Origin: Acidobacteriota bacterium
GTDB taxonomy: Bacteria; Acidobacteriota; Terriglobia; Terriglobales; Acidobacteriaceae
Assembly (NCBI GenBank): GCA_025359885.1
Contig: JANYDG010000066.1
Span: forward strand, 1 to 49,024
DNA: 49,024 nucleotides
Direction of reading: 5' to 3'
Below the pieces are notes generated by a model. The model made no database searches. It saw only the letters and a program-made list of their open reading frames with translations, and was not told where the DNA came from. Both the position numbers and the translations under genes were made by a program. Numbering within the stretch: position 1 is the first letter of the stretch; every line of letters begins with the position of its first letter. Below are positions 1 to 49,024 of this stretch, piece by piece.

Positions 1-816
1 CAGCCTCCGCCCTCGCCCCAGTTCCGACCCCACCGTCCGGTTCCGCGACAGCGAACCCGTACACGTCAGCACCAGGTCCCCAATCCCGCTCAATCCCGCC
101 AGGGTCTGCGGCTGCCCTCCCGCCGCCACAGCCAGCCGCGTCATCTCGGCTATCCCCCGTGTAATCAGCGCCGCCGCCGAATTCTGCCCCAGCCCGAGCC
201 CCGCCAGTACGCCCGCCGCAATCGCGATCACGTTCTTCAGTGCCCCGCCAATCTCCACGCCAATCACGTCTGTATTGGTGTAGAGCCGCAGCGATCCTTT
301 AGAAAACTCGCTTTGCACCTGCGCCGCCACAGTCCCGTCGGTAAACGCAATCGTCACCGCCGTCGGCATTCCAGCGGCAGATTCCTGCGCAAACGACGGC
401 CCGCTCAACACACCCACGGGCAAATCCAGGTCTGCCTCTGCCAGGCAACCCTCAATCACTTCGCTCATGCGCAGATAGGTGTTGCTTTCAATTCCTTTCG
501 TCGTGCTCACCACGATCTGGCCGCCGTGCATGTGCGGCACCAGCCGGGCCAGCGTGGGTCGCAAAAATTCCGACGGCACCGCAATCACCAGAATGTCGGC
601 CTTCGCTACCGCCTGCTCATCATCCCCTGTGACTTCCAGATCGCCGGGAAAGAAATAGCCCGGCAAAAAGCGACGGTTTTCACGGTCGCTGTTCATCTCG
701 TCCGATGCCTCAGTCCGATGCGACCACAGCGTCACTTCGTTTTCGCCACTGCGCGCCAGCACCAGTGCCAGCGCTGTACCCCAGGCACCCGCTCCAAGAA
801 TCGATATGCGGCTCAT
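1..816 (-). CDS. gpsA: Glycerol-3-phosphate dehydrogenase [NAD(P)+], 3'-truncated by the window edge
   Basis: Converts dihydroxyacetone phosphate to sn-glycerol-3-phosphate in the cytoplasm, the first step of phospholipid backbone synthesis. The frame opens at ATG 816 with a Rossmann dinucleotide motif GAGAWGTALA at residues 8-17. It continues through family motifs VSTTKGIE, LSGPSFAQE and the GGALKN segment that carries the catalytic lysine. The 272 codons visible end at base 1 without a stop; the family is about 330-340 residues, so roughly 60 C-terminal residues lie outside the window. Its ATG overlaps the TGA of the upstream plsY gene (ATGA, 813-816), which indicates translational coupling. 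PlsY consumes the glycerol-3-phosphate that GpsA makes, so the pairing fits the biochemistry. Confidence 0.95.
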   Translation of the reverse strand, partial: MSRISILGAGAWGTALALVLARSGENEVTLWSHRTEASDEMNSDRENRRFLPGYFFPGDLEVTGDDEQAVAKADILVIAVPSEFLRPTLARLVPHMHGGQIVVSTTKGIESNTYLRMSEVIEGCLAEADLDLPVGVLSGPSFAQESAAGMPTAVTIAFTDGTVAAQVQSEFSKGSLRLYTNTDVIGVEIGGALKNVIAIAAGVLAGLGLGQNSAAALITRGIAEMTRLAVAAGGQPQTLAGLSGIGDLVLTCTGSLSRNRTVGSELGRGRRL

Positions 817-1511
817 ACCGCGTCCTCAGCCTTCGATTCCATCTTTACCGCTGCCTTTTTCGCGCCAAAACGGTACTCTGTGCCGTCCAGTAGCCGCCGC
901 ATGTTCGGCCCATGTTTCCACAAAATCAGCGCAGCCACACCACTCATAATCCCAAAAATCAGCGGCGTCCGCAGCCAGGGCTCACCGACCCGGTCCGCAA
1001 ATATCCAGCCAAGAAGCGGGAAAGTTGCCGAAGACAGAATCGAGGCCAGCGAAACGATCCGGCTCAGAAACATGACCGCGATGAAGACCGCCAGGCAGCC
1101 CAGTGCCGGCAGCGGTGCCAGCACCAGAAAGACGCCAAACGCAGTCGCCACTCCCTTGCCGCCTTTAAGGCTGAGCCAGACCGGGTACATGTGCCCAAGC
1201 ACCGCGCAGAGCGCGGCCAACGCTTCGGCATTGTGCACCGGAATGGGCGGAAAACCCGCCGCAGCCAGCCGCGCCCCCACCAGCACCGCCAGCGCACCCT
1301 TCAGCACGTCAAACAAAAAAGTCGCAGCACCCAGGCCCTTGGCCCCCGAACGCAGCACGTTCGTCGCGCCAATATTACCGCTGCCCAGGCTGCGAATATC
1401 CTGCTTGCGCACAAAGCGCACCAGCAAATAGCCCGTAGGGATTGAGCCAAGCAGGTACGCGACGACTACGATACTGAGTGAATGCAACCAGACGATGAGT
1501 TCGACAGGCAT
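813..1511 (-). CDS. plsY: Acyl-phosphate:glycerol-3-phosphate acyltransferase PlsY
   Basis: Inner-membrane enzyme that transfers an acyl group from acyl-phosphate to glycerol-3-phosphate, giving lysophosphatidate. The protein (232 aa from ATG 1511) has several hydrophobic segments and the conserved PlsY loop motifs: GSIPTGYL near the N-terminus, GSGNIGATN in the first catalytic loop, and KGGKGVAT in the second. A GTG one codon upstream (1514) is an alternative start; neither has a strong ribosome site. Its stop overlaps the gpsA start by ATGA, forming a two-gene phospholipid-precursor operon. Length is slightly above the usual ~200 residues because of a C-terminal tail ending in KMESKAEDAV. 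Confidence 0.93.
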   Translation of the reverse strand: MPVELIVWLHSLSIVVVAYLLGSIPTGYLLVRFVRKQDIRSLGSGNIGATNVLRSGAKGLGAATFLFDVLKGALAVLVGARLAAAGFPPIPVHNAEALAALCAVLGHMYPVWLSLKGGKGVATAFGVFLVLAPLPALGCLAVFIAVMFLSRIVSLASILSSATFPLLGWIFADRVGEPWLRTPLIFGIMSGVAALILWKHGPNMRRLLDGTEYRFGAKKAAVKMESKAEDAV

Positions 1512-1580
1512 CACTCAAAACTCTATCAGGTAGGGGCCGATGAAGGTTGCGATTGAGGATTGCTCCTTGTTCGTTGCAGT

Positions 1581-2306
1581 TCAGCCCTTGCCCCCGGCCA
1601 GTCGCAACGCTTCACTTACCGCTCTTTGCGCGCGGCGAGTGCGAGAGTCCGGGCTCTGGCAACTGAAGATCGCAAGAAGATGGCTACGCCTTTGAATCGG
1701 AGTAAGGGTTTCCCAGGCCGCCCCTGCCCGTGGCTGCTCGCGAAACGCAAGCTGCAATATCGGCGGCGGCTCAATCTCACCCTCTTGCGTCAGCATCAGG
1801 CACTCCACCCATTGCTCTGCGCGGCGCTCCCGCGTCTCGGCGTTGCTTGATTCGCGGATGGAGTCAGCAATGTATTTCCTCTGCGAAAAGGGCAGCCCCT
1901 CAAACCACTTCTTCAAACTGCGCTCCGGGCGCAAAAGTCGCGCCAGTTCTGCAGGCGGCACGGCAGACTTGCCATCAAGTTCCGGCTCCAGGGCAATCTC
2001 GACCTCCCAGCCGACAGAAACATGCGCCGCCCTCTGCATCTTTTGTGTCACCAGCAGAAAATATCCGCGCTCCTGCGTCACCGGGTCGCGCGAAGGCAGC
2101 AGAGACGTACAGAAAGCAAAAGGTAGACGCGTACTTTGAGCCGCGTCTGCATGCAAGCTTGTTCCTTGAATCGTTCCCTTGACCCGCAGTTTGATCAGGC
2201 CAGGCCACTCGGCCACCGGGTCAAACGGGATGCGCGCAATCACCGTGCACCCCAGCCCGGAATCAAGCCTCTCCAACCGCATCTGGAAGATCTTCTGCAC
2301 GTCCAT
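1581..2306 (-). CDS. YdeI/OmdA-family protein with DUF1905-like N-terminus
   Basis: A 241-aa soluble protein of unknown biochemical role. The N-terminal half (to about residue 100) resembles DUF1905: the stretch from IARIPFDPVAEWPG to the GYFLLVTQKM strand. The C-terminal half shows the YdeI/OmpD-associated helix pattern, with a motif of the type LPFSQRKYIADSI followed by ETRERRAEQWVECL, and a second similar helical segment (LTPIQRRSHLLAIF ... RTRRAQRAV). I chose ATG 2306 because the open frame further upstream only reads through the tandem repeats at 2383-2708 and gives low-complexity Gly/Arg-rich sequence. The family name comes from bacteriocin-protection annotation, but the actual function is not established. 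Confidence 0.7.
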   Translation of the reverse strand: MDVQKIFQMRLERLDSGLGCTVIARIPFDPVAEWPGLIKLRVKGTIQGTSLHADAAQSTRLPFAFCTSLLPSRDPVTQERGYFLLVTQKMQRAAHVSVGWEVEIALEPELDGKSAVPPAELARLLRPERSLKKWFEGLPFSQRKYIADSIRESSNAETRERRAEQWVECLMLTQEGEIEPPPILQLAFREQPRAGAAWETLTPIQRRSHLLAIFSCQSPDSRTRRAQRAVSEALRLAGGKG

Positions 2307-3075
2307 ACCCCTATCATGAGCAGAAAGCGGGTTGCACAACTCCTGACCATCATATGCCCGCCAGAAATCCGCTTCTTCCCTTGCCCTTTCCAACCCCAAA
2401 ACAAATGCGGGTGCCCTACCCTTGCGGCGCCTCTGTTTTTTGCCGCATGGGTGGGAATAACCAATCTCAGCCCGCCCTGGCCTTTGCCCCCGCCCTTTCC
2501 AACCCCAAAACAAATGCGGGTGCCCTACCCTTGCGGCGCCTCTGTTTTTGCCGCATGGGTGGGAATAACCAATCTCAGCCCGCCCTGGCCTTTGCCCCCG
2601 CCCGTTCCAACCCCAAACAAATGCGGGTGCCCTACCCTTGCGGCGCCTCTGTTTTTTGCCGCATGGGTGGGAACGACCAATCTCAGCCCACCCTGGCCTT
2701 TGCCCCTGCCTTTTTGGGTTGTCATTCCCGCAGGGAATCTGCTTTTGCCTTTGCCGTTCCATCCGCAATAGGGCGCGCTCTTCACTCTACAGAGGCGCAA
2801 ATACGCTCTTCAAGCAGCAAATCGTATTTCTATTGAATTTGTTCTTGATGAGGAACCAGCCACGATCCCTCGGCGCGCTTGCCCCTCTGGCCCAACTGGC
2901 TTGGATGCAGGGCCTTTCAATGGAAACAGATTGTTCGAGGCGGTATAGTTGGTTGTATCTCACCCCGATCGTTCTTTACGTTGGATTTCGGTTGCATTCG
3001 GACCTGGGGGCATTCAGCGGCCGGTGATGAGGCGCTGGAGATGCGAGGGTAAAGCCGAATTCTGGAGAAGTATTG
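2307..3075. other. Gene-free region with the tandem repeat
   Basis: Divergent intergenic region between the YdeI-like gene and the PP2C gene. Bases 2383-2708 are the tandem repeat described separately. Open frames crossing the repeat on both strands are artefacts of its composition. From 2709 to 3063 I see no gene. A ribosome binding site GGAGAAG lies at 3064-3070, five bases before the phosphatase ATG. Confidence 0.6.
2383..2708. repeat. Three tandem ~108-bp repeats, each with an internal hairpin
   Basis: Three near-identical head-to-tail units start at about 2383, 2492 and 2600 (spacing 109 and 108 bases). They differ by a few substitutions and small indels, for example CCCTTTCC versus CCCGTTCC. 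Each contains an imperfect inverted repeat: in copy 1, CCCTACCCTTGCGGC (2414-2428) faces TGCCGCATGGGTGGG (2441-2455) around a T-rich loop. The units translate on the minus strand into Gly/Arg-rich runs that could be mis-annotated as protein. This looks like a non-coding interspersed element that has tandemised; no transposase or target duplication is visible. Confidence 0.85.
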
Positions 3076-3891
3076 ATGTTAAGCATTGAGTTTGCCGAGG
3101 CCTCCGATACTGGCCGGGTTCGAGATCACAACGAAGACTTCCTGGGTCACGTCGTGCCAGAGACACCCGCCAAGGTCCAGTCGCAGGGATGGCTGTTTGC
3201 GCTCGCCGATGGGTTGGGTGGGCAGGATCGCGGCGAGGTTGCCTCGCGGCTGGCGATTGAGACGGTTTTGAACGGATTCAAAAAGATTCCCAAGGGCGTA
3301 ATGCATGTGTCCCTGCTGCCAAAACTAGTCCAGGAAGCAAATATGGCGGTGTACGACGGGGGCCAGGGCCGGGCAAGTCTGGGCGGGGCAGTCAGCGGCG
3401 GCCGCATGGCCACGACGCTTGTAGCCTGCGCGCTGCGCTTTGATTCAGCCGTGATTTCGCATGTGGGCGATTCGCGCTGTTACCTCTACCGGCACGGAGC
3501 CGGGGCGCAACTCACGCGGGATCACACAGTTGTGGCCGAGCAGATGCGGCTCGGAATCCTATCCCAGGCCGAGGCCGATGTGGCCGAAAATCGTCACATT
3601 CTCACCCGCAGCCTCGGCAACGACATGTTCGTTGCAGCCGATACCATTACGGTGAATATCATGCCTGGCGACCTGCTGCTGCTGTGTTCCGACGGGCTCC
3701 ACGGGTATGTGCCTGAAGAAAGGCTGCAGGCCTTGTTGCACTCAACCAGCGACTTGCCAACTGCCGCGGCGCGGCTGGTCGACGCGGCAAATGAAGCTGG
3801 CGGTCACGATAACATCAGCGCACAGGTGATTCGTGTGAAGGGTGTGGAGAGGATGGGGCTGTATCGCGGACGCCCATATCGCCTGCTGTGA
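3076..3891 (+). CDS. PP2C-family (PPM) Ser/Thr protein phosphatase
   Basis: A 271-aa cytoplasmic metal-dependent phosphatase that removes phosphate from Ser/Thr residues. All PPM motifs are present: RDHNED near the N-terminus, ADGLGGQDRGE (metal-binding DG), HVGDSRCYLYR, LTRSLGN, LLLCSDGLHGYV, and the C-terminal GGHDNIS. Start ATG 3076 is preceded by GGAGAAG at 3064-3070; a TTG at 3073 is in frame but sits too close to that site. The stop overlaps the GTG start of the downstream kinase (GTGA, 3888-3891), so the two are translationally coupled. The phosphatase probably opposes its partner kinase, as in Stp1/PrkC-type pairs. Confidence 0.93.
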   Translation: MLSIEFAEASDTGRVRDHNEDFLGHVVPETPAKVQSQGWLFALADGLGGQDRGEVASRLAIETVLNGFKKIPKGVMHVSLLPKLVQEANMAVYDGGQGRASLGGAVSGGRMATTLVACALRFDSAVISHVGDSRCYLYRHGAGAQLTRDHTVVAEQMRLGILSQAEADVAENRHILTRSLGNDMFVAADTITVNIMPGDLLLLCSDGLHGYVPEERLQALLHSTSDLPTAAARLVDAANEAGGHDNISAQVIRVKGVERMGLYRGRPYRLL

Positions 3892-4871
3892 CCCTGATTT
3901 CAAACCTGACCATTGAGCCTGGAGACAAACTCGATCACTTTGAGATCGAAGGCATTGCTGCGACCAGCGGCATGGCGACGGTGCTGCGCGCGCGCGATCT
4001 AAACTCTGGCCAGCGGGTGGCGATCAAGCTGCCGCATCCCGAGATTGAGAGCGATTCGGCGCTGGTCGAGCGCTTTGAGCGCGAAGAAGAGATTGGCCGC
4101 ACCATCGACCATCCGGGAGTGATGAAGGTGTATCCCAATCCTGACCGGTCACGCGTGTACATGGTGATGGAGTGGATTGACGGGCGGTTGCTGCGGAGCA
4201 TTCTGAATGAAGAGAAGAAACTGCCGGTAGAGCGGGCAGTGAAGTTGACGGCGGCGATTTGCGTTGCGCTGGAGCATCTGCATGCGCACGGTGTGGTGCA
4301 TCGCGATCTGAAGCCGGAAAACATCATGGTGGACGAGCAGGACCAAATCCGACTGATTGATTTTGGCATTGCGGCGAACGCGGGTTCGCGGCGGCTTACG
4401 TTTGCGAAATTTTCGCCGAGCATGGGGACGCCGGACTATATTTCGCCCGAGCAGGTGCGGGGCAAGCGCGGGGATGCGCGTAGCGATATTTATTCAACGG
4501 GTGTGATGCTTTACGAGATGTTGACGGGACGGGTGCCGTTTTCCGGGCCGAATCCGTTTGCGGTGATGAATGAGCGGCTGATGAATGCGCCGCCCGCGCC
4601 GCGGAGCCTGGAAAAGTCGATTTCAAAGCAACTGCAAGAGGTGATTTACCGGGCGCTTGAGCGGGAACCGAAGAATCGCTATCCGCATGCACGGGAGTTT
4701 GCTCACGACCTGGAACATCTGGCGGAAGTGGGGGTGATGGAGCGCGGTTTGGGGGATGGCGAGGAATCCGAGGAGGGGCCGGGGCGTCGGCGGCTGGTTT
4801 TGTATGGGGTGCTGGCGCTGCTGCCTATCTTGATTTTTGGGCTTTTGTACCTGGTGGCGCGGGGGCGGTAG
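3888..4871 (+). CDS. Membrane-anchored Hanks-type Ser/Thr protein kinase
   Basis: A 327-aa eukaryotic-like kinase. It has VAIK with the ATP-binding lysine at residue 47, the catalytic loop HRDLKPEN starting at residue 138 (Asp140), DFG starting at Asp158, and the APE-like GTPDYISPEQ. A single hydrophobic helix occupies about residues 303-322, just before the C-terminus, so the kinase would face the cytoplasm with no external sensor domain. The P-loop is unusual: where most family members have GxGxxG it reads IAATSGMATVLRA. The GTG start overlaps the phosphatase stop. Substrates cannot be read from the sequence. Confidence 0.93.
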   Translation: MTLISNLTIEPGDKLDHFEIEGIAATSGMATVLRARDLNSGQRVAIKLPHPEIESDSALVERFEREEEIGRTIDHPGVMKVYPNPDRSRVYMVMEWIDGRLLRSILNEEKKLPVERAVKLTAAICVALEHLHAHGVVHRDLKPENIMVDEQDQIRLIDFGIAANAGSRRLTFAKFSPSMGTPDYISPEQVRGKRGDARSDIYSTGVMLYEMLTGRVPFSGPNPFAVMNERLMNAPPAPRSLEKSISKQLQEVIYRALEREPKNRYPHAREFAHDLEHLAEVGVMERGLGDGEESEEGPGRRRLVLYGVLALLPILIFGLLYLVARGR

Positions 4872-5459
4872 CGGATTGTTACACGTGGAACATTTTTGTC
4901 TTTGATTAAGGGGCGGGACTTGTCAAGGGACTTTGTTGGAACTGCTTTGGATTGAGGCAGATGGGTTTGCGGTCAATTCAGGGGTTTTGTGCATTCGCGG
5001 CAGGTGGATTTTGTCCATCATAAATTTGTGATATTTCGCGCGGTTTGTTCCACGGTTGGACAGGGGTTCCCAGGTCCCAAGGGCGGGACCTGGGGCACCC
5101 GGTAGCTGGCCGCCTATCGCTGCCCCGAATACCAAAGTTTGACGGTGTGGGTCTGCAAGGCTGAGAACCTTTCCGAGGCCTAGGGTGGTGGCTCTGGCGG
5201 AATTTGTGCTGTGGAAAGAAGCCGAGCCGAGCCGGTGACGCTGGCGGGGCTGGATGGGGTGATGCCGCCCGTAAATTCGGGAGTTGGCAGGAAGGATGAT
5301 CGGGGCCGACGGCTGCCTGATTGTTTCATTCAACATTTTGGAGCGAGTTCCAGGCCCCTGGCTGCGGATTGATGGGTCGGGAGCCTTTGCGGATAGAATT
5401 GCGGCGGTGCTGAGGCGGGGTGACTTCTGCATCAGAATTCTTGCCTTGAGGGAGTGCGC
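4872..5459. other. Gene-free intergenic region with one perfect hairpin
   Basis: About 590 bases between the kinase and the sugar-epimerase gene. Open frames on the minus strand here are Arg/Pro/His-rich and continue as antisense through the epimerase gene, so I do not call them genes. The one clear structure is the 10-bp hairpin at 5069-5094. A GAGGGAG ribosome site sits at 5448-5454, just before GTG 5460. Confidence 0.6.
5069..5094. repeat. Perfect 10-bp hairpin, AAGGGC-loop element
   Basis: CCCAGGTCCC and GGGACCTGGG face each other perfectly around the six-base loop AAGGGC, followed by GGCACCC. The same design (10-bp GC-rich stem, AAGGTC loop, then GCACCC) occurs at 18555-18580. The absence of a T-tract argues against an intrinsic terminator, so a small palindromic repeat family is more likely. 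Confidence 0.7.
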
Positions 5460-6311
5460 GTGAAATTTGGCGTGAATCTGTTGATCTGGACGGCGAACTT
5501 TGATGCCTCGCATCTGCCGCTTTTTCCGCGACTGCGCGCTGCGGGCTTTGACGGGGTCGAGGTGCTGATGTACGCGGGGCGGGACTTTGCGGTGAAGGCA
5601 CTGCGCCAGGGGCTGGCGGATACGGGGATGGAGTGTACGATTTGTTCGGTGATGCCGGATGGGCTGAGCCTGATTGCGGGGGATGCGGCGGCGCGGGCGC
5701 GGGCTGTGGAGCAGCTTCGCGAGAATATTGCGGTGACGGCGGAGGTGGGGGCGAAGGTGATTGCGGGGCCGATGTATGCTCCGGTGGGGTATCTGCCGGG
5801 GCGGCGCAGGACGGCGGACGAGTGGAAGTGGGCGGTGGAGGGGTGGCAGCAACTGGGGCCGTGGCTGGCACAGCATGGCGTGGAGGCTGCGGTAGAGCCG
5901 CTGAACCGGTTTGAGACATTCTTTTTGAATACGGCAGAGGATGCGGCGCGGCTTTGCGATGAGGTGGGGCACGCGAGTGTGGGGGTCTTGTTTGATACGT
6001 TTCACGCCAATATTGAAGAGAAGAACATCGCGGATGGATTGCGAACGGTGGCGCGGCATTTGAAGCATGTGCATACGTGCGAGAACGACCGCGGGACGCC
6101 GGGAAGCGGGCATGTGGAGTGGGGGCCGGTGTTTGCGGCGATTCGCGAAATTGGGTACGACGGCTGGCTGACGATTGAGAGCTTTGGCGCGAATGTGCCG
6201 GAGATTGCGGCGGCAGCGGCGATCTGGCGGGATCTGGCGGTGACTCCGGAGACGGTGGCGTTTGAGGGGATTGGATTTCTGCGGGCGATGGCGGCGAGTG
6301 GGCTTCGTTGA
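5460..6311 (+). CDS. Sugar 3-epimerase / isomerase of the tagatose-psicose 3-epimerase (TIM-barrel) family
   Basis: A 283-aa cytoplasmic TIM-barrel enzyme of the AP-endonuclease-2/xylose-isomerase-like superfamily. The metal-site residues typical of D-tagatose/D-psicose 3-epimerases and hydroxypyruvate isomerases are all in place: EPLNRFE, DTFHANIEE, HTCENDRG with GTPGSGHVEW, and the late IESF. GTG 5460 is preferred because GAGGGAG (5448-5454) is correctly spaced; GTG 5454 is possible. The gene is followed on the same strand by an SMP-30 lactonase and a sugar-acid-type MFS transporter, suggesting a carbohydrate-use cassette. Substrate is uncertain: a ketose or a reductone-like sugar acid. Confidence 0.85.
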   Translation: MKFGVNLLIWTANFDASHLPLFPRLRAAGFDGVEVLMYAGRDFAVKALRQGLADTGMECTICSVMPDGLSLIAGDAAARARAVEQLRENIAVTAEVGAKVIAGPMYAPVGYLPGRRRTADEWKWAVEGWQQLGPWLAQHGVEAAVEPLNRFETFFLNTAEDAARLCDEVGHASVGVLFDTFHANIEEKNIADGLRTVARHLKHVHTCENDRGTPGSGHVEWGPVFAAIREIGYDGWLTIESFGANVPEIAAAAAIWRDLAVTPETVAFEGIGFLRAMAASGLR

Positions 6312-6414
6312 CAGAGATGGGCAGAGCGGTTATTCGTTGTGCGCTTGAGTTTGCGTCAATTCTGGGCAGCGGACTTTGGCGGGTACCTGGGCGTGTGATT
6401 TCTGGAGGGTTGCT

Positions 6415-7509
6415 ATGCGTTGGACGTTGGTGGTGAGGTTGCTGGTGGTGGGTATGGCGGTGGTTGGCGGGATGGGTTTGGCTGCGGAGGCGAAGGCTTT
6501 GAAGGCGGCTTCGGATTGCGCGCAGGCTTCCGCAGCACTACGCGTGGACAGGCTTGACGCTGGGCTGGACCGGATCGTGCCGGCGGGTGGTGCACTGGAG
6601 TGCATTGCCACGGGATATACGTGGACGGAGGGGCCGGTGTGGGCGGATGGCGGGTTGTTTTTTGCTGATATTCCGGCGAACCGCATTTTGAAGTGGACGC
6701 CGGGGAAGGGCGCGGCTAACTTCCTGCAGCCGAGCGGGTACAAGGGGGCTGCGGCGTATGGCGGGCCAGAGCCTGGTTCGAATGGGATGACGCTCGATGC
6801 GCGGGGGCGACTGACGGTGGCCGGGCATGCGCAGCGGAACGTGTACCGGTTTGAGGGGCTGGCGGCGGGTGGGCCGATTACGGTGCTGGCGGACTCGTAC
6901 AAGGGCAAGAAGCTGAACAGTCCGAATGACCTGGTTTACCGGTCGGATGGGTCACTGTATTTCACTGATCCGCCGTATGGATTTCGCACGCAGAAGGACA
7001 ATGACCCAGACAAGGAGCAGGCGGTGAATGGAGTTTACCGGGCGGCGCATGCGCTGCGGCAGAAGGCTGGCGCGGAGCCTGCGCGGGCGGAGCTGCAACT
7101 GCTGGTGGGGGATCTGCCGCGGCCGAATGGGTTGGCGTTTTCTCCTGATGAGAAGACGATGTATGTCTCAAATTCCGAGCCGAAGAAATTCTGGATGAAG
7201 TACCGGGTGCAGGCGGATGGAAGCCTGACGGATGGGAAGCTGTTTTATGACGCTTCGGCGGATCCGCGGCCGGGGAATCCGGATGGTGTGAAGGTGGATG
7301 TTGAGGGCAATGTGTATGGCGCGGGGCCGGGCGGGGTGTGGATCTTTACCGCGGAGGGCAAGCCGCTGGGGACGATTGTGATTGGGGAGAAGGTGGCCAA
7401 CCTGACCTGGGCGGGGGCGGATCGCAAGACGCTGTACATTACGGCGAGCACGAGCGTTTACCGGGTGAACCTGAAGATTGCTGGCTTGCCGCTGGTGCTG
7501 GGGCATTGA
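6415..7509 (+). CDS. Exported SMP-30/gluconolactonase-family sugar lactonase
   Basis: A 364-aa six-bladed propeller enzyme that hydrolyses sugar lactones to sugar acids. An N-terminal signal peptide (hydrophobic run VVRLLVVGMAVVGGMGLA) is followed by the SMP-30 signature: EGPVW (metal Glu), SPNDLVY (metal Asn), FTDPPYG, PNGLAFSPDE and NPDGVKVD (metal Asp). Start ATG 6415 has GGAGGG at 6404-6409; an upstream in-frame start would hide the signal peptide. It probably acts in the periplasm and feeds the MFS transporter encoded immediately downstream. Substrate specificity (gluconolactone or another aldonolactone) is not visible. Confidence 0.88.
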   Translation: MRWTLVVRLLVVGMAVVGGMGLAAEAKALKAASDCAQASAALRVDRLDAGLDRIVPAGGALECIATGYTWTEGPVWADGGLFFADIPANRILKWTPGKGAANFLQPSGYKGAAAYGGPEPGSNGMTLDARGRLTVAGHAQRNVYRFEGLAAGGPITVLADSYKGKKLNSPNDLVYRSDGSLYFTDPPYGFRTQKDNDPDKEQAVNGVYRAAHALRQKAGAEPARAELQLLVGDLPRPNGLAFSPDEKTMYVSNSEPKKFWMKYRVQADGSLTDGKLFYDASADPRPGNPDGVKVDVEGNVYGAGPGGVWIFTAEGKPLGTIVIGEKVANLTWAGADRKTLYITASTSVYRVNLKIAGLPLVLGH

Positions 7510-7532
7510 GCCAGGCGCTGGATGAGCCGTTG

Positions 7533-8816
7533 ATGCAGGGGCCGCTGAAGAGGGAGAAGCCGCGGCGAATTGCGCGCATTCAGGTGATTGCGGTCGCGAT
7601 TCTGGCCGTAGGCGGGGTGATCAACTATGTAGACCGGGGTTCGCTGGCGATTGCGAATACGACGATTCGCGGCGAGCTGGGGATGTCTGCGACGCGGATG
7701 GGTGTGCTGCTGTCGGTGTTTTCGATGGCGTATGCGGTTTCGCAGCTGCCGGTGGGCATTTTGCTGGATAAATTTGGCGAGCGTCTGGTGATGGGCGCGG
7801 GGATGCTGTTGTGGTCTGTGACGCAGGCGCTGACGGGTTCGGTGCGGGGCTTTGCTTCGTTTTTTGCAGCGCGGGTGGGGCTGGCGGTGGGCGAGGCACC
7901 GTTTGTGATTTCGTCGGTGAAGGTGGTGCACGACTGGTTTGATGTGCGGGAGCGGGCGACGCCGATGGCGGTGATCAATGCTTCGACGACGCTGGGGCAG
8001 GCGGTAGCGCCGCCGATTTTGACGGGGATCATGCTGGCGTTTGGGTGGCGGGGCATGTTCATGGCGATTGGGGCGCCGGGAGTGTTGCTGGCGCTGGTGT
8101 GGTTTGGGTGCTACCGGGATCGCACTGCTGCGGTGCTGAGCGAGGGGGAGCGGGGGTACCTGGCGGGGTCGAGCGAGAGCCGAAAGGGGCCGGGTGTTTC
8201 GCTGAGGCAGTGGCTGGGGCTGTTCCGGCAGCGGTCGATGTGGGGGATGATGCTGGGCTTTGGCGGGATCAACTACACGGTGTGGCTTTACATGTCGTGG
8301 ATGCCGAATTACCTGCAGGCTGAGCATCATCTGACGCTGGCGGCGACGGGGATGTTTGCGGTGATCCCCTTCAGCTGCGGCGCGGTGGGGATGATGGCTA
8401 GCGGGGTGATTGCCGATTGGCTGGTGCGGCGGGGTGTGGCTCCGGTGGGGAGCTACCGCACGCTGCTGGTGACGGGGCTGACGTGTTCGGGACTGTGCAC
8501 GCTGCTGGTGCCGTATCTTACGGGTGCGACGGGGGCGGCGCTGGGGATGGGGATGGCGCTGTTTTTCACGTACCTGGCGGGGAACGCGGGGTGGTGCCTG
8601 GTGCAGGCGCTGGCTCCGGCGGGGGTGGTGGGTTCGGTGGCGGCGATTCAGAACTTTGGGAGCTTTGTGTGCGCTTCGTTTGCGCCGGTGGTGACAGGCT
8701 GGCTGCTGGACCGGACACACTCGTTTCATCTGGCGCTGGTGATCTGCGCGATGGTTTCTGTGCTGGGGGCGGTTTCGTATCTGGTGGTGGTGCGGGAGCC
8801 TATTCGGGTGGGGTGA
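7533..8816 (+). CDS. MFS transporter, sugar-acid (anion:cation symporter) type
   Basis: A 427-aa polytopic inner-membrane protein with about 12 hydrophobic segments. The first helix ends in GGVINYVDRGSLAIAN, matching the N-Y-x-D-R motif of the ACS family (hexuronate, galactonate and glucarate transporters). The loop LDKFGERLVMG is the MFS loop 2-3 motif. ATG 7533 is preferred; a TTG at 7506 that overlaps the lactonase stop (TTGA) is an alternative start and would indicate coupling. Its position after an epimerase and a lactonase suggests uptake of the sugar acid released by the lactonase. The exact substrate is unknown. Confidence 0.87.
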   Translation: MQGPLKREKPRRIARIQVIAVAILAVGGVINYVDRGSLAIANTTIRGELGMSATRMGVLLSVFSMAYAVSQLPVGILLDKFGERLVMGAGMLLWSVTQALTGSVRGFASFFAARVGLAVGEAPFVISSVKVVHDWFDVRERATPMAVINASTTLGQAVAPPILTGIMLAFGWRGMFMAIGAPGVLLALVWFGCYRDRTAAVLSEGERGYLAGSSESRKGPGVSLRQWLGLFRQRSMWGMMLGFGGINYTVWLYMSWMPNYLQAEHHLTLAATGMFAVIPFSCGAVGMMASGVIADWLVRRGVAPVGSYRTLLVTGLTCSGLCTLLVPYLTGATGAALGMGMALFFTYLAGNAGWCLVQALAPAGVVGSVAAIQNFGSFVCASFAPVVTGWLLDRTHSFHLALVICAMVSVLGAVSYLVVVREPIRVG

Positions 8817-8831
8817 GGGTGGCGCGTCTTC

Positions 8832-10427
8832 TCACCAGGTCACAACGGTTACGGCGAAGGGTTGCAGGGTGATGCTGCCGTCGATCGGACTGACACTGCG
8901 GGCGGGTCCTTCTCCAGATTCGGGATCGACCGTGGTTGCCGTGGCGTTCGCCGCATCGGGTATGGGGAGGTTGATGGCCCTGTTTCTCTTGTTTATCAGC
9001 AATAGCTTGTGACCAGAGGGGGTAACAAAAGCCTGCGCCTCCAGATCAACGGCGTTGGGAATGAGCAGGTCGGTTTCCACCAGCTGGTCGCCGGGATGGA
9101 AATTGTCCTTGAGCAGTTTGAGGACCCAGAAGCGGGCGTTGGGCTGGTTGTTCTGCCAGTCCATCATGCTCACGCTGGGAAACTGCGATGGGAATCCGAC
9201 GAGTTGCGATTCGCCGACCACATCAATCTGCATTTTTGCCAGTTCCACGTACATGTAAGCGAACATTGCGCCGGAGAGATTCCAGTAAGCGGCCGGTGGT
9301 GGCACAGAGTCTGTCGAGGTGTTATCGGTGGGTAGAATCGTGCCCAACTCATCGATGTCAGTCCTGGTCTGCGGAGACAGTCCTTTGCGAATTGTCTCGA
9401 TGGAACGAACAGAATTCAAAAACGACTCAGCCTGCGCGAAGAAGGTGTATTGCCAGGTGTCGACAGTTTCGGTGGTAGCCGGGATTGCGTAGAAGTGGTA
9501 CGAGATGTAATCGATCGGAATGCCCGGTTTGTGATTGGCGGGATTGAGGAAGTATTGAATGAAGTCCAGATGGCTGGAGGGGGACGCGAGGGCCATTCCC
9601 ATGAATTTGGTGTCAGGGCTGGCGCTGTGAACGCCCTCTACGACAGCATCGTAGCGGGTCGTGTAGTCCTCTTTTGAGGTGCTGTGTTCAAAATCGACCT
9701 CGTTGAATACCTCCCAGATGGGGAGGTGGTAGTGGTGTCCTGAGGTATGCCACTCGCCGTTTTCATCGGAGAATCCGCCGTCCACGTACCAGCTTGCCAG
9801 CCGGTGGTAGTAGTCGCCGAGTTCCTGGCAGGTTGGGTCGCGCAATGCGGTCCCCTGCTCGTAGTTCCACGCGACCTGACCTGGGTCGTCAGGATAGGTG
9901 ACGGGCGCATCGGTGATGAACATCCATTGCGGAATGGTGCTCAAACTCATCACCGTCGGGTGCCCCTGGGTGGCGGTTAGAAACTCATTCACCATGGGAT
10001 CGATGAGGGTGAAGTCCCATGAAGTGCCGAGCGAGGTTGGCGGTTGCAATTCGGCCACGGACAGCCTGGGGTAGGGGAACCAACCTGCATAGCGCATGTA
10101 GTCGGGGCCGAGCTGGCTCACGAACTTGTAGGCGCTGTCGCCGAGGGGTTTGCCGGGCTGCAAGGGCGGGTTCACGACCACCTGTAGTGAGGGAGTGGTC
10201 TTTGAGGTAACGGTGACGTTGTTCCAGTTGATGACTAATGACTGCTGAGCGGAAGTAGCGCTCTGACTGCCACCGCAGCCGGCAAGCCCGAGAATGCATC
10301 CGAGGCCAGCAAAGATTATCAGAGGACCGCTGGGACGCTTCCATGGCCACGATGATGAAGCAGGAGACGAATTCACAAGTCCACCCCAGGACCGCAAACC
10401 GTGGAGAGTGCGCTCTCCGAGCAACAT
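8832..10427 (-). CDS. Lipoprotein glycoside hydrolase, clan GH-A, GH39-like
   Basis: A 531-aa probable lipoprotein: a hydrophobic stretch at about residues 36-47 is followed by LAGC with Cys51 as the lipobox cysteine. The body resembles GH39-type retaining glycosidases (beta-xylosidase/iduronidase fold). IWEVFNEVDF puts the likely acid/base at Glu243 after Asn, and DIDELGTILP gives the likely nucleophile Glu360, a spacing normal for GH-A barrels. The C-terminal ~90 residues look like the usual beta-sandwich. It is convergent with the MFS gene, 15 bases away. A polysaccharide or oligosaccharide substrate is expected but cannot be named. It may be distantly related to the three larger GH-A-like proteins further right. 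Confidence 0.75.
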   Translation of the reverse strand: MLLGERTLHGLRSWGGLVNSSPASSSWPWKRPSGPLIIFAGLGCILGLAGCGGSQSATSAQQSLVINWNNVTVTSKTTPSLQVVVNPPLQPGKPLGDSAYKFVSQLGPDYMRYAGWFPYPRLSVAELQPPTSLGTSWDFTLIDPMVNEFLTATQGHPTVMSLSTIPQWMFITDAPVTYPDDPGQVAWNYEQGTALRDPTCQELGDYYHRLASWYVDGGFSDENGEWHTSGHHYHLPIWEVFNEVDFEHSTSKEDYTTRYDAVVEGVHSASPDTKFMGMALASPSSHLDFIQYFLNPANHKPGIPIDYISYHFYAIPATTETVDTWQYTFFAQAESFLNSVRSIETIRKGLSPQTRTDIDELGTILPTDNTSTDSVPPPAAYWNLSGAMFAYMYVELAKMQIDVVGESQLVGFPSQFPSVSMMDWQNNQPNARFWVLKLLKDNFHPGDQLVETDLLIPNAVDLEAQAFVTPSGHKLLLINKRNRAINLPIPDAANATATTVDPESGEGPARSVSPIDGSITLQPFAVTVVTW

Positions 10428-10543
10428 TTGCAGTTCATGCGGAGCATACCACGAGAGCCCTGGCTTGCCGCCTCAGAGTCCAATGGGGGCGTGGGCAAAC
10501 CGGTCGCACCCACGGTGGTGATCGATTCGGATGGGGGTGGGGG

Positions 10544-11860
10544 TTAGCGGGGGATGAATTCGTCGGCGTGGATTACGAATTCCGGGTAGGCGCCGGCGCC
10601 TAGTTCGCGGATGTCCATGCCTTGCCAGTCTCCGTCGCGGTCGACTCGGTAGGGGAGGAAGCGGTTGAGGAAGAGGTTGCAGATGTGGATGAAGGGGAGC
10701 ATGAGTCCGAGGAGAGTGGCGATGCCGATGGACTGGGCGAGGATGTGGCTGCCAAAGGTGCCGGGGTGCTGGCCGAAGAGGCCTACGGAGACTAATCCCC
10801 AGAGGCCTGCGCCGGCGTGGACGGAGATGGCGCCGCCGGGGTCGTCGACGAGGAGGTGTAGCTCGAACATTTCGACCATATAGGTGACGAGGAGTCCGGC
10901 GATGGCTCCGGTGAAGGTGGCGGCGAGGGGTGAGACGAAGGCGCAGGCTGCAGAGCCGGCGACGAGTCCGGCGATCCATCCGTTGGCGGAGAGGGATGCG
11001 TCTGGCTTGCGGTAGCGAATCTGGGTGGTGAGGACGGCGGCGAGGAGTCCGGCGGAGGCTGACAGGACGCAGTTGAGGATGACGCCGACGATTTGTTCGG
11101 GCTGGACTTTGTAGAAGAGGAGGGAGGCGGCGGAGTTGAGGCCGATCCAGCCGACGAGGGCGAGGATGCATCCGAAGAGGACGAGGACGATGTTGTGCCC
11201 GGGGATGGCGGTGGCCATTTTGTCTTCAGAGTATTTGCCGCGGCGGGGGCCGAGGATCCAGGCGACGGAGAGTGCCATGAGTCCTCCGACGACGTGGATG
11301 AGGCTGGCGCCGCCTGAATCAAAGAAGGGTGCGATGGCGTTGATGCCGCCGAAGTTCTGCGAGAGCTGGGAGAGCCAGCCGCCGGCCCAGACCCAGTGGG
11401 CGAAGAAGGGGTAGGTAAACGCCGAATAGAGGGCGGTGGCGACGCAGATGGGGGCGAGCCGCCAGCGGTCGGTGCCGGCGCTGAGAGGGATCATGGCGGC
11501 GATGCCGACGGCGAACATGTGGAGGCAGAGTTCGAGGGCGGCGTGGAGCTGGGTGGGGTTGTCGAAGCGGATGTTCTGGGCGAAGAGGGTTTCGCGGCCG
11601 AGCCAGTCCCAGGTGGCTCCTGCGGCGTGGAAGGATTGGGAAGCGCCTCCGACGAAGCCGGTCCATGCGGAGCCGACGAGGACGAAGACGATGGCGGCGA
11701 TGGCGAGGACGCAGAGGGTGGCGAGCATGGCCTGGGCAGCGCTGCGGGAACGTCCGAGGCCCTGGTGGATGAGGGCGAGGCCGGCAGCGGCGAGGGGGGT
11801 GAGGAGGAGGCAGACGAGGCAGAGGATGAGGGTGGTGGGAGTGAGGGTGGCGGGGTTCAT
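10544..11860 (-). CDS. amt: Ammonium transporter Amt
   Basis: A 438-aa inner-membrane ammonium channel with about 11 hydrophobic segments. Family landmarks include HWVWAGGWLSQL, FDSGGASLIHVVGG with the first pore histidine, PGHNIVLVLFG, LNSAAS and SVHAGAGLWGLV with the second pore histidine. Start ATG 11860 is preceded by GGAGGG on the minus strand; reading further upstream gives a non-homologous Arg/His-rich extension in the wrong frame for the small gene there. The ATG overlaps the stop of that 59-aa membrane protein (ATGA). No glnK/glnB gene is adjacent in this window. Confidence 0.94.
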   Translation of the reverse strand: MNPATLTPTTLILCLVCLLLTPLAAAGLALIHQGLGRSRSAAQAMLATLCVLAIAAIVFVLVGSAWTGFVGGASQSFHAAGATWDWLGRETLFAQNIRFDNPTQLHAALELCLHMFAVGIAAMIPLSAGTDRWRLAPICVATALYSAFTYPFFAHWVWAGGWLSQLSQNFGGINAIAPFFDSGGASLIHVVGGLMALSVAWILGPRRGKYSEDKMATAIPGHNIVLVLFGCILALVGWIGLNSAASLLFYKVQPEQIVGVILNCVLSASAGLLAAVLTTQIRYRKPDASLSANGWIAGLVAGSAACAFVSPLAATFTGAIAGLLVTYMVEMFELHLLVDDPGGAISVHAGAGLWGLVSVGLFGQHPGTFGSHILAQSIGIATLLGLMLPFIHICNLFLNRFLPYRVDRDGDWQGMDIRELGAGAYPEFVIHADEFIPR

Positions 11861-12036
11861 TTGGCCCTCCGCTGCTCGGCTGTGTAGTTGTGAGTGAGGA
11901 GGCCGAGGCCGAGGATTTCGAGGCCCATGCCGGCGGTGACAAAGGCAGCGCGCTGCACAAATGTGGTGAGCATGACCAGTGCGGCGATGACGATGAGCCA
12001 GCCGGAGAGGAGCAGCAAGCATCCAATCAACTTCAA
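11857..12036 (-). CDS. Small (59 aa) membrane protein overlapping amt
   Basis: A short gene starting at TTG 12036 with an excellent ribosome binding site, AAGGAG at 12042-12047 on the minus strand, five bases from the start. The protein begins MKLIGCLLLLSGWLIVIAAL, has a first hydrophobic helix to about residue 25 and a second segment around 31-48 (FVTAGMGLEILGLGLL), and ends in a charged TAEQRRAK tail. Its TGA overlaps the amt ATG (ATGA), so amt translation is probably coupled to it. I do not recognise the family. Two-helix hairpin topology next to a transporter suggests an accessory or translation-initiating small membrane protein (inference). Confidence 0.72.
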   Translation of the reverse strand: MKLIGCLLLLSGWLIVIAALVMLTTFVQRAAFVTAGMGLEILGLGLLTHNYTAEQRRAK

Positions 12037-12492
12037 AGAAGCTCCTTGAGAGCAGACGCGGTGAGCGCATGCGTGGCAGAGATGAATGTTAATAAAAGAC
12101 TAGTCTATCGGGAACCGGGGCGAATTTGAGATTTGATTTTTGAGGGATAAGGCCTGCGGCACGGGCGGGATGGGGTTGCAGTGCGAAGGGAAGGGAATCC
12201 CGCATTGGAGTGAGTGAAGCTGCACTAAAGTACCAGTGCCGGGTACACCGTTGGTGCTTGATGGGAGGTTACTGAGAGCTATTCTTAAGGCATTCTCATG
12301 GGAAGAGAGCCCGCGATGAATTGATTGTGGACGGGTTTTCATGGGAACGGAAGCGGGTACGATTGTCGCGAGAAAAGGGCTTCTGACCCGTAATTTGCGA
12401 GGCAGTTGGTTGACCGGCTGCAGCAGGTCGGGAGCAGGACGCCGGCATGGTGGCGCGCGGCTGCCGGAAAATCATGGGTTGGTTGAATCGAT
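12037..12492. other. Divergent intergenic region upstream of amt and of the coiled-coil gene
   Basis: About 455 bases without a convincing gene. It holds the AAGGAG site of the small amt-linked gene (12042-12047), a perfect 10-base palindrome AGACTAGTCT (12097-12106) some 60 bases before that gene, and an imperfect 18-base palindrome GACCGGCTGCAGCAGGTC (12412-12429) about 65 bases before the coiled-coil gene. Either palindrome could be an operator, but nothing in the sequence proves it. Confidence 0.45.
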
Positions 12493-13854
12493 ATGAGCGA
12501 TGCCTTAAGGATTGTGACTCCCGAGGATGCAGCGTTGGCGAAGAAGCCGCCGGCGCGTGTGGCTGAGGTGGAGGAATGGAAGGACGCCGATTCCACGAAG
12601 CTGGTTGATTTGCTGGAAGAGATTGACGGTCTCAAGTACGAAATTCATGAGCGGATGCGACGGATTGAGGCGGTGAAGCAGGCACGGTCTGTTTTGCTGG
12701 AGGATGCGGTGCGTACGGAAGCTCTGAACCGGAAACTGCATGAGTTGGGGCGAGCCATGGGCGGGGTGCAGGCTGGCTACGGGCAGGAGCGAGTATCTCT
12801 TGCAGGCGCTGAACCGATGCATGTTTTGCAGCGGGAAGTATCGCGCGAGAGTGAGTTGCGGGGCGGAACGGGCCGGGGGATTGTCGAGGAGTCGGTTGCG
12901 TCATGGCATCCTCTGGATGCGGCGACAGTGAATGAGCTGGTGATGGCGCCGCAGGCTGCGCAGGGAACAATGCGGTCAGCCGTATCGGCGGTGAGCGATG
13001 CATCGAAACTGGCTGCGGCCTATGCGGAGGAGTTGCTCCACGAGGAAGCGCAGGCTGTGATGGCGGCGGAAGCTGCGCCTGAGGAGATGGCTTTGACCAT
13101 GGGAGCGATGGAAGCAGAGGCATTGACGGGAAGTTCGACTGGTCTTGCGAGCATGGAGCCGTGGCGTCCGGAGGAGGGAATGGCGGCAGGGTCAACTCGT
13201 GAGGAAGTGAATTTGGAGCCGATGACGGTTGCCTATCAACTTTCACAGGAGGCATTTGAGGCGGCCAGTCTCGCCGCGCGGGAGCTGCTGGAAGAGGCGG
13301 AGCGCGTCTGGAAGCAGGCGTCAGAGGCGACCGAGGAGTCGAAGAGGCTTTTGGATGAAGCGACGCTGCAACTGAAAGACGCGATCGGCAAAGAGGAAAA
13401 GTACAGCGCGGATTTTGAGTACGCGCAGCAGGCGTTGTCGGCCGGTTACAGGACGGCGGGACAGCGACTGGAGGAAGCTGAACGGCTTTTGAGAGAGGCG
13501 GAACAGGCTGCCCAGGAGACGCACAAGCTGCTGGATCAATCGATGTTTGAACTGGTGCAGTCACGGGTGAAGGAAGAGACGGCGACGACGGAACTCTTGT
13601 CAGCGCGACAGGAATTGACGACGGCCTACCAGTTTGCAGCGGTGGCTGCGCAGAGGCGGCTGGATGCAGAGGAACTTTTTCTGAAGACGGCGCGGTGGGC
13701 GGTGATTGCAACGGCGCTTTCGTGGGTCGCGATGATCTGGGCCTGCTGGTTTTCTCTGCGTCAGTGGGTGCCGATCTGGGGACCGGGGGTTGGAACGGCG
13801 ATTGTGGTGCTGGTGGCAGGGCTGTCAGCGAAGCGGCCTGCTGCGGGGTCTTGA
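12493..13854 (+). CDS. Coiled-coil protein with C-terminal double membrane anchor
   Basis: A 453-aa protein of no family I recognise. The N-terminal third is acidic and helical (a coiled coil around residues 25-85), the middle is Ala/Glu/Met-rich, and residues ~250-400 form a long heptad-rich coiled coil with an internal duplication. The block around LLDEATLQLKDAIGKEE (from residue 287) recurs 60 residues later as LLDQSMFELVQSRVKEE (from residue 347). Two hydrophobic helices close the protein (WAVIATALSWVAMIWACW and GVGTAIVVLVAGL), so most of it would face the cytoplasm. Start ATG 12493 lacks a strong ribosome site. A structural or scaffold role is possible but not shown. Confidence 0.75.
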   Translation: MSDALRIVTPEDAALAKKPPARVAEVEEWKDADSTKLVDLLEEIDGLKYEIHERMRRIEAVKQARSVLLEDAVRTEALNRKLHELGRAMGGVQAGYGQERVSLAGAEPMHVLQREVSRESELRGGTGRGIVEESVASWHPLDAATVNELVMAPQAAQGTMRSAVSAVSDASKLAAAYAEELLHEEAQAVMAAEAAPEEMALTMGAMEAEALTGSSTGLASMEPWRPEEGMAAGSTREEVNLEPMTVAYQLSQEAFEAASLAARELLEEAERVWKQASEATEESKRLLDEATLQLKDAIGKEEKYSADFEYAQQALSAGYRTAGQRLEEAERLLREAEQAAQETHKLLDQSMFELVQSRVKEETATTELLSARQELTTAYQFAAVAAQRRLDAEELFLKTARWAVIATALSWVAMIWACWFSLRQWVPIWGPGVGTAIVVLVAGLSAKRPAAGS

Positions 13855-13963
13855 GGCCTTGGGTCAGGAAATCGATGAAGTCGCTGAACTTGATTGCTTG
13901 ATTGCTTGATTGGCTGAGGGGCTGATGAGGCTGCGGAAGGCTCGATTTTTGCGGGGAAGTGGG

Positions 13964-14012
13964 AGCAAAGCATACCTCCGGGGCTGAACCCCCGCGGGTA
14001 TGCTTTGCTTTT
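13964..14012 (+). terminator. Long hairpin with T-run, probable terminator built on a repeat element
   Basis: AGCAAAGCATACC (13964-13976) pairs perfectly with GGTATGCTTTGCT (13997-14009). The 20-base loop itself contains a CGGGG/CCCCG stem around CTGAA. The right arm runs into CTTTTTA. The position 110 bases after the coiled-coil gene suits an intrinsic terminator, but the loop composition also matches the short palindromic repeats scattered in this genome. Confidence 0.6.
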
Positions 14013-14073
14013 TATGCCGAGGATGAATCTCCGGCATTCCTTAAAAACCAATTTTTTTGGCAAGCAGTAAAGC

Positions 14074-14120
14074 CCCGTTCTTTCGCATGGCAAATGAACG
14101 GGCTGAAGCCCGCACCCTTC
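14074..14120. repeat. Palindromic repeat with GGGCTGAAGCCC core
   Basis: CCCGTTC (14074-14080) pairs with GAACGGG (14096-14102), immediately followed by the overlapping palindrome GGGCTGAAGCCC and CGCACCC. Its relation to the neighbouring CGGGGCTGAACCCCCG loop at 13979-13994 suggests two members of one repeat family within 150 bases. Confidence 0.6.
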
Positions 14121-14161
14121 CTCGAAATCTACTCAAAAAAGGTTGCTTCGAGCGGACTCTC

Positions 14162-16645
14162 TTACTGGTTTCTGAGGGTTTCGCTGGGGTCAAGCATGGC
14201 TGCGCGAACGGCTGGAATGAGGCTGGCGGCGCAAGAGACGGACAGCAGGATCAGGGTGACGACGGCAAAGGTGAGCGCATCAAAGGGCTTGATGCCAAAG
14301 AGCAGATTGGCGACGAAGCGGGTGAGCAGGATGGAGACTGCGATGCCCAGGGCCAATCCAACGGCAGACAGGCGCAGGCCGCGGAAGAGCATGAGTTGGA
14401 GAATGTTGCTGCGTTGCGCGCCCAGCGCGATGCGAAGGCCGAGCTCGGTGGTACGTTGCGCGACCATGTAGCTGAGGATCGAGTAAAGCCCGAGAGCGGC
14501 GAGCAGGAGCGAGCCGGCTGCGAAAGCGGTGAGCAGTAAGGTCTGGAATTTCTGCTGAGCGGTGGTGCGGCGGAGTTCATCGGAGTAGGCCTGGAAGCGG
14601 TAGATGGGGATGCCGCTGTCGATTCGTGCGACTTCTGACTGGACGAGGGGCGCGAAGCTGGAGGGGTCGCCGGTGACGCGGAGAGCGATGGCGGGTGCAG
14701 CAATCGGGCCTTGTTCGTAGGGAATGTAGTACTGGGGCCGGTCGGGTTCGGTGAGGGTATGTCGCTTGACGTTGCCGACGACGCCGACGATTTCGCGCAT
14801 GGGCGGGGTATCGCCAATGCCGACACCGGAGCGCATGTGCTGGCCGATCGCGGCGGCGATGGGGTTTGAGCCGGGAAAGAAGCGGCGGGCGAATGCCTCG
14901 CTGACGATAACGACGGGGGGGCCTTTTTCGTTGTGCTCGGTGGGGAGGAAGAAGCGGCCCTGCTTGAGAGGGATGCGGAGGGTTTCAAAGTAGCTGCTGG
15001 TGATGAGGCTGACGGGAGCGCTGGGTTCTTCTGAGGGCCTGGTAGGGCGGCCGCCGATGGAAAAGGAGATGTTGATATCGGCCCCTGTCATGGGCAGGGG
15101 ATAGGCCGCAGTCGCAGACTGGACGCCGGGGAGAGCGCGGAGGGCGGGCAGGAGCTGGTGATAGAGCTGGACTTGTTGCTGGTGAGAGTATCGGGCGTCG
15201 GGGATGCCGATGCGGAAAGTGACGGCCTTTTGGAGATCGAAGCCGGGGTCAACGTTGAGGATGCGGTCAAAACTGCGGATGAGCAGGCCTGCGGCGACGA
15301 GGAGGACGAGGCTGATGGCGGTCTGGGCGATGACGAGGGTGCTTTGCAGGCGGTAGTGCCGGCGTCCGGTGGAGGCGCTGCGTGTGGATTCAGCGAGGGC
15401 GAGGGCGGGATCTTGTTTGGAGGCGAGCCAGGCGGGAAGAACGCCAAAGAGCAGGCCGGTGAGCAGGGAGAGGCCGACGGCGAAGGCGAGCACGGGGGTG
15501 TTGAGCGCCACGTCGTGGACGCGGGGCAGGTCTGCGGGGAGGATGCCGGGCAGAATCTGGAGCAACAGGCTGGTCGCCGCGATGCCGACGAGACCGCCGG
15601 CGAGGGAGAGCAGGGTAGATTCGAGGAGCAACTGGCGGAGGAGCTGAAGGCGGGAGGCACCGAGGGCGGAGCGAATGGCGAGCTCTCCGCGGCGCTGGCT
15701 GGCGCGGGTGAGCAGGAGGCCGGCGACGTTGGCGCAGACGATGAGGAGCAGAGAGCAGACGGCGGCGAAGAGGATTCGGAGTGGGGTCTCTTCTTCCGAT
15801 ACGAGGTCCTGGAGGACGGGGATGGCGCTGACGTTGGTTTCGTTTTGATCTTCGTCTGGGTAGCGGGCGGCGAGGGATTGCTGGAGGGAATCCATCTCAG
15901 CTTTTGCGTGGGGGAGGGAGACTCCGGGGCGGAGGCGGGCGACGACGGAGAGCTGGTTCCATCCGCGCTGCTGGGTGGAGGGGCTTTTGCCCTCGGCCTC
16001 GATGGCGAATGTGGTCCAGAGGGCGATGTCGGTGTTCAAGATGGGGAAGGCAAAGCCGGGGGGCATGACGTCGATGACGGTGTAGATGTTATCGCTGAGG
16101 GTAATGGTTTTTCCGAGGATGGTTGGGTCAGCGGCGAATTCCGTTTGCCAGGTCGAGTGGCTGAGGACAACGGAGCGAGAGCCGGGTAGCTCCTCGGAGC
16201 GGGTGAAACCGCGGCCAAGAGCGGGGGCAACGCCGAGGCTGGAGAAGAAGTCTGAGGAGACTTCGGCACCGCTGATGCGCCGCGCGGGGGTGCCGCGCTG
16301 GCCGCCGAGGGTGAGGCCATTGGTGGTGTAGGAGGCCATGGAGGAGAAGCTTTTGTTTTCGCTGCGCCAATCGAAGAAGTTGGGGTAAGAGGTTTCGTTG
16401 GGCGAAGTGGAGGGGCCGGTGCTGCCGTGGATGCGTTCGAGAGTGTCGAGGGCGATGAGACGGTCTGGTTCGGGTAGAGGCAGGGGGCGGAGGAGAACCG
16501 CGTCAACGACACTGAAGAGGACGGTAGCGGCGGTGATGCCGAGAGCGAGCGTGCCGACAACGGTAGCGGCGAAGCCTGGGGACTTGCGCAGCTGGCGGAG
16601 TGCGAAGCGGAGTTCGAAGGCGAGTTCGTTGACGATCTGGAGCAT
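14162..16645 (-). CDS. MacB/FtsX-like ABC permease of the acidobacterial duplicated orphan permease (ADOP) type
   Basis: An 827-aa inner-membrane protein. It opens with the short ELRFALRQLRKSPGFAATVV motif and a first membrane helix. A MacB-type periplasmic domain (~50-270) and a first FtsX helix group (~280-420) follow. A second periplasmic domain (~450-680) and a second FtsX group near the C-terminus (YMVAQRTTELGLRIALGAQ ...) complete the duplication. No ATPase gene is adjacent, as is usual for ADOP proteins. ATG 16645 is chosen over TTG 16675 because AGAGGA lies 7 bases upstream of it and the putative sigma-54 promoter at 16671-16686 would place the transcript start between them. Transport substrate unknown. 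Confidence 0.9.
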   Translation of the reverse strand: MLQIVNELAFELRFALRQLRKSPGFAATVVGTLALGITAATVLFSVVDAVLLRPLPLPEPDRLIALDTLERIHGSTGPSTSPNETSYPNFFDWRSENKSFSSMASYTTNGLTLGGQRGTPARRISGAEVSSDFFSSLGVAPALGRGFTRSEELPGSRSVVLSHSTWQTEFAADPTILGKTITLSDNIYTVIDVMPPGFAFPILNTDIALWTTFAIEAEGKSPSTQQRGWNQLSVVARLRPGVSLPHAKAEMDSLQQSLAARYPDEDQNETNVSAIPVLQDLVSEEETPLRILFAAVCSLLLIVCANVAGLLLTRASQRRGELAIRSALGASRLQLLRQLLLESTLLSLAGGLVGIAATSLLLQILPGILPADLPRVHDVALNTPVLAFAVGLSLLTGLLFGVLPAWLASKQDPALALAESTRSASTGRRHYRLQSTLVIAQTAISLVLLVAAGLLIRSFDRILNVDPGFDLQKAVTFRIGIPDARYSHQQQVQLYHQLLPALRALPGVQSATAAYPLPMTGADINISFSIGGRPTRPSEEPSAPVSLITSSYFETLRIPLKQGRFFLPTEHNEKGPPVVIVSEAFARRFFPGSNPIAAAIGQHMRSGVGIGDTPPMREIVGVVGNVKRHTLTEPDRPQYYIPYEQGPIAAPAIALRVTGDPSSFAPLVQSEVARIDSGIPIYRFQAYSDELRRTTAQQKFQTLLLTAFAAGSLLLAALGLYSILSYMVAQRTTELGLRIALGAQRSNILQLMLFRGLRLSAVGLALGIAVSILLTRFVANLLFGIKPFDALTFAVVTLILLSVSCAASLIPAVRAAMLDPSETLRNQ

Positions 16646-16670
16646 GCGGATTTCCTCTTGAATAGAAGAG

Positions 16671-16686
16671 AGCAATTTGGATGCCG
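16671..16686 (-). promoter_or_regulatory. Putative sigma-54 (RpoN) promoter of the ADOP permease gene
   Basis: On the minus strand the sequence reads CGGCATCCAAATTGCT, matching the -24/-12 consensus TGGCAC-N5-TTGCW with GG and GC exactly 12 bases apart. The only weak positions are the first T and the sixth C. A start about 12 bases downstream (near 16660) would leave a ~15-base leader that contains the AGAGGA ribosome site before ATG 16645. The tandem dyads upstream support an activator-dependent promoter. Confidence 0.55.
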
Positions 16687-16736
16687 AAGGGAAGTTGTTT
16701 GTTTTGAGTGTTGAGGCGGCCGGAGCGGTGGAGAAG

Positions 16737-16773
16737 TGTCCGAAAATGAACGGCCTCTGTCGGGAAATGGACA
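16737..16773 (-). promoter_or_regulatory. Tandem dyad operators, candidate enhancer-binding sites
   Basis: Two related 16-base dyads, TGTCCGAAAATGAACG (16737-16752) and TGTCGGGAAATGGACA (16758-16773), share 12 of 16 bases and start 21 bases apart, two helical turns. The second is symmetric as TGTC-N8-GACA. They lie about 85 and 106 bases upstream of the predicted start of the sigma-54 transcript, a normal distance for an NtrC-type activator. The regulator is not encoded next to them. Confidence 0.5.
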
Positions 16774-16820
16774 GGCTGGGAAGGACAGGGTCTGGTAGTG
16801 GTTGAGGGCGGTGGCGAGGC

Positions 16821-17312
16821 TTATGTTTTGGAGTTCAGTGGTTGGATGGGGAGCCCGAGCAGTGCGAGTTGGGCGAGGGATTCGCGGGCGGAGGTGTGGT
16901 GGACGAAGATGCCTCCGGCTTGTTCCCAGAGATGTCGGTACTTGAGGAAGTCGTCGACGAGAATGTCGCCGGGCTGCATGTGGAGGCGCTTGTCTTTGGA
17001 CATGCAGGTGACGATGTCGAGGTGTGGAAAGTGATGGGCAGCCCAGGCGACTTTTTGGGATTCGGCCCAGCCGCCCTGGGGACATCCGGTGAGGATGATG
17101 GGGTTCAAGTGGGCGACTGCGCGCACGAGTTGCTGGGCGTCTGGGAGGAGAGGGAGGTCGCGGTAAAAGGAGCCGTGGCTGCGGAGCTGGTTCCAGAACT
17201 CATCTGTGCCCAGGGCAGCCTCGGCGGCTCGTGGATGCTGGCCGAAGATTTCGATGGCGAGCGAGTCGAAGTCGGCCAGCACGCCATCGCAGTCGAGGAA
17301 AAGTTGTGTCAT
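16821..17312 (-). CDS. HAD-superfamily 5'-nucleotidase-like phosphatase
   Basis: A 163-aa cytoplasmic HAD phosphatase. Motif I is DCDGVLADFD (nucleophile Asp and second Asp), motif II is ILTGCPQ, and the late acidic motif is DILVDDFLKY. The layout and size resemble 5'(3')-deoxyribonucleotidase-like bacterial proteins, which dephosphorylate nucleotides or small phosphate esters. It follows the glutathione peroxidase gene by 16 bases on the same strand, so they are probably co-transcribed. The substrate cannot be inferred from the sequence. Confidence 0.82.
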   Translation of the reverse strand: MTQLFLDCDGVLADFDSLAIEIFGQHPRAAEAALGTDEFWNQLRSHGSFYRDLPLLPDAQQLVRAVAHLNPIILTGCPQGGWAESQKVAWAAHHFPHLDIVTCMSKDKRLHMQPGDILVDDFLKYRHLWEQAGGIFVHHTSARESLAQLALLGLPIQPLNSKT

Positions 17313-17328
17313 GTTGCGCTGGACCGAA

Positions 17329-17880
17329 TCAGCGCCCGAGGGCAGCTTCGATGGCGGCGGTGACTTCAGGGGAGTCGGGGGTGACGTTGGGTTCGAAGCG
17401 GGCTACGGGGTTGCCGTTGCGGTCGAAGAGGAATTTGGTGAAGTTCCACTGGATTTCGCCGCCAAATTTGGGGTTGGCGGATTTGCTGGTGAGGAATCCG
17501 TAGAGCGGGGTCTTGTCGTCGCCTTTGACGGAGAGCTTGGACATGAGTGGGAAGGTGACGCTGTACTTTTTGGAGCAGAAGGACTTGATTTCCTCGTTGG
17601 TGCCTGGCTCCTGGCCCATGAAGTTGTTGGCAGGGACGCCGACGATGACGAGGCCGCGGGACTTGTATTTATCAAAGGTGGCCTGGAGGGCGGTGTATTG
17701 GGGGGTGAATCCGCAGCGGCTGGCGACGTTGACGAGGAGGACGACTTTGCCTTTGTACTCGGAGAGCGGGGTGGGCTGGCCGTCGATGGATTTGAGGGTG
17801 AAGTCGTAGATGGATTTGGCGTCGGCGGCGGGCGGGGTGGCGGCGATCGAAAGAAGGGCGAGCAGGGCGAATTTGCGCAT
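17329..17880 (-). CDS. Exported glutathione-peroxidase-family (thiol) peroxidase
   Basis: A 183-aa protein with a signal peptide (MRKFALLALLSIAATPPAADA), so probably periplasmic. The peroxidatic cysteine is in NVASRCGFT, followed by the QEPGTN and WNFTKFL motifs. The usual PCNQF segment reads PANNF, so the middle cysteine is alanine. The cysteine of the later helix (EEIKSFC), which acts as the resolving residue in thioredoxin-dependent Gpx enzymes, is kept. It is thus likely a thioredoxin-type peroxidase rather than a glutathione enzyme. ATG 17880 has GGAGAA five bases upstream. Confidence 0.9.
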   Translation of the reverse strand: MRKFALLALLSIAATPPAADAKSIYDFTLKSIDGQPTPLSEYKGKVVLLVNVASRCGFTPQYTALQATFDKYKSRGLVIVGVPANNFMGQEPGTNEEIKSFCSKKYSVTFPLMSKLSVKGDDKTPLYGFLTSKSANPKFGGEIQWNFTKFLFDRNGNPVARFEPNVTPDSPEVTAAIEAALGR

Positions 17881-18044
17881 GGGGTTCTCCGGGGGTTGGT
17901 GCAACGGTGAGCAGAGACTGACATATTGATGATAGGCGATTGAGGGACAGAGTGTTGGAACGAGGCCCAGTTTAGATTCGATAGGACCGAAGTGGTGAAG
18001 GCGAAGCTGTGCCGGTGGGGTGGTTTGGGTTAGGATTCTGGGGT

Positions 18045-18533
18045 ATGCCGGGAATTGCGGTGATTACTATTTCGGATCGGTGCGCGGCGGGGCAGCAGGA
18101 GGATACGGCTGGTCCGGCGGTGGCGCGGCTGTTGGCGGAGACCTGGCCGGGGGAGACGATTGGGCGGGGGCTGGTGCCGGACAATGCGGACGCGATTGCA
18201 ACGCTGCTGCATGAGCTTTGCCATCAGGAGTATGAGCTGATTGTTACGGCGGGCGGGACTGGACTTGGTCCCAGGGATGTGACGCCGGAGGCGACGCGTC
18301 GGGTGATTGACCGCGAGGTGCCGGGGCTGGCGGAGGCGATGCGGGCGGGGTGTGCAGCGAAGTTTGCGCATGCGTGGCTGAGCCGGGCGGTGGTGGGGAT
18401 GCGCGGGGCGACGCTGATTGTGAATGTGCCTGGGAGTGAGCGGGGAGCGGTCGAAAATCTGGCGGTGATTTTGCCGCTGTTGCCACATGCGCTGGAGATT
18501 GCGGCGGGGGGACGGATTCATCCGACGGTGTAG
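18045..18533 (+). CDS. Molybdenum cofactor biosynthesis protein, MoaB/MogA family
   Basis: A 162-aa cytoplasmic protein of the MoCF-binding fold that adenylates molybdopterin or binds it before metal insertion. It shows AVITISDRC at the N-terminus, VTAGGTGLGPRDVTPEAT (the GGTG ligand loop), and PGSERGAVENL near the C-terminus. ATG 18045 gives the standard family N-terminus; an upstream start would add a short non-conserved tail. No other molybdenum cofactor gene is adjacent. Whether it acts as MoaB or MogA cannot be decided from this sequence. Confidence 0.88.
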   Translation: MPGIAVITISDRCAAGQQEDTAGPAVARLLAETWPGETIGRGLVPDNADAIATLLHELCHQEYELIVTAGGTGLGPRDVTPEATRRVIDREVPGLAEAMRAGCAAKFAHAWLSRAVVGMRGATLIVNVPGSERGAVENLAVILPLLPHALEIAAGGRIHPTV

Positions 18534-18843
18534 GTCGGCGGGAGGGATGAGAGACCCCGGTCTGAAGGTCCAGACCGGGGGCACCCGAAGTGGGGCAGTC
18601 GAATTGGTTTTTGTGGGTGTTGCTATGACCCGAAAGAATAATGGTGGATTGGCTTAAGTGCCTCTATTCTTGGTTTGTGACCGGATTGGTGTTCGGGGGA
18701 GGATCAATCTGGTGCACGATTCGGATGCCCGGTCTCCACAGCGGGGCCGGGGCACCGAATGTTGAGGATGGTTTTGCATAGAGTTTATTTCCAGTCTTGA
18801 TGAACCATTTCCAAACGAGCGTAGTGGAGAGATTGAGGGAGCG
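18534..18843. other. Intergenic region upstream of the rml operon
   Basis: Contains the hairpin at 18555-18580 right after the MoaB-like gene and a degenerate similar element near 18728-18756 (CCCGGTCT ... CCGGGGCACC). The last ~80 bases (AT-richer, around TTTTGCATAGAGTTTATTT) probably hold the rml promoter, although I see no convincing -35/-10 pair. GAGGGAG lies just before the rmlA ATG. Confidence 0.5.
18555..18580. repeat. Perfect 10-bp hairpin, AAGGTC-loop element
   Basis: CCCCGGTCTG and CAGACCGGGG form a perfect stem around AAGGTC, followed by GCACCC. It has the same architecture as 5069-5094, with a different stem sequence but conserved loop and 3' flank. Located 22 bases after the MoaB/MogA stop. 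It could double as a factor-dependent transcription stop. Confidence 0.7.
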
Positions 18844-19743
18844 ATGAAGGGTATTCTTTTGGCCGGAGGATCGGCGACGCGGTTGTATCCGGTGACGCAG
18901 GTGGTTTCGAAGCAGTTGCTGCCGGTCTATGACAAGCCGATGATTTACTATCCGCTGTCGGCGCTGATGCTGGCGGGGATTCAGGAAGTGCTGATTATTT
19001 CGACCCCGCGGGATACGCCGAGCTTTCAGGCTTTGCTGGGCGACGGCAGCCAGTGGGGCATGAAGCTAAGCTATGCGGTGCAGCCGAAGCCGGAAGGGCT
19101 GGCGCAGGCCTTCATCATCGGGCGGGAGTTTATTGGCGGCGAGAGCTGTGCGCTGGTGCTGGGCGACAACATTTTCTATGGTCAGACGCTGAGCACTTTG
19201 CTCGCTTCGGCGGCTGCGCGGAAGTCGGGCGCGACGGTGTTTGCGTATCCGGTGCAGGATCCGGAGCGGTATGGGGTGGTGGAGTTTGGGCCGGACGGGC
19301 GCGCGATCAGCATTGAAGAGAAGCCGAAGAAGCCGAAGTCGCGGTATGCGGTGACGGGGATTTATTTCTATGACGCCTCGGTGGTGGAAGTGGCCGCGAA
19401 TCTGAAGCCCTCGCCGCGCGGCGAGCTTGAGATTACGGATGTGAACCGGCATTATCTCGAAGCTGGGACGCTTCAGGTGGAAGTGATGGGCCGGGGCATG
19501 GCGTGGCTGGATACGGGTACGCACGATTCGCTTTTTGAGGCGGGGTTATTTATCAAGACAATTGAGCAGCGGCAGGGGTTGAAGGTGGCGAGCCCGGAGG
19601 AGATTTCCTTCCGCAAGGGATGGATTGACCGGGAGCAACTGAAGGCAGAGGCAGTGAAGGCGGCGAAGAGCGGCTATGGCGAATATCTGCTGGGGTTGCT
19701 GGATGAGCCGTTTGTGCTTTCGGCGCAGGAGGGGTTGCTGTGA
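18844..19743 (+). CDS. rmlA: Glucose-1-phosphate thymidylyltransferase
   Basis: A 299-aa cytoplasmic nucleotidyltransferase that makes dTDP-glucose from glucose-1-phosphate and dTTP, the first step of dTDP-L-rhamnose synthesis. It has the signature [18 protein letters not shown] with the catalytic loop. [27 protein letters not shown] (metal Asp) and [10 protein letters not shown] follow. Length is normal for the family. Its stop overlaps the GTG start of rmlC (GTGA, 19740-19743). It is the first gene of the rmlA-rmlC-rmlD operon that opens the polysaccharide region. Confidence 0.97.
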
Positions 19744-20285
19744 ACGTGATTGAGACTTCTCTGCCCGGGGTACTGGTGATTGAGCCGCGGGTGTTTCGCG
19801 ATGACCGGGGATTCTTTTTTGAGACTTTTAACCAGGCGCGGCTGGCTGAAATGGGTTTGCCGACGGAGTGGAAGCAGGATAATTTTTCGCTCTCGAAGAA
19901 GGGCGTGGTGCGCGGGTTGCACTATCAGATAGGTCAGTCACAGGGAAAGCTGGTGCGGGTGGTGACGGGCGCGGCGCTGGATGTGGTGGTGGATCTGCGG
20001 CGGAGTTCGCCGACGTTTGGGCAGCACACGACGATTGATTTGAGCGGGGATAGCTCGCGGATGGTTTGGATTCCTGAAGGGTTTGGACATGGGTTTGCGG
20101 CGCTGACGGAGACGGTGGCTCTGAGCTACAAGGTGACCGACTATTATTCGCCGAAGGCAGAGCGGACGGTGCTGTGGAACGATCCGGCGCTGGGGATTGA
20201 CTGGAAGATTTCGCCGGAAGAGGCGATTTTGTCGGCGAAGGATGCGGTGGGTATGCCGCTGGCGCTGGCTGAGGTATTCGACTAA
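19740..20285 (+). CDS. rmlC: dTDP-4-dehydrorhamnose 3,5-epimerase
   Basis: A 181-aa cupin-fold cytoplasmic enzyme that epimerises dTDP-4-keto-6-deoxyglucose at C3 and C5. Family motifs: [28 protein letters not shown] (with the active-site His), [19 protein letters not shown], and the late [16 protein letters not shown] 19740 overlaps the rmlA stop, and the TAA overlaps the rmlD ATG (TAATG, 20283-20287), so all three genes are translationally coupled. The substrate-producing dehydratase RmlB is not encoded in this window. Confidence 0.96.
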
Positions 20286-21166
20286 TGGCGCGGGTGCTGC
20301 TGCTGGGAGCGGGCGGACAACTGGGCATGCAGTTGCGGCGGGCGCTTGGCGCGGCGCACGAGCTGACGGCGCTGACGCGGGCTGAGGTGGATTTTTCTGA
20401 CGTTGCGGCGGTGCGAGCGGCGGTGCGGGCGGCAAAGGCTGAAATCGTCATCAATGCTGCGGCGTATACGGCTGTGGACAGAGCGGAGAGCGAGCCGGAG
20501 CTGGCGCGGCTGGTGAATGCGGTTGCCGTGGGCGTGATGGCCGAGGAAGTCGCACGGGCTGGCGGATGGCTGATTCACTACTCGACGGATTATGTTTTTG
20601 ATGGTTCGGGAACGAAGCCGTGGGTGGAGTTGGATGCGACCGGACCACTGAGCGTGTATGGGCAGACGAAGCTGGACGGGGAGTCTGCGATTGCGGCGGC
20701 GGGCTGCAAGCATGTGATTCTGCGGACGAGCTGGGTGTATGCGGCTGAGGGGAAGAACTTTTTGCATACGATGCTGCGGCTTGGCCGGGAGCGGGAAGTG
20801 CTGAAGGTTGTGGATGATCAGATTGGCGCTCCCACAACGGCTGAGGCACTGACGGCGGCGACGCTTGCGGTGGTGCGGACGCTAGGCGCGGCTGGGACGG
20901 ATGCCGCGGCGAGCGGGGTGTATCACCTGACATGTGCAGGGGAGACCAGTTGGTGCGGGTTTGCGCGGGCGATCTTTGTGGCGTTTGCCGGAAGGCAGAA
21001 GGCGCCTGAGGTGGTGGGGATTCCCACGGAGGCGTATCCGACGCCAGCGAAGCGGCCGCGGAACAGCCGGATGAACTGCGGGAAATTTGCGGCGACGTTT
21101 GGCTTTCAGATGCCGGGGTGGGAAGAGGCGCTGGGGGAAGTTGCTGCTGGGATGCTTGCGGGTTAG
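20285..21166 (+). CDS. rmlD: dTDP-4-dehydrorhamnose reductase
   Basis: A 293-aa short-chain reductase that makes dTDP-L-rhamnose with NAD(P)H. The N-terminal nucleotide motif is LLGAGGQLG. INAAAYTAVDRAE, HYSTDYVFDG and the catalytic YGQTK (Tyr/Lys) follow, and TSWVY is the usual later motif. It ends the rml operon. A strong hairpin with a T-run lies about 220 bases downstream (21385-21420). Rhamnose made here is a likely donor for the GT2 rhamnosyltransferase-like enzyme at 23.5-24.6 kb. Confidence 0.96.
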   Translation: MARVLLLGAGGQLGMQLRRALGAAHELTALTRAEVDFSDVAAVRAAVRAAKAEIVINAAAYTAVDRAESEPELARLVNAVAVGVMAEEVARAGGWLIHYSTDYVFDGSGTKPWVELDATGPLSVYGQTKLDGESAIAAAGCKHVILRTSWVYAAEGKNFLHTMLRLGREREVLKVVDDQIGAPTTAEALTAATLAVVRTLGAAGTDAAASGVYHLTCAGETSWCGFARAIFVAFAGRQKAPEVVGIPTEAYPTPAKRPRNSRMNCGKFAATFGFQMPGWEEALGEVAAGMLAG

Positions 21167-21384
21167 CAGATTTGCGATATCCCACCCGGGCAAGGGAATC
21201 GGAAGTTCATTCAAGAAATGAGTAGTTCAGAAGCAGGTCCTTTGACTCCGTTTGTCGCAAAAAACGCGCCAAACTCCACTCAGGATGACAATTCTTTGTT
21301 CGACGAATGAACGTCTCGGAATCCTCGCCGGAAAAGCAAATGCCCAGCGAGAGTGGGCGCCCAGGTTTTTATTGAATTCAAGCG

Positions 21385-21420
21385 AAAGGCCCGAACTCGT
21401 GGATGAGTTTGGGCCTTTTT
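21385..21420 (+). terminator. Intrinsic terminator
   Basis: AAGGCCCGAACTC pairs with GAGTTTGGGCCTT (one mismatch) around a GTGGAT loop and runs into a T-tract at the plus-strand end. It would stop transcripts from the rml operon before they enter the convergent Wzy-like gene, whose stop is at 21425. Confidence 0.75.
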
Positions 21421-21424
21421 CGCG

Positions 21425-22858
21425 TCAGGCGGAGGTTTTGCGGCGGGAGTTTTGGCTGCCGCGCCAGCCGGCGTGGCCAGCGGAGGCGCGTTGTTGGCCG
21501 ATTTCGACCTCGACCTCGGTGTCATTGGTTGACCAGATGGTCATGCCGCCGATGACGAGCAGGAGGGGCAGGATGATTGCCGCGTTGAGCAAGCTGTCGA
21601 TGGCTGAGATGAGCACGGCGGCCGAGAGGGTGTGGCGCATGTTGGTGTAGCCGATGTCAGATCGGGCGAGGGGAAACCAGACGGCGCGGAGTGCGGGAAT
21701 GAGCAGAAGGGCTTCGAGGGAGAGGAGGCCGACGCTGCCGTACATGCCAAAGACGAGCAGCCACAGGCTCCAGGGTCGTTGGAAGCCATCTTTCCACCAG
21801 TTCCATTGACCCCAGCCGAGGATCGGTTCATCAAGAGCGGTGGTGATGTGGCGTTCGTCCTGAGAGAGTCGCCAGCCGAGGGAGTCTTTGCCGATGCTCT
21901 TGAGGTAGCCAGCGACGGCATGGGCAGTCGAGTTTTGCTTGACGAGGTCGCGCAACTGGACGACATTGGCGATGCGGAATGCAGCGAACCCGAGGATTCC
22001 CAGGACGAGGAGGATGCTGACAGTGCGCGATAGATAGCGCGGGTCCATGAAGACAAAGGGCGTGAGCCCGAGCAAGAGCACGATGGCACCGGTGGACTGG
22101 CACGCGAGAGTGACGATAAACAGTGCTATTGCGACGAGGATGATGGGAATGCCGAGAATAGAAGGGGCGGTTTTTCGCCACCAGAGCCAGATGGCGATGA
22201 GGGTGGCGGTGGCCATCCAGATGCCGAGTTGGTTTCCGTTTTCAAGCAGACCGATGGGGCGGAAGCCGATGAATCGTTGGGCGCCAGTCATCTGAAAAGG
22301 CTGATAGCCGTAGAGGCGGGCGTAGAGCTGGGGGCCTTTGATGATTTCAAAGATGCAGAAGGGGATGTAGGCCAGGCCGCCGATGACAAAGGCTTTTGCA
22401 GCCAAACGCAGGGATTGGGTATCGACGAAGTAGAGACGCCCGATGAGGTAGGGGCTGCCCCAGGCGAGGAGCTGATAGATTTCTCCGGTGAAGCCCTCTG
22501 CCAGGTTGTCAGGATTGGCGATGGCTGCGAGCAGTGGTGCGATGAGCCACATGCCCATGGCGAGATCCCACACGGTGAGTCTGAAACGTTTGAAGCTGCC
22601 GCGATCGAATAAGAAGACGCCGAGGATGCCAGAAAGGCCGATGATGGAGGCTTTGGTGATGAAGTAGGGTGATTCAAGGCTGGTACCGAGTATCCAGTAG
22701 GGGAACGGAGTGCCCTCGTAGACATAGTTTGCTGCAGGCAGAACGGCCCAACCGCCAACGAAGTTGATGAGCAAGGCGATTCTGACTGGAAATCTTCGAA
22801 ACAGGAGGAGACTGATCGGAATCCACGCGAAAAGGGCGAGCAATGGAGGAACGATCAT
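21425..22858 (-). CDS. Polytopic O-antigen polymerase/ligase-like (Wzy/WaaL-type) membrane protein
   Basis: A 477-aa inner-membrane protein with about 11-12 hydrophobic helices. The middle part RPIGLLENGNQLGIWMA resembles the conserved region of O-antigen ligase/polymerase proteins. A large loop follows at about 300-365 (QLRDLVKQNST ... GWRLSQDERHITTALDEP) with the GWG-type segment GWGQWNWW. The tail is cytoplasmic and basic. ATG 22858 is divergent from the small membrane gene at 22901, 42 bases away. Polymerase and ligase cannot be distinguished without experiments. A second, unrelated-looking protein of the same class is at 31.1-32.5 kb. Confidence 0.75.
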   Translation of the reverse strand: MIVPPLLALFAWIPISLLLFRRFPVRIALLINFVGGWAVLPAANYVYEGTPFPYWILGTSLESPYFITKASIIGLSGILGVFLFDRGSFKRFRLTVWDLAMGMWLIAPLLAAIANPDNLAEGFTGEIYQLLAWGSPYLIGRLYFVDTQSLRLAAKAFVIGGLAYIPFCIFEIIKGPQLYARLYGYQPFQMTGAQRFIGFRPIGLLENGNQLGIWMATATLIAIWLWWRKTAPSILGIPIILVAIALFIVTLACQSTGAIVLLLGLTPFVFMDPRYLSRTVSILLVLGILGFAAFRIANVVQLRDLVKQNSTAHAVAGYLKSIGKDSLGWRLSQDERHITTALDEPILGWGQWNWWKDGFQRPWSLWLLVFGMYGSVGLLSLEALLLIPALRAVWFPLARSDIGYTNMRHTLSAAVLISAIDSLLNAAIILPLLLVIGGMTIWSTNDTEVEVEIGQQRASAGHAGWRGSQNSRRKTSA

Positions 22859-22900
22859 GCGGGCATCCGACCGGAGGTTAGCATGGAGTAAGGATAAATT

Positions 22901-23434
22901 ATGACTTGGAGTTACGGTTATTTTTCGTTAACGCGTGTGTTTGGAATGCTGAGCTTCGTGGTGTCGTTTGCGGCGTGCATCTGGCGCTGGCGGCGATGCA
23001 GGTTGAGCGGAGCAAGCAGCACAGTCTTTATGGGTTTGGCTGCGGTGCAGTTGGGTCTACTGGCGGATATGGCATTTGATCTGCGCTGGAAGCTGCATGA
23101 AATCTGGATGACGGACGCGATGCAGGGCGGCTGGTATGGGGAGCGTCGGGGGCCACAGTTGCTGGTGCTGACAGGGATCGGTTGCCTGACCGCGCTGGGT
23201 ACGGTTTTGATTTTGAGGGGTTTCGAGGCCCGGCCGGGGGCGTCAATCGCGCTGCTTGGCACGTTTCTTTCGGTGGAGCTGTGGTTGGTGGAGGCTGTCT
23301 CACTTCACGGGGTGGATGGGGTGCTGTACCGCCAATTGGGAGGCGCGATGGTGGTGAGCTTTTTATGGTTGGTGCTCGCAGGTGTTACGTGCGCGGGGAT
23401 TTGGATGGATGGGGTTCGAGTCTCTGCGGGCTGA
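22901..23434 (+). CDS. Small polytopic membrane protein of unknown function
   Basis: A 177-aa protein with about five hydrophobic helices (starting near LTRVFGMLSFVVSFAACIW, STVFMGLAAVQLGLLADM, LLVLTGIGCLTALGTVLIL, ASIALLGTFLSVELWLV and AMVVSFLWLVLAGVTCAG). I do not recognise the family. ATG 22901 lies 42 bases from the divergent Wzy-like gene, and it is convergent with the GT2 gene. Context suggests a polysaccharide-export or membrane-embedded accessory role, but nothing in the sequence shows this directly. Confidence 0.7.
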   Translation: MTWSYGYFSLTRVFGMLSFVVSFAACIWRWRRCRLSGASSTVFMGLAAVQLGLLADMAFDLRWKLHEIWMTDAMQGGWYGERRGPQLLVLTGIGCLTALGTVLILRGFEARPGASIALLGTFLSVELWLVEAVSLHGVDGVLYRQLGGAMVVSFLWLVLAGVTCAGIWMDGVRVSAG

Positions 23435-23477
23435 GGCAATTTCCGCAAGAGGATGGACTCTCTGAAAACGGAAGGCG

Positions 23478-23500
23478 TTGATTTTCCTGGTGAAAATCAA
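23478..23500. terminator. Hairpin between convergent genes
   Basis: TTGATTTTC and GAAAATCAA form a perfect 9-bp stem around CTGGT, between the converging small membrane gene and the GT2 gene. A T-run is lacking on either side, so a terminator role is only suggested by location. Confidence 0.4.
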
Positions 23501-23543
23501 GTCGGCATTCGTGGTTCCGGTCAGCGCCATTTCGCGGGATGTT

Positions 23544-24566
23544 TTAGTCGAATTTCCAGGGGCGGGGAGGGGAGACGCGGCCTCCCTGGGTGTCTTGCCA
23601 GGCCTGGTGCATGAGGCGGGCGAGATTGCGGTTGTGGTTGGCGCGTTCGCGGCGGGCGGGGTCGTGGCTTTGGCTGTTACGGAGGGCGGAGAGCTGGTAG
23701 AGGGCGAGCTCGAGCATTTTTGCCATCCACGCCCCGGAGCCGTGATGTTTTCGGTAGTAGAGGAGGGTGGAGCGCATGCGCCAGCGGATGAGTTGTGCCC
23801 CGGTTGAGGACATTTCGAGGGTTTTGATCTGGCGGGAGGATTCACCACCGATATGGATGACGACAATGTCGGGCCAGTACATGATTTTGTAGCCGGCTTG
23901 CTGGATGCGGCGGCATAGATCGACCTCTTCGGAGTAGAGGAAGAAGTTGGGGTCGAAGAAGCCGACTTTGCGGAGGGCATCGGCGCGGATGATGGAGTAG
24001 GCACCTGGGACCCAATCGACCTCGGCGGGCTGCATGGGGTCTGCCCAGGTGCGGTCAAAGTGGCCGAAGAAGCGGGAGTTTGGGAATTTACCAGCGAGGC
24101 CGGTGAGGACGAGGAAGTCGGAGAGGATGGAGGGGAACATGCGGGCGGAGGGCTGGAGGGAGAAGTCTCGTCCGACGAGACGACCACCGGCGAGGCCGAC
24201 CTGTGGCTGGGCGTCCATGCGCTCGACGGAGAGGCGGAGGGAATCGGGGCATAGGAAGGCGTCGGAGTTGAGCAGGACGACGTAGCGTCCGGTGGCGAGG
24301 GCGAGGGCGAGGTTGTTTGCTGCTCCGAAGCCGAGGTTTACCGGGCTGCAGAGGAGGCGGACGTGGGGGAACTCGCTCTCGACCATGGCGACTGAGCCGT
24401 CTTTGGAATTGTTGTCGACGACGAAAGTCTCGATGCGGAGGGGACCTTTTTCGCGTTCGACGGATTGCAGGGACTCGCGCAGGACCTCGCGGGTATTGAA
24501 GGAAACGATAATGAGGGAGATGTCGGGGGCGGGCGACGAGGGGGGGAGCAACTCATTTTGGGTCAT
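23544..24566 (-). CDS. Family 2 glycosyltransferase, rhamnosyltransferase-like
   Basis: A 340-aa GT-A enzyme. It has DISLIIVSFNTREVL at the N-terminus, VVDNNSKDGS, NLGFGAANNLAL, LLNSDAFL (DxD-equivalent), VPGAYSIIRADAL and DPNFFLYSEEVDLCRR. The order and the YSEEVDLCRR motif match WbbL/RfbN-type rhamnosyltransferases that use dTDP-rhamnose. It lies 2.4 kb from rmlD, which supports that donor. ATG 24566 is preferred; GTG 24578 is in frame but abuts the GGGAG sequence. Acceptor unknown. It probably acts on a lipid-linked oligosaccharide at the inner face of the membrane. Confidence 0.87.
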   Translation of the reverse strand: MTQNELLPPSSPAPDISLIIVSFNTREVLRESLQSVEREKGPLRIETFVVDNNSKDGSVAMVESEFPHVRLLCSPVNLGFGAANNLALALATGRYVVLLNSDAFLCPDSLRLSVERMDAQPQVGLAGGRLVGRDFSLQPSARMFPSILSDFLVLTGLAGKFPNSRFFGHFDRTWADPMQPAEVDWVPGAYSIIRADALRKVGFFDPNFFLYSEEVDLCRRIQQAGYKIMYWPDIVVIHIGGESSRQIKTLEMSSTGAQLIRWRMRSTLLYYRKHHGSGAWMAKMLELALYQLSALRNSQSHDPARRERANHNRNLARLMHQAWQDTQGGRVSPPRPWKFD

Positions 24567-25327
24567 TCGATTGGGCACTCCCGCTGCAGAGTTGGGTCAT
24601 CCCCGGCCAAAACCGGGCGGCACTTTGAGGGTTTGCGGCAAGCCCTTATTTTAGCGAATGGGCCAACTGAAGGATAGCGGAAATGAGAGGGCTGCCGCGC
24701 CGACCGGGTGGGGTGCGAGGTAGCTCTTCTCGAGATTGACGTTTGTATGGCTGCGTTTTGCTGGGAATTTCGGAGAGAAATCTCAAAAACGCGGGAAGTG
24801 CGGTCGGTGCTGTGGGGCTGGATGAATGGCATGTGAATACCGGTCGCAGTCGAGGTAAAAGGTTGAAACCGAGCAAGGATGAGCTTGTTCTAACGAAAAT
24901 ACCTGCTATTCTGAGGGCAGCAGCCAATCAAGCGTTGCACCAAGCGGTGAGCCTATTCCCCCAGAATGGTTCTCCGTATGTGTCTGAAAATCAGAGGCTT
25001 TGTATTACTAAACTTCTTCGCCTTGGCACCACCAACTCCTAACCCGCGACGCGGACCGCTCTTACGTTTCTGACGAAACGATTGGCACCTTCCCTCAAAG
25101 GGACCGCAAACCGGCGTCTCGATTCCCCCAAATTTGGCTTAATTCCGCGCAAATACGCTGGCGCAGGGGTGTATCTGCCTTAGGGTTTCCTAAGTAATCT
25201 ACCGTGACTGCAACTGGATGGCGATGAAACTGTTAGCGAATCTTTATGTGAAAGATGAAACGAAAGTAATTCGCAAGAGTCATCGAGGTTTTTGTTGAAC
25301 CCATCCCAGATTTTTTAGGAGTTTGCT
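24567..25327. other. Long divergent intergenic region and leader of the large glycosidase-lectin gene
   Basis: About 760 bases with no convincing gene; the short open frames here lack ribosome sites and recognisable motifs. Bases 25022-25125 can fold into several small stems. One is the perfect hairpin CGTTTC-TGAC-GAAACG (25065-25080), followed by GGCACC, a CCCT/AGGG stem and GGACCGCAAACCGG. The segment TTGGCACC ... GGACCGC occurs twice, at about 25023-25058 and 25082-25107. AGGAG (25317-25321) is the ribosome site of the gene at 25328. Confidence 0.5.
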
Positions 25328-28300
25328 ATGTACTTATGCCATTCGAAGCTGATGTCGCGTTTTCAGCCATACTTCCTTTTTCTGGTAACGCTTGCGGTAC
25401 TTTGGTACTCGCCCTTGAGTTATTCTCAGACAACGCCGACCAACATTCAGATTACTGGGAATGTGTTGCAGACTCCCGTTCATAGGCTGGGAGTGAATCT
25501 TGGCGATCAGACGTATTGGGATTCGGGACAGATGATGAAGAATCTGGTGTTTCAGAATCCTGGATTTGAAGGGTTGAAGTACCGGAGCATCATGAAGTGT
25601 GCGATTGTGACGGCGAATACGTGCACGGATGATAACAATTTCAGTCCGCAGCCCACGGGATTCTGGACTGGTGCCAGTTACGAGATTATTTCTGGAGCTT
25701 CGACGGGTGTAACTGGGACGGTGGTTTCGAGCACGAAGAATCCGAGCAGCTGCTCGGGCTGCGGTCAGATCGTGCAGTTTGACCAGACTACCAACATGGC
25801 TTCGGGGGATTACTTTGCGGTGACCAATTACTTTCCTGGTGCGGGGGATACGGGTTGGTGGGACAACGTTTCCGGCGGCGGGACGATAACGACGGAGACG
25901 ACCGATTTGTCACCGAACACGCCGGGCAAGCAGGCGTTGCTCTTGAGCGCCTCTGGTGCGGGCACGGCAGCATCGGTGGCGCAGTATTTTGATTCCTTCA
26001 AGGGGCTGAGCTTTATTCAGCTGAATGGCACGTTTCAACTGACGTTTCGGGCCAAGGGTGTGGGTGGCAACAACCAGTTGAGTATCAATGTGCAGCGGTT
26101 GATGGGGACCAATTCGCCGTATCTGAGCCAGACGCTTACGTTGACGAATTCGTGGCAGGACTACGTGCTGAATTTCTCTGCCAATGAGACGGGTTCAGCT
26201 GTAGGTACGGTTCAGTTGGTGTTCGGAGCAGCGGGGTCGAGTGTAGAGCTGGACGATGTAGCGATGCAGCAGACCGACTCCGATCCAGCCAACATCACGG
26301 CATTTCGCGACGATGTAGTGAATACGTTGAAGCAGTTGAATCCGGGGACGATCCGCATGATGGCAGCGGGTGCTGCTTTGGGATCGGATATTCCGAATCA
26401 GCTTGCGCCGACGTTTGGACGCTACCGCGAGGGTTTCAATACGGATGCGACGATTACGTACAACATTCCATATGGGATTCATGAATTCTTGCAGTTGTGC
26501 GCGGCGGTAGGGTCTGATCCGTGGATTACGATACCGACGGCGACAACGCCTGAAGAGATGACAATCCTGATGGAGTATCTGACGGGCAATGGGTCAGACA
26601 GCTATTCGGCGTCAAGGATTGCCCGGGGGCAGAGCCAGCCGTGGACCTCAGTCTTCAACAAAATTCACCTTGAATTGGGGAATGAGACGTGGAACGGGGT
26701 GTTCAAGGGCGAGTCGATGGCTTATCCGGGGTATCCGCAGTGGGCGAACCTGGTGTTTGGCGCGGCGCGTCAGAACGGTGGATTTCAGGCGAGCAAGTTT
26801 GACCTGGTGCTGGATGGTTGGGGTGACGTGCCAGCGTACAACCAGCAGACGTTGAGCTACAGCACGCAGCATGACTCGATTGATATCGCGCCCTATTTGC
26901 TCTACAGCGCGAACAATGAGCCGCAATCGACGATGTTTGGCGCGATGTTTGCGGAGCCTGAAATGTGGGAGTCACCGGGAGGGCAGGTGTATTCGACGGT
27001 GCAGTCTGCTGCGGCTGCTGCGCGCCCAGCGAAGGTGAGTGTGTATGAGACCAATCTGGGCACGATGATTGGCAACATTACCCAGGCGCAGTTGGACCAG
27101 TTGACTCCATCGGTGGGAGCTGGAATCGCAACGACGGTGCATATGCTGGAGATGATGCGGATCGGCGTGCAGTATCAAAACGCCTTTGCCTTGCAGCAAT
27201 ACCAGTACAAGCGCGGTGACCAGAGCCTGGTGCGGCTATGGGGCATTGTGATTGATATGGGTACCACGAACCGTCGCCGACCTCAATTCCAAACGCAGGC
27301 GCTGGCAAATTCCGTTATCGGCGGAAATATGTTGCAGACGGTGCAGGGTGGGGCAAATCCGACATGGAATCAGCCACTGAGCAGCGATGGTGTGCAGCTG
27401 AACGGAGCTCATTATCTGCAATCGTTTGCGTTTTTGAATGGGACCTCAGCATCGACGGTTCTGTTTAATCTGAGCCAGACAACGGCATTGCCGGTGATTT
27501 TCTCAGGTGAAAATGCACCGAATGGAACGGTGCAGATGATGCAGATCACCTCGGCGAACATCACGGACAACAACGAGACGTCGAGTGTTGTGCAGCCGAC
27601 TTCGAAGACTTTGAGTGGATTCAACCCGGCTTCCGGGCTTTCGCTGCCGCCGTTTTCGATGACGGTACTTAGCTGGACTGCAACGGCGACACAATCTCCT
27701 GTGTTCTCGGTACCGGCTGGAACGTTCAGTGCGTCGCAGACGGTTTCTCTTTCAGACACGACAGCGGGTGCGACGATCTATTACACGACGGACGGCAGCA
27801 CGCCGACGACAGCATCGGCGGAATACAGCACTCCGATTCTGGTGGGTAAGACGACGACGTTGAAGGCAATCGCGACGGCACCGAATTTCACCTTAAGTCC
27901 GGTAACTTCAGCGTTGTACACGATTCAGCCGGTAGCACCGATTCCGGTACTTTCTGTTCCGACAGGCACATATACTTCGGGCCAGGCGGTTGCGATCAGC
28001 GATTCGCTTGCGGGCATCAACATTTACTACACGCTGGATGGTTCATTGCCGACGAACGCTTCAACTGTGTATTCGGGTCCGATTGCGGTCAACACGAACG
28101 AGACGCTTACGGCGATGGCTGGTGGTGCGAACTATACCAACAGCGGTACCGTATCGGCGACGTATACGATTGCGCCACCGACTCCGGCACCTGTCATCGG
28201 AGATCCTGCGGGCGTGTACACGGTTGCTCAGATTATCCAGATCACGGATGCGATGCCGAGTGCGGTGATGTATTACACGACGAACGGGTCGAAGCCGACG

Positions 28301-30031
28301 ACATCTTCAGCGCAATTCAACGGATCGGTGACGATCAGCACAACGGCCCTGTTGCAGGTGATCGCCGTCGCTCCTGGCTACTCCAGCAGTGCGGTTTCCT
28401 CGGCACTTTACACGATTTCACCGCGGGCTGCGATGCCTGTCCTGAGCGTGGTGGGCGGTGTGTACAACGCGACGCAGACGGTGGCAATCTCGGATGCAAC
28501 GCCGGGGACCACGATTTACTACACGATCAATGGAGGAACGCCAACGACGTCCTCTGCGGTCTACACGGGTCCTTTGACGGTGAGTTCTTCAGAGTACCTG
28601 CAGGCGAATGCGATTGCGTCAGGGTTGACGGTGAGCTTTACGGCATCGGCGAACTACGCATTGACGGTAGGCACGCCGGTACTGAGCGTGGCTGGCGGAA
28701 GCTACAGTGGCGCGCAGACGGTAGCGGTGAGCGGAGTGACTCCGGGCGCTTACTACTTCTACACGACGAATGGGACGACACCGACGACCGGATCGAATCC
28801 TTACGTCGGACCCTTCACTGTCAGTACTTCAGAGAAGGTTCTGGTGATGGGAAACAAGCCTGGTTACGTTAACAGCGCCATCACTTCGGCAAGCTATGTG
28901 ATTGGAACTGCTGCGGCCAACCCGGTGTTTTCTGTAGCGGCGGGCGCATATATCGGCTCGGTTTCGGTATCGATCAGTGATGCCACTGCGGGTGCGACGA
29001 TCTACTACACGGTCAACGGCAGTACGCCGACGACGGCTTCGAGTGTTTATTCTGGTGCGATCAGCGTTTCGGCATCGGCGACACTGAAGGCGATGGCGGT
29101 AGCGAGCGGACTGGGCAACAGTTCTGTAACTACGGCAGCGTACACGATCATTCTGCCGACTGCGACGCCGACGTTTTCGCTGACGGCTGGAGGCTATACG
29201 GGTAGCCAGACGGTGGCGATAGCCGATGCGACGGCCGGAGCAACGGTGTACTACACGGTCAACGGAACGGTGCCGACTACAGCTTCATCGGTGTATTCGG
29301 GACCGATTACGGTGGCTGCGACGGAAACGGTGGAGGCGCTTGCAGTTGCAACTGGATATGCTCCGAGTGCGGTTGCATCCGCTTCCTACACAATTACTTT
29401 GCCGACCACATCTGTATCGCTGGGGAGCGGCTTTGCTCCCAAGCAGCTTGCGTTGAATGGCTCAACAGCAGTTGTAGGCAATGTGCTGCAATTGACCAAT
29501 GGAGGAGTTGGACAGGCAGGAACCGCGTGGTACCCGAACAAGCTGAACGTCAGCAGTTTCACGACGGACTTTGACTTCCAGCTTCCTACCTCGAAGGCGG
29601 ACGGCTTCACGTTTACGATTCAGGGAGGGTCAAACGGGATCTATGCTCTGGGTGGCAATGGAGGCGGACTGGGCTACCAATTCATTACCAAGAGCGTTAC
29701 TGTGGCCTTTAACCTGTATCAGTCGGGGGTAACCAACGCGGAGACAGTCGGTGTCTACACTGGTGGGGCAAGCCCTAACGGTAACGCTGTGAATCTGATT
29801 GGAACGGGAATTGATCTGCACAACGGGAATGTATTTCACACGCACCTGGCGTACAGCGGTACGACCCTGGTGATGACGTTGACGGACAAGACGACCGGTG
29901 CTGCGACGACCCAGAGTTTTGCTGTGAACATTGGAACGAGCGTGGGGAGTACGGCTTATGTAGGCTTTACCGGGAGTACGGGAGGCTTTACGGCAATTCA
30001 AAATATTCTGAATTGGACGTATGCGAACTGA
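25328..30031 (+). CDS. Large exported multidomain protein: CBM-like domain, GH-A-like glycosidase, seven chitobiase-C-terminal-like repeats, legume-lectin-like domain
   Basis: A 1567-aa secreted protein. A signal peptide (to about residue 35, ending near SYSQTT) comes first. A conserved segment RLGVNLGDQTYWDSGQ with cysteine pairs (KCAIVTANTC, CSGCGQ) follows. Residues ~175-315 look like a CBM4/9 beta-sandwich (LTFRAKGVGG ... SWQDYVLNFSA ... VELDDVAM). The barrel (~320-680) has HLELGNETWN with Glu453 as likely acid/base and SVYETNLGT with Glu574 as likely nucleophile. Seven ~81-residue repeats (790-1357) with YYTTDGSTPTTAS-type cores resemble the chitobiase C-terminal Ig-like domain. Residues ~1362-1567 resemble an L-type lectin (FTTDFDFQL ... 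DGFTFTIQG). AGGAG precedes ATG 25328. It probably binds and cleaves or remodels a surface glycan (inference). Confidence 0.85.
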   Translation: MYLCHSKLMSRFQPYFLFLVTLAVLWYSPLSYSQTTPTNIQITGNVLQTPVHRLGVNLGDQTYWDSGQMMKNLVFQNPGFEGLKYRSIMKCAIVTANTCTDDNNFSPQPTGFWTGASYEIISGASTGVTGTVVSSTKNPSSCSGCGQIVQFDQTTNMASGDYFAVTNYFPGAGDTGWWDNVSGGGTITTETTDLSPNTPGKQALLLSASGAGTAASVAQYFDSFKGLSFIQLNGTFQLTFRAKGVGGNNQLSINVQRLMGTNSPYLSQTLTLTNSWQDYVLNFSANETGSAVGTVQLVFGAAGSSVELDDVAMQQTDSDPANITAFRDDVVNTLKQLNPGTIRMMAAGAALGSDIPNQLAPTFGRYREGFNTDATITYNIPYGIHEFLQLCAAVGSDPWITIPTATTPEEMTILMEYLTGNGSDSYSASRIARGQSQPWTSVFNKIHLELGNETWNGVFKGESMAYPGYPQWANLVFGAARQNGGFQASKFDLVLDGWGDVPAYNQQTLSYSTQHDSIDIAPYLLYSANNEPQSTMFGAMFAEPEMWESPGGQVYSTVQSAAAAARPAKVSVYETNLGTMIGNITQAQLDQLTPSVGAGIATTVHMLEMMRIGVQYQNAFALQQYQYKRGDQSLVRLWGIVIDMGTTNRRRPQFQTQALANSVIGGNMLQTVQGGANPTWNQPLSSDGVQLNGAHYLQSFAFLNGTSASTVLFNLSQTTALPVIFSGENAPNGTVQMMQITSANITDNNETSSVVQPTSKTLSGFNPASGLSLPPFSMTVLSWTATATQSPVFSVPAGTFSASQTVSLSDTTAGATIYYTTDGSTPTTASAEYSTPILVGKTTTLKAIATAPNFTLSPVTSALYTIQPVAPIPVLSVPTGTYTSGQAVAISDSLAGINIYYTLDGSLPTNASTVYSGPIAVNTNETLTAMAGGANYTNSGTVSATYTIAPPTPAPVIGDPAGVYTVAQIIQITDAMPSAVMYYTTNGSKPTTSSAQFNGSVTISTTALLQVIAVAPGYSSSAVSSALYTISPRAAMPVLSVVGGVYNATQTVAISDATPGTTIYYTINGGTPTTSSAVYTGPLTVSSSEYLQANAIASGLTVSFTASANYALTVGTPVLSVAGGSYSGAQTVAVSGVTPGAYYFYTTNGTTPTTGSNPYVGPFTVSTSEKVLVMGNKPGYVNSAITSASYVIGTAAANPVFSVAAGAYIGSVSVSISDATAGATIYYTVNGSTPTTASSVYSGAISVSASATLKAMAVASGLGNSSVTTAAYTIILPTATPTFSLTAGGYTGSQTVAIADATAGATVYYTVNGTVPTTASSVYSGPITVAATETVEALAVATGYAPSAVASASYTITLPTTSVSLGSGFAPKQLALNGSTAVVGNVLQLTNGGVGQAGTAWYPNKLNVSSFTTDFDFQLPTSKADGFTFTIQGGSNGIYALGGNGGGLGYQFITKSVTVAFNLYQSGVTNAETVGVYTGGASPNGNAVNLIGTGIDLHNGNVFHTHLAYSGTTLVMTLTDKTTGAATTQSFAVNIGTSVGSTAYVGFTGSTGGFTAIQNILNWTYAN
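27695..29398 (+). repeat. Seven in-frame ~81-codon repeats (chitobiase C-terminal-like domains)
   Basis: Each unit starts with a PVFSVPAGTF-like strand, continues through QTVSLSD and a YYTTDGSTPTTAS-like core, then YSGPI, TLKAIA and closes with a SALYTI-like strand. Units 3 to 5 are the most divergent (IGDPAGVY, SVVGGVY, SVAGGSY). Repeated coding DNA of this type can expand or contract by recombination. The paralogue at 41298 has four such units. Confidence 0.85.
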
Positions 30032-30060
30032 CCGCCTGGTGATGCGCCGAAGTGAATAGC

Positions 30061-30111
30061 AGCAAATGAGGAGCGATAAGCAATCGCTCCTCATTTGCTT
30101 TGTCAATTTTT
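30061..30111 (+). terminator. Intrinsic terminator
   Basis: A perfect 17-bp stem, AGCAAATGAGGAGCGAT against ATCGCTCCTCATTTGCT, with loop AAGCA (30078-30082), followed by TTGTCAATTTTT. It lies 30 bases after the large glycosidase-lectin gene. Confidence 0.88.
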
Positions 30112-30161
30112 ACGGGGAACGGGATTGAAGCGGTGATGCCTGATAGAGTGAGTTTCCAGTG

Positions 30162-30929
30162 ATGATGAGACGGGATTCCATTCATGTGTGGCGGGTAGGG
30201 CTTGAGGGAACTGACGGCGTTTCTCCGGGGCAGTTTGCGGCTCGGTGGGACATACTTTCTCTCGAGGAGCGGGAGAAGGCTGAGGGTTTCAAGGCAAGCG
30301 AGCACCGGTCTGACTATGTGACTGCGCATGCGGCTTTACGCCTGGTACTGGGGCGCTATCTTGGAGTTGCCGCGGAGAGGGTCGATTTCCGTTCAAGGGG
30401 GGAGGTTGGGGGCGAGTGGATGAAGCCAGCTTTGCAGGCTGGCTCAAATGCGAGTGACCTTCGGTTTAATTTGAGCCATACGCAGGGGGCCGCGCTGATT
30501 AGTGTTGCTGTGGGAAGAGAAGTCGGAGCGGATATTGAGTGGCAACGGCCGCTGGAGGATCTGGAAGATCTGGGGCGGAGCGTGATGTCAGAGGGAGAAC
30601 TGGCGCAGTGGCTGCGGCTCGGCAATGAAGAAAGGCTGAGGGCGTTTTACCACCTCTGGACGCGGAAAGAATCGTACTTGAAGGCGATTGGGTTGGGTTT
30701 GTACCGGAGTTTGCAGGAGGTCTCAGTGCCGGTTTCGGTGAGTACTCTGAACGGGGTTGCAGGCGACGCACGAAAGGTGCGCGATATAGCTGTCAATTCA
30801 TCCTGGATGGTGACGGATATTCCCGTGGAAGGGCCATATTCCGCTTCGGTTTGCTTTGAGGGTGCAGAGGTGCCTGAGTTAAGGGTGGCAGATCTGGATT
30901 GGAGCGAATTGGATGGCGGGGAAGCCTGA
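30162..30929 (+). CDS. 4'-phosphopantetheinyl transferase (Sfp/HetI type)
   Basis: A 255-aa cytoplasmic enzyme that moves the phosphopantetheine arm of coenzyme A onto carrier proteins. Motifs: LRFNLSHTQGAALISV, VGADIEW (metal-binding Asp/Glu) and FYHLWTRKESYLKAIGLGL (catalytic WxxKES/YLKA). Three successive start codons (GTG 30159, ATG 30162, ATG 30165) precede the same frame; none has a strong ribosome site. No polyketide, peptide synthetase or carrier-protein gene is in this window, so its target is elsewhere or is a carrier not recognised here. It sits between two polysaccharide genes. Confidence 0.9.
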   Translation: MMRRDSIHVWRVGLEGTDGVSPGQFAARWDILSLEEREKAEGFKASEHRSDYVTAHAALRLVLGRYLGVAAERVDFRSRGEVGGEWMKPALQAGSNASDLRFNLSHTQGAALISVAVGREVGADIEWQRPLEDLEDLGRSVMSEGELAQWLRLGNEERLRAFYHLWTRKESYLKAIGLGLYRSLQEVSVPVSVSTLNGVAGDARKVRDIAVNSSWMVTDIPVEGPYSASVCFEGAEVPELRVADLDWSELDGGEA

Positions 30930-31140
30930 TTTTCCGGGGCAAGTTGCCTCACCTGCGGGTGGTTAAAGGTGGCTTCAGATTGTGCTAAGGTGAGGGGAGA
31001 CGGGCTGGTAATCGAGAGAATGACGGTTGATGCCTGGTTATCTTGAAAAGTTGGGGTGTGGGATGACTCCCCACCAAGCTGTCCAGTGATTGGGCCGCAA
31101 AATGACAACCAAGGCAGCCTGGCTGCACTGAGGACAGACA

Positions 31141-32508
31141 TTGGAATATCTCTTCATCCTGCCATTTCTGATCTCGGTGTACTACATACAGCGCAAGCAG
31201 ATTGAGAAGGCATTTCTCAATGTGTATTTGCCATGCACGTTCCTGGTTCCGTACTACTATCACTTTCGCTTGCCGCATTTGCCGACGCTCTCAGCGGGCA
31301 CAGCGGCGCTGATTCCGATTGCGATTGCGCTCCTGATCCAGCCGAAGCACAAGTGGAAGTTTTGCCGGATGGACCTCTGGGTCTTGATTTTTGTGGTGAG
31401 TATTGCGCTGAGTGAACTGCTGCGCGAGTATTCACCGAAGGACGGGATGATTTTGTGGCTGACGAACTTTCTGGAGATGTTTTTTGGATATGTTGTCGGG
31501 CGGCAGATCATCGAGCCGGAGCTTCGGCTGGAAACGGTGAAGCGGATCGTATTCCTGTTTATTGCGCAGACGCCGCTGGCGTTTTTTGAGTTTCGTTTTG
31601 GGCAGAATCTTTGGTTGAACTTTGGGCGAAGCCTTTTTGGGCTGTACGATGTGGGTTGGTTTGTGCAGTTGCGTGGGGGGACGGCGCGCATCGCGACCTG
31701 CTTTGGCGATACGATTCTGGCGGGAATGCTGTACCTGATTGCGATGGCGCTGAACTACTACCTGGTGCAGATCTACAAGAAGGACAAGACGCGGCTGGGG
31801 CGGCGCATGAACTGGCTGCAGAAATATCGGCTGCCTTTTTTCCTGTTGCCGATGTTTGTGTTTATGACGAATTCGCGGATGCCGATGGCGTGCACGGTGG
31901 TTTGTTTTCTGATGATGCAGATACCGCGGTTCAAGAATATGCGGACGGGCATGACGCTGGTGCTGCTGGTTCTGGGGATTGGCGGCGGGATTGGATTTGT
32001 GGCTTTTCAGAAATATACAAATGTTTCAGAGGATCAGATTACGGACGAGGCGCAGAGCAGTGCGATCTATCGGAAGCAGTTGCTGGCGGCGTACGACCCG
32101 GTGCTTGAAGCGGGTGGATTGCTGGGATGGGGGCAATTGAGCCATCCGGTGATGCCGGGGCTTGGTTCAGTGGATAACAACTACATGCTGATTCAGTTGT
32201 CTCAGGGAACGCTGGGCAAATACACGTTTCTACTGATCGCGGCGGAATCGATTTTTGGACTGATTATGTGCGCGGTGCGGTTTAAATCGAAGGAGAGCCT
32301 GTTTCTTGTTTTCAGCCTGATGGGAGCGTTGGTGGCGACATTTCTGGCCCTGACGACGGTGTATCTGGGTGAGCAGGTGGCGCAGGTGTTGTTTCTGCTG
32401 CTGGGGTGGGCGCAGTCGCTTGAGGATACGCGTGTTTTGGGGGTTGGAGCGCGGTCTGAGAGCAGTCTGCCGGATGCAAAGTTCAACTTCAAGCGGATTA
32501 TCGCTTAA
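31141..32508 (+). CDS. Second polytopic O-antigen polymerase/ligase-like membrane protein
   Basis: A 455-aa inner-membrane protein with about 10-12 hydrophobic helices. It contains LRGGTARIATCFGDTILAGMLYLIAMAL, similar in position to the conserved region of Wzy/WaaL-type proteins. A loop follows around residues 285-345 with SAIYRKQLLAAYDPVLEAGGLLGWGQ. The start is TTG 31141, supported by GAGGA at 31130-31134 six bases upstream; no in-frame ATG gives the first helix intact. It shares the G-W-G-Q loop element with the other Wzy-like protein (21425-22858) but otherwise looks only distantly related. The two may serve polymerisation and ligation, or two polymers. Confidence 0.75.
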   Translation: MEYLFILPFLISVYYIQRKQIEKAFLNVYLPCTFLVPYYYHFRLPHLPTLSAGTAALIPIAIALLIQPKHKWKFCRMDLWVLIFVVSIALSELLREYSPKDGMILWLTNFLEMFFGYVVGRQIIEPELRLETVKRIVFLFIAQTPLAFFEFRFGQNLWLNFGRSLFGLYDVGWFVQLRGGTARIATCFGDTILAGMLYLIAMALNYYLVQIYKKDKTRLGRRMNWLQKYRLPFFLLPMFVFMTNSRMPMACTVVCFLMMQIPRFKNMRTGMTLVLLVLGIGGGIGFVAFQKYTNVSEDQITDEAQSSAIYRKQLLAAYDPVLEAGGLLGWGQLSHPVMPGLGSVDNNYMLIQLSQGTLGKYTFLLIAAESIFGLIMCAVRFKSKESLFLVFSLMGALVATFLALTTVYLGEQVAQVLFLLLGWAQSLEDTRVLGVGARSESSLPDAKFNFKRIIA

Positions 32509-32523
32509 AAAGGCTGAATTGAA

Positions 32524-35061
32524 TTATGGCTTGGTGTGGGGCGAACTCGCAGGTGTGACGGGATGCATCGGGGCCGGGTGATGATTGTCTGGGTTGGATC
32601 GGGTGAGGTTGAGATGGTCGGCTTCCCAGGAGAGGACGGTCATGGAAAACGGCGGCAGGACATAGGGAGACGCTGGATTAAAGTCTTTCAGCTTTGATGA
32701 AGTGATGGCGACATTCTGCGTGGTTTCGTTGGAGTCAGTGATTTTGGCGGAAGTGAGGCGGCTCACCTGAACGTCTCCACGGGGCATCGCCTGACCGGAG
32801 AAGGTCACGGGCAGCGAGTCGGTTCGGCTGAGGTTGAAGAGAACCAGGCTGGAGCGGGAGCTGTCTGAAAAGGCGAAGGACTGGATGAAATGTGCGCCAG
32901 CGAGCTTGATTTTGGCGTTGGTGCTTTCTGCCTGATCCCAGGTGGGGTTTGCACCGGACTGGGTGGTTTCGAGCATTTTATCGAGGATGGCGCTGTTCGC
33001 TAACTGCTCGGCGAGAAAGGTTGGGCGGACGCGATTTGTTTGGCCGCCCATATCGACGACGGTACCCCAGAGCTTGACGAGTTCTCGCGGGGAAGGATTG
33101 TCGGGATTGTTGAATCCGTTGGCAAATTCTGGCAGGGAGAAGAGGGCCTGGGCGGAGACACCGTCGTCGCGGAGCATGAGGAGCATGTGGTCGGCTACGG
33201 AGAGCCCCGCACCGAGCGAGGGGATGGTTGATTCGAGTGCGGCCTGATTGACTTTACCTTCGGTGGTACCGAGATTCACTTCATAGACGCTGAGCTTGAC
33301 GCCGTATTTTGCGGCGAGCTGGGCATCGAGGGCGACGATGCCGCTGGGGCGGCTGTCGAGTGCTTCCGGTTCGGCGAACATGGGTCCGTAGATGGCCTCT
33401 GGGCTGGATGCGTCGTTGAAGGGGTTGAAGGTGTAGGGTGCGATGTCGATGGTGTCGGCGTGGGATTTGACGAGCAGTTCCTGCTCAGACCACCAGGGAA
33501 CGGCGTACCAGCCATTCATGATGAGGTCGAATTTGCCGGGGTCGTAGCCGGGGGCAGCTTTGGCAGCGGCAAAGATTTCGGCGACGCGGGTGGCGTAGGC
33601 CTTGGGTTCGGGGATGCCCTCGCCGGCAAATGAGCCCCAGTTCCAGGTTTCATTGCCGAGTTCAAGATGAATTGCGGGGAAGACATGGGTCCAGGGGGTG
33701 GCCTGGCCGAGGGCGATGCGCCTGGCTGCGTAGGGCTTCAAGGCGGGAGCGGCAAGGTATTCGATGAGGTTGCGCATCTCAGCCGGAGAGATTCCGACTG
33801 GAAGGCTGACCCACGGCTCTGCATTTACCGCCTGGCAGAGGACGAGGAATTCATGGAGGCCGATGGGGATATCGGCTTGCTCACGGTTGCCTTCACTATA
33901 GCCGGAGCGTTGGCGGGCGAAGGGCGGGGCGAGGAGGTTGTCGAGGCTGCTGCCGAAGCTGGTGCCGTTATCCATGAAGCGCAAGATGCCGGGATGGAGT
34001 TCGCGAAGTCGGTCTACGACGGCGTTGCGGAAGGCAGTCGGGTTGTCGGGCTTGGGAGACTCGGTGAACGAAACATCGTCGAGCAGGGCGGTACCCGCGT
34101 TGATACCGAGAGTGACGAGGATGGGACCAATGAAGGTGCCGTTTTCGTGGACGTTGACGGGGAATTTGAAGTCCTGCCAGGAGCTGGAGAGGGGAACCTG
34201 GTGGGTGAGGTAGGTCAAAGTGCCATATTGCTTTGAGAGCCGGGCGGCGGACGCAAAGAGGGTGTTGGTGCCTCCGAGGCCTTTGGCGCGAAAGCTGAGG
34301 GTGTAGGTGCCGTTTAGCTGGACGAAGGAGCGATCGGCCCAGGTATCAATATCGGCGATGATGCTGGCAGACTGGAGAGGTCCGGAGGCGTTCAGGCGGA
34401 GCGCCTGGGTGCCCGGAGATGCTGGGGAAATGTCTTTGGATTCAGTGGTGATGGTGGCCCCGGCGCTGACTGAGGTTCTCCAGCCGAGCGGTGCACCGCC
34501 GGGGATTTTGAAGCGCAGGATATAGAAATCGCCGACCTGGGGGTGGGCTGCGAGTTTGCCAAAACTGACCCAGATGCCCTGATGGAGGGCGCTCGCGGCA
34601 ACGGAGCTGGCCGAGACAATGCCAGTCTGGCCCTTGGCTGCTCCATAGAAGAACTCGAAACTGCCACCCTTGGCAAAGTCTGCTGGCCAGCCGCTCCATT
34701 CGTCATTGTCGGCGCAGGAATCTCCGTTGACGAATTTGCATTGCAGGACGGTTTGCCAGGTTTCGCCCTCGAAGCCGGGATTGCGGAAGGCGAGATCGCG
34801 CATCATGATGCCGGAGTCATAATAGGTCTGACCGCTTAGGTTGATGCCAAAGCGTTTGACGTCGGAACGGATGATATTTGCATTGATTGCAATGTTGGTG
34901 ACGCCGGTGGGGATGCGGGAGGGGGAATGGTTTGCGCTGGGACTTTGGCAACCTGCGGAGGCGGTGATGATGGGTGTGAGGATGAGGAGGGGGAAGATAC
35001 GCCCAAGGCGCAACAATGCATGCTTGACTGCATGCCGACCCTGGAGCGGCTCAAAGGGCAT
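32524..35061 (-). CDS. Lipoprotein-type GH-A-like glycosidase, short paralogue without repeats or lectin domain
   Basis: An 845-aa exported protein paralogous to those at 25328 and 41298. The hydrophobic segment PLLILTPIITASAGC ends in a possible lipobox with Cys38. It then has FGINLSGQTYYDSGIMM, cysteines in QCKFVNGDSC, a CBM4/9-like sandwich (LSFRAKGLGG ... SWQDFKFPV ... ALLDDVSF), and the barrel with HLELGNETWN (Glu471) and SVYEVNLGT (Glu594). The C-terminus stops after LPPFSMTVLSW plus a short Pro/His-rich tail. Its ATG overlaps the end of the upstream GT4 gene by 11 bases, so both are translated as one unit. Membrane anchoring suggests it acts at the cell surface, possibly on the polymer assembled with that transferase (inference). 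Confidence 0.82.
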   Translation of the reverse strand: MPFEPLQGRHAVKHALLRLGRIFPLLILTPIITASAGCQSPSANHSPSRIPTGVTNIAINANIIRSDVKRFGINLSGQTYYDSGIMMRDLAFRNPGFEGETWQTVLQCKFVNGDSCADNDEWSGWPADFAKGGSFEFFYGAAKGQTGIVSASSVAASALHQGIWVSFGKLAAHPQVGDFYILRFKIPGGAPLGWRTSVSAGATITTESKDISPASPGTQALRLNASGPLQSASIIADIDTWADRSFVQLNGTYTLSFRAKGLGGTNTLFASAARLSKQYGTLTYLTHQVPLSSSWQDFKFPVNVHENGTFIGPILVTLGINAGTALLDDVSFTESPKPDNPTAFRNAVVDRLRELHPGILRFMDNGTSFGSSLDNLLAPPFARQRSGYSEGNREQADIPIGLHEFLVLCQAVNAEPWVSLPVGISPAEMRNLIEYLAAPALKPYAARRIALGQATPWTHVFPAIHLELGNETWNWGSFAGEGIPEPKAYATRVAEIFAAAKAAPGYDPGKFDLIMNGWYAVPWWSEQELLVKSHADTIDIAPYTFNPFNDASSPEAIYGPMFAEPEALDSRPSGIVALDAQLAAKYGVKLSVYEVNLGTTEGKVNQAALESTIPSLGAGLSVADHMLLMLRDDGVSAQALFSLPEFANGFNNPDNPSPRELVKLWGTVVDMGGQTNRVRPTFLAEQLANSAILDKMLETTQSGANPTWDQAESTNAKIKLAGAHFIQSFAFSDSSRSSLVLFNLSRTDSLPVTFSGQAMPRGDVQVSRLTSAKITDSNETTQNVAITSSKLKDFNPASPYVLPPFSMTVLSWEADHLNLTRSNPDNHHPAPMHPVTPASSPHTKP

Positions 35062-36331
35062 GAAGGCTCTGCTGGTAAATCGCGAGGACTACGTCGATCT
35101 TCTGATTCCAGTCAAAGAGAGACTCGACGCGCTTTCTGCCGGCGGTACCGAGGGAGATGCGTAGTTCTGGTTCCTCGATGAGCTTGCGCATGGCATCGAT
35201 AAAGCCCCGGGTAATGCTGTCTGAATTGGTGGGATCGACGAGGATTCCGCAGGAGGGGTTGAGGTAGTCTGCGGGGCCTCCCCAGGCGGTGGCGATGACG
35301 GGGATGCCGCAGGCCATGGCCTCGAGGACGACTGCGCCGCCGCACTCATAGATGCTGGGGAGAACGAGTGCGTTGGCTCCGTGCAATAGTTGTGCGCATT
35401 GGGGCTGAGGGAGCCAGCCGATCCAGCGGACACGTTCGGCGATACCCAGGGTAGCGGCAAGGTCGGTCCAGGGAGTGCGCATGGGGCCATCGCCAATGAC
35501 CTCGAGCTGGGCACCGGGAATGGCCGCGAGGGCGTGGAGGACGAAGTCGAGGCGCTTCCAATCGACGAGGCGCCCGATGAAGAGGAAGCGCGGTGCTACC
35601 GATGGGGGAACGGGTGCTGCGGGCAACTGCCAGATGCTTAGGTCGACGCCGTTTTCTGGGATTTCGATGATTTTGCCGCGGGCGCAGGTAGGAAGCGCGA
35701 GCTGAGTGCGCTGATTTGCAACGAGCAGGATCGCCGCATTTTTCTTGCCGGGAATGAGTCTATTGGCGAGGTTGGCGCTGGCGCGGCCGAGGGCGACGGT
35801 GATGCGGGTGAAGAGTGATTCTGCACCGCGGAAGGCTGCCGGGTAGTCCATACCGCCATTCATGGGGCCGATGATGACGGGAACGCCTAATCCAGAGATG
35901 AAGGACGGGGCCTTGGGGCTGACCGGAATGGGTTGATGAACGACGTTGATGCCTTGCTGGCGAATCAACTGCCTGACCATGCTGCGCTGGATCAATTGAT
36001 TGATGAGCACCATGAGGGTGCCAAAGGTGGCCTCTGCGACGCGGCGCGGGAGGGGCAGACTAAGTTTCCAGATGAGCTTGTGATACCAGCGGTCAGGGAT
36101 GTATTGGATTCGGTCTTGATCGAGTGGGAAGAGGGCTTCGAGCTCTGGGCGGGTGCGGCCGTGAACGATGAGCCAGGTTTCGATGCCACGCGCGCGGAGG
36201 CGGGAGAAGTAATGGAGCGGGAGGGATGCTTCACCACCGAAGCGGAAGGAAGCATTTTCCGCGACGATGCAGATTCTGGGTGCGTTTGAAGCAGGGGATT
36301 TGGGGCGGGAAGAAGTCGAATTGAGGGTCAT
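35051..36331 (-). CDS. Family 4 glycosyltransferase
   Basis: A 426-aa GT-B enzyme. The N-terminal Rossmann domain contains FRFGGEASLPLHYF and the glycine-rich acceptor loop; the hinge shows GPMNGGMDYP. The C-terminal donor domain begins at RFLFIGRLVDWKRLD and has the EX7E element in YECGGAVVLEAMACG, with AWGGPADYL after it. It overlaps the downstream lipoprotein glycosidase gene (35051-35061). Donor sugar and acceptor are unknown. It is probably cytoplasmic, acting at the inner membrane face in exopolysaccharide assembly. Confidence 0.9.
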   Translation of the reverse strand: MTLNSTSSRPKSPASNAPRICIVAENASFRFGGEASLPLHYFSRLRARGIETWLIVHGRTRPELEALFPLDQDRIQYIPDRWYHKLIWKLSLPLPRRVAEATFGTLMVLINQLIQRSMVRQLIRQQGINVVHQPIPVSPKAPSFISGLGVPVIIGPMNGGMDYPAAFRGAESLFTRITVALGRASANLANRLIPGKKNAAILLVANQRTQLALPTCARGKIIEIPENGVDLSIWQLPAAPVPPSVAPRFLFIGRLVDWKRLDFVLHALAAIPGAQLEVIGDGPMRTPWTDLAATLGIAERVRWIGWLPQPQCAQLLHGANALVLPSIYECGGAVVLEAMACGIPVIATAWGGPADYLNPSCGILVDPTNSDSITRGFIDAMRKLIEEPELRISLGTAGRKRVESLFDWNQKIDVVLAIYQQSLHAL

Positions 36332-36515
36332 CGTTCCGCTTATTCTCCCTGGTCTCTGAAGCTGCAGGCTTTATTTTCTCACGGAGGTGATTTGCTGACC
36401 TGATGGGCGGATGGCGTAGCACTCTGCTGAGACGGGAGTGGAAGAGAATGATGCTGCGGAGCGGGTGCGGATCATGGATTCGTCACGATTGAGTCATGAT
36501 TGGGTCCGGATTCAG

Positions 36516-37835
36516 TTATGGGTGGAGAACTTCAACGTTCAAGCCTTCTGTGAGTTCTGCAGGAGTGGGCTGGGCTGTGCAGGCTGATTCCGATGCAATG
36601 TCTGCGGGTATTTGTTGACCTGCGATGGGGGGTTCAATCTTCAGGTTCAGTACGCGTTCGAATACGGAGCGCATGGAGCGTCCCCAGGCATTCCAGTTGA
36701 GTCGCTGCTCATACTCCCGCCGACAGGATTGAACCAGGTTCATGTAGCGGGCAGGATCGGCGATGACGCGGATGATGGTATCGGCGTAAGCTCGGCCGCC
36801 CTCTTCGAATGGAACGAGGTAGCCGTTGAGGCCGTCGGAGATGGAGCCGCGGAGGCCGCCGGTGTCTGCGGCGATGATGGGCAGTCCAAAAGCGCTGGCT
36901 TCGGAGATGACGATGGGGGTAGCGTCAGCTCGGGTGGGCAACAGCATGAAGTGGGCATCGAGGAAGAGTTGAGTGATTTGCTTGCGCTGCTCTGGGTCAT
37001 TTTTGCTGAGGAAGGGAATGACGCGCATTTGAGGATGCTCAACGCCGGCGGGTGGTTTGCAGCCGAGGATGGTCAGATGGGCATCGACGCCGGATTCGAG
37101 GAGACTGGTCAGGCACTCAAGGGCGATGTTGCCGCCTTTGCGTATCCAATCAACACCGACGAGGAGGAGTTCAACCCGGTGATTGAGGGATCTGTTGACG
37201 GCTGCTTCCCGGGTTGGGGGCTCATTGAGGTTGGCACCGAAGCTGACTTTGAGGGTGGTTTCGCGGGAGGCACCGTAGTGGTTGCATGCGCTGTCAACGG
37301 CCCACTCGGAGGGGTAGACTGCGGCGGCCGCGCGATGGATGGCAGCGGCCTCGATGCGCTCCCCTTCGGCTTGCCCAAAGGCACAGATTGAAGAGTAGTC
37401 GGGGTAGTATTCGATGATTTGCGCCCAGGTGAGATCGGAGTAGTAGACGATGGGCAGGTTGGTGCGAAGATGGGCTATCTCGACTGAGCCAACGGGAGCA
37501 AAGAGGATGTCACAGGGAGAATCTTGAATCCGCTTTTCGAAGAAGCGTCCGAGGCGGTTGGAGAGGAAGCGATTGTGGTCTGTGGCAAAAGACTGGCCAG
37601 TGAGCCGAAGCCAGACGCGATTGAATCGAGCCACGTTGTCTACGATGAAGCGCGTCCCTGGTGAATTATCGGGGCCGAGGTAAACCACTTCGCCCACATG
37701 GGCGTTGAGTGCCTGAGACATGAAGTAGAAGATGCCGGACCAGGAGCGGATATTGCGTGCATCAAAGCGATGCACAAATCCAATCCGTAGCCTTTGTTCC
37801 GGTCTTGATGACTGGGCATCCGACATTACTTCCAT
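36516..37835 (-). CDS. Group 1 (GT4-like) glycosyltransferase
   Basis: A 439-aa GT-B enzyme. It begins LRIGFVHRFDARNIRSWSG, has LPIVYYSDLTWAQ in the middle, the donor-domain strand VELLLVGVDWIRKGG, and PTRADATPIVISEASAFGLPIIAADTGG, where ATPIVISEA occupies the EX7E position with the first Glu replaced (A/D-T-P). NGYLVPFEEG follows as usual. It starts at ATG 37835 (ATG 37826 possible) and is on the same strand as the GT4 at 35051, 184 bases upstream of it. Role: sugar addition to the polysaccharide repeat unit; specificity unknown. Confidence 0.87.
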   Translation of the reverse strand: MEVMSDAQSSRPEQRLRIGFVHRFDARNIRSWSGIFYFMSQALNAHVGEVVYLGPDNSPGTRFIVDNVARFNRVWLRLTGQSFATDHNRFLSNRLGRFFEKRIQDSPCDILFAPVGSVEIAHLRTNLPIVYYSDLTWAQIIEYYPDYSSICAFGQAEGERIEAAAIHRAAAAVYPSEWAVDSACNHYGASRETTLKVSFGANLNEPPTREAAVNRSLNHRVELLLVGVDWIRKGGNIALECLTSLLESGVDAHLTILGCKPPAGVEHPQMRVIPFLSKNDPEQRKQITQLFLDAHFMLLPTRADATPIVISEASAFGLPIIAADTGGLRGSISDGLNGYLVPFEEGGRAYADTIIRVIADPARYMNLVQSCRREYEQRLNWNAWGRSMRSVFERVLNLKIEPPIAGQQIPADIASESACTAQPTPAELTEGLNVEVLHP

Positions 37836-38202
37836 GCCTCTTTTCCAATGGGAAGAACTCTTGTTCTTTCATGTTCAATCTGCTGCGTTGTGGAGGTGTT
37901 GGACTGCGGAATCGACGGATTTTTCACGGTTATCTTGAGGTACAAAATATCACGAGTGGAGGTCTGTTCCTCATGCTCGATACGTCAAGTGATACGAAAG
38001 TTGCAGGTGAAGTTCGCTGCGGAAACAAGTGTGCCTTGCAACAGAAACTTTAGTATATCCGTCTGACGGGCATTTTAGAAAAAGGAAAACCTGCGTGGAA
38101 TTCGTTCACCTGGTGGGATGCAATGCAATCGAGTGTGACATGGCGACAATCGAGTGAATCATGATTCCGGATCACTGAACGGAAGGGCGTTGCGGAGGAG
38201 GG
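37836..38202. other. Intergenic region upstream of the GT4-like gene
   Basis: About 365 bases, AT-richer than the surroundings, without a convincing gene. On the minus strand a TATACT hexamer about 220 bases before the ATG could be a -10 element, but no good -35 is at the right distance. Confidence 0.4.
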
Positions 38203-40578
38203 CTAGAGATTTTTTATGAAGAAGTCAGTCATGCTCGTGAACAGGACGAGACGGGCCGCGGAGTCATCAATTGAATGTCCGCGGTCTGGTAGAAGCAGGA
38301 CGTCGGCGGACTTTCCGTTGTCCAGGAGATGATCCTGCAGGGTGAGCATGTTCTCGATGTGAACAAATTCATCTTCAGTTCCCTGGGCGAGCATCAGCTT
38401 TCCCTGGAAGAAGCGAGCATTGTCGAGCGCGGTGGAGGCTTGCCACCCATCTGCAAAGGCGACCGGGTCATCGAGATAGCGCTCAGCAAAGATAGCATCG
38501 TAGAAGTGCCAGTCGACGATGGGAGCGCCGGCAAAGCCTGCGCGAAACGCGACCGGCCGATCAAGCAAAGCATGGATTACGAGGAAGCCTCCATATCCCC
38601 AGCCACATGCACCGAGTCTTGCCCGGTCAACGTAGGGAAGGGTAGTGAGATAAGCGACAGCGTCGCGAAGGTCTGTCATCTCCTGTGCGCCGAGTCGCAG
38701 ATGCACCGGCTCTTCAAAGTAGTGACCTCGGGCTGCTGTGCCCTGGTTATCCAAGGCAAAGATGACGAAGCCTTTCTGCGCCATCGACTGCATCCAGAGA
38801 GCGGTGGCTCCGCCCCAGGTATTGCGGACTAACTGCTCGCCTGGGCCTCCGGCGAGGTAGACAATCACGGGATACTTTCGCGTGGGATCGAATGCCGGGG
38901 GTTTGATGAGGAGCGCGCGGACATCTGTGCCCATGTGCATCCTGAGGTTGAGGAATTCGACGGGTTGGAGAGCGGGCGTCATTTCGCTGTTTGTCTGAGG
39001 CAACACCGAAGCGGGCGCTGCTGGCTGGGTGAGAGCGATGACTCCAACCTGTGGTCGGGATAACTGTGAGGAAGAAATGTCTGCCGCAGAGGATGCGTCA
39101 GGGGAGACGCGCGTCTCATGCGTTCCAGGCTGCTGGGAGATGCGGGTGAGTGCGGTGCCATCGAGTCGAACGGAATAGAGTTGACGCTCGAGTGGACTGG
39201 CCTCTGTGGCAGTGAAATAGACGCGGCTCGTGGCTTCGTCGATGGCGAGTAGCTGTGTCACTTCCCAGGCACCGCTGGTGAGCTGAGTGATCTGTTTGCC
39301 GTGAATGTCGTAAAGGAACAGGTGGCGGAAGTTATTGCGTTCGCTGGTCCAGAGGAAGCGCTTGCAGTCTTTGAGGAATATCAGATCGTCGCTGAGGTTG
39401 ACCCAGTATTTGTCGTTTTCGGTGAGGATGATCTGTGACTGGCCTGTGCGAGCATCGGCGATAAACAGGTCAAGCTTTTGCTGGTGCCGATTGAGCCGCT
39501 GAATTGTGAGATGCTGCCCATCAGGCAGCCAGGAAATACGAGGGAAGTAGTAACCCCTGGTCAAGCCAAGATTGATGGCCAGGGGCGGGGTATCAACTGG
39601 GGCGGTTATTCGCTTGACCAAAACGCGGACCAGGGGCAATTCGCCGCCTGGTTTGGGATAGGCAATTTGGCGCGTGGTTCCGTCGCTGGCGCGCAGGGTA
39701 TATTTCGCAACTGCGCGGTCATCAATTTCAAGCCAGGCGATGCTGGATGAGTCGGGCGACCAGGCGTGAGCGGTTGGGAGATGGAGTTCGTTTTTGTAGG
39801 GCCAGTCGAGTTCCCCTTCCGAGACATCCGGACGCGGAGATTTTGAAAAACGCAGCGGTGGACTGGATGCCTTGCCGGATTTGAGAGGAAGCAACCAGAG
39901 GCTATGGTTGCGCACAAAGCTGACTGCTTTGCCGTTGGGTGCGAGGGAGACGCTGGTCAGGGCCTGATCGGCTGAGGGCTGATCGGTCAGGGCATGATCG
40001 GCTGAGTTTTGAGCGCCTGAGGCCTCTTTGCCGGAGACAAGAAGAGAATGTTCGCCGGAGGCGAGGTCAAGCCATGCCACCGAGGTGGTGCCGATGAGCA
40101 GCAGCGCGGTGTGGTCAGGGGACCAGGCAAAGTCCTGCAGGAAATAGGGGTTGCCCCTGGCATCGTCATCGGTGGCCTGATGCGGACTTTGGTCTGATCC
40201 GCGCAGACAACTGGTCACTTTTTCAATGGAAACCAGGATTCTGGACTCGGCCTGAGGAGCAGGATGCGAATGGGCTTCGGAAATTGAATCAAGGGTCCGG
40301 ATCTCGTTCTGAGGCGATTTGTCGCGTGCTTTCAGACCGGGCGTTACTTGATGCAGCCAGGCAAAGCGCGCGCCATCAGCACTCCAATGCAGAGTCGTGG
40401 TTCGGGCATGGGAGTCAATCGGTGTATCGGGCTCAGAACTGACCACGTCAAGGGTAAGAGCTGACTGATTTTTTTGGGGCAGCGTTTTGTCCTGGCCTGC
40501 AAGAGTCGGCTGAGGGGATGCGATCAGGCAGGCAGAGATGGTCGTTGCGATGAGCAGCAGCGAATTGAGTTTGGACAT
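38203..40578 (-). CDS. Exported DPP4-like (S9B) protein with the catalytic serine replaced by glycine
   Basis: A 791-aa protein with a signal peptide (MSKLNSLLLIATTISACLIA), a propeller-type N-terminal domain and a C-terminal alpha/beta-hydrolase domain of the prolyl oligopeptidase family. The nucleophile elbow, GWSYGG in active dipeptidyl peptidase IV enzymes, reads GWGYGG with Gly661 (codon GGA). The other triad residues appear kept: Asp736 in GTEDEFVH and His768 in DRGHSID. The DPP4 substrate-clamp motif DWVYEEE reads DWPYKNE (262-264), so that site is altered too. This combination suggests a non-peptidase, comparable to mammalian DPP10, where Ser is also Gly. ATG 40578 is chosen over upstream starts because GAGGA lies 7 bases before it and the signal peptide then begins at residue 1. 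Confidence 0.87.
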   Translation of the reverse strand: MSKLNSLLLIATTISACLIASPQPTLAGQDKTLPQKNQSALTLDVVSSEPDTPIDSHARTTTLHWSADGARFAWLHQVTPGLKARDKSPQNEIRTLDSISEAHSHPAPQAESRILVSIEKVTSCLRGSDQSPHQATDDDARGNPYFLQDFAWSPDHTALLLIGTTSVAWLDLASGEHSLLVSGKEASGAQNSADHALTDQPSADQALTSVSLAPNGKAVSFVRNHSLWLLPLKSGKASSPPLRFSKSPRPDVSEGELDWPYKNELHLPTAHAWSPDSSSIAWLEIDDRAVAKYTLRASDGTTRQIAYPKPGGELPLVRVLVKRITAPVDTPPLAINLGLTRGYYFPRISWLPDGQHLTIQRLNRHQQKLDLFIADARTGQSQIILTENDKYWVNLSDDLIFLKDCKRFLWTSERNNFRHLFLYDIHGKQITQLTSGAWEVTQLLAIDEATSRVYFTATEASPLERQLYSVRLDGTALTRISQQPGTHETRVSPDASSAADISSSQLSRPQVGVIALTQPAAPASVLPQTNSEMTPALQPVEFLNLRMHMGTDVRALLIKPPAFDPTRKYPVIVYLAGGPGEQLVRNTWGGATALWMQSMAQKGFVIFALDNQGTAARGHYFEEPVHLRLGAQEMTDLRDAVAYLTTLPYVDRARLGACGWGYGGFLVIHALLDRPVAFRAGFAGAPIVDWHFYDAIFAERYLDDPVAFADGWQASTALDNARFFQGKLMLAQGTEDEFVHIENMLTLQDHLLDNGKSADVLLLPDRGHSIDDSAARLVLFTSMTDFFIKNL

Positions 40579-41297
40579 GCGGCGGTCCTCAATTGTTTCC
40601 TTGAAGCACGGGAGCAGTGTTTGGCGTATCGCGCGGCCGCAGTTCAATGGAGGAGACGCTACAGGATAAATGCTTGGGAAGGAAGCCTACAAACCTCGGC
40701 GGCCGAGCCGGCAAGGCCGCGGGACGGAATGCCGGGGTGGGAGTGAGTCTGCCTGCCGGTTGCCCAAAGTGGGCTTTGTGGCCGGGGGTGTGTGAGGTGG
40801 GCGGCTGCATGGTAACCAAACTGAGAGTGACTAAAGTTGCGAACGCGGGAGCAACCGGCCTGTCCGTTGTCGATTATGGTGAAGCTGGAAGCGGTTTGGA
40901 GGGAAATGGCTCGATGCGACACGAAGTTTACCATAAAAAAATTACTTTAGTACTTTATTTTCAATGAATTAAATTCTACTCATTTTCCACATGAAGCCGA
41001 TAAGGACAAGTATGAGTGCGTGGTAGAGGCATCCAAATGTCTGATAAGTCTCTATTTATCAGACATATTGTTCGCTTGATGGGCGGCTGTTGCGAGCACC
41101 GACCTGGAAATCAATGCCACTTTTGTTGAAAAAGGTAACCAAAGTAGTAAAAACTAAGGTAATCTAAATTTTATTACCACCCTGGCATGGTCCGGAGTTT
41201 TCCGGGCCTATCAATTGACAAGCATCGCGGCTGAGCAGAGCCGGCAGAGGAGTCGTCGAGACATCCCTGCCTCAAATTCATACAGGAGTTTTATCTC
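40579..41297. other. Divergent intergenic region between the DPP4-like gene and the second glycosidase-lectin gene
   Basis: About 720 bases, markedly AT-rich from 40930 to 41180, without a credible gene. It contains the 11-bp hairpin at 41037-41066 and the TACAGGAG ribosome site at about 41281-41288 of the gene at 41298. The AT-rich part probably holds the promoter(s). Confidence 0.5.
41037..41066. promoter_or_regulatory. Perfect 11-bp inverted repeat, candidate operator
   Basis: ATGTCTGATAA (41037-41047) and TTATCAGACAT (41056-41066) flank GTCTCTAT. No T-run follows, and both neighbouring genes run away from it, so a terminator is unlikely. An operator for the divergent genes is more plausible. 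Confidence 0.45.
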
Positions 41298-44200
41298 ATG
41301 AAATTTGGAACGCACGGAATCGGAACTCATCGAGCGAGACTTGTTCTTCTACCCACGCTTGTGATGGTTGGTTGCCTTGTGGGGCAAAGCCAGACGCCGA
41401 CCAACGTTCAAATCACGAGCGCGGTGCAGCAGCCTTTGGTGCATCGTCTGGGCGTGAACCTGGGAGATCAGGGGTACTGGGATTCTGGTCAGATGTTGAA
41501 GAATCTGGTGTTTCAGAATCCTGGCTTTGAGGGACTGAAGTATCGGAGCATTTTGAAGTGTGCTTTGGTGACGGCGAATACGTGCACGGATGATAACCAG
41601 TACAGTTCACAGCCGACCGGCTTCTGGAGTGGAGGCAGCTACGAGATCATGTCCGGGGCCTCGAAGGGGCTGACCGGAAAGGTGGTTTCGAGCACGAAGA
41701 ATCCGAAAGCCTGCTCGGGGTGTGGCCAGATCATCCAGTTTGATCAGAATGTGAATGCAGGGGTGGGAGACTATTTTGTCATGACCAACGCCTTTCCTGG
41801 TGGAGGGGATACGGGCTGGTGGGACACGCTTAGCGGCGGGGCTGTGATTTCAACGGAGATGAACGATCTTTCGCCGAATACACCTGGCAAGCAGGCACTT
41901 TTGATGAGTGCGACGGGGGCGGGCCAGGCGGCGAGGGTGACGCAGTACTTTGAATCTTTCAAGGGGCTGAGTTTCATTCAGTTGAACGGTAACTTCCAGG
42001 TGGCATTCAGGGCCAAGGGAGTCGGCGGTAAGAATCAGCTGAACGTCAGTGTTCAGCGGCTGATGGGAACGAATGCACCGTACCTGAACCAGACCTTGAC
42101 GTTGACAAACTCCTGGCAGGACTACACGTTGGACTTCAGTGCGAATGAGACGGGCTCGGCAGTGGGCACGGTGCAGTTGGTGTTTGGCGCAGCAGGTTCT
42201 TCGGTGGAGTTGGATGATGTATCGCTGCAACAGACTAATTCGAGCCCGTCCAATCCGACGGCGTTTCGCGATGATGTGGTGAATGCGCTGAAGCAGTTGA
42301 AGCCGGGTACGATTCGGATGATGGCTGCGGGGGCGGCCCTAGGGTCGGATATACCGAACCAGCTGGCACCGCCGTTTGCCCGTTACCGGGAAGGGTTTAA
42401 CAGTTCGGCGACGATCTCGTATGCGATTCCCTATGGCATTCATGAATTTCTTGAGCTTTGCGCAGTGGTGGGAGCGGACCCGTGGATAACCATCCCTACG
42501 GCAACGTCAGCTCAGGAGATGAAGGATTTCATGGAGTATCTGACGGGAAACGGTTCCGACAGCTACTCAGCATCTCGTATTGCGCGCGGTCAGAGCCAGC
42601 CCTGGACGTCTGTTTTCAACAAGATTCATATTGAGTTGGGCAACGAGACATGGAACGGTGTGTTCAAGGGTGAGTCGATGGCATACCCCGGCTACCCGCT
42701 CTGGGCCAATGACATTTTTGGAGCGGCGCGGCAGAGCAGTGGATACCAGGCGGGCAAGTTTGACCTGGTTCTGGATGGTTGGGCGGCTGTGCCGGGGTAC
42801 AACGCCGGGTTGTTGAGTTACAGCACGCAGCATGACTCGATCGATATTGCTCCGTATCTGCTGTACAGCGCGAACAATGAGGCTCAATCGACACTGTTTG
42901 GTGCGCTTTTCGCACAGCCGGAACTCTTCAATAATGCGACGGGAGAAGTGACTCGGACCCTGCAGGCTGCGGCACTTGCCAGCACTCCGACTACGGTGAA
43001 CGTGTATGAGACTAACCTGGGCACCATGATTGGGACGATCACGCAGCCGCAACTGGATGCGCTGGCTCCGTCGGTTGGAGCTGGAATGGCTCACACCGAA
43101 AATATGCTGCTGATGATGAAGAATGGCGTTCAGTACCAGAATGCATTTGCTCTGCAACAGTACATGTATCTCCGCGGCGACCAAAAGCTGGTGAAGATGT
43201 GGGGCATCGTGGTTGACATGGGTACGACAAATCGTCGCCGTCCCCAGTTCATGACCCAGGCACTGGCCAATAGTGTGATTGGCGGCAGCATGTTGCAGAC
43301 GGTGCATAGCGGCGCCAACCCGACCTGGGACCAGCCCTTGAGCAGTGACGATGTGCAACTGAAGGGTGCGCATTACCTGCAGTCATTTGCCTTCATCAAC
43401 CAGGGCAAGGTATCGACGATTCTCTTTAACCTGAACCAGACGTCGGCTTTGCCGGTGACATTGTCGGGGCCCAATGCACCGACAGGTTCGGTGCAGTTGA
43501 GCCAGATTGCCTCTGCCAACATCACCGACAACAATGAGACTGCGGATAAAGTGAAGCAGACGATCAAGACGCTGAGCGGCTTTGGCCCATCGACGACACT
43601 CATGCTGCCGCCGTTTTCGATGACCGTACTGACCGCGACGACGAGTGTGACGCAGCCTCCGAGCTTCTCTGTTGCGCCGGGAACCTACAATGCGACGCAG
43701 ACTGTAGTGCTCAGCGATGCAACGGCAGGATCAACGATCTATTACACGACCGATGGGAGCACGCCAACGACGGCATCGCCGGCGTATAACGGAGCCCTGA
43801 CTGTCAGCGAGAGCGAAACCGTACAGGCGATTGCAGTGGCTACTGGCTTCTCTCAAAGCGGAATCGCCAGTGCGACCTACGTTATTCAATTTCCTGCGGC
43901 TGCTGCGCCGACCATTCTGGTGCCATCGGGGCTATACGGAACGGCCCAGATGGTCAAGATTTCAGACGACACGACGGGCGCTACCATCCGTTACACAACG
44001 GACGGCAGCGTTCCAACAGAGACTTCGACTGCCTATACGGGCGCTGTGACGGTGAGCAAGAGCGAGACGCTCAAAGCAATTGCGGTGGCAAGTGGCTTCA
44101 CGCCGAGCGCTATGACGAGTGCGACCTACGTCATTGGTTATCCGACGTCGGCGACTCCGACGTTTTCAGTGGCGCCCGGTACCTACACATCAGCGCAGTC

Positions 44201-45290
44201 GGTGGTGATTTCGGAGCCCACGGCAACTGCAAAGGTCTACTATACGACGGACGGCAGCGTTCCGTCGACGGCTTCGCCGGTATACGCCGGGCCAATCATC
44301 GTAGGCAAGAACTCAACCCTCAAGGCAATTGGTGCTGGGAACAACCTCAACCCGAGTGCAGTTGTGACGGCGGTCTATACGATCATTCCGCCCGCAGCGA
44401 AACCCACACTCTCTGTACCTCCAGCCACCTATTCGACGACACAGACGGTCTCGATTACGGATTCAACGGCCGGAGCGGTCATTTACTACACGTTGAATGG
44501 CACTGTACCGACGACAAAATCAACGCAATACAGCGGGCCAATTGCAGTTGCGGCGACGGAAACGATCGAGGCGATTGCTGTGGCACCTAATTTCTCTCCG
44601 AGCGCGGTGACCGTTGGTACCTACACGATCACGACCGGTTCGACTGGTGGATCGAGTGGATTCAAGAAGGGGGAGATGGTTCTGGATGGTTCAGCCAAGC
44701 TGGTTGGCAGCATTCTGGAGTTGACGGATGGCGGCCATGGAGAAATTGCAGCCGCCTGGAATGCGAAGAAGGTTCTGACAGGTTCCTTCACGACAGACTT
44801 CACGTTCCAGCTTCCGAAGTCTGCGGCTGACGGGTTTACTTTCACCTTGCAGAATGCGTCGAAAGGACCCTATGCAACCGGCGGCAACGGAGACGCGCTG
44901 GGCTATGCTGGGATCGCGAACAGCGTTGCAATCAAGTTCGATCTGTATAACGGTGCAAAGCAAGCGGCAGTATCACAGACTGGTCTTTTGACCAACGGGG
45001 AAAACCCGCCGACGCAATCAATCAATATGGCTTCGTCGAACATCAATCTGCATAACGGTCACGTCTTTGAGGCTCACTTGACGTATGACGGAACGACGCT
45101 GGTTGAGACGGTGACGGATACGTCCACTGGAGCGGTATTCACCCACAGCTATGTTGTGAATCTCCCGGCAATTCTTGGCGGCAATAGTGCCTATGTGGGA
45201 TTCACGGCAAGCACGGGTGGTTATACGGCGATTCAAAACGTGCTGACCTGGTCGTATGCTGGCCAGGCAAATGCGATCAAGAAGAAGTAA
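41298..45290 (+). CDS. Second large exported protein: CBM-like domain, GH-A-like glycosidase, four chitobiase-C-terminal-like repeats, legume-lectin-like domain
   Basis: A 1330-aa paralogue of the protein at 25328 with the same domain order. A signal peptide (RLVLLPTLVMVGCLVGQSQ) is followed by RLGVNLGDQGYWDSGQ and the same cysteine pattern. A CBM4/9-like sandwich spans ~172-312. The barrel has HIELGNETWN (Glu450) and NVYETNLGT (Glu571). Four ~82-residue repeats lie at 787-1113, and the lectin-like domain at ~1118-1330 (FTTDFTFQL ... DGFTFTLQN). The first ~780 residues are strikingly similar to the larger paralogue and differ mainly by scattered substitutions. A 14-bp hairpin terminator follows. 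An extracellular glycan-binding hydrolase or transglycosidase is the likely role (inference). Confidence 0.85.
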   Translation: MKFGTHGIGTHRARLVLLPTLVMVGCLVGQSQTPTNVQITSAVQQPLVHRLGVNLGDQGYWDSGQMLKNLVFQNPGFEGLKYRSILKCALVTANTCTDDNQYSSQPTGFWSGGSYEIMSGASKGLTGKVVSSTKNPKACSGCGQIIQFDQNVNAGVGDYFVMTNAFPGGGDTGWWDTLSGGAVISTEMNDLSPNTPGKQALLMSATGAGQAARVTQYFESFKGLSFIQLNGNFQVAFRAKGVGGKNQLNVSVQRLMGTNAPYLNQTLTLTNSWQDYTLDFSANETGSAVGTVQLVFGAAGSSVELDDVSLQQTNSSPSNPTAFRDDVVNALKQLKPGTIRMMAAGAALGSDIPNQLAPPFARYREGFNSSATISYAIPYGIHEFLELCAVVGADPWITIPTATSAQEMKDFMEYLTGNGSDSYSASRIARGQSQPWTSVFNKIHIELGNETWNGVFKGESMAYPGYPLWANDIFGAARQSSGYQAGKFDLVLDGWAAVPGYNAGLLSYSTQHDSIDIAPYLLYSANNEAQSTLFGALFAQPELFNNATGEVTRTLQAAALASTPTTVNVYETNLGTMIGTITQPQLDALAPSVGAGMAHTENMLLMMKNGVQYQNAFALQQYMYLRGDQKLVKMWGIVVDMGTTNRRRPQFMTQALANSVIGGSMLQTVHSGANPTWDQPLSSDDVQLKGAHYLQSFAFINQGKVSTILFNLNQTSALPVTLSGPNAPTGSVQLSQIASANITDNNETADKVKQTIKTLSGFGPSTTLMLPPFSMTVLTATTSVTQPPSFSVAPGTYNATQTVVLSDATAGSTIYYTTDGSTPTTASPAYNGALTVSESETVQAIAVATGFSQSGIASATYVIQFPAAAAPTILVPSGLYGTAQMVKISDDTTGATIRYTTDGSVPTETSTAYTGAVTVSKSETLKAIAVASGFTPSAMTSATYVIGYPTSATPTFSVAPGTYTSAQSVVISEPTATAKVYYTTDGSVPSTASPVYAGPIIVGKNSTLKAIGAGNNLNPSAVVTAVYTIIPPAAKPTLSVPPATYSTTQTVSITDSTAGAVIYYTLNGTVPTTKSTQYSGPIAVAATETIEAIAVAPNFSPSAVTVGTYTITTGSTGGSSGFKKGEMVLDGSAKLVGSILELTDGGHGEIAAAWNAKKVLTGSFTTDFTFQLPKSAADGFTFTLQNASKGPYATGGNGDALGYAGIANSVAIKFDLYNGAKQAAVSQTGLLTNGENPPTQSINMASSNINLHNGHVFEAHLTYDGTTLVETVTDTSTGAVFTHSYVVNLPAILGGNSAYVGFTASTGGYTAIQNVLTWSYAGQANAIKKK
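43656..44636 (+). repeat. Four in-frame ~82-codon repeats (chitobiase C-terminal-like domains)
   Basis: Units begin PSFSVAPGTY, PTILVPSGLY, PTFSVAPGTY and PTLSVPPATY, each followed by a YYTTDGS.PT core and a closing TYVI/VYTI strand. Compared with the paralogue at 25328, three units are missing. The 237-residue size difference between the two proteins is explained by about that. Confidence 0.85.
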
Positions 45291-45312
45291 GTCTGAACGT
45301 CTGGTTTCGGCA

Positions 45313-45351
45313 AAAGGGCCATCTTCCTCGTGAAGATGGCCCTTTATTTTT
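45313..45351 (+). terminator. Intrinsic terminator
   Basis: A perfect 14-bp stem, AAAGGGCCATCTTC against GAAGATGGCCCTTT, with loop CTCGT, followed by ATTTTTC. It lies between the second glycosidase-lectin gene and the convergent glf gene. Because the stem starts with AAAGGG, it can also work on the minus strand. Confidence 0.88.
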
Positions 45352-45369
45352 CTTCCTTGTGTGATTTAT

Positions 45370-46482
45370 CTATTGAGTTCCGGAGAGTTCTTTGCGGGCA
45401 ACGGCGAGTGCTCCGGCGATGACCTGGTGCATGTCGTAGTACTTGTATCGAGCCAGGCGGCCGCCAAAGATGACGTCGGGGCGCTCGGTCTGGAGTGCAG
45501 CGTATTTCTCGTACATGGCGCGGTCGGAGGCGAAATTGACCGGATAGTAGGGCTGGTCGGGGTCAATGAAGGAAAACTCCTTGACGATGACGGTTGTGTT
45601 TTTGTTCCAGGAGCGTTCAAGGTGGAAGTGCTTTGGCTCGTGGATGCGGGTGTAGGGAGTGTCTTCGTCGGCGTAATTCATGACGGATACCCCCTGATAG
45701 TCGGAAGAGTCAATCTTTTCGAGTTCAAAGCGGACGGAACGCCAGTTCAAATGCCCATGGCAGTAGTCGAAGTAGCGGTCGATGGGTCCGGTGTAGACGA
45801 CTTTGCGGGCTTTCTTTTCCCAGATTTCGCGGTCTGCAAAGAAGTCGACGTTCAACTCGATGTCGACGCCCTGGAGCATGCGCTCGAAGATGGGGGTGTA
45901 GCCATCGATTGGAATGCCCTGATAGCGATCATTGAAGTAGGCGTCGTGATAAGACTGGCGCACGGGAAGGCGGGTGATGATGCTGGCGGGGAGATCTCTG
46001 GGGTCGCAGCCCCATTGCTTGCGTGTATAGCCGCGGATGAAAGCCTCATAGAGGGGCTGGCCGATGAGGCTGATGGCCTGCTCTTCGAGGTTAGCGGGCT
46101 TGCCAGTGAAGGTGCGCTGGGTATCGAGGAAAGCGGCGACCTCGTCAGGGCGCAGATTCGTGCCGAAGAAGGAGTTGATTGTGCCCAGGTTGATGGGCAT
46201 GGAAAAGACCTTACCCTTGTGGGTAGTCAGGACGCGATGCTGGTGACGATTGAAGCGGGTGAAGCGATTGACGTAGTTCCAGGTTTCATCGTCGGAGCAG
46301 TGAAAGATGTGGCTGCCATACTTGTGGATGGAGATGCCGGTATCTTCATACTCGTAGCTGTAGCAGTTGCCGCCGATGTGAGGTCGCCGCTCGATCATCA
46401 TGACGCTCTTGCCGTTTTCGCGGGCCTGCTGTGCAAAGACCGATCCAAAAAAGCCACTGCCCACTACCAGATAGTCATACAT
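45370..46482 (-). CDS. glf: UDP-galactopyranose mutase
   Basis: A 370-aa FAD enzyme that interconverts UDP-galactopyranose and UDP-galactofuranose in the cytoplasm. It starts MYDYLVVGSGFFGSVFA (FAD Rossmann motif), has IERRPHIGGNCY, YGSHIFHCSD, NRHQHRVL, GYTRKQWG and YTGPIDRYFDY, all typical of Glf. Length is normal. The gene is 5 bases after the CgeB-like glycosyltransferase, with AGAGGA upstream of its ATG, so the two form an operon. Presence of glf implies that a galactofuranose-containing glycan is made by this region. Confidence 0.96.
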   Translation of the reverse strand: MYDYLVVGSGFFGSVFAQQARENGKSVMMIERRPHIGGNCYSYEYEDTGISIHKYGSHIFHCSDDETWNYVNRFTRFNRHQHRVLTTHKGKVFSMPINLGTINSFFGTNLRPDEVAAFLDTQRTFTGKPANLEEQAISLIGQPLYEAFIRGYTRKQWGCDPRDLPASIITRLPVRQSYHDAYFNDRYQGIPIDGYTPIFERMLQGVDIELNVDFFADREIWEKKARKVVYTGPIDRYFDYCHGHLNWRSVRFELEKIDSSDYQGVSVMNYADEDTPYTRIHEPKHFHLERSWNKNTTVIVKEFSFIDPDQPYYPVNFASDRAMYEKYAALQTERPDVIFGGRLARYKYYDMHQVIAGALAVARKELSGTQ

Positions 46483-46487
46483 GTTGC

Positions 46488-47723
46488 TTATCCTCTCGCC
46501 TCGGGGAAGGACGCGGCTTGCGAGCCGGTGACAGGTAAGAATGACTCAACGCCTGCGCGCGCCAGGATGTTGCGAAGACTTTTGAGGAAGCCGAATTCAG
46601 CGTAGTAGTCAGAAAGCGCCTGATATGCGCGTTGAGTGATCGCGATTCTGGCCTCGTCGTCGGCGAGATATTTGGCGCAGACTTCGGCCAGGTCACTGAA
46701 ATCCCACTTGACGGGGACATAGGTAACGCCGGGAATAAAGATGTTGGGCTCGGTACGGATGTGGCTCATATCTGGCTTGACGAGAAGACAGCCCATGAGG
46801 ACGGTCTCGAAGTCTCGCCAGCAAAGCTCGCCGTAACCAAAAGGGCTGATGCAGATGCGGCTGCTGCGCATCTCCTGGTAGTAGCCTGCCTGATCGACGC
46901 GCTGATTTGGAACGAGCACGTTGTATCCCTGGGTGGCGAGAGGCGCGAGAGCCTGGTTGATGGGGCCACGCAGGGGATAGATCCAAAGGTCAGGTTTGCA
47001 TGCGGCGCGGCACATCACGTCCACGGTCTTTTCAGAAGGCAGTGCGGGACGAGTGTCACGAAACAAGGTGGTTATCTTGTTATCGAGCCCGATGTTGTAT
47101 CCCAGGACAATTTTTTCGAGTTGTGATGATGGTGAAGGGCTGGAATGAGGGATGAAATTTTCAGCGAAAGAGATGCCGTGTTCGCGAGCAACATAGTCGG
47201 TGAGGTTGTTTTTGCCGATGAATTGCTTTTGGTACCAGCTGATGTCGGCGAACATGTGCTTTTTGACATAGAGATCGACGAGGGCGAGCAAGTCACCTCC
47301 CCATTGAATGCAGGAATCGTCATCGCCGTCAAAGTAGATCAACTTGACCGGGTGCGGAAAGAGCTGGCGCAGGCGGGCGATCTTTTCGAGAGCTTTGGGG
47401 GTTGGTGTTACAAAACTGAGCTTGGCAAAGACGGCGGCATAGCTGGTGGAATCGACCCTGCTCGATGCAAGGACTTCGTCAACCAGGCGCTGGTCAAAGA
47501 GGATGCCGGTTTTTTCGCGAATGTATTCGCGATGGGCAAACAGTGGCGCGAACTGTTCATCGCTGGTAACGGCGAGATTGTCGCTGGCGATGAGGATGCG
47601 AGTCGGCTTGACGCTGGAACCTTGCATCGACGCGCGCACCTGGTCCATCGCGTAACGCAACGGGTACTGCACGCGGTAGCGAAATTTTTCCTTCAGCGCA
47701 GTCAGCATCAAGGTCCGATTCAT
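46488..47723 (-). CDS. CgeB-like glycosyltransferase
   Basis: A 411-aa protein. The N-terminal half is a poorly conserved Rossmann-like region with IYFDGDDDSCIQW. The C-terminal part has ISPFGYGELCWRDFETVLMGCLLVKP, the acidic-rich region seen in CgeB/spore-maturation-type GT-B glycosyltransferases, where the E in RDFE serves at the donor site. ATG 47723 has only a weak ribosome site. It immediately precedes glf in one operon, so a galactofuranosyltransferase role is attractive but unproven. The alternative is transfer of another hexose. Confidence 0.72.
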   Translation of the reverse strand: MNRTLMLTALKEKFRYRVQYPLRYAMDQVRASMQGSSVKPTRILIASDNLAVTSDEQFAPLFAHREYIREKTGILFDQRLVDEVLASSRVDSTSYAAVFAKLSFVTPTPKALEKIARLRQLFPHPVKLIYFDGDDDSCIQWGGDLLALVDLYVKKHMFADISWYQKQFIGKNNLTDYVAREHGISFAENFIPHSSPSPSSQLEKIVLGYNIGLDNKITTLFRDTRPALPSEKTVDVMCRAACKPDLWIYPLRGPINQALAPLATQGYNVLVPNQRVDQAGYYQEMRSSRICISPFGYGELCWRDFETVLMGCLLVKPDMSHIRTEPNIFIPGVTYVPVKWDFSDLAEVCAKYLADDEARIAITQRAYQALSDYYAEFGFLKSLRNILARAGVESFLPVTGSQAASFPEARG

Positions 47724-47866
47724 TGCAAGAAATTTCCGTGGTCGTAGGCGTCGAAATCCCTAAAGCTTTGGTGGTCAGGCCGGGACAGTTCAAGTCTAGC
47801 AAAGGATTGATTTCAGCCCTTGCCGGGGTGGCTTCAACTGGCCGCCAAGTGAGTAGCGAATCTGGG

Positions 47867-48850
47867 TCAAGTTCTAAAAACTGAGTAGTACCCGAGCCTG
47901 GCGAGCGTTGATTTGACTCGCTGTTCGCGGTCATAGGTGGCGGGCATCAGCTCTTCGTAGGGAATGATGGGGCCGGGATGCGCGAGGTCTTTTTGTTGGT
48001 CGAGCCAACCTTTTTCCTTTGCCTCGGCGAGCCACCACTTTGCTTCACCGCCTGCGTGGAAGCATTTGATGGAGGCGAAGTCTTCGACGCGGAGGAGGTG
48101 AATACCGGGCAAGCCAAGTTTGCGCAGGATGCGTTTGGGTTGATTGCGATGCCAGCAGTGCCACAGACGGGGGTCGAGGTATCCGCCGCCGATGCGCATG
48201 GCGAGGGCGGCCCAGACGATGGCTTCAATGTGCATGACACGCGGGACATTGGCAACGTCGATGCGGGTGAGGAGCCACTCCATCCACTCCAGATCGACGG
48301 GCGCGCGCCATCCGCCAACGCCAATATCGACGTGGTGAGCGAACTTGATGTGCTGCTCCATTGCTTTGCGTACGATCTGCGGAGGCACGAGGCAACTTGG
48401 CTTCTGCCACATGAGCAGTACGCCTGTTTCTGGTGTTGGCTCGAAGCGGAACTTGTTGGGAAAGTAGAGGTCGGGGTCGAGCAGGACCATTTCATCGGTT
48501 CCCTGGGTGAGGAGCAGGGGATCGGTGATCTTGCGCCAGCAGGGGTGACCGTGGCGGAAGAGACGCAGGTTTGGATAGGGACCGAAGAGAGTAGCTTCCT
48601 GGTCGGCAAGTTCGTCTTCGGCATAGACCGACCATTGATGAGTCCCGGGATTTTGCCGCTCAGTGACTTCATCCACCAGCTTTTGCTTGTCGGCGAGTGA
48701 ATCGGTAACGAGATGAAGGTGCAAAGGCTCCGTTGAATTGCGAAATAAGCTTTCAAGCGCAAAGCGGGCATAGCCCAGCGATACAGGAGAGATCACCATG
48801 AAAACGCGGCGCGGAGTTGTTTGAGGAGTCGTTATCGCGGCATTATGCAT
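47867..48850 (-). CDS. GT8-like (GT-A fold) glycosyltransferase
   Basis: A 327-aa protein. RRVFMVISPVSLGYARFALESLF opens a nucleotide-sugar-binding domain; LLDPDLYFPNKF gives the DxD metal motif, and HIEAIVWAALA and FHAGGEAKWW lie in the C-terminal half. Similarity is to GT8/GT32-like or related uncharacterised transferases, not to a specific enzyme. It starts at ATG 48850, overlapping a small upstream frame (48843-48944). It is the first large gene of the GT / CgeB-like / glf set; the gap to the next gene is 143 bases. Sugar specificity is unknown. Confidence 0.75.
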   Translation of the reverse strand: MHNAAITTPQTTPRRVFMVISPVSLGYARFALESLFRNSTEPLHLHLVTDSLADKQKLVDEVTERQNPGTHQWSVYAEDELADQEATLFGPYPNLRLFRHGHPCWRKITDPLLLTQGTDEMVLLDPDLYFPNKFRFEPTPETGVLLMWQKPSCLVPPQIVRKAMEQHIKFAHHVDIGVGGWRAPVDLEWMEWLLTRIDVANVPRVMHIEAIVWAALAMRIGGGYLDPRLWHCWHRNQPKRILRKLGLPGIHLLRVEDFASIKCFHAGGEAKWWLAEAKEKGWLDQQKDLAHPGPIIPYEELMPATYDREQRVKSTLARLGYYSVFRT

Positions 48851-48944
48851 GGGGCCTGTGTCCTTTTGTCATGGTGGGAGCGGAATCAATTCCAGCGCGC
48901 GTGTCGGATAGGAGGAGGTCGCGGAGGTCAGGGTTTGATGGCAT
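48843..48944 (-). CDS. Possible 33-aa leader peptide overlapping the GT8-like gene
   Basis: A short frame with a strong ribosome site (AAGGAG, 6 bases before ATG 48944) that encodes MPSNPDLRDLLLSDTRAG and about 15 more residues. Its TAA overlaps the first codons of the GT8-like gene. The product is soluble and has no recognisable motif. Because the GT8-like gene itself has a modest ribosome site (AAAGGA, 11 bases away), this small frame may feed ribosomes to it. It may also be an unimportant open frame. Confidence 0.4.
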   Translation of the reverse strand: MPSNPDLRDLLLSDTRAGIDSAPTMTKGHRPHA

Positions 48945-49024
48945 ACGCTTCTCCTTCTACCTGGCTTCTGGTTTCTGCCTGATTTACGAGCAAGCCGGTG
49001 TGACGGGATGAGAGATCAGGGCCG

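Follow-up and report, generated by a model that had tools for sequence, protein, structure and literature searches.

Three GH51-related glycosidases encoded in an acidobacterial exopolysaccharide locus

Acidobacteria are abundant in soil and many of them make slime, and the genes behind their exopolysaccharides (EPS) are little understood. Here, we analyse a stretch of 49,024 nucleotides from an Acidobacteriaceae genome (contig JANYDG010000066.1, hereafter the window), in which three glycosidase genes are encoded inside an EPS synthesis locus of their own cell. This arrangement raises the question of which enzyme family these proteins belong to, and whether they serve the polymer made by the surrounding genes or act in general catabolism.

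Three paralogous proteins and their neighbours

The initial annotation of the window had described three paralogous proteins, and their open reading frames (1567, 845 and 1330 aa) proved exact when the coordinates were checked. Their cores are 45-78% identical (GH_1 versus GH_3 78%, GH_1 versus GH_2 45%, over about 750 columns), which is far above chance. The proteins and their parts are as follows.

25328..30031, + strand: GH_1, putatively secreted GH51-like glycosidase of 1567 aa, its ATG preceded by AGGAG; signal sequence, core at aa 35-785, seven CHB_HEX_C_1/Fn3-associated repeats, legume-type lectin
25430..27682, + strand: GH_1 core with N-terminal strand, CBM4/9-like insertion, (beta/alpha)8 barrel and C-terminal beta-sandwich (AlphaFold)
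26684-26686, + strand: GH_1 E453, putative acid/base
27047-27049, + strand: GH_1 E574, putative nucleophile
29315..30028, + strand: GH_1 final repeat and legume-type lectin domain (Pfam Lectin_legB, E 1.9e-14)
32524..35061, - strand: GH_2, short GH51-like glycosidase of 845 aa, possibly a lipoprotein (Cys38)
32626..34908, - strand: GH_2 core, with E471 and E594
41298..45290, + strand: GH_3, putatively secreted GH51-like glycosidase of 1330 aa, with E450 and E571; signal sequence, core, four CHB_HEX_C_1 repeats, legume-type lectin
44550..45287, + strand: GH_3 final repeat and legume-type lectin domain (AlphaFold pLDDT 74)

The sequence landmarks named in the same annotation were likewise recovered. 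In GH_1, GH_2 and GH_3, respectively, the glutamate of its LGNETWN motif is E453, E471 and E450 and that of VYE[TV]NLG is E574, E594 and E571, at spacings of 121, 123 and 121 residues (121-123 had been given); the closing LPPFSMTVL is at 773, 802 and 770, the paired cysteines are C91/C99, C108/C116 and C88/C96, and the CBM4/9-like domain is weakly backed by PF02018 matches in 15 of 24 family members (best E 5e-7).

The repeats and the C-terminal lectin occur in GH_1 and GH_3 only, and Pfam found no C-terminal modules in GH_2. Both tails have the legume/L-type lectin beta-sandwich according to Pfam, with Lectin_legB above its cut-off in each, and for the GH_3 tail also according to Foldseek, where the 50 listed matches are plant lectins (best E 2e-11). 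The export signals of all three proteins were read by eye, as was the Cys that ends the GH_2 signal sequence, where the Ser at -3 is atypical of a lipobox; a lipoprotein-like Cys is seen by eye in 13 of the 19 short forms with a readable start (23 short forms listed). The genome, which is 94.8% complete, shows no fourth copy of the core, its sole further match being a partial one to a GH51-type protein on contig C55.

The remaining genes of the locus are as follows.

18844..21166, + strand: rmlA, rmlC and rmlD, dTDP-L-rhamnose supply
21425..22858, - strand: 'wzyA', polytopic membrane protein that by eye alone resembles a polymerase/ligase
23544..24578, - strand: GT2-family glycosyltransferase
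30159..30929, + strand: 4'-phosphopantetheinyl transferase (Pfam ACPS, E 5.5e-16; NCBIfam HetI, E 9.8e-38, under its cut-off)
31141..32508, + strand: 'wzyB', Wzy_C/O-antigen-ligase-superfamily membrane protein, the glycosidase partner gene
35051..36331, - strand: GT4-type glycosyltransferase
36516..37835, - strand: GT4-type glycosyltransferase
38203..40647, - strand: S9 peptidase of dipeptidyl peptidase IV type, with counterparts near the core in close relatives
45370..46482, - strand: glf, UDP-galactopyranose mutase, UDP-galactofuranose supply (Pfam GLF, E 1.5e-77)
46488..47723, - strand: glycosyltransferase-like protein (Pfam Glyco_trans_1_2, E 1.2e-4, under cut-off)
47867..48850, - strand: putative glycosyltransferase by eye, no family match

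For wzyA, which has no Pfam or NCBIfam match, homologues were found in genome G011 (locus L067) and, close to the core, in G010 (L064), and homologues of the gene at 47867..48850 lie near the core in G011, G009, G003, G001 and L025. A sigma-54 pattern scan of the locus found 6 matches where chance predicts 4.84, the regions directly upstream of the three glycosidase genes had none, and sigma-54 control was rejected. Separately, 8 core-positive genomes have a PKS-NRPS gene at most 21 kb from a core.

Fold, family placement and active site

The initial annotation had proposed GH-A-like enzymes, a claim that hinged on a TIM barrel, and the barrel is present in the AlphaFold model of the GH_1 core (pLDDT 88.9, pTM 0.91), followed by a C-terminal beta-sandwich as in GH51. 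In Foldseek searches of the PDB the top match is MgGH51 (6zps, E 1.7e-26) and the first 46 rows are all GH51 or arabinofuranosidase entries, with 13-19% identity among the GH51 fold matches listed; the next best fold after GH51 is the Acidobacterium capsulatum beta-glucuronidase 8oht (E 5e-14), which we take to be a GH79 enzyme. A viral origin of the core was considered and set aside: BFVD gave one distant barrel-length match (M1HRI8, E 2e-16, TM 0.40-0.45) and its other listed rows had a TM to the query of at most 0.17.

Sequence comparisons point the same way at varying strength. The core profile reached GH51 among PDB sequences at E 2e-16, and hhalign against CBM-inserted GH51 gave a probability of 99.7 (E 3.6e-26) in global and 99.2 (E 2.9e-19) in local mode. 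Similarity to GH51 members was weak with the core profile, with phmmer (E 3.4e-7) and with BLASTP of 46 core rows against 21 GH51 proteins from relatives (best 4.7e-12, 37 of 46 at 1e-5 or below; L040, taken in a wrong reading frame, is omitted). The Pfam GH51 models ASD1_dom and Alpha-L-AF_C matched none of the three window proteins, even with E values up to 1 allowed, and among 24 family members they matched seven (best E 0.0018) and one (E 0.0089), respectively; NCBIfam ArfA scored 22-26 bits against a cut-off of 625, and curated GH51-type models were not matched at cut-off. GH51 subfamilies in print are split at 1e-58 and assigned at 1e-45 (PMC10461819); PMC12751061, which deals with GH5_11, was discarded as a GH51 source. 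Judged by profiles and the predicted fold, the core is clearly nearest to GH51 (clan GH-A), with the predicted topology of GH51 enzymes having an inserted CBM4-like domain, which overturns the earlier view that no CAZy family could be assigned and that the proteins differ from GH51.

The putative active site is strongly conserved. In the family alignment, which kept 46 of 49 rows (more than 600 model positions matched; L011 and L103 are the same gene), E453 and E574 occur in every one of the 46 rows, and N452 and Y523 are each seen in 45. With strands of the AlphaFold model counted by eye, E453 directly follows strand 4 and E574 sits on strand 7, which are the places of the Asn-Glu acid/base and the Glu nucleophile in GH51, respectively, and in hhalign alignments E453 falls on the GNE motif of GH51 and E574 on its 'DE' glutamate. 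From these strand positions and the homology we infer that the two glutamates face each other. In one profile alignment Y523 pairs with a Tyr of the GH51 HYY motif, presumably the O5-contacting residue (Tyr402 in MgGH51).

The glutamate that hydrogen-bonds arabinose O3 in GH51 (Glu23 in MgGH51) appears to be missing. Its position, matched to GH51 by eye, with that strand left unaligned by hhalign, holds G in 28, S in 11 and other residues in 4 of the 43 scorable rows (3 rows are gapped at position 59), and never E. By the same by-eye match between groups, all 32 GH51 proteins compared from relatives (loci L105-L136) have E at this position; these proteins were picked by profile match and not by motif, with profiles built from earlier picks whose patterns favour the counted Glu. 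Given the absence of both a GH51 Pfam match and the O3-binding Glu, the three proteins are outliers relative to GH51.

Linkage and co-occurrence with wzyB

Pfam Wzy_C was found in 12 of 12 aligned wzyB homologues (best E 3.5e-15), the window's own copy lying under the cut-off (E 8e-5). Among 61 relatives, wzyB is present in 13 of 13 core-positive genomes versus 2 of 48 core-negative ones; the 14 listed core-positive relatives became 13 because G059, with a GH51-like match at model positions 231-441 only (E 2e-11), was left out. A draw across the phylum found wzyB in 10 of 10 core-positive genomes versus 3 of 386 others, with misses possible, as only the best two (core) or four (wzyB) candidates per genome were scored. 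Core and wzyB lie at most 5 kb apart in 17 of 21 core-positive genomes and at most 12 kb apart in 18; three of the 21 (G120, G196 and G228) have distant members only, two of which match just model positions 6-639. The wzyB profile was seeded from genes adjoining the core; in the 14 core-positive genomes that supplied no wzyB seed, wzyB is present in all 14 and linked within 12 kb in 11, one of which (G413) is close to a seed genome. When only the window's genus is considered, co-occurrence has a Fisher p of 0.03, and part of the co-occurrence is due to shared ancestry.

These counts favour the dedicated polymer-processing system proposed in the initial annotation, which had staked the proposal on a survey of gene neighbourhoods. 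Acidobacterial members indeed mostly adjoin polysaccharide genes, the copies away from wzyB being second copies in G304 and G001 and those in G022, G003 and G010, where wzyB is on a different contig from the core. The linkage was not seen outside the phylum: no wzyB homologue was found in the available, partly short, flanks of L014, L017, L018 and L021, whose records are named Lentisphaerae, Verrucomicrobia, Opitutia and Proteobacteria. A tie between the core and EPS loci is therefore not universal.

Proposed function and comparison with known systems

We consider it fairly likely that the three proteins are retaining, GH51-related clan GH-A glycosidases dedicated to the EPS made by their own locus, in the manner of PslG and WceF. 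The short GH_2, probably a lipoprotein, would be held at the envelope and would trim or clear chains leaving the neighbouring polymerase/ligase and export machinery, and the long GH_1 and GH_3 would be released into the matrix, bind it with their repeat and lectin parts and reshape the completed polymer. Pairing of a short with a long core form arose more than once, with different added parts (47 of 49 rows compared), which suggests that the two forms divide the work. The target is probably one of the linkages in the heteropolysaccharide that the cell itself makes and, because the GH51 residue holding arabinose O3 appears to be missing, probably not alpha-L-arabinofuranose; endo cleavage is our guess. 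We know of no activity for any member of the core family, and the open PMC literature yielded no paper on this family or its pairing with wzyB.

The nearest family acts on plant polymers, chitobiase-type repeats and lectins are found on secreted degradative enzymes, and at the four loci from outside the phylum the core has no wzyB next to it, all of which would suit ordinary enzymes of plant or fungal polysaccharide catabolism (arabinofuranosidases or beta-glycanases) that sit in the locus by chance. We regard this as unlikely: the core is closely linked to a single Wzy_C-superfamily gene and co-occurs with it, GH51-type genes are found elsewhere in 24 of 26 genomes searched, and the Pfam matches of the genes between the three copies name no transporter or sugar-catabolic enzyme.

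It is improbable that the proteins act as exo-furanosidases on galactofuranose units of the polymer that the strain makes. Beta-D-galactofuranose is similar to alpha-L-arabinofuranose, the nearest fold is GH51, glf adjoins GH_3, and the syntenic G011 locus also has glf and three cores; however, of the 13 core-positive genomes in the set of 61 relatives only 2 carry glf, as do 2 core-negative ones, and the furanose-O3 Glu is not conserved. Given this rarity, galactofuranose was rejected as the family's general substrate, and it is a possible substrate in this strain.

A retaining mechanism, as implied by the GH51-like active site, permits transfer, so the proteins might cut new polymer and re-attach it to a cell-surface or matrix acceptor, building rather than trimming. 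Envelope-held and matrix-binding forms would suit attachment, as would a partner of the Wzy_C superfamily; against this, we know of no acceptor or transfer activity, and we hold the idea to be quite improbable. WceF, the self-EPS enzyme of such a locus, hydrolyses (PMC7949094). That the proteins are non-catalytic matrix components, an old fold reused for binding, as the lectin and repeat tails and the low overall similarity to active families might suggest, is very improbable given the invariance of both glutamates and the near-invariance of N452 and Y523 described above.

More speculatively, and improbable as a whole, the core could form a separate GH family, sister to GH51, that evolved with one Wzy-type polymerase/ligase and that in part of the Terriglobia is encoded together with a hybrid PKS-aminotransferase-NRPS in one locus; the product of this hybrid would be joined to or anchor the polysaccharide, the envelope-held and matrix-bound glycosidases cutting or transferring glycan and so placing the conjugate. 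From domain order, our guess for that product is an acylated beta-amino-acid lipopeptide.

If the three proteins are indeed glycosidases dedicated to self-made EPS, a GH51-derived kind would be added to such enzymes, and tools for cutting or analysing acidobacterial EPS would become available. The conserved glycosidase and the conserved Wzy_C-superfamily gene occurring together form a testable enzyme-polymerase pair, and adjacent PKS-NRPS genes raise the question of whether a peptide or lipid serves the same polymer.

Among known systems, MgGH51 (PDB 6zps; PMC7604909) shares the N-terminal strand, the inserted CBM4-like sandwich, the (beta/alpha)8 barrel and the C-terminal sandwich. The positions of the Asn-Glu acid/base and Glu nucleophile, and probably that of the conserved Tyr, are also those of GH51 with a CBM4-like insertion, whereas the window proteins are without a GH51 Pfam match and the O3-binding Glu, are only 13-19% identical in the fold matches listed, and belong to an EPS-locus family whose forms are either short and envelope-type or lectin-tailed. 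PslG of Pseudomonas aeruginosa has a clan GH-A barrel and, to our knowledge, no lectin or repeat tail. As proposed for the proteins here, it is a retaining glycosidase within the EPS cluster of its own polymer, Psl, but it belongs to another family, GH39 (PMC11912335). WceF of the Pantoea stewartii stewartan locus is a self-EPS hydrolase in a Wzy-dependent cluster; it is linked to chain length and shows lectin-like behaviour, yet it is a beta-helix trimer of unrelated fold (PMC7949094). In the same phylum, BcsZ (GH8), or the GH5_1 enzyme that takes its place in cellulose loci of acidobacteria, is also a glycosidase within a polysaccharide locus, although of another family and beside a cellulose synthase (PMC9693552).

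Three putatively secreted paralogues with a GH51-related core

The initial annotation had described three paralogous, secreted glycosidase-like proteins in the window. All three open reading frames are present and read as claimed. Both glutamates of each protein, its motifs and its first cysteine pair were recovered at their positions, and the three-paralogue observation is confirmed. The putative glycosidases are:

25328-30031, + strand, GH_1
32524-35061, - strand, GH_2
41298-45290, + strand, GH_3

Their common part, hereafter the core, spans approximately 750 amino acids, over which GH_1 shares 78% identity with GH_3 and 45% with GH_2. Single-sequence Pfam searches returned no glycoside hydrolase family for any of them. 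Against PDB sequences, GH51 arabinofuranosidases were retrieved both with GH_2 in phmmer (E 3.4e-7) and with a profile of 24 core members (E 2e-16). Using hhalign, the core matched the short-type GH51 proteins of related genomes at a probability of 99.4 (global mode) and the CBM-inserted type at 99.7 (E 3.6e-26, global) and 99.2 (E 2.9e-19, local).

AlphaFold modelled the GH_1 core well (pLDDT 88.9, pTM 0.91), and in a Foldseek search of this model against the PDB the first 46 rows were all GH51 or arabinofuranosidase entries, followed by beta-glucuronidases and heparanase at about 3e-14. With strands counted by eye in this model, E453 (GH_1 numbering throughout) directly follows the fourth barrel strand and E574 is on the seventh, the clan GH-A positions. 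The top match was the GH51 protein MgGH51 (PDB 6zps, E 1.7e-26). In MgGH51 an N-terminal strand precedes an inserted CBM4-like sandwich, after which come the barrel and a C-terminal sandwich (PMC7604909), and the GH_1 core has the same order of parts. The best BLASTP match of 46 aligned core sequences to 21 GH51 proteins from related genomes was 4.7e-12, whereas short and CBM-inserted GH51 proteins match one another at 1e-20 to 1e-37 and the published GH51 subfamily division (PMC10461819) was set at 1e-58; we therefore regard the core as GH51-related and not as a GH51 member. The initial interpretation was upheld regarding a dedicated role but not regarding remoteness from known families, as profile, hhalign and Foldseek searches all lead to GH51.

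Both glutamates are invariant in all 46 aligned core sequences, which represent 45 different genes, while N452 and Y523 each occur in 45 of the 46. Glu23 of MgGH51 serves arabinose O3 (PMC7604909), and its equivalent in the core, aligned by eye, is G59. At this position the 43 scorable core sequences have glycine (28), serine (11) or other residues (4) and never glutamate (0/43), which is present in 32/32 GH51 proteins of related genomes. Hence, the presumed catalytic pair is retained, and one sugar-holding residue appears to be missing.

Short and long forms of the glycosidase

In Pfam searches, GH_1 and GH_3 showed seven and four CHB_HEX_C_1/Fn3-associated repeats, respectively, and both end in a legume-type lectin domain; neither feature was detected in GH_2. 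The model of the GH_3 lectin was of moderate confidence (pLDDT 74), and all 50 PDB matches listed for it were plant lectins. Two further proteins of the window's own genome, G000 (loci L006 on contig C28 and L008 on contig C50), have these chitobiase-type repeats and the lectin as well, but the core search found no core in them. The tail of GH_1 and GH_3 thus seems to be a module for binding matrix or glycans that can be reused.

In the tree, GH_1 groups with GH_3, whereas GH_2 belongs to a different clade, and short and long forms are sisters in genomes G251/G094 (support 100/99) and in G. aggregans/G413 (95/90). On this one tree, the long partner has therefore arisen at least three times. 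What was added differs: in the window's group it is the C-terminal repeats plus the lectin, in G251/G094 approximately 1,200 N-terminal residues with Ig-like matches, and in G. aggregans/G413 approximately 1,030 residues at the C-terminal end. By eye, 13 of the 19 short forms whose start could be read have a cysteine close to where the signal sequence ends and six do not, suggesting that short forms are lipoproteins; GH_2, the window's own short form, has an untypical serine at -3 of this site. The pattern looks like a recurrent split, with one enzyme retained at the cell and the other in the matrix.

Occurrence of the core and its pairing with wzyB

Most of the 18 core loci yielded by the scan of named genomes come from acidobacterial records (Granulicella, Edaphobacter and unnamed MAGs); four others are from records labelled Lentisphaerae, Verrucomicrobia, Opitutia and Proteobacteria. 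The Proteobacteria label (L018, RFSE01000050.1) may be wrong, as its core adjoins the Verrucomicrobia core in the tree; the core copy and some flanking genes are very similar to those of the Verrucomicrobia MAG L017. In an Edaphobacter MAG the core is divided between two reading frames (L016, 9518-12276), which may reflect a frameshift, decay or a sequencing error. The core was found in 10 of the 396 genomes drawn from the phylum (E 1e-40, at most the two best candidates per genome scored), and the search of G000 gave no copies beyond GH_1, GH_2 and GH_3.

Reading of the neighbourhoods placed a homologue of one window gene, wzyB (31141-32508, + strand), near most acidobacterial core copies. 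The pair also occurs in a cultured relative, Granulicella rosea DSM 18704 (locus L012). Its sequence assigns it to the Wzy_C/O-antigen-ligase superfamily: all 12 aligned homologues match PF04932 (best E 3.5e-15), the window copy itself falling under the cut-off, and our guess is that it is a polymerase, not a ligase. At E 1e-10 the wzyB profile matched 17 core-positive genomes, each with precisely one copy, and with G002, G004, G008 and G009 added, wzyB was present in 21/21 core-positive genomes among relatives and phylum draw. The distance to the nearest core was 96 to 3,318 bp in 17 of these 21 (calculated by hand for the four added genomes, 96 to 1,729 bp) and 11 kb in G196, while in G003, G022 and G010 the two lie on separate contigs. 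The profile seeds were genes adjoining the core; among the non-seed core-positive genomes, 14/14 had wzyB, linked within 12 kb in 11. G120, G196 and G228 have only distant core members. On contig C10 of G003, at 3536-8782 (L154) and 1.4 kb from wzyB, there is a 1749-aa GH_1-like protein (50% in the best BLAST match) that the core profile did not match; the core of G003 is on another contig.

Among the 61 relatives, wzyB occurred in 13/13 core-positive versus 2/48 core-negative genomes (G012, 84% complete, and G034, 76% complete), and inside the window's genus alone the co-occurrence reached only p 0.03. The phylum draw contained 13 wzyB-positive genomes, including all 10 core-positive ones. 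In the three wzyB-positive genomes that lack the core (G121, G213, G290), wzyB lies amid genes that by eye resemble those for exopolysaccharide (EPS); the 20 kb read there contained no core, and the polymerase/ligase may thus be older and the glycosidase recruited later.

The surrounding locus and a proposed function

The window also includes rmlA, rmlC, rmlD, glf, one GT2, two GT4s and two further possible glycosyltransferases. Beyond the window's end, the syntenic locus of G011 continues with an acyltransferase and PKS-NRPS genes; polysaccharide export genes come next, together with those for a WecG-type transferase, a GT2 and a flippase-type protein. This gene content fits a Wzx/Wzy-type EPS system. 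A DPP-IV-type peptidase (38203-40647, - strand) lies between the glycosidases in G011 as well, and it is also found close to the core in G009, G003 and G001. Outside the EPS genes is a GH39-type protein (8832-10427, - strand; Pfam E 1.1e-6), 95% identical in G011 and of the family that also includes PslG. At 2383-2714 a 108-base unit is repeated in tandem (3.1 copies, matching at 95%), and the ORF spanning this array (1581-2768, - strand) is partly composed of the repeat.

In G011, one gene encodes ACP, KS, AT, aminotransferase, condensation, adenylation and PCP domains, and the next is an NRPS that includes a thioesterase; this domain order may recall iturin/mycosubtilin synthetases. PKS-aminotransferase-NRPS loci were recorded at:

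L066
L096, contig C8 of G011
L098, contig C9 of G003
L099, contig C12 of G001
contigs C73 and C84 of G000

The gene was searched as two pieces, and its aminotransferase-to-PCP part was matched in 11 of the 18 core-positive genomes searched, in eight of them less than 21 kb from the core (10.6-20.9 kb). It is on contigs other than the window's in G000, on another contig than the core in G009 and unlinked in G413. The remaining core-positive genomes, G002, G004 and G008, gave no match at 1e-200. With the best seven candidates per genome scored, near-full matches among the 61 relatives occurred in 5/13 core-positive genomes versus 0/48 others, and partial matches in three other relatives, in G030 over most of the stretch. 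The window's only related gene is a phosphopantetheinyl transferase (30159-30929), which could serve an enzyme of this kind; that EPS and a lipopeptide-like product share one locus is a speculative idea.

Read from gene order, the glycosidases most likely act on the cell's own EPS: one envelope-held and one or two matrix-binding enzymes would cut it at release or afterwards, and thereby set chain length or remodel the matrix. The EPSs of two Granulicella strains contain mannose, glucose, galactose, xylose and rhamnose, and arabinose is not among the standards listed (PMC5259719). The literature search found no assay of any core-family member. Known parallels are PslG (PMC11912335), the glycosidases of acidobacterial cellulose loci (PMC9693552), and WceF, the loss of which leads to longer EPS chains (PMC7949094).
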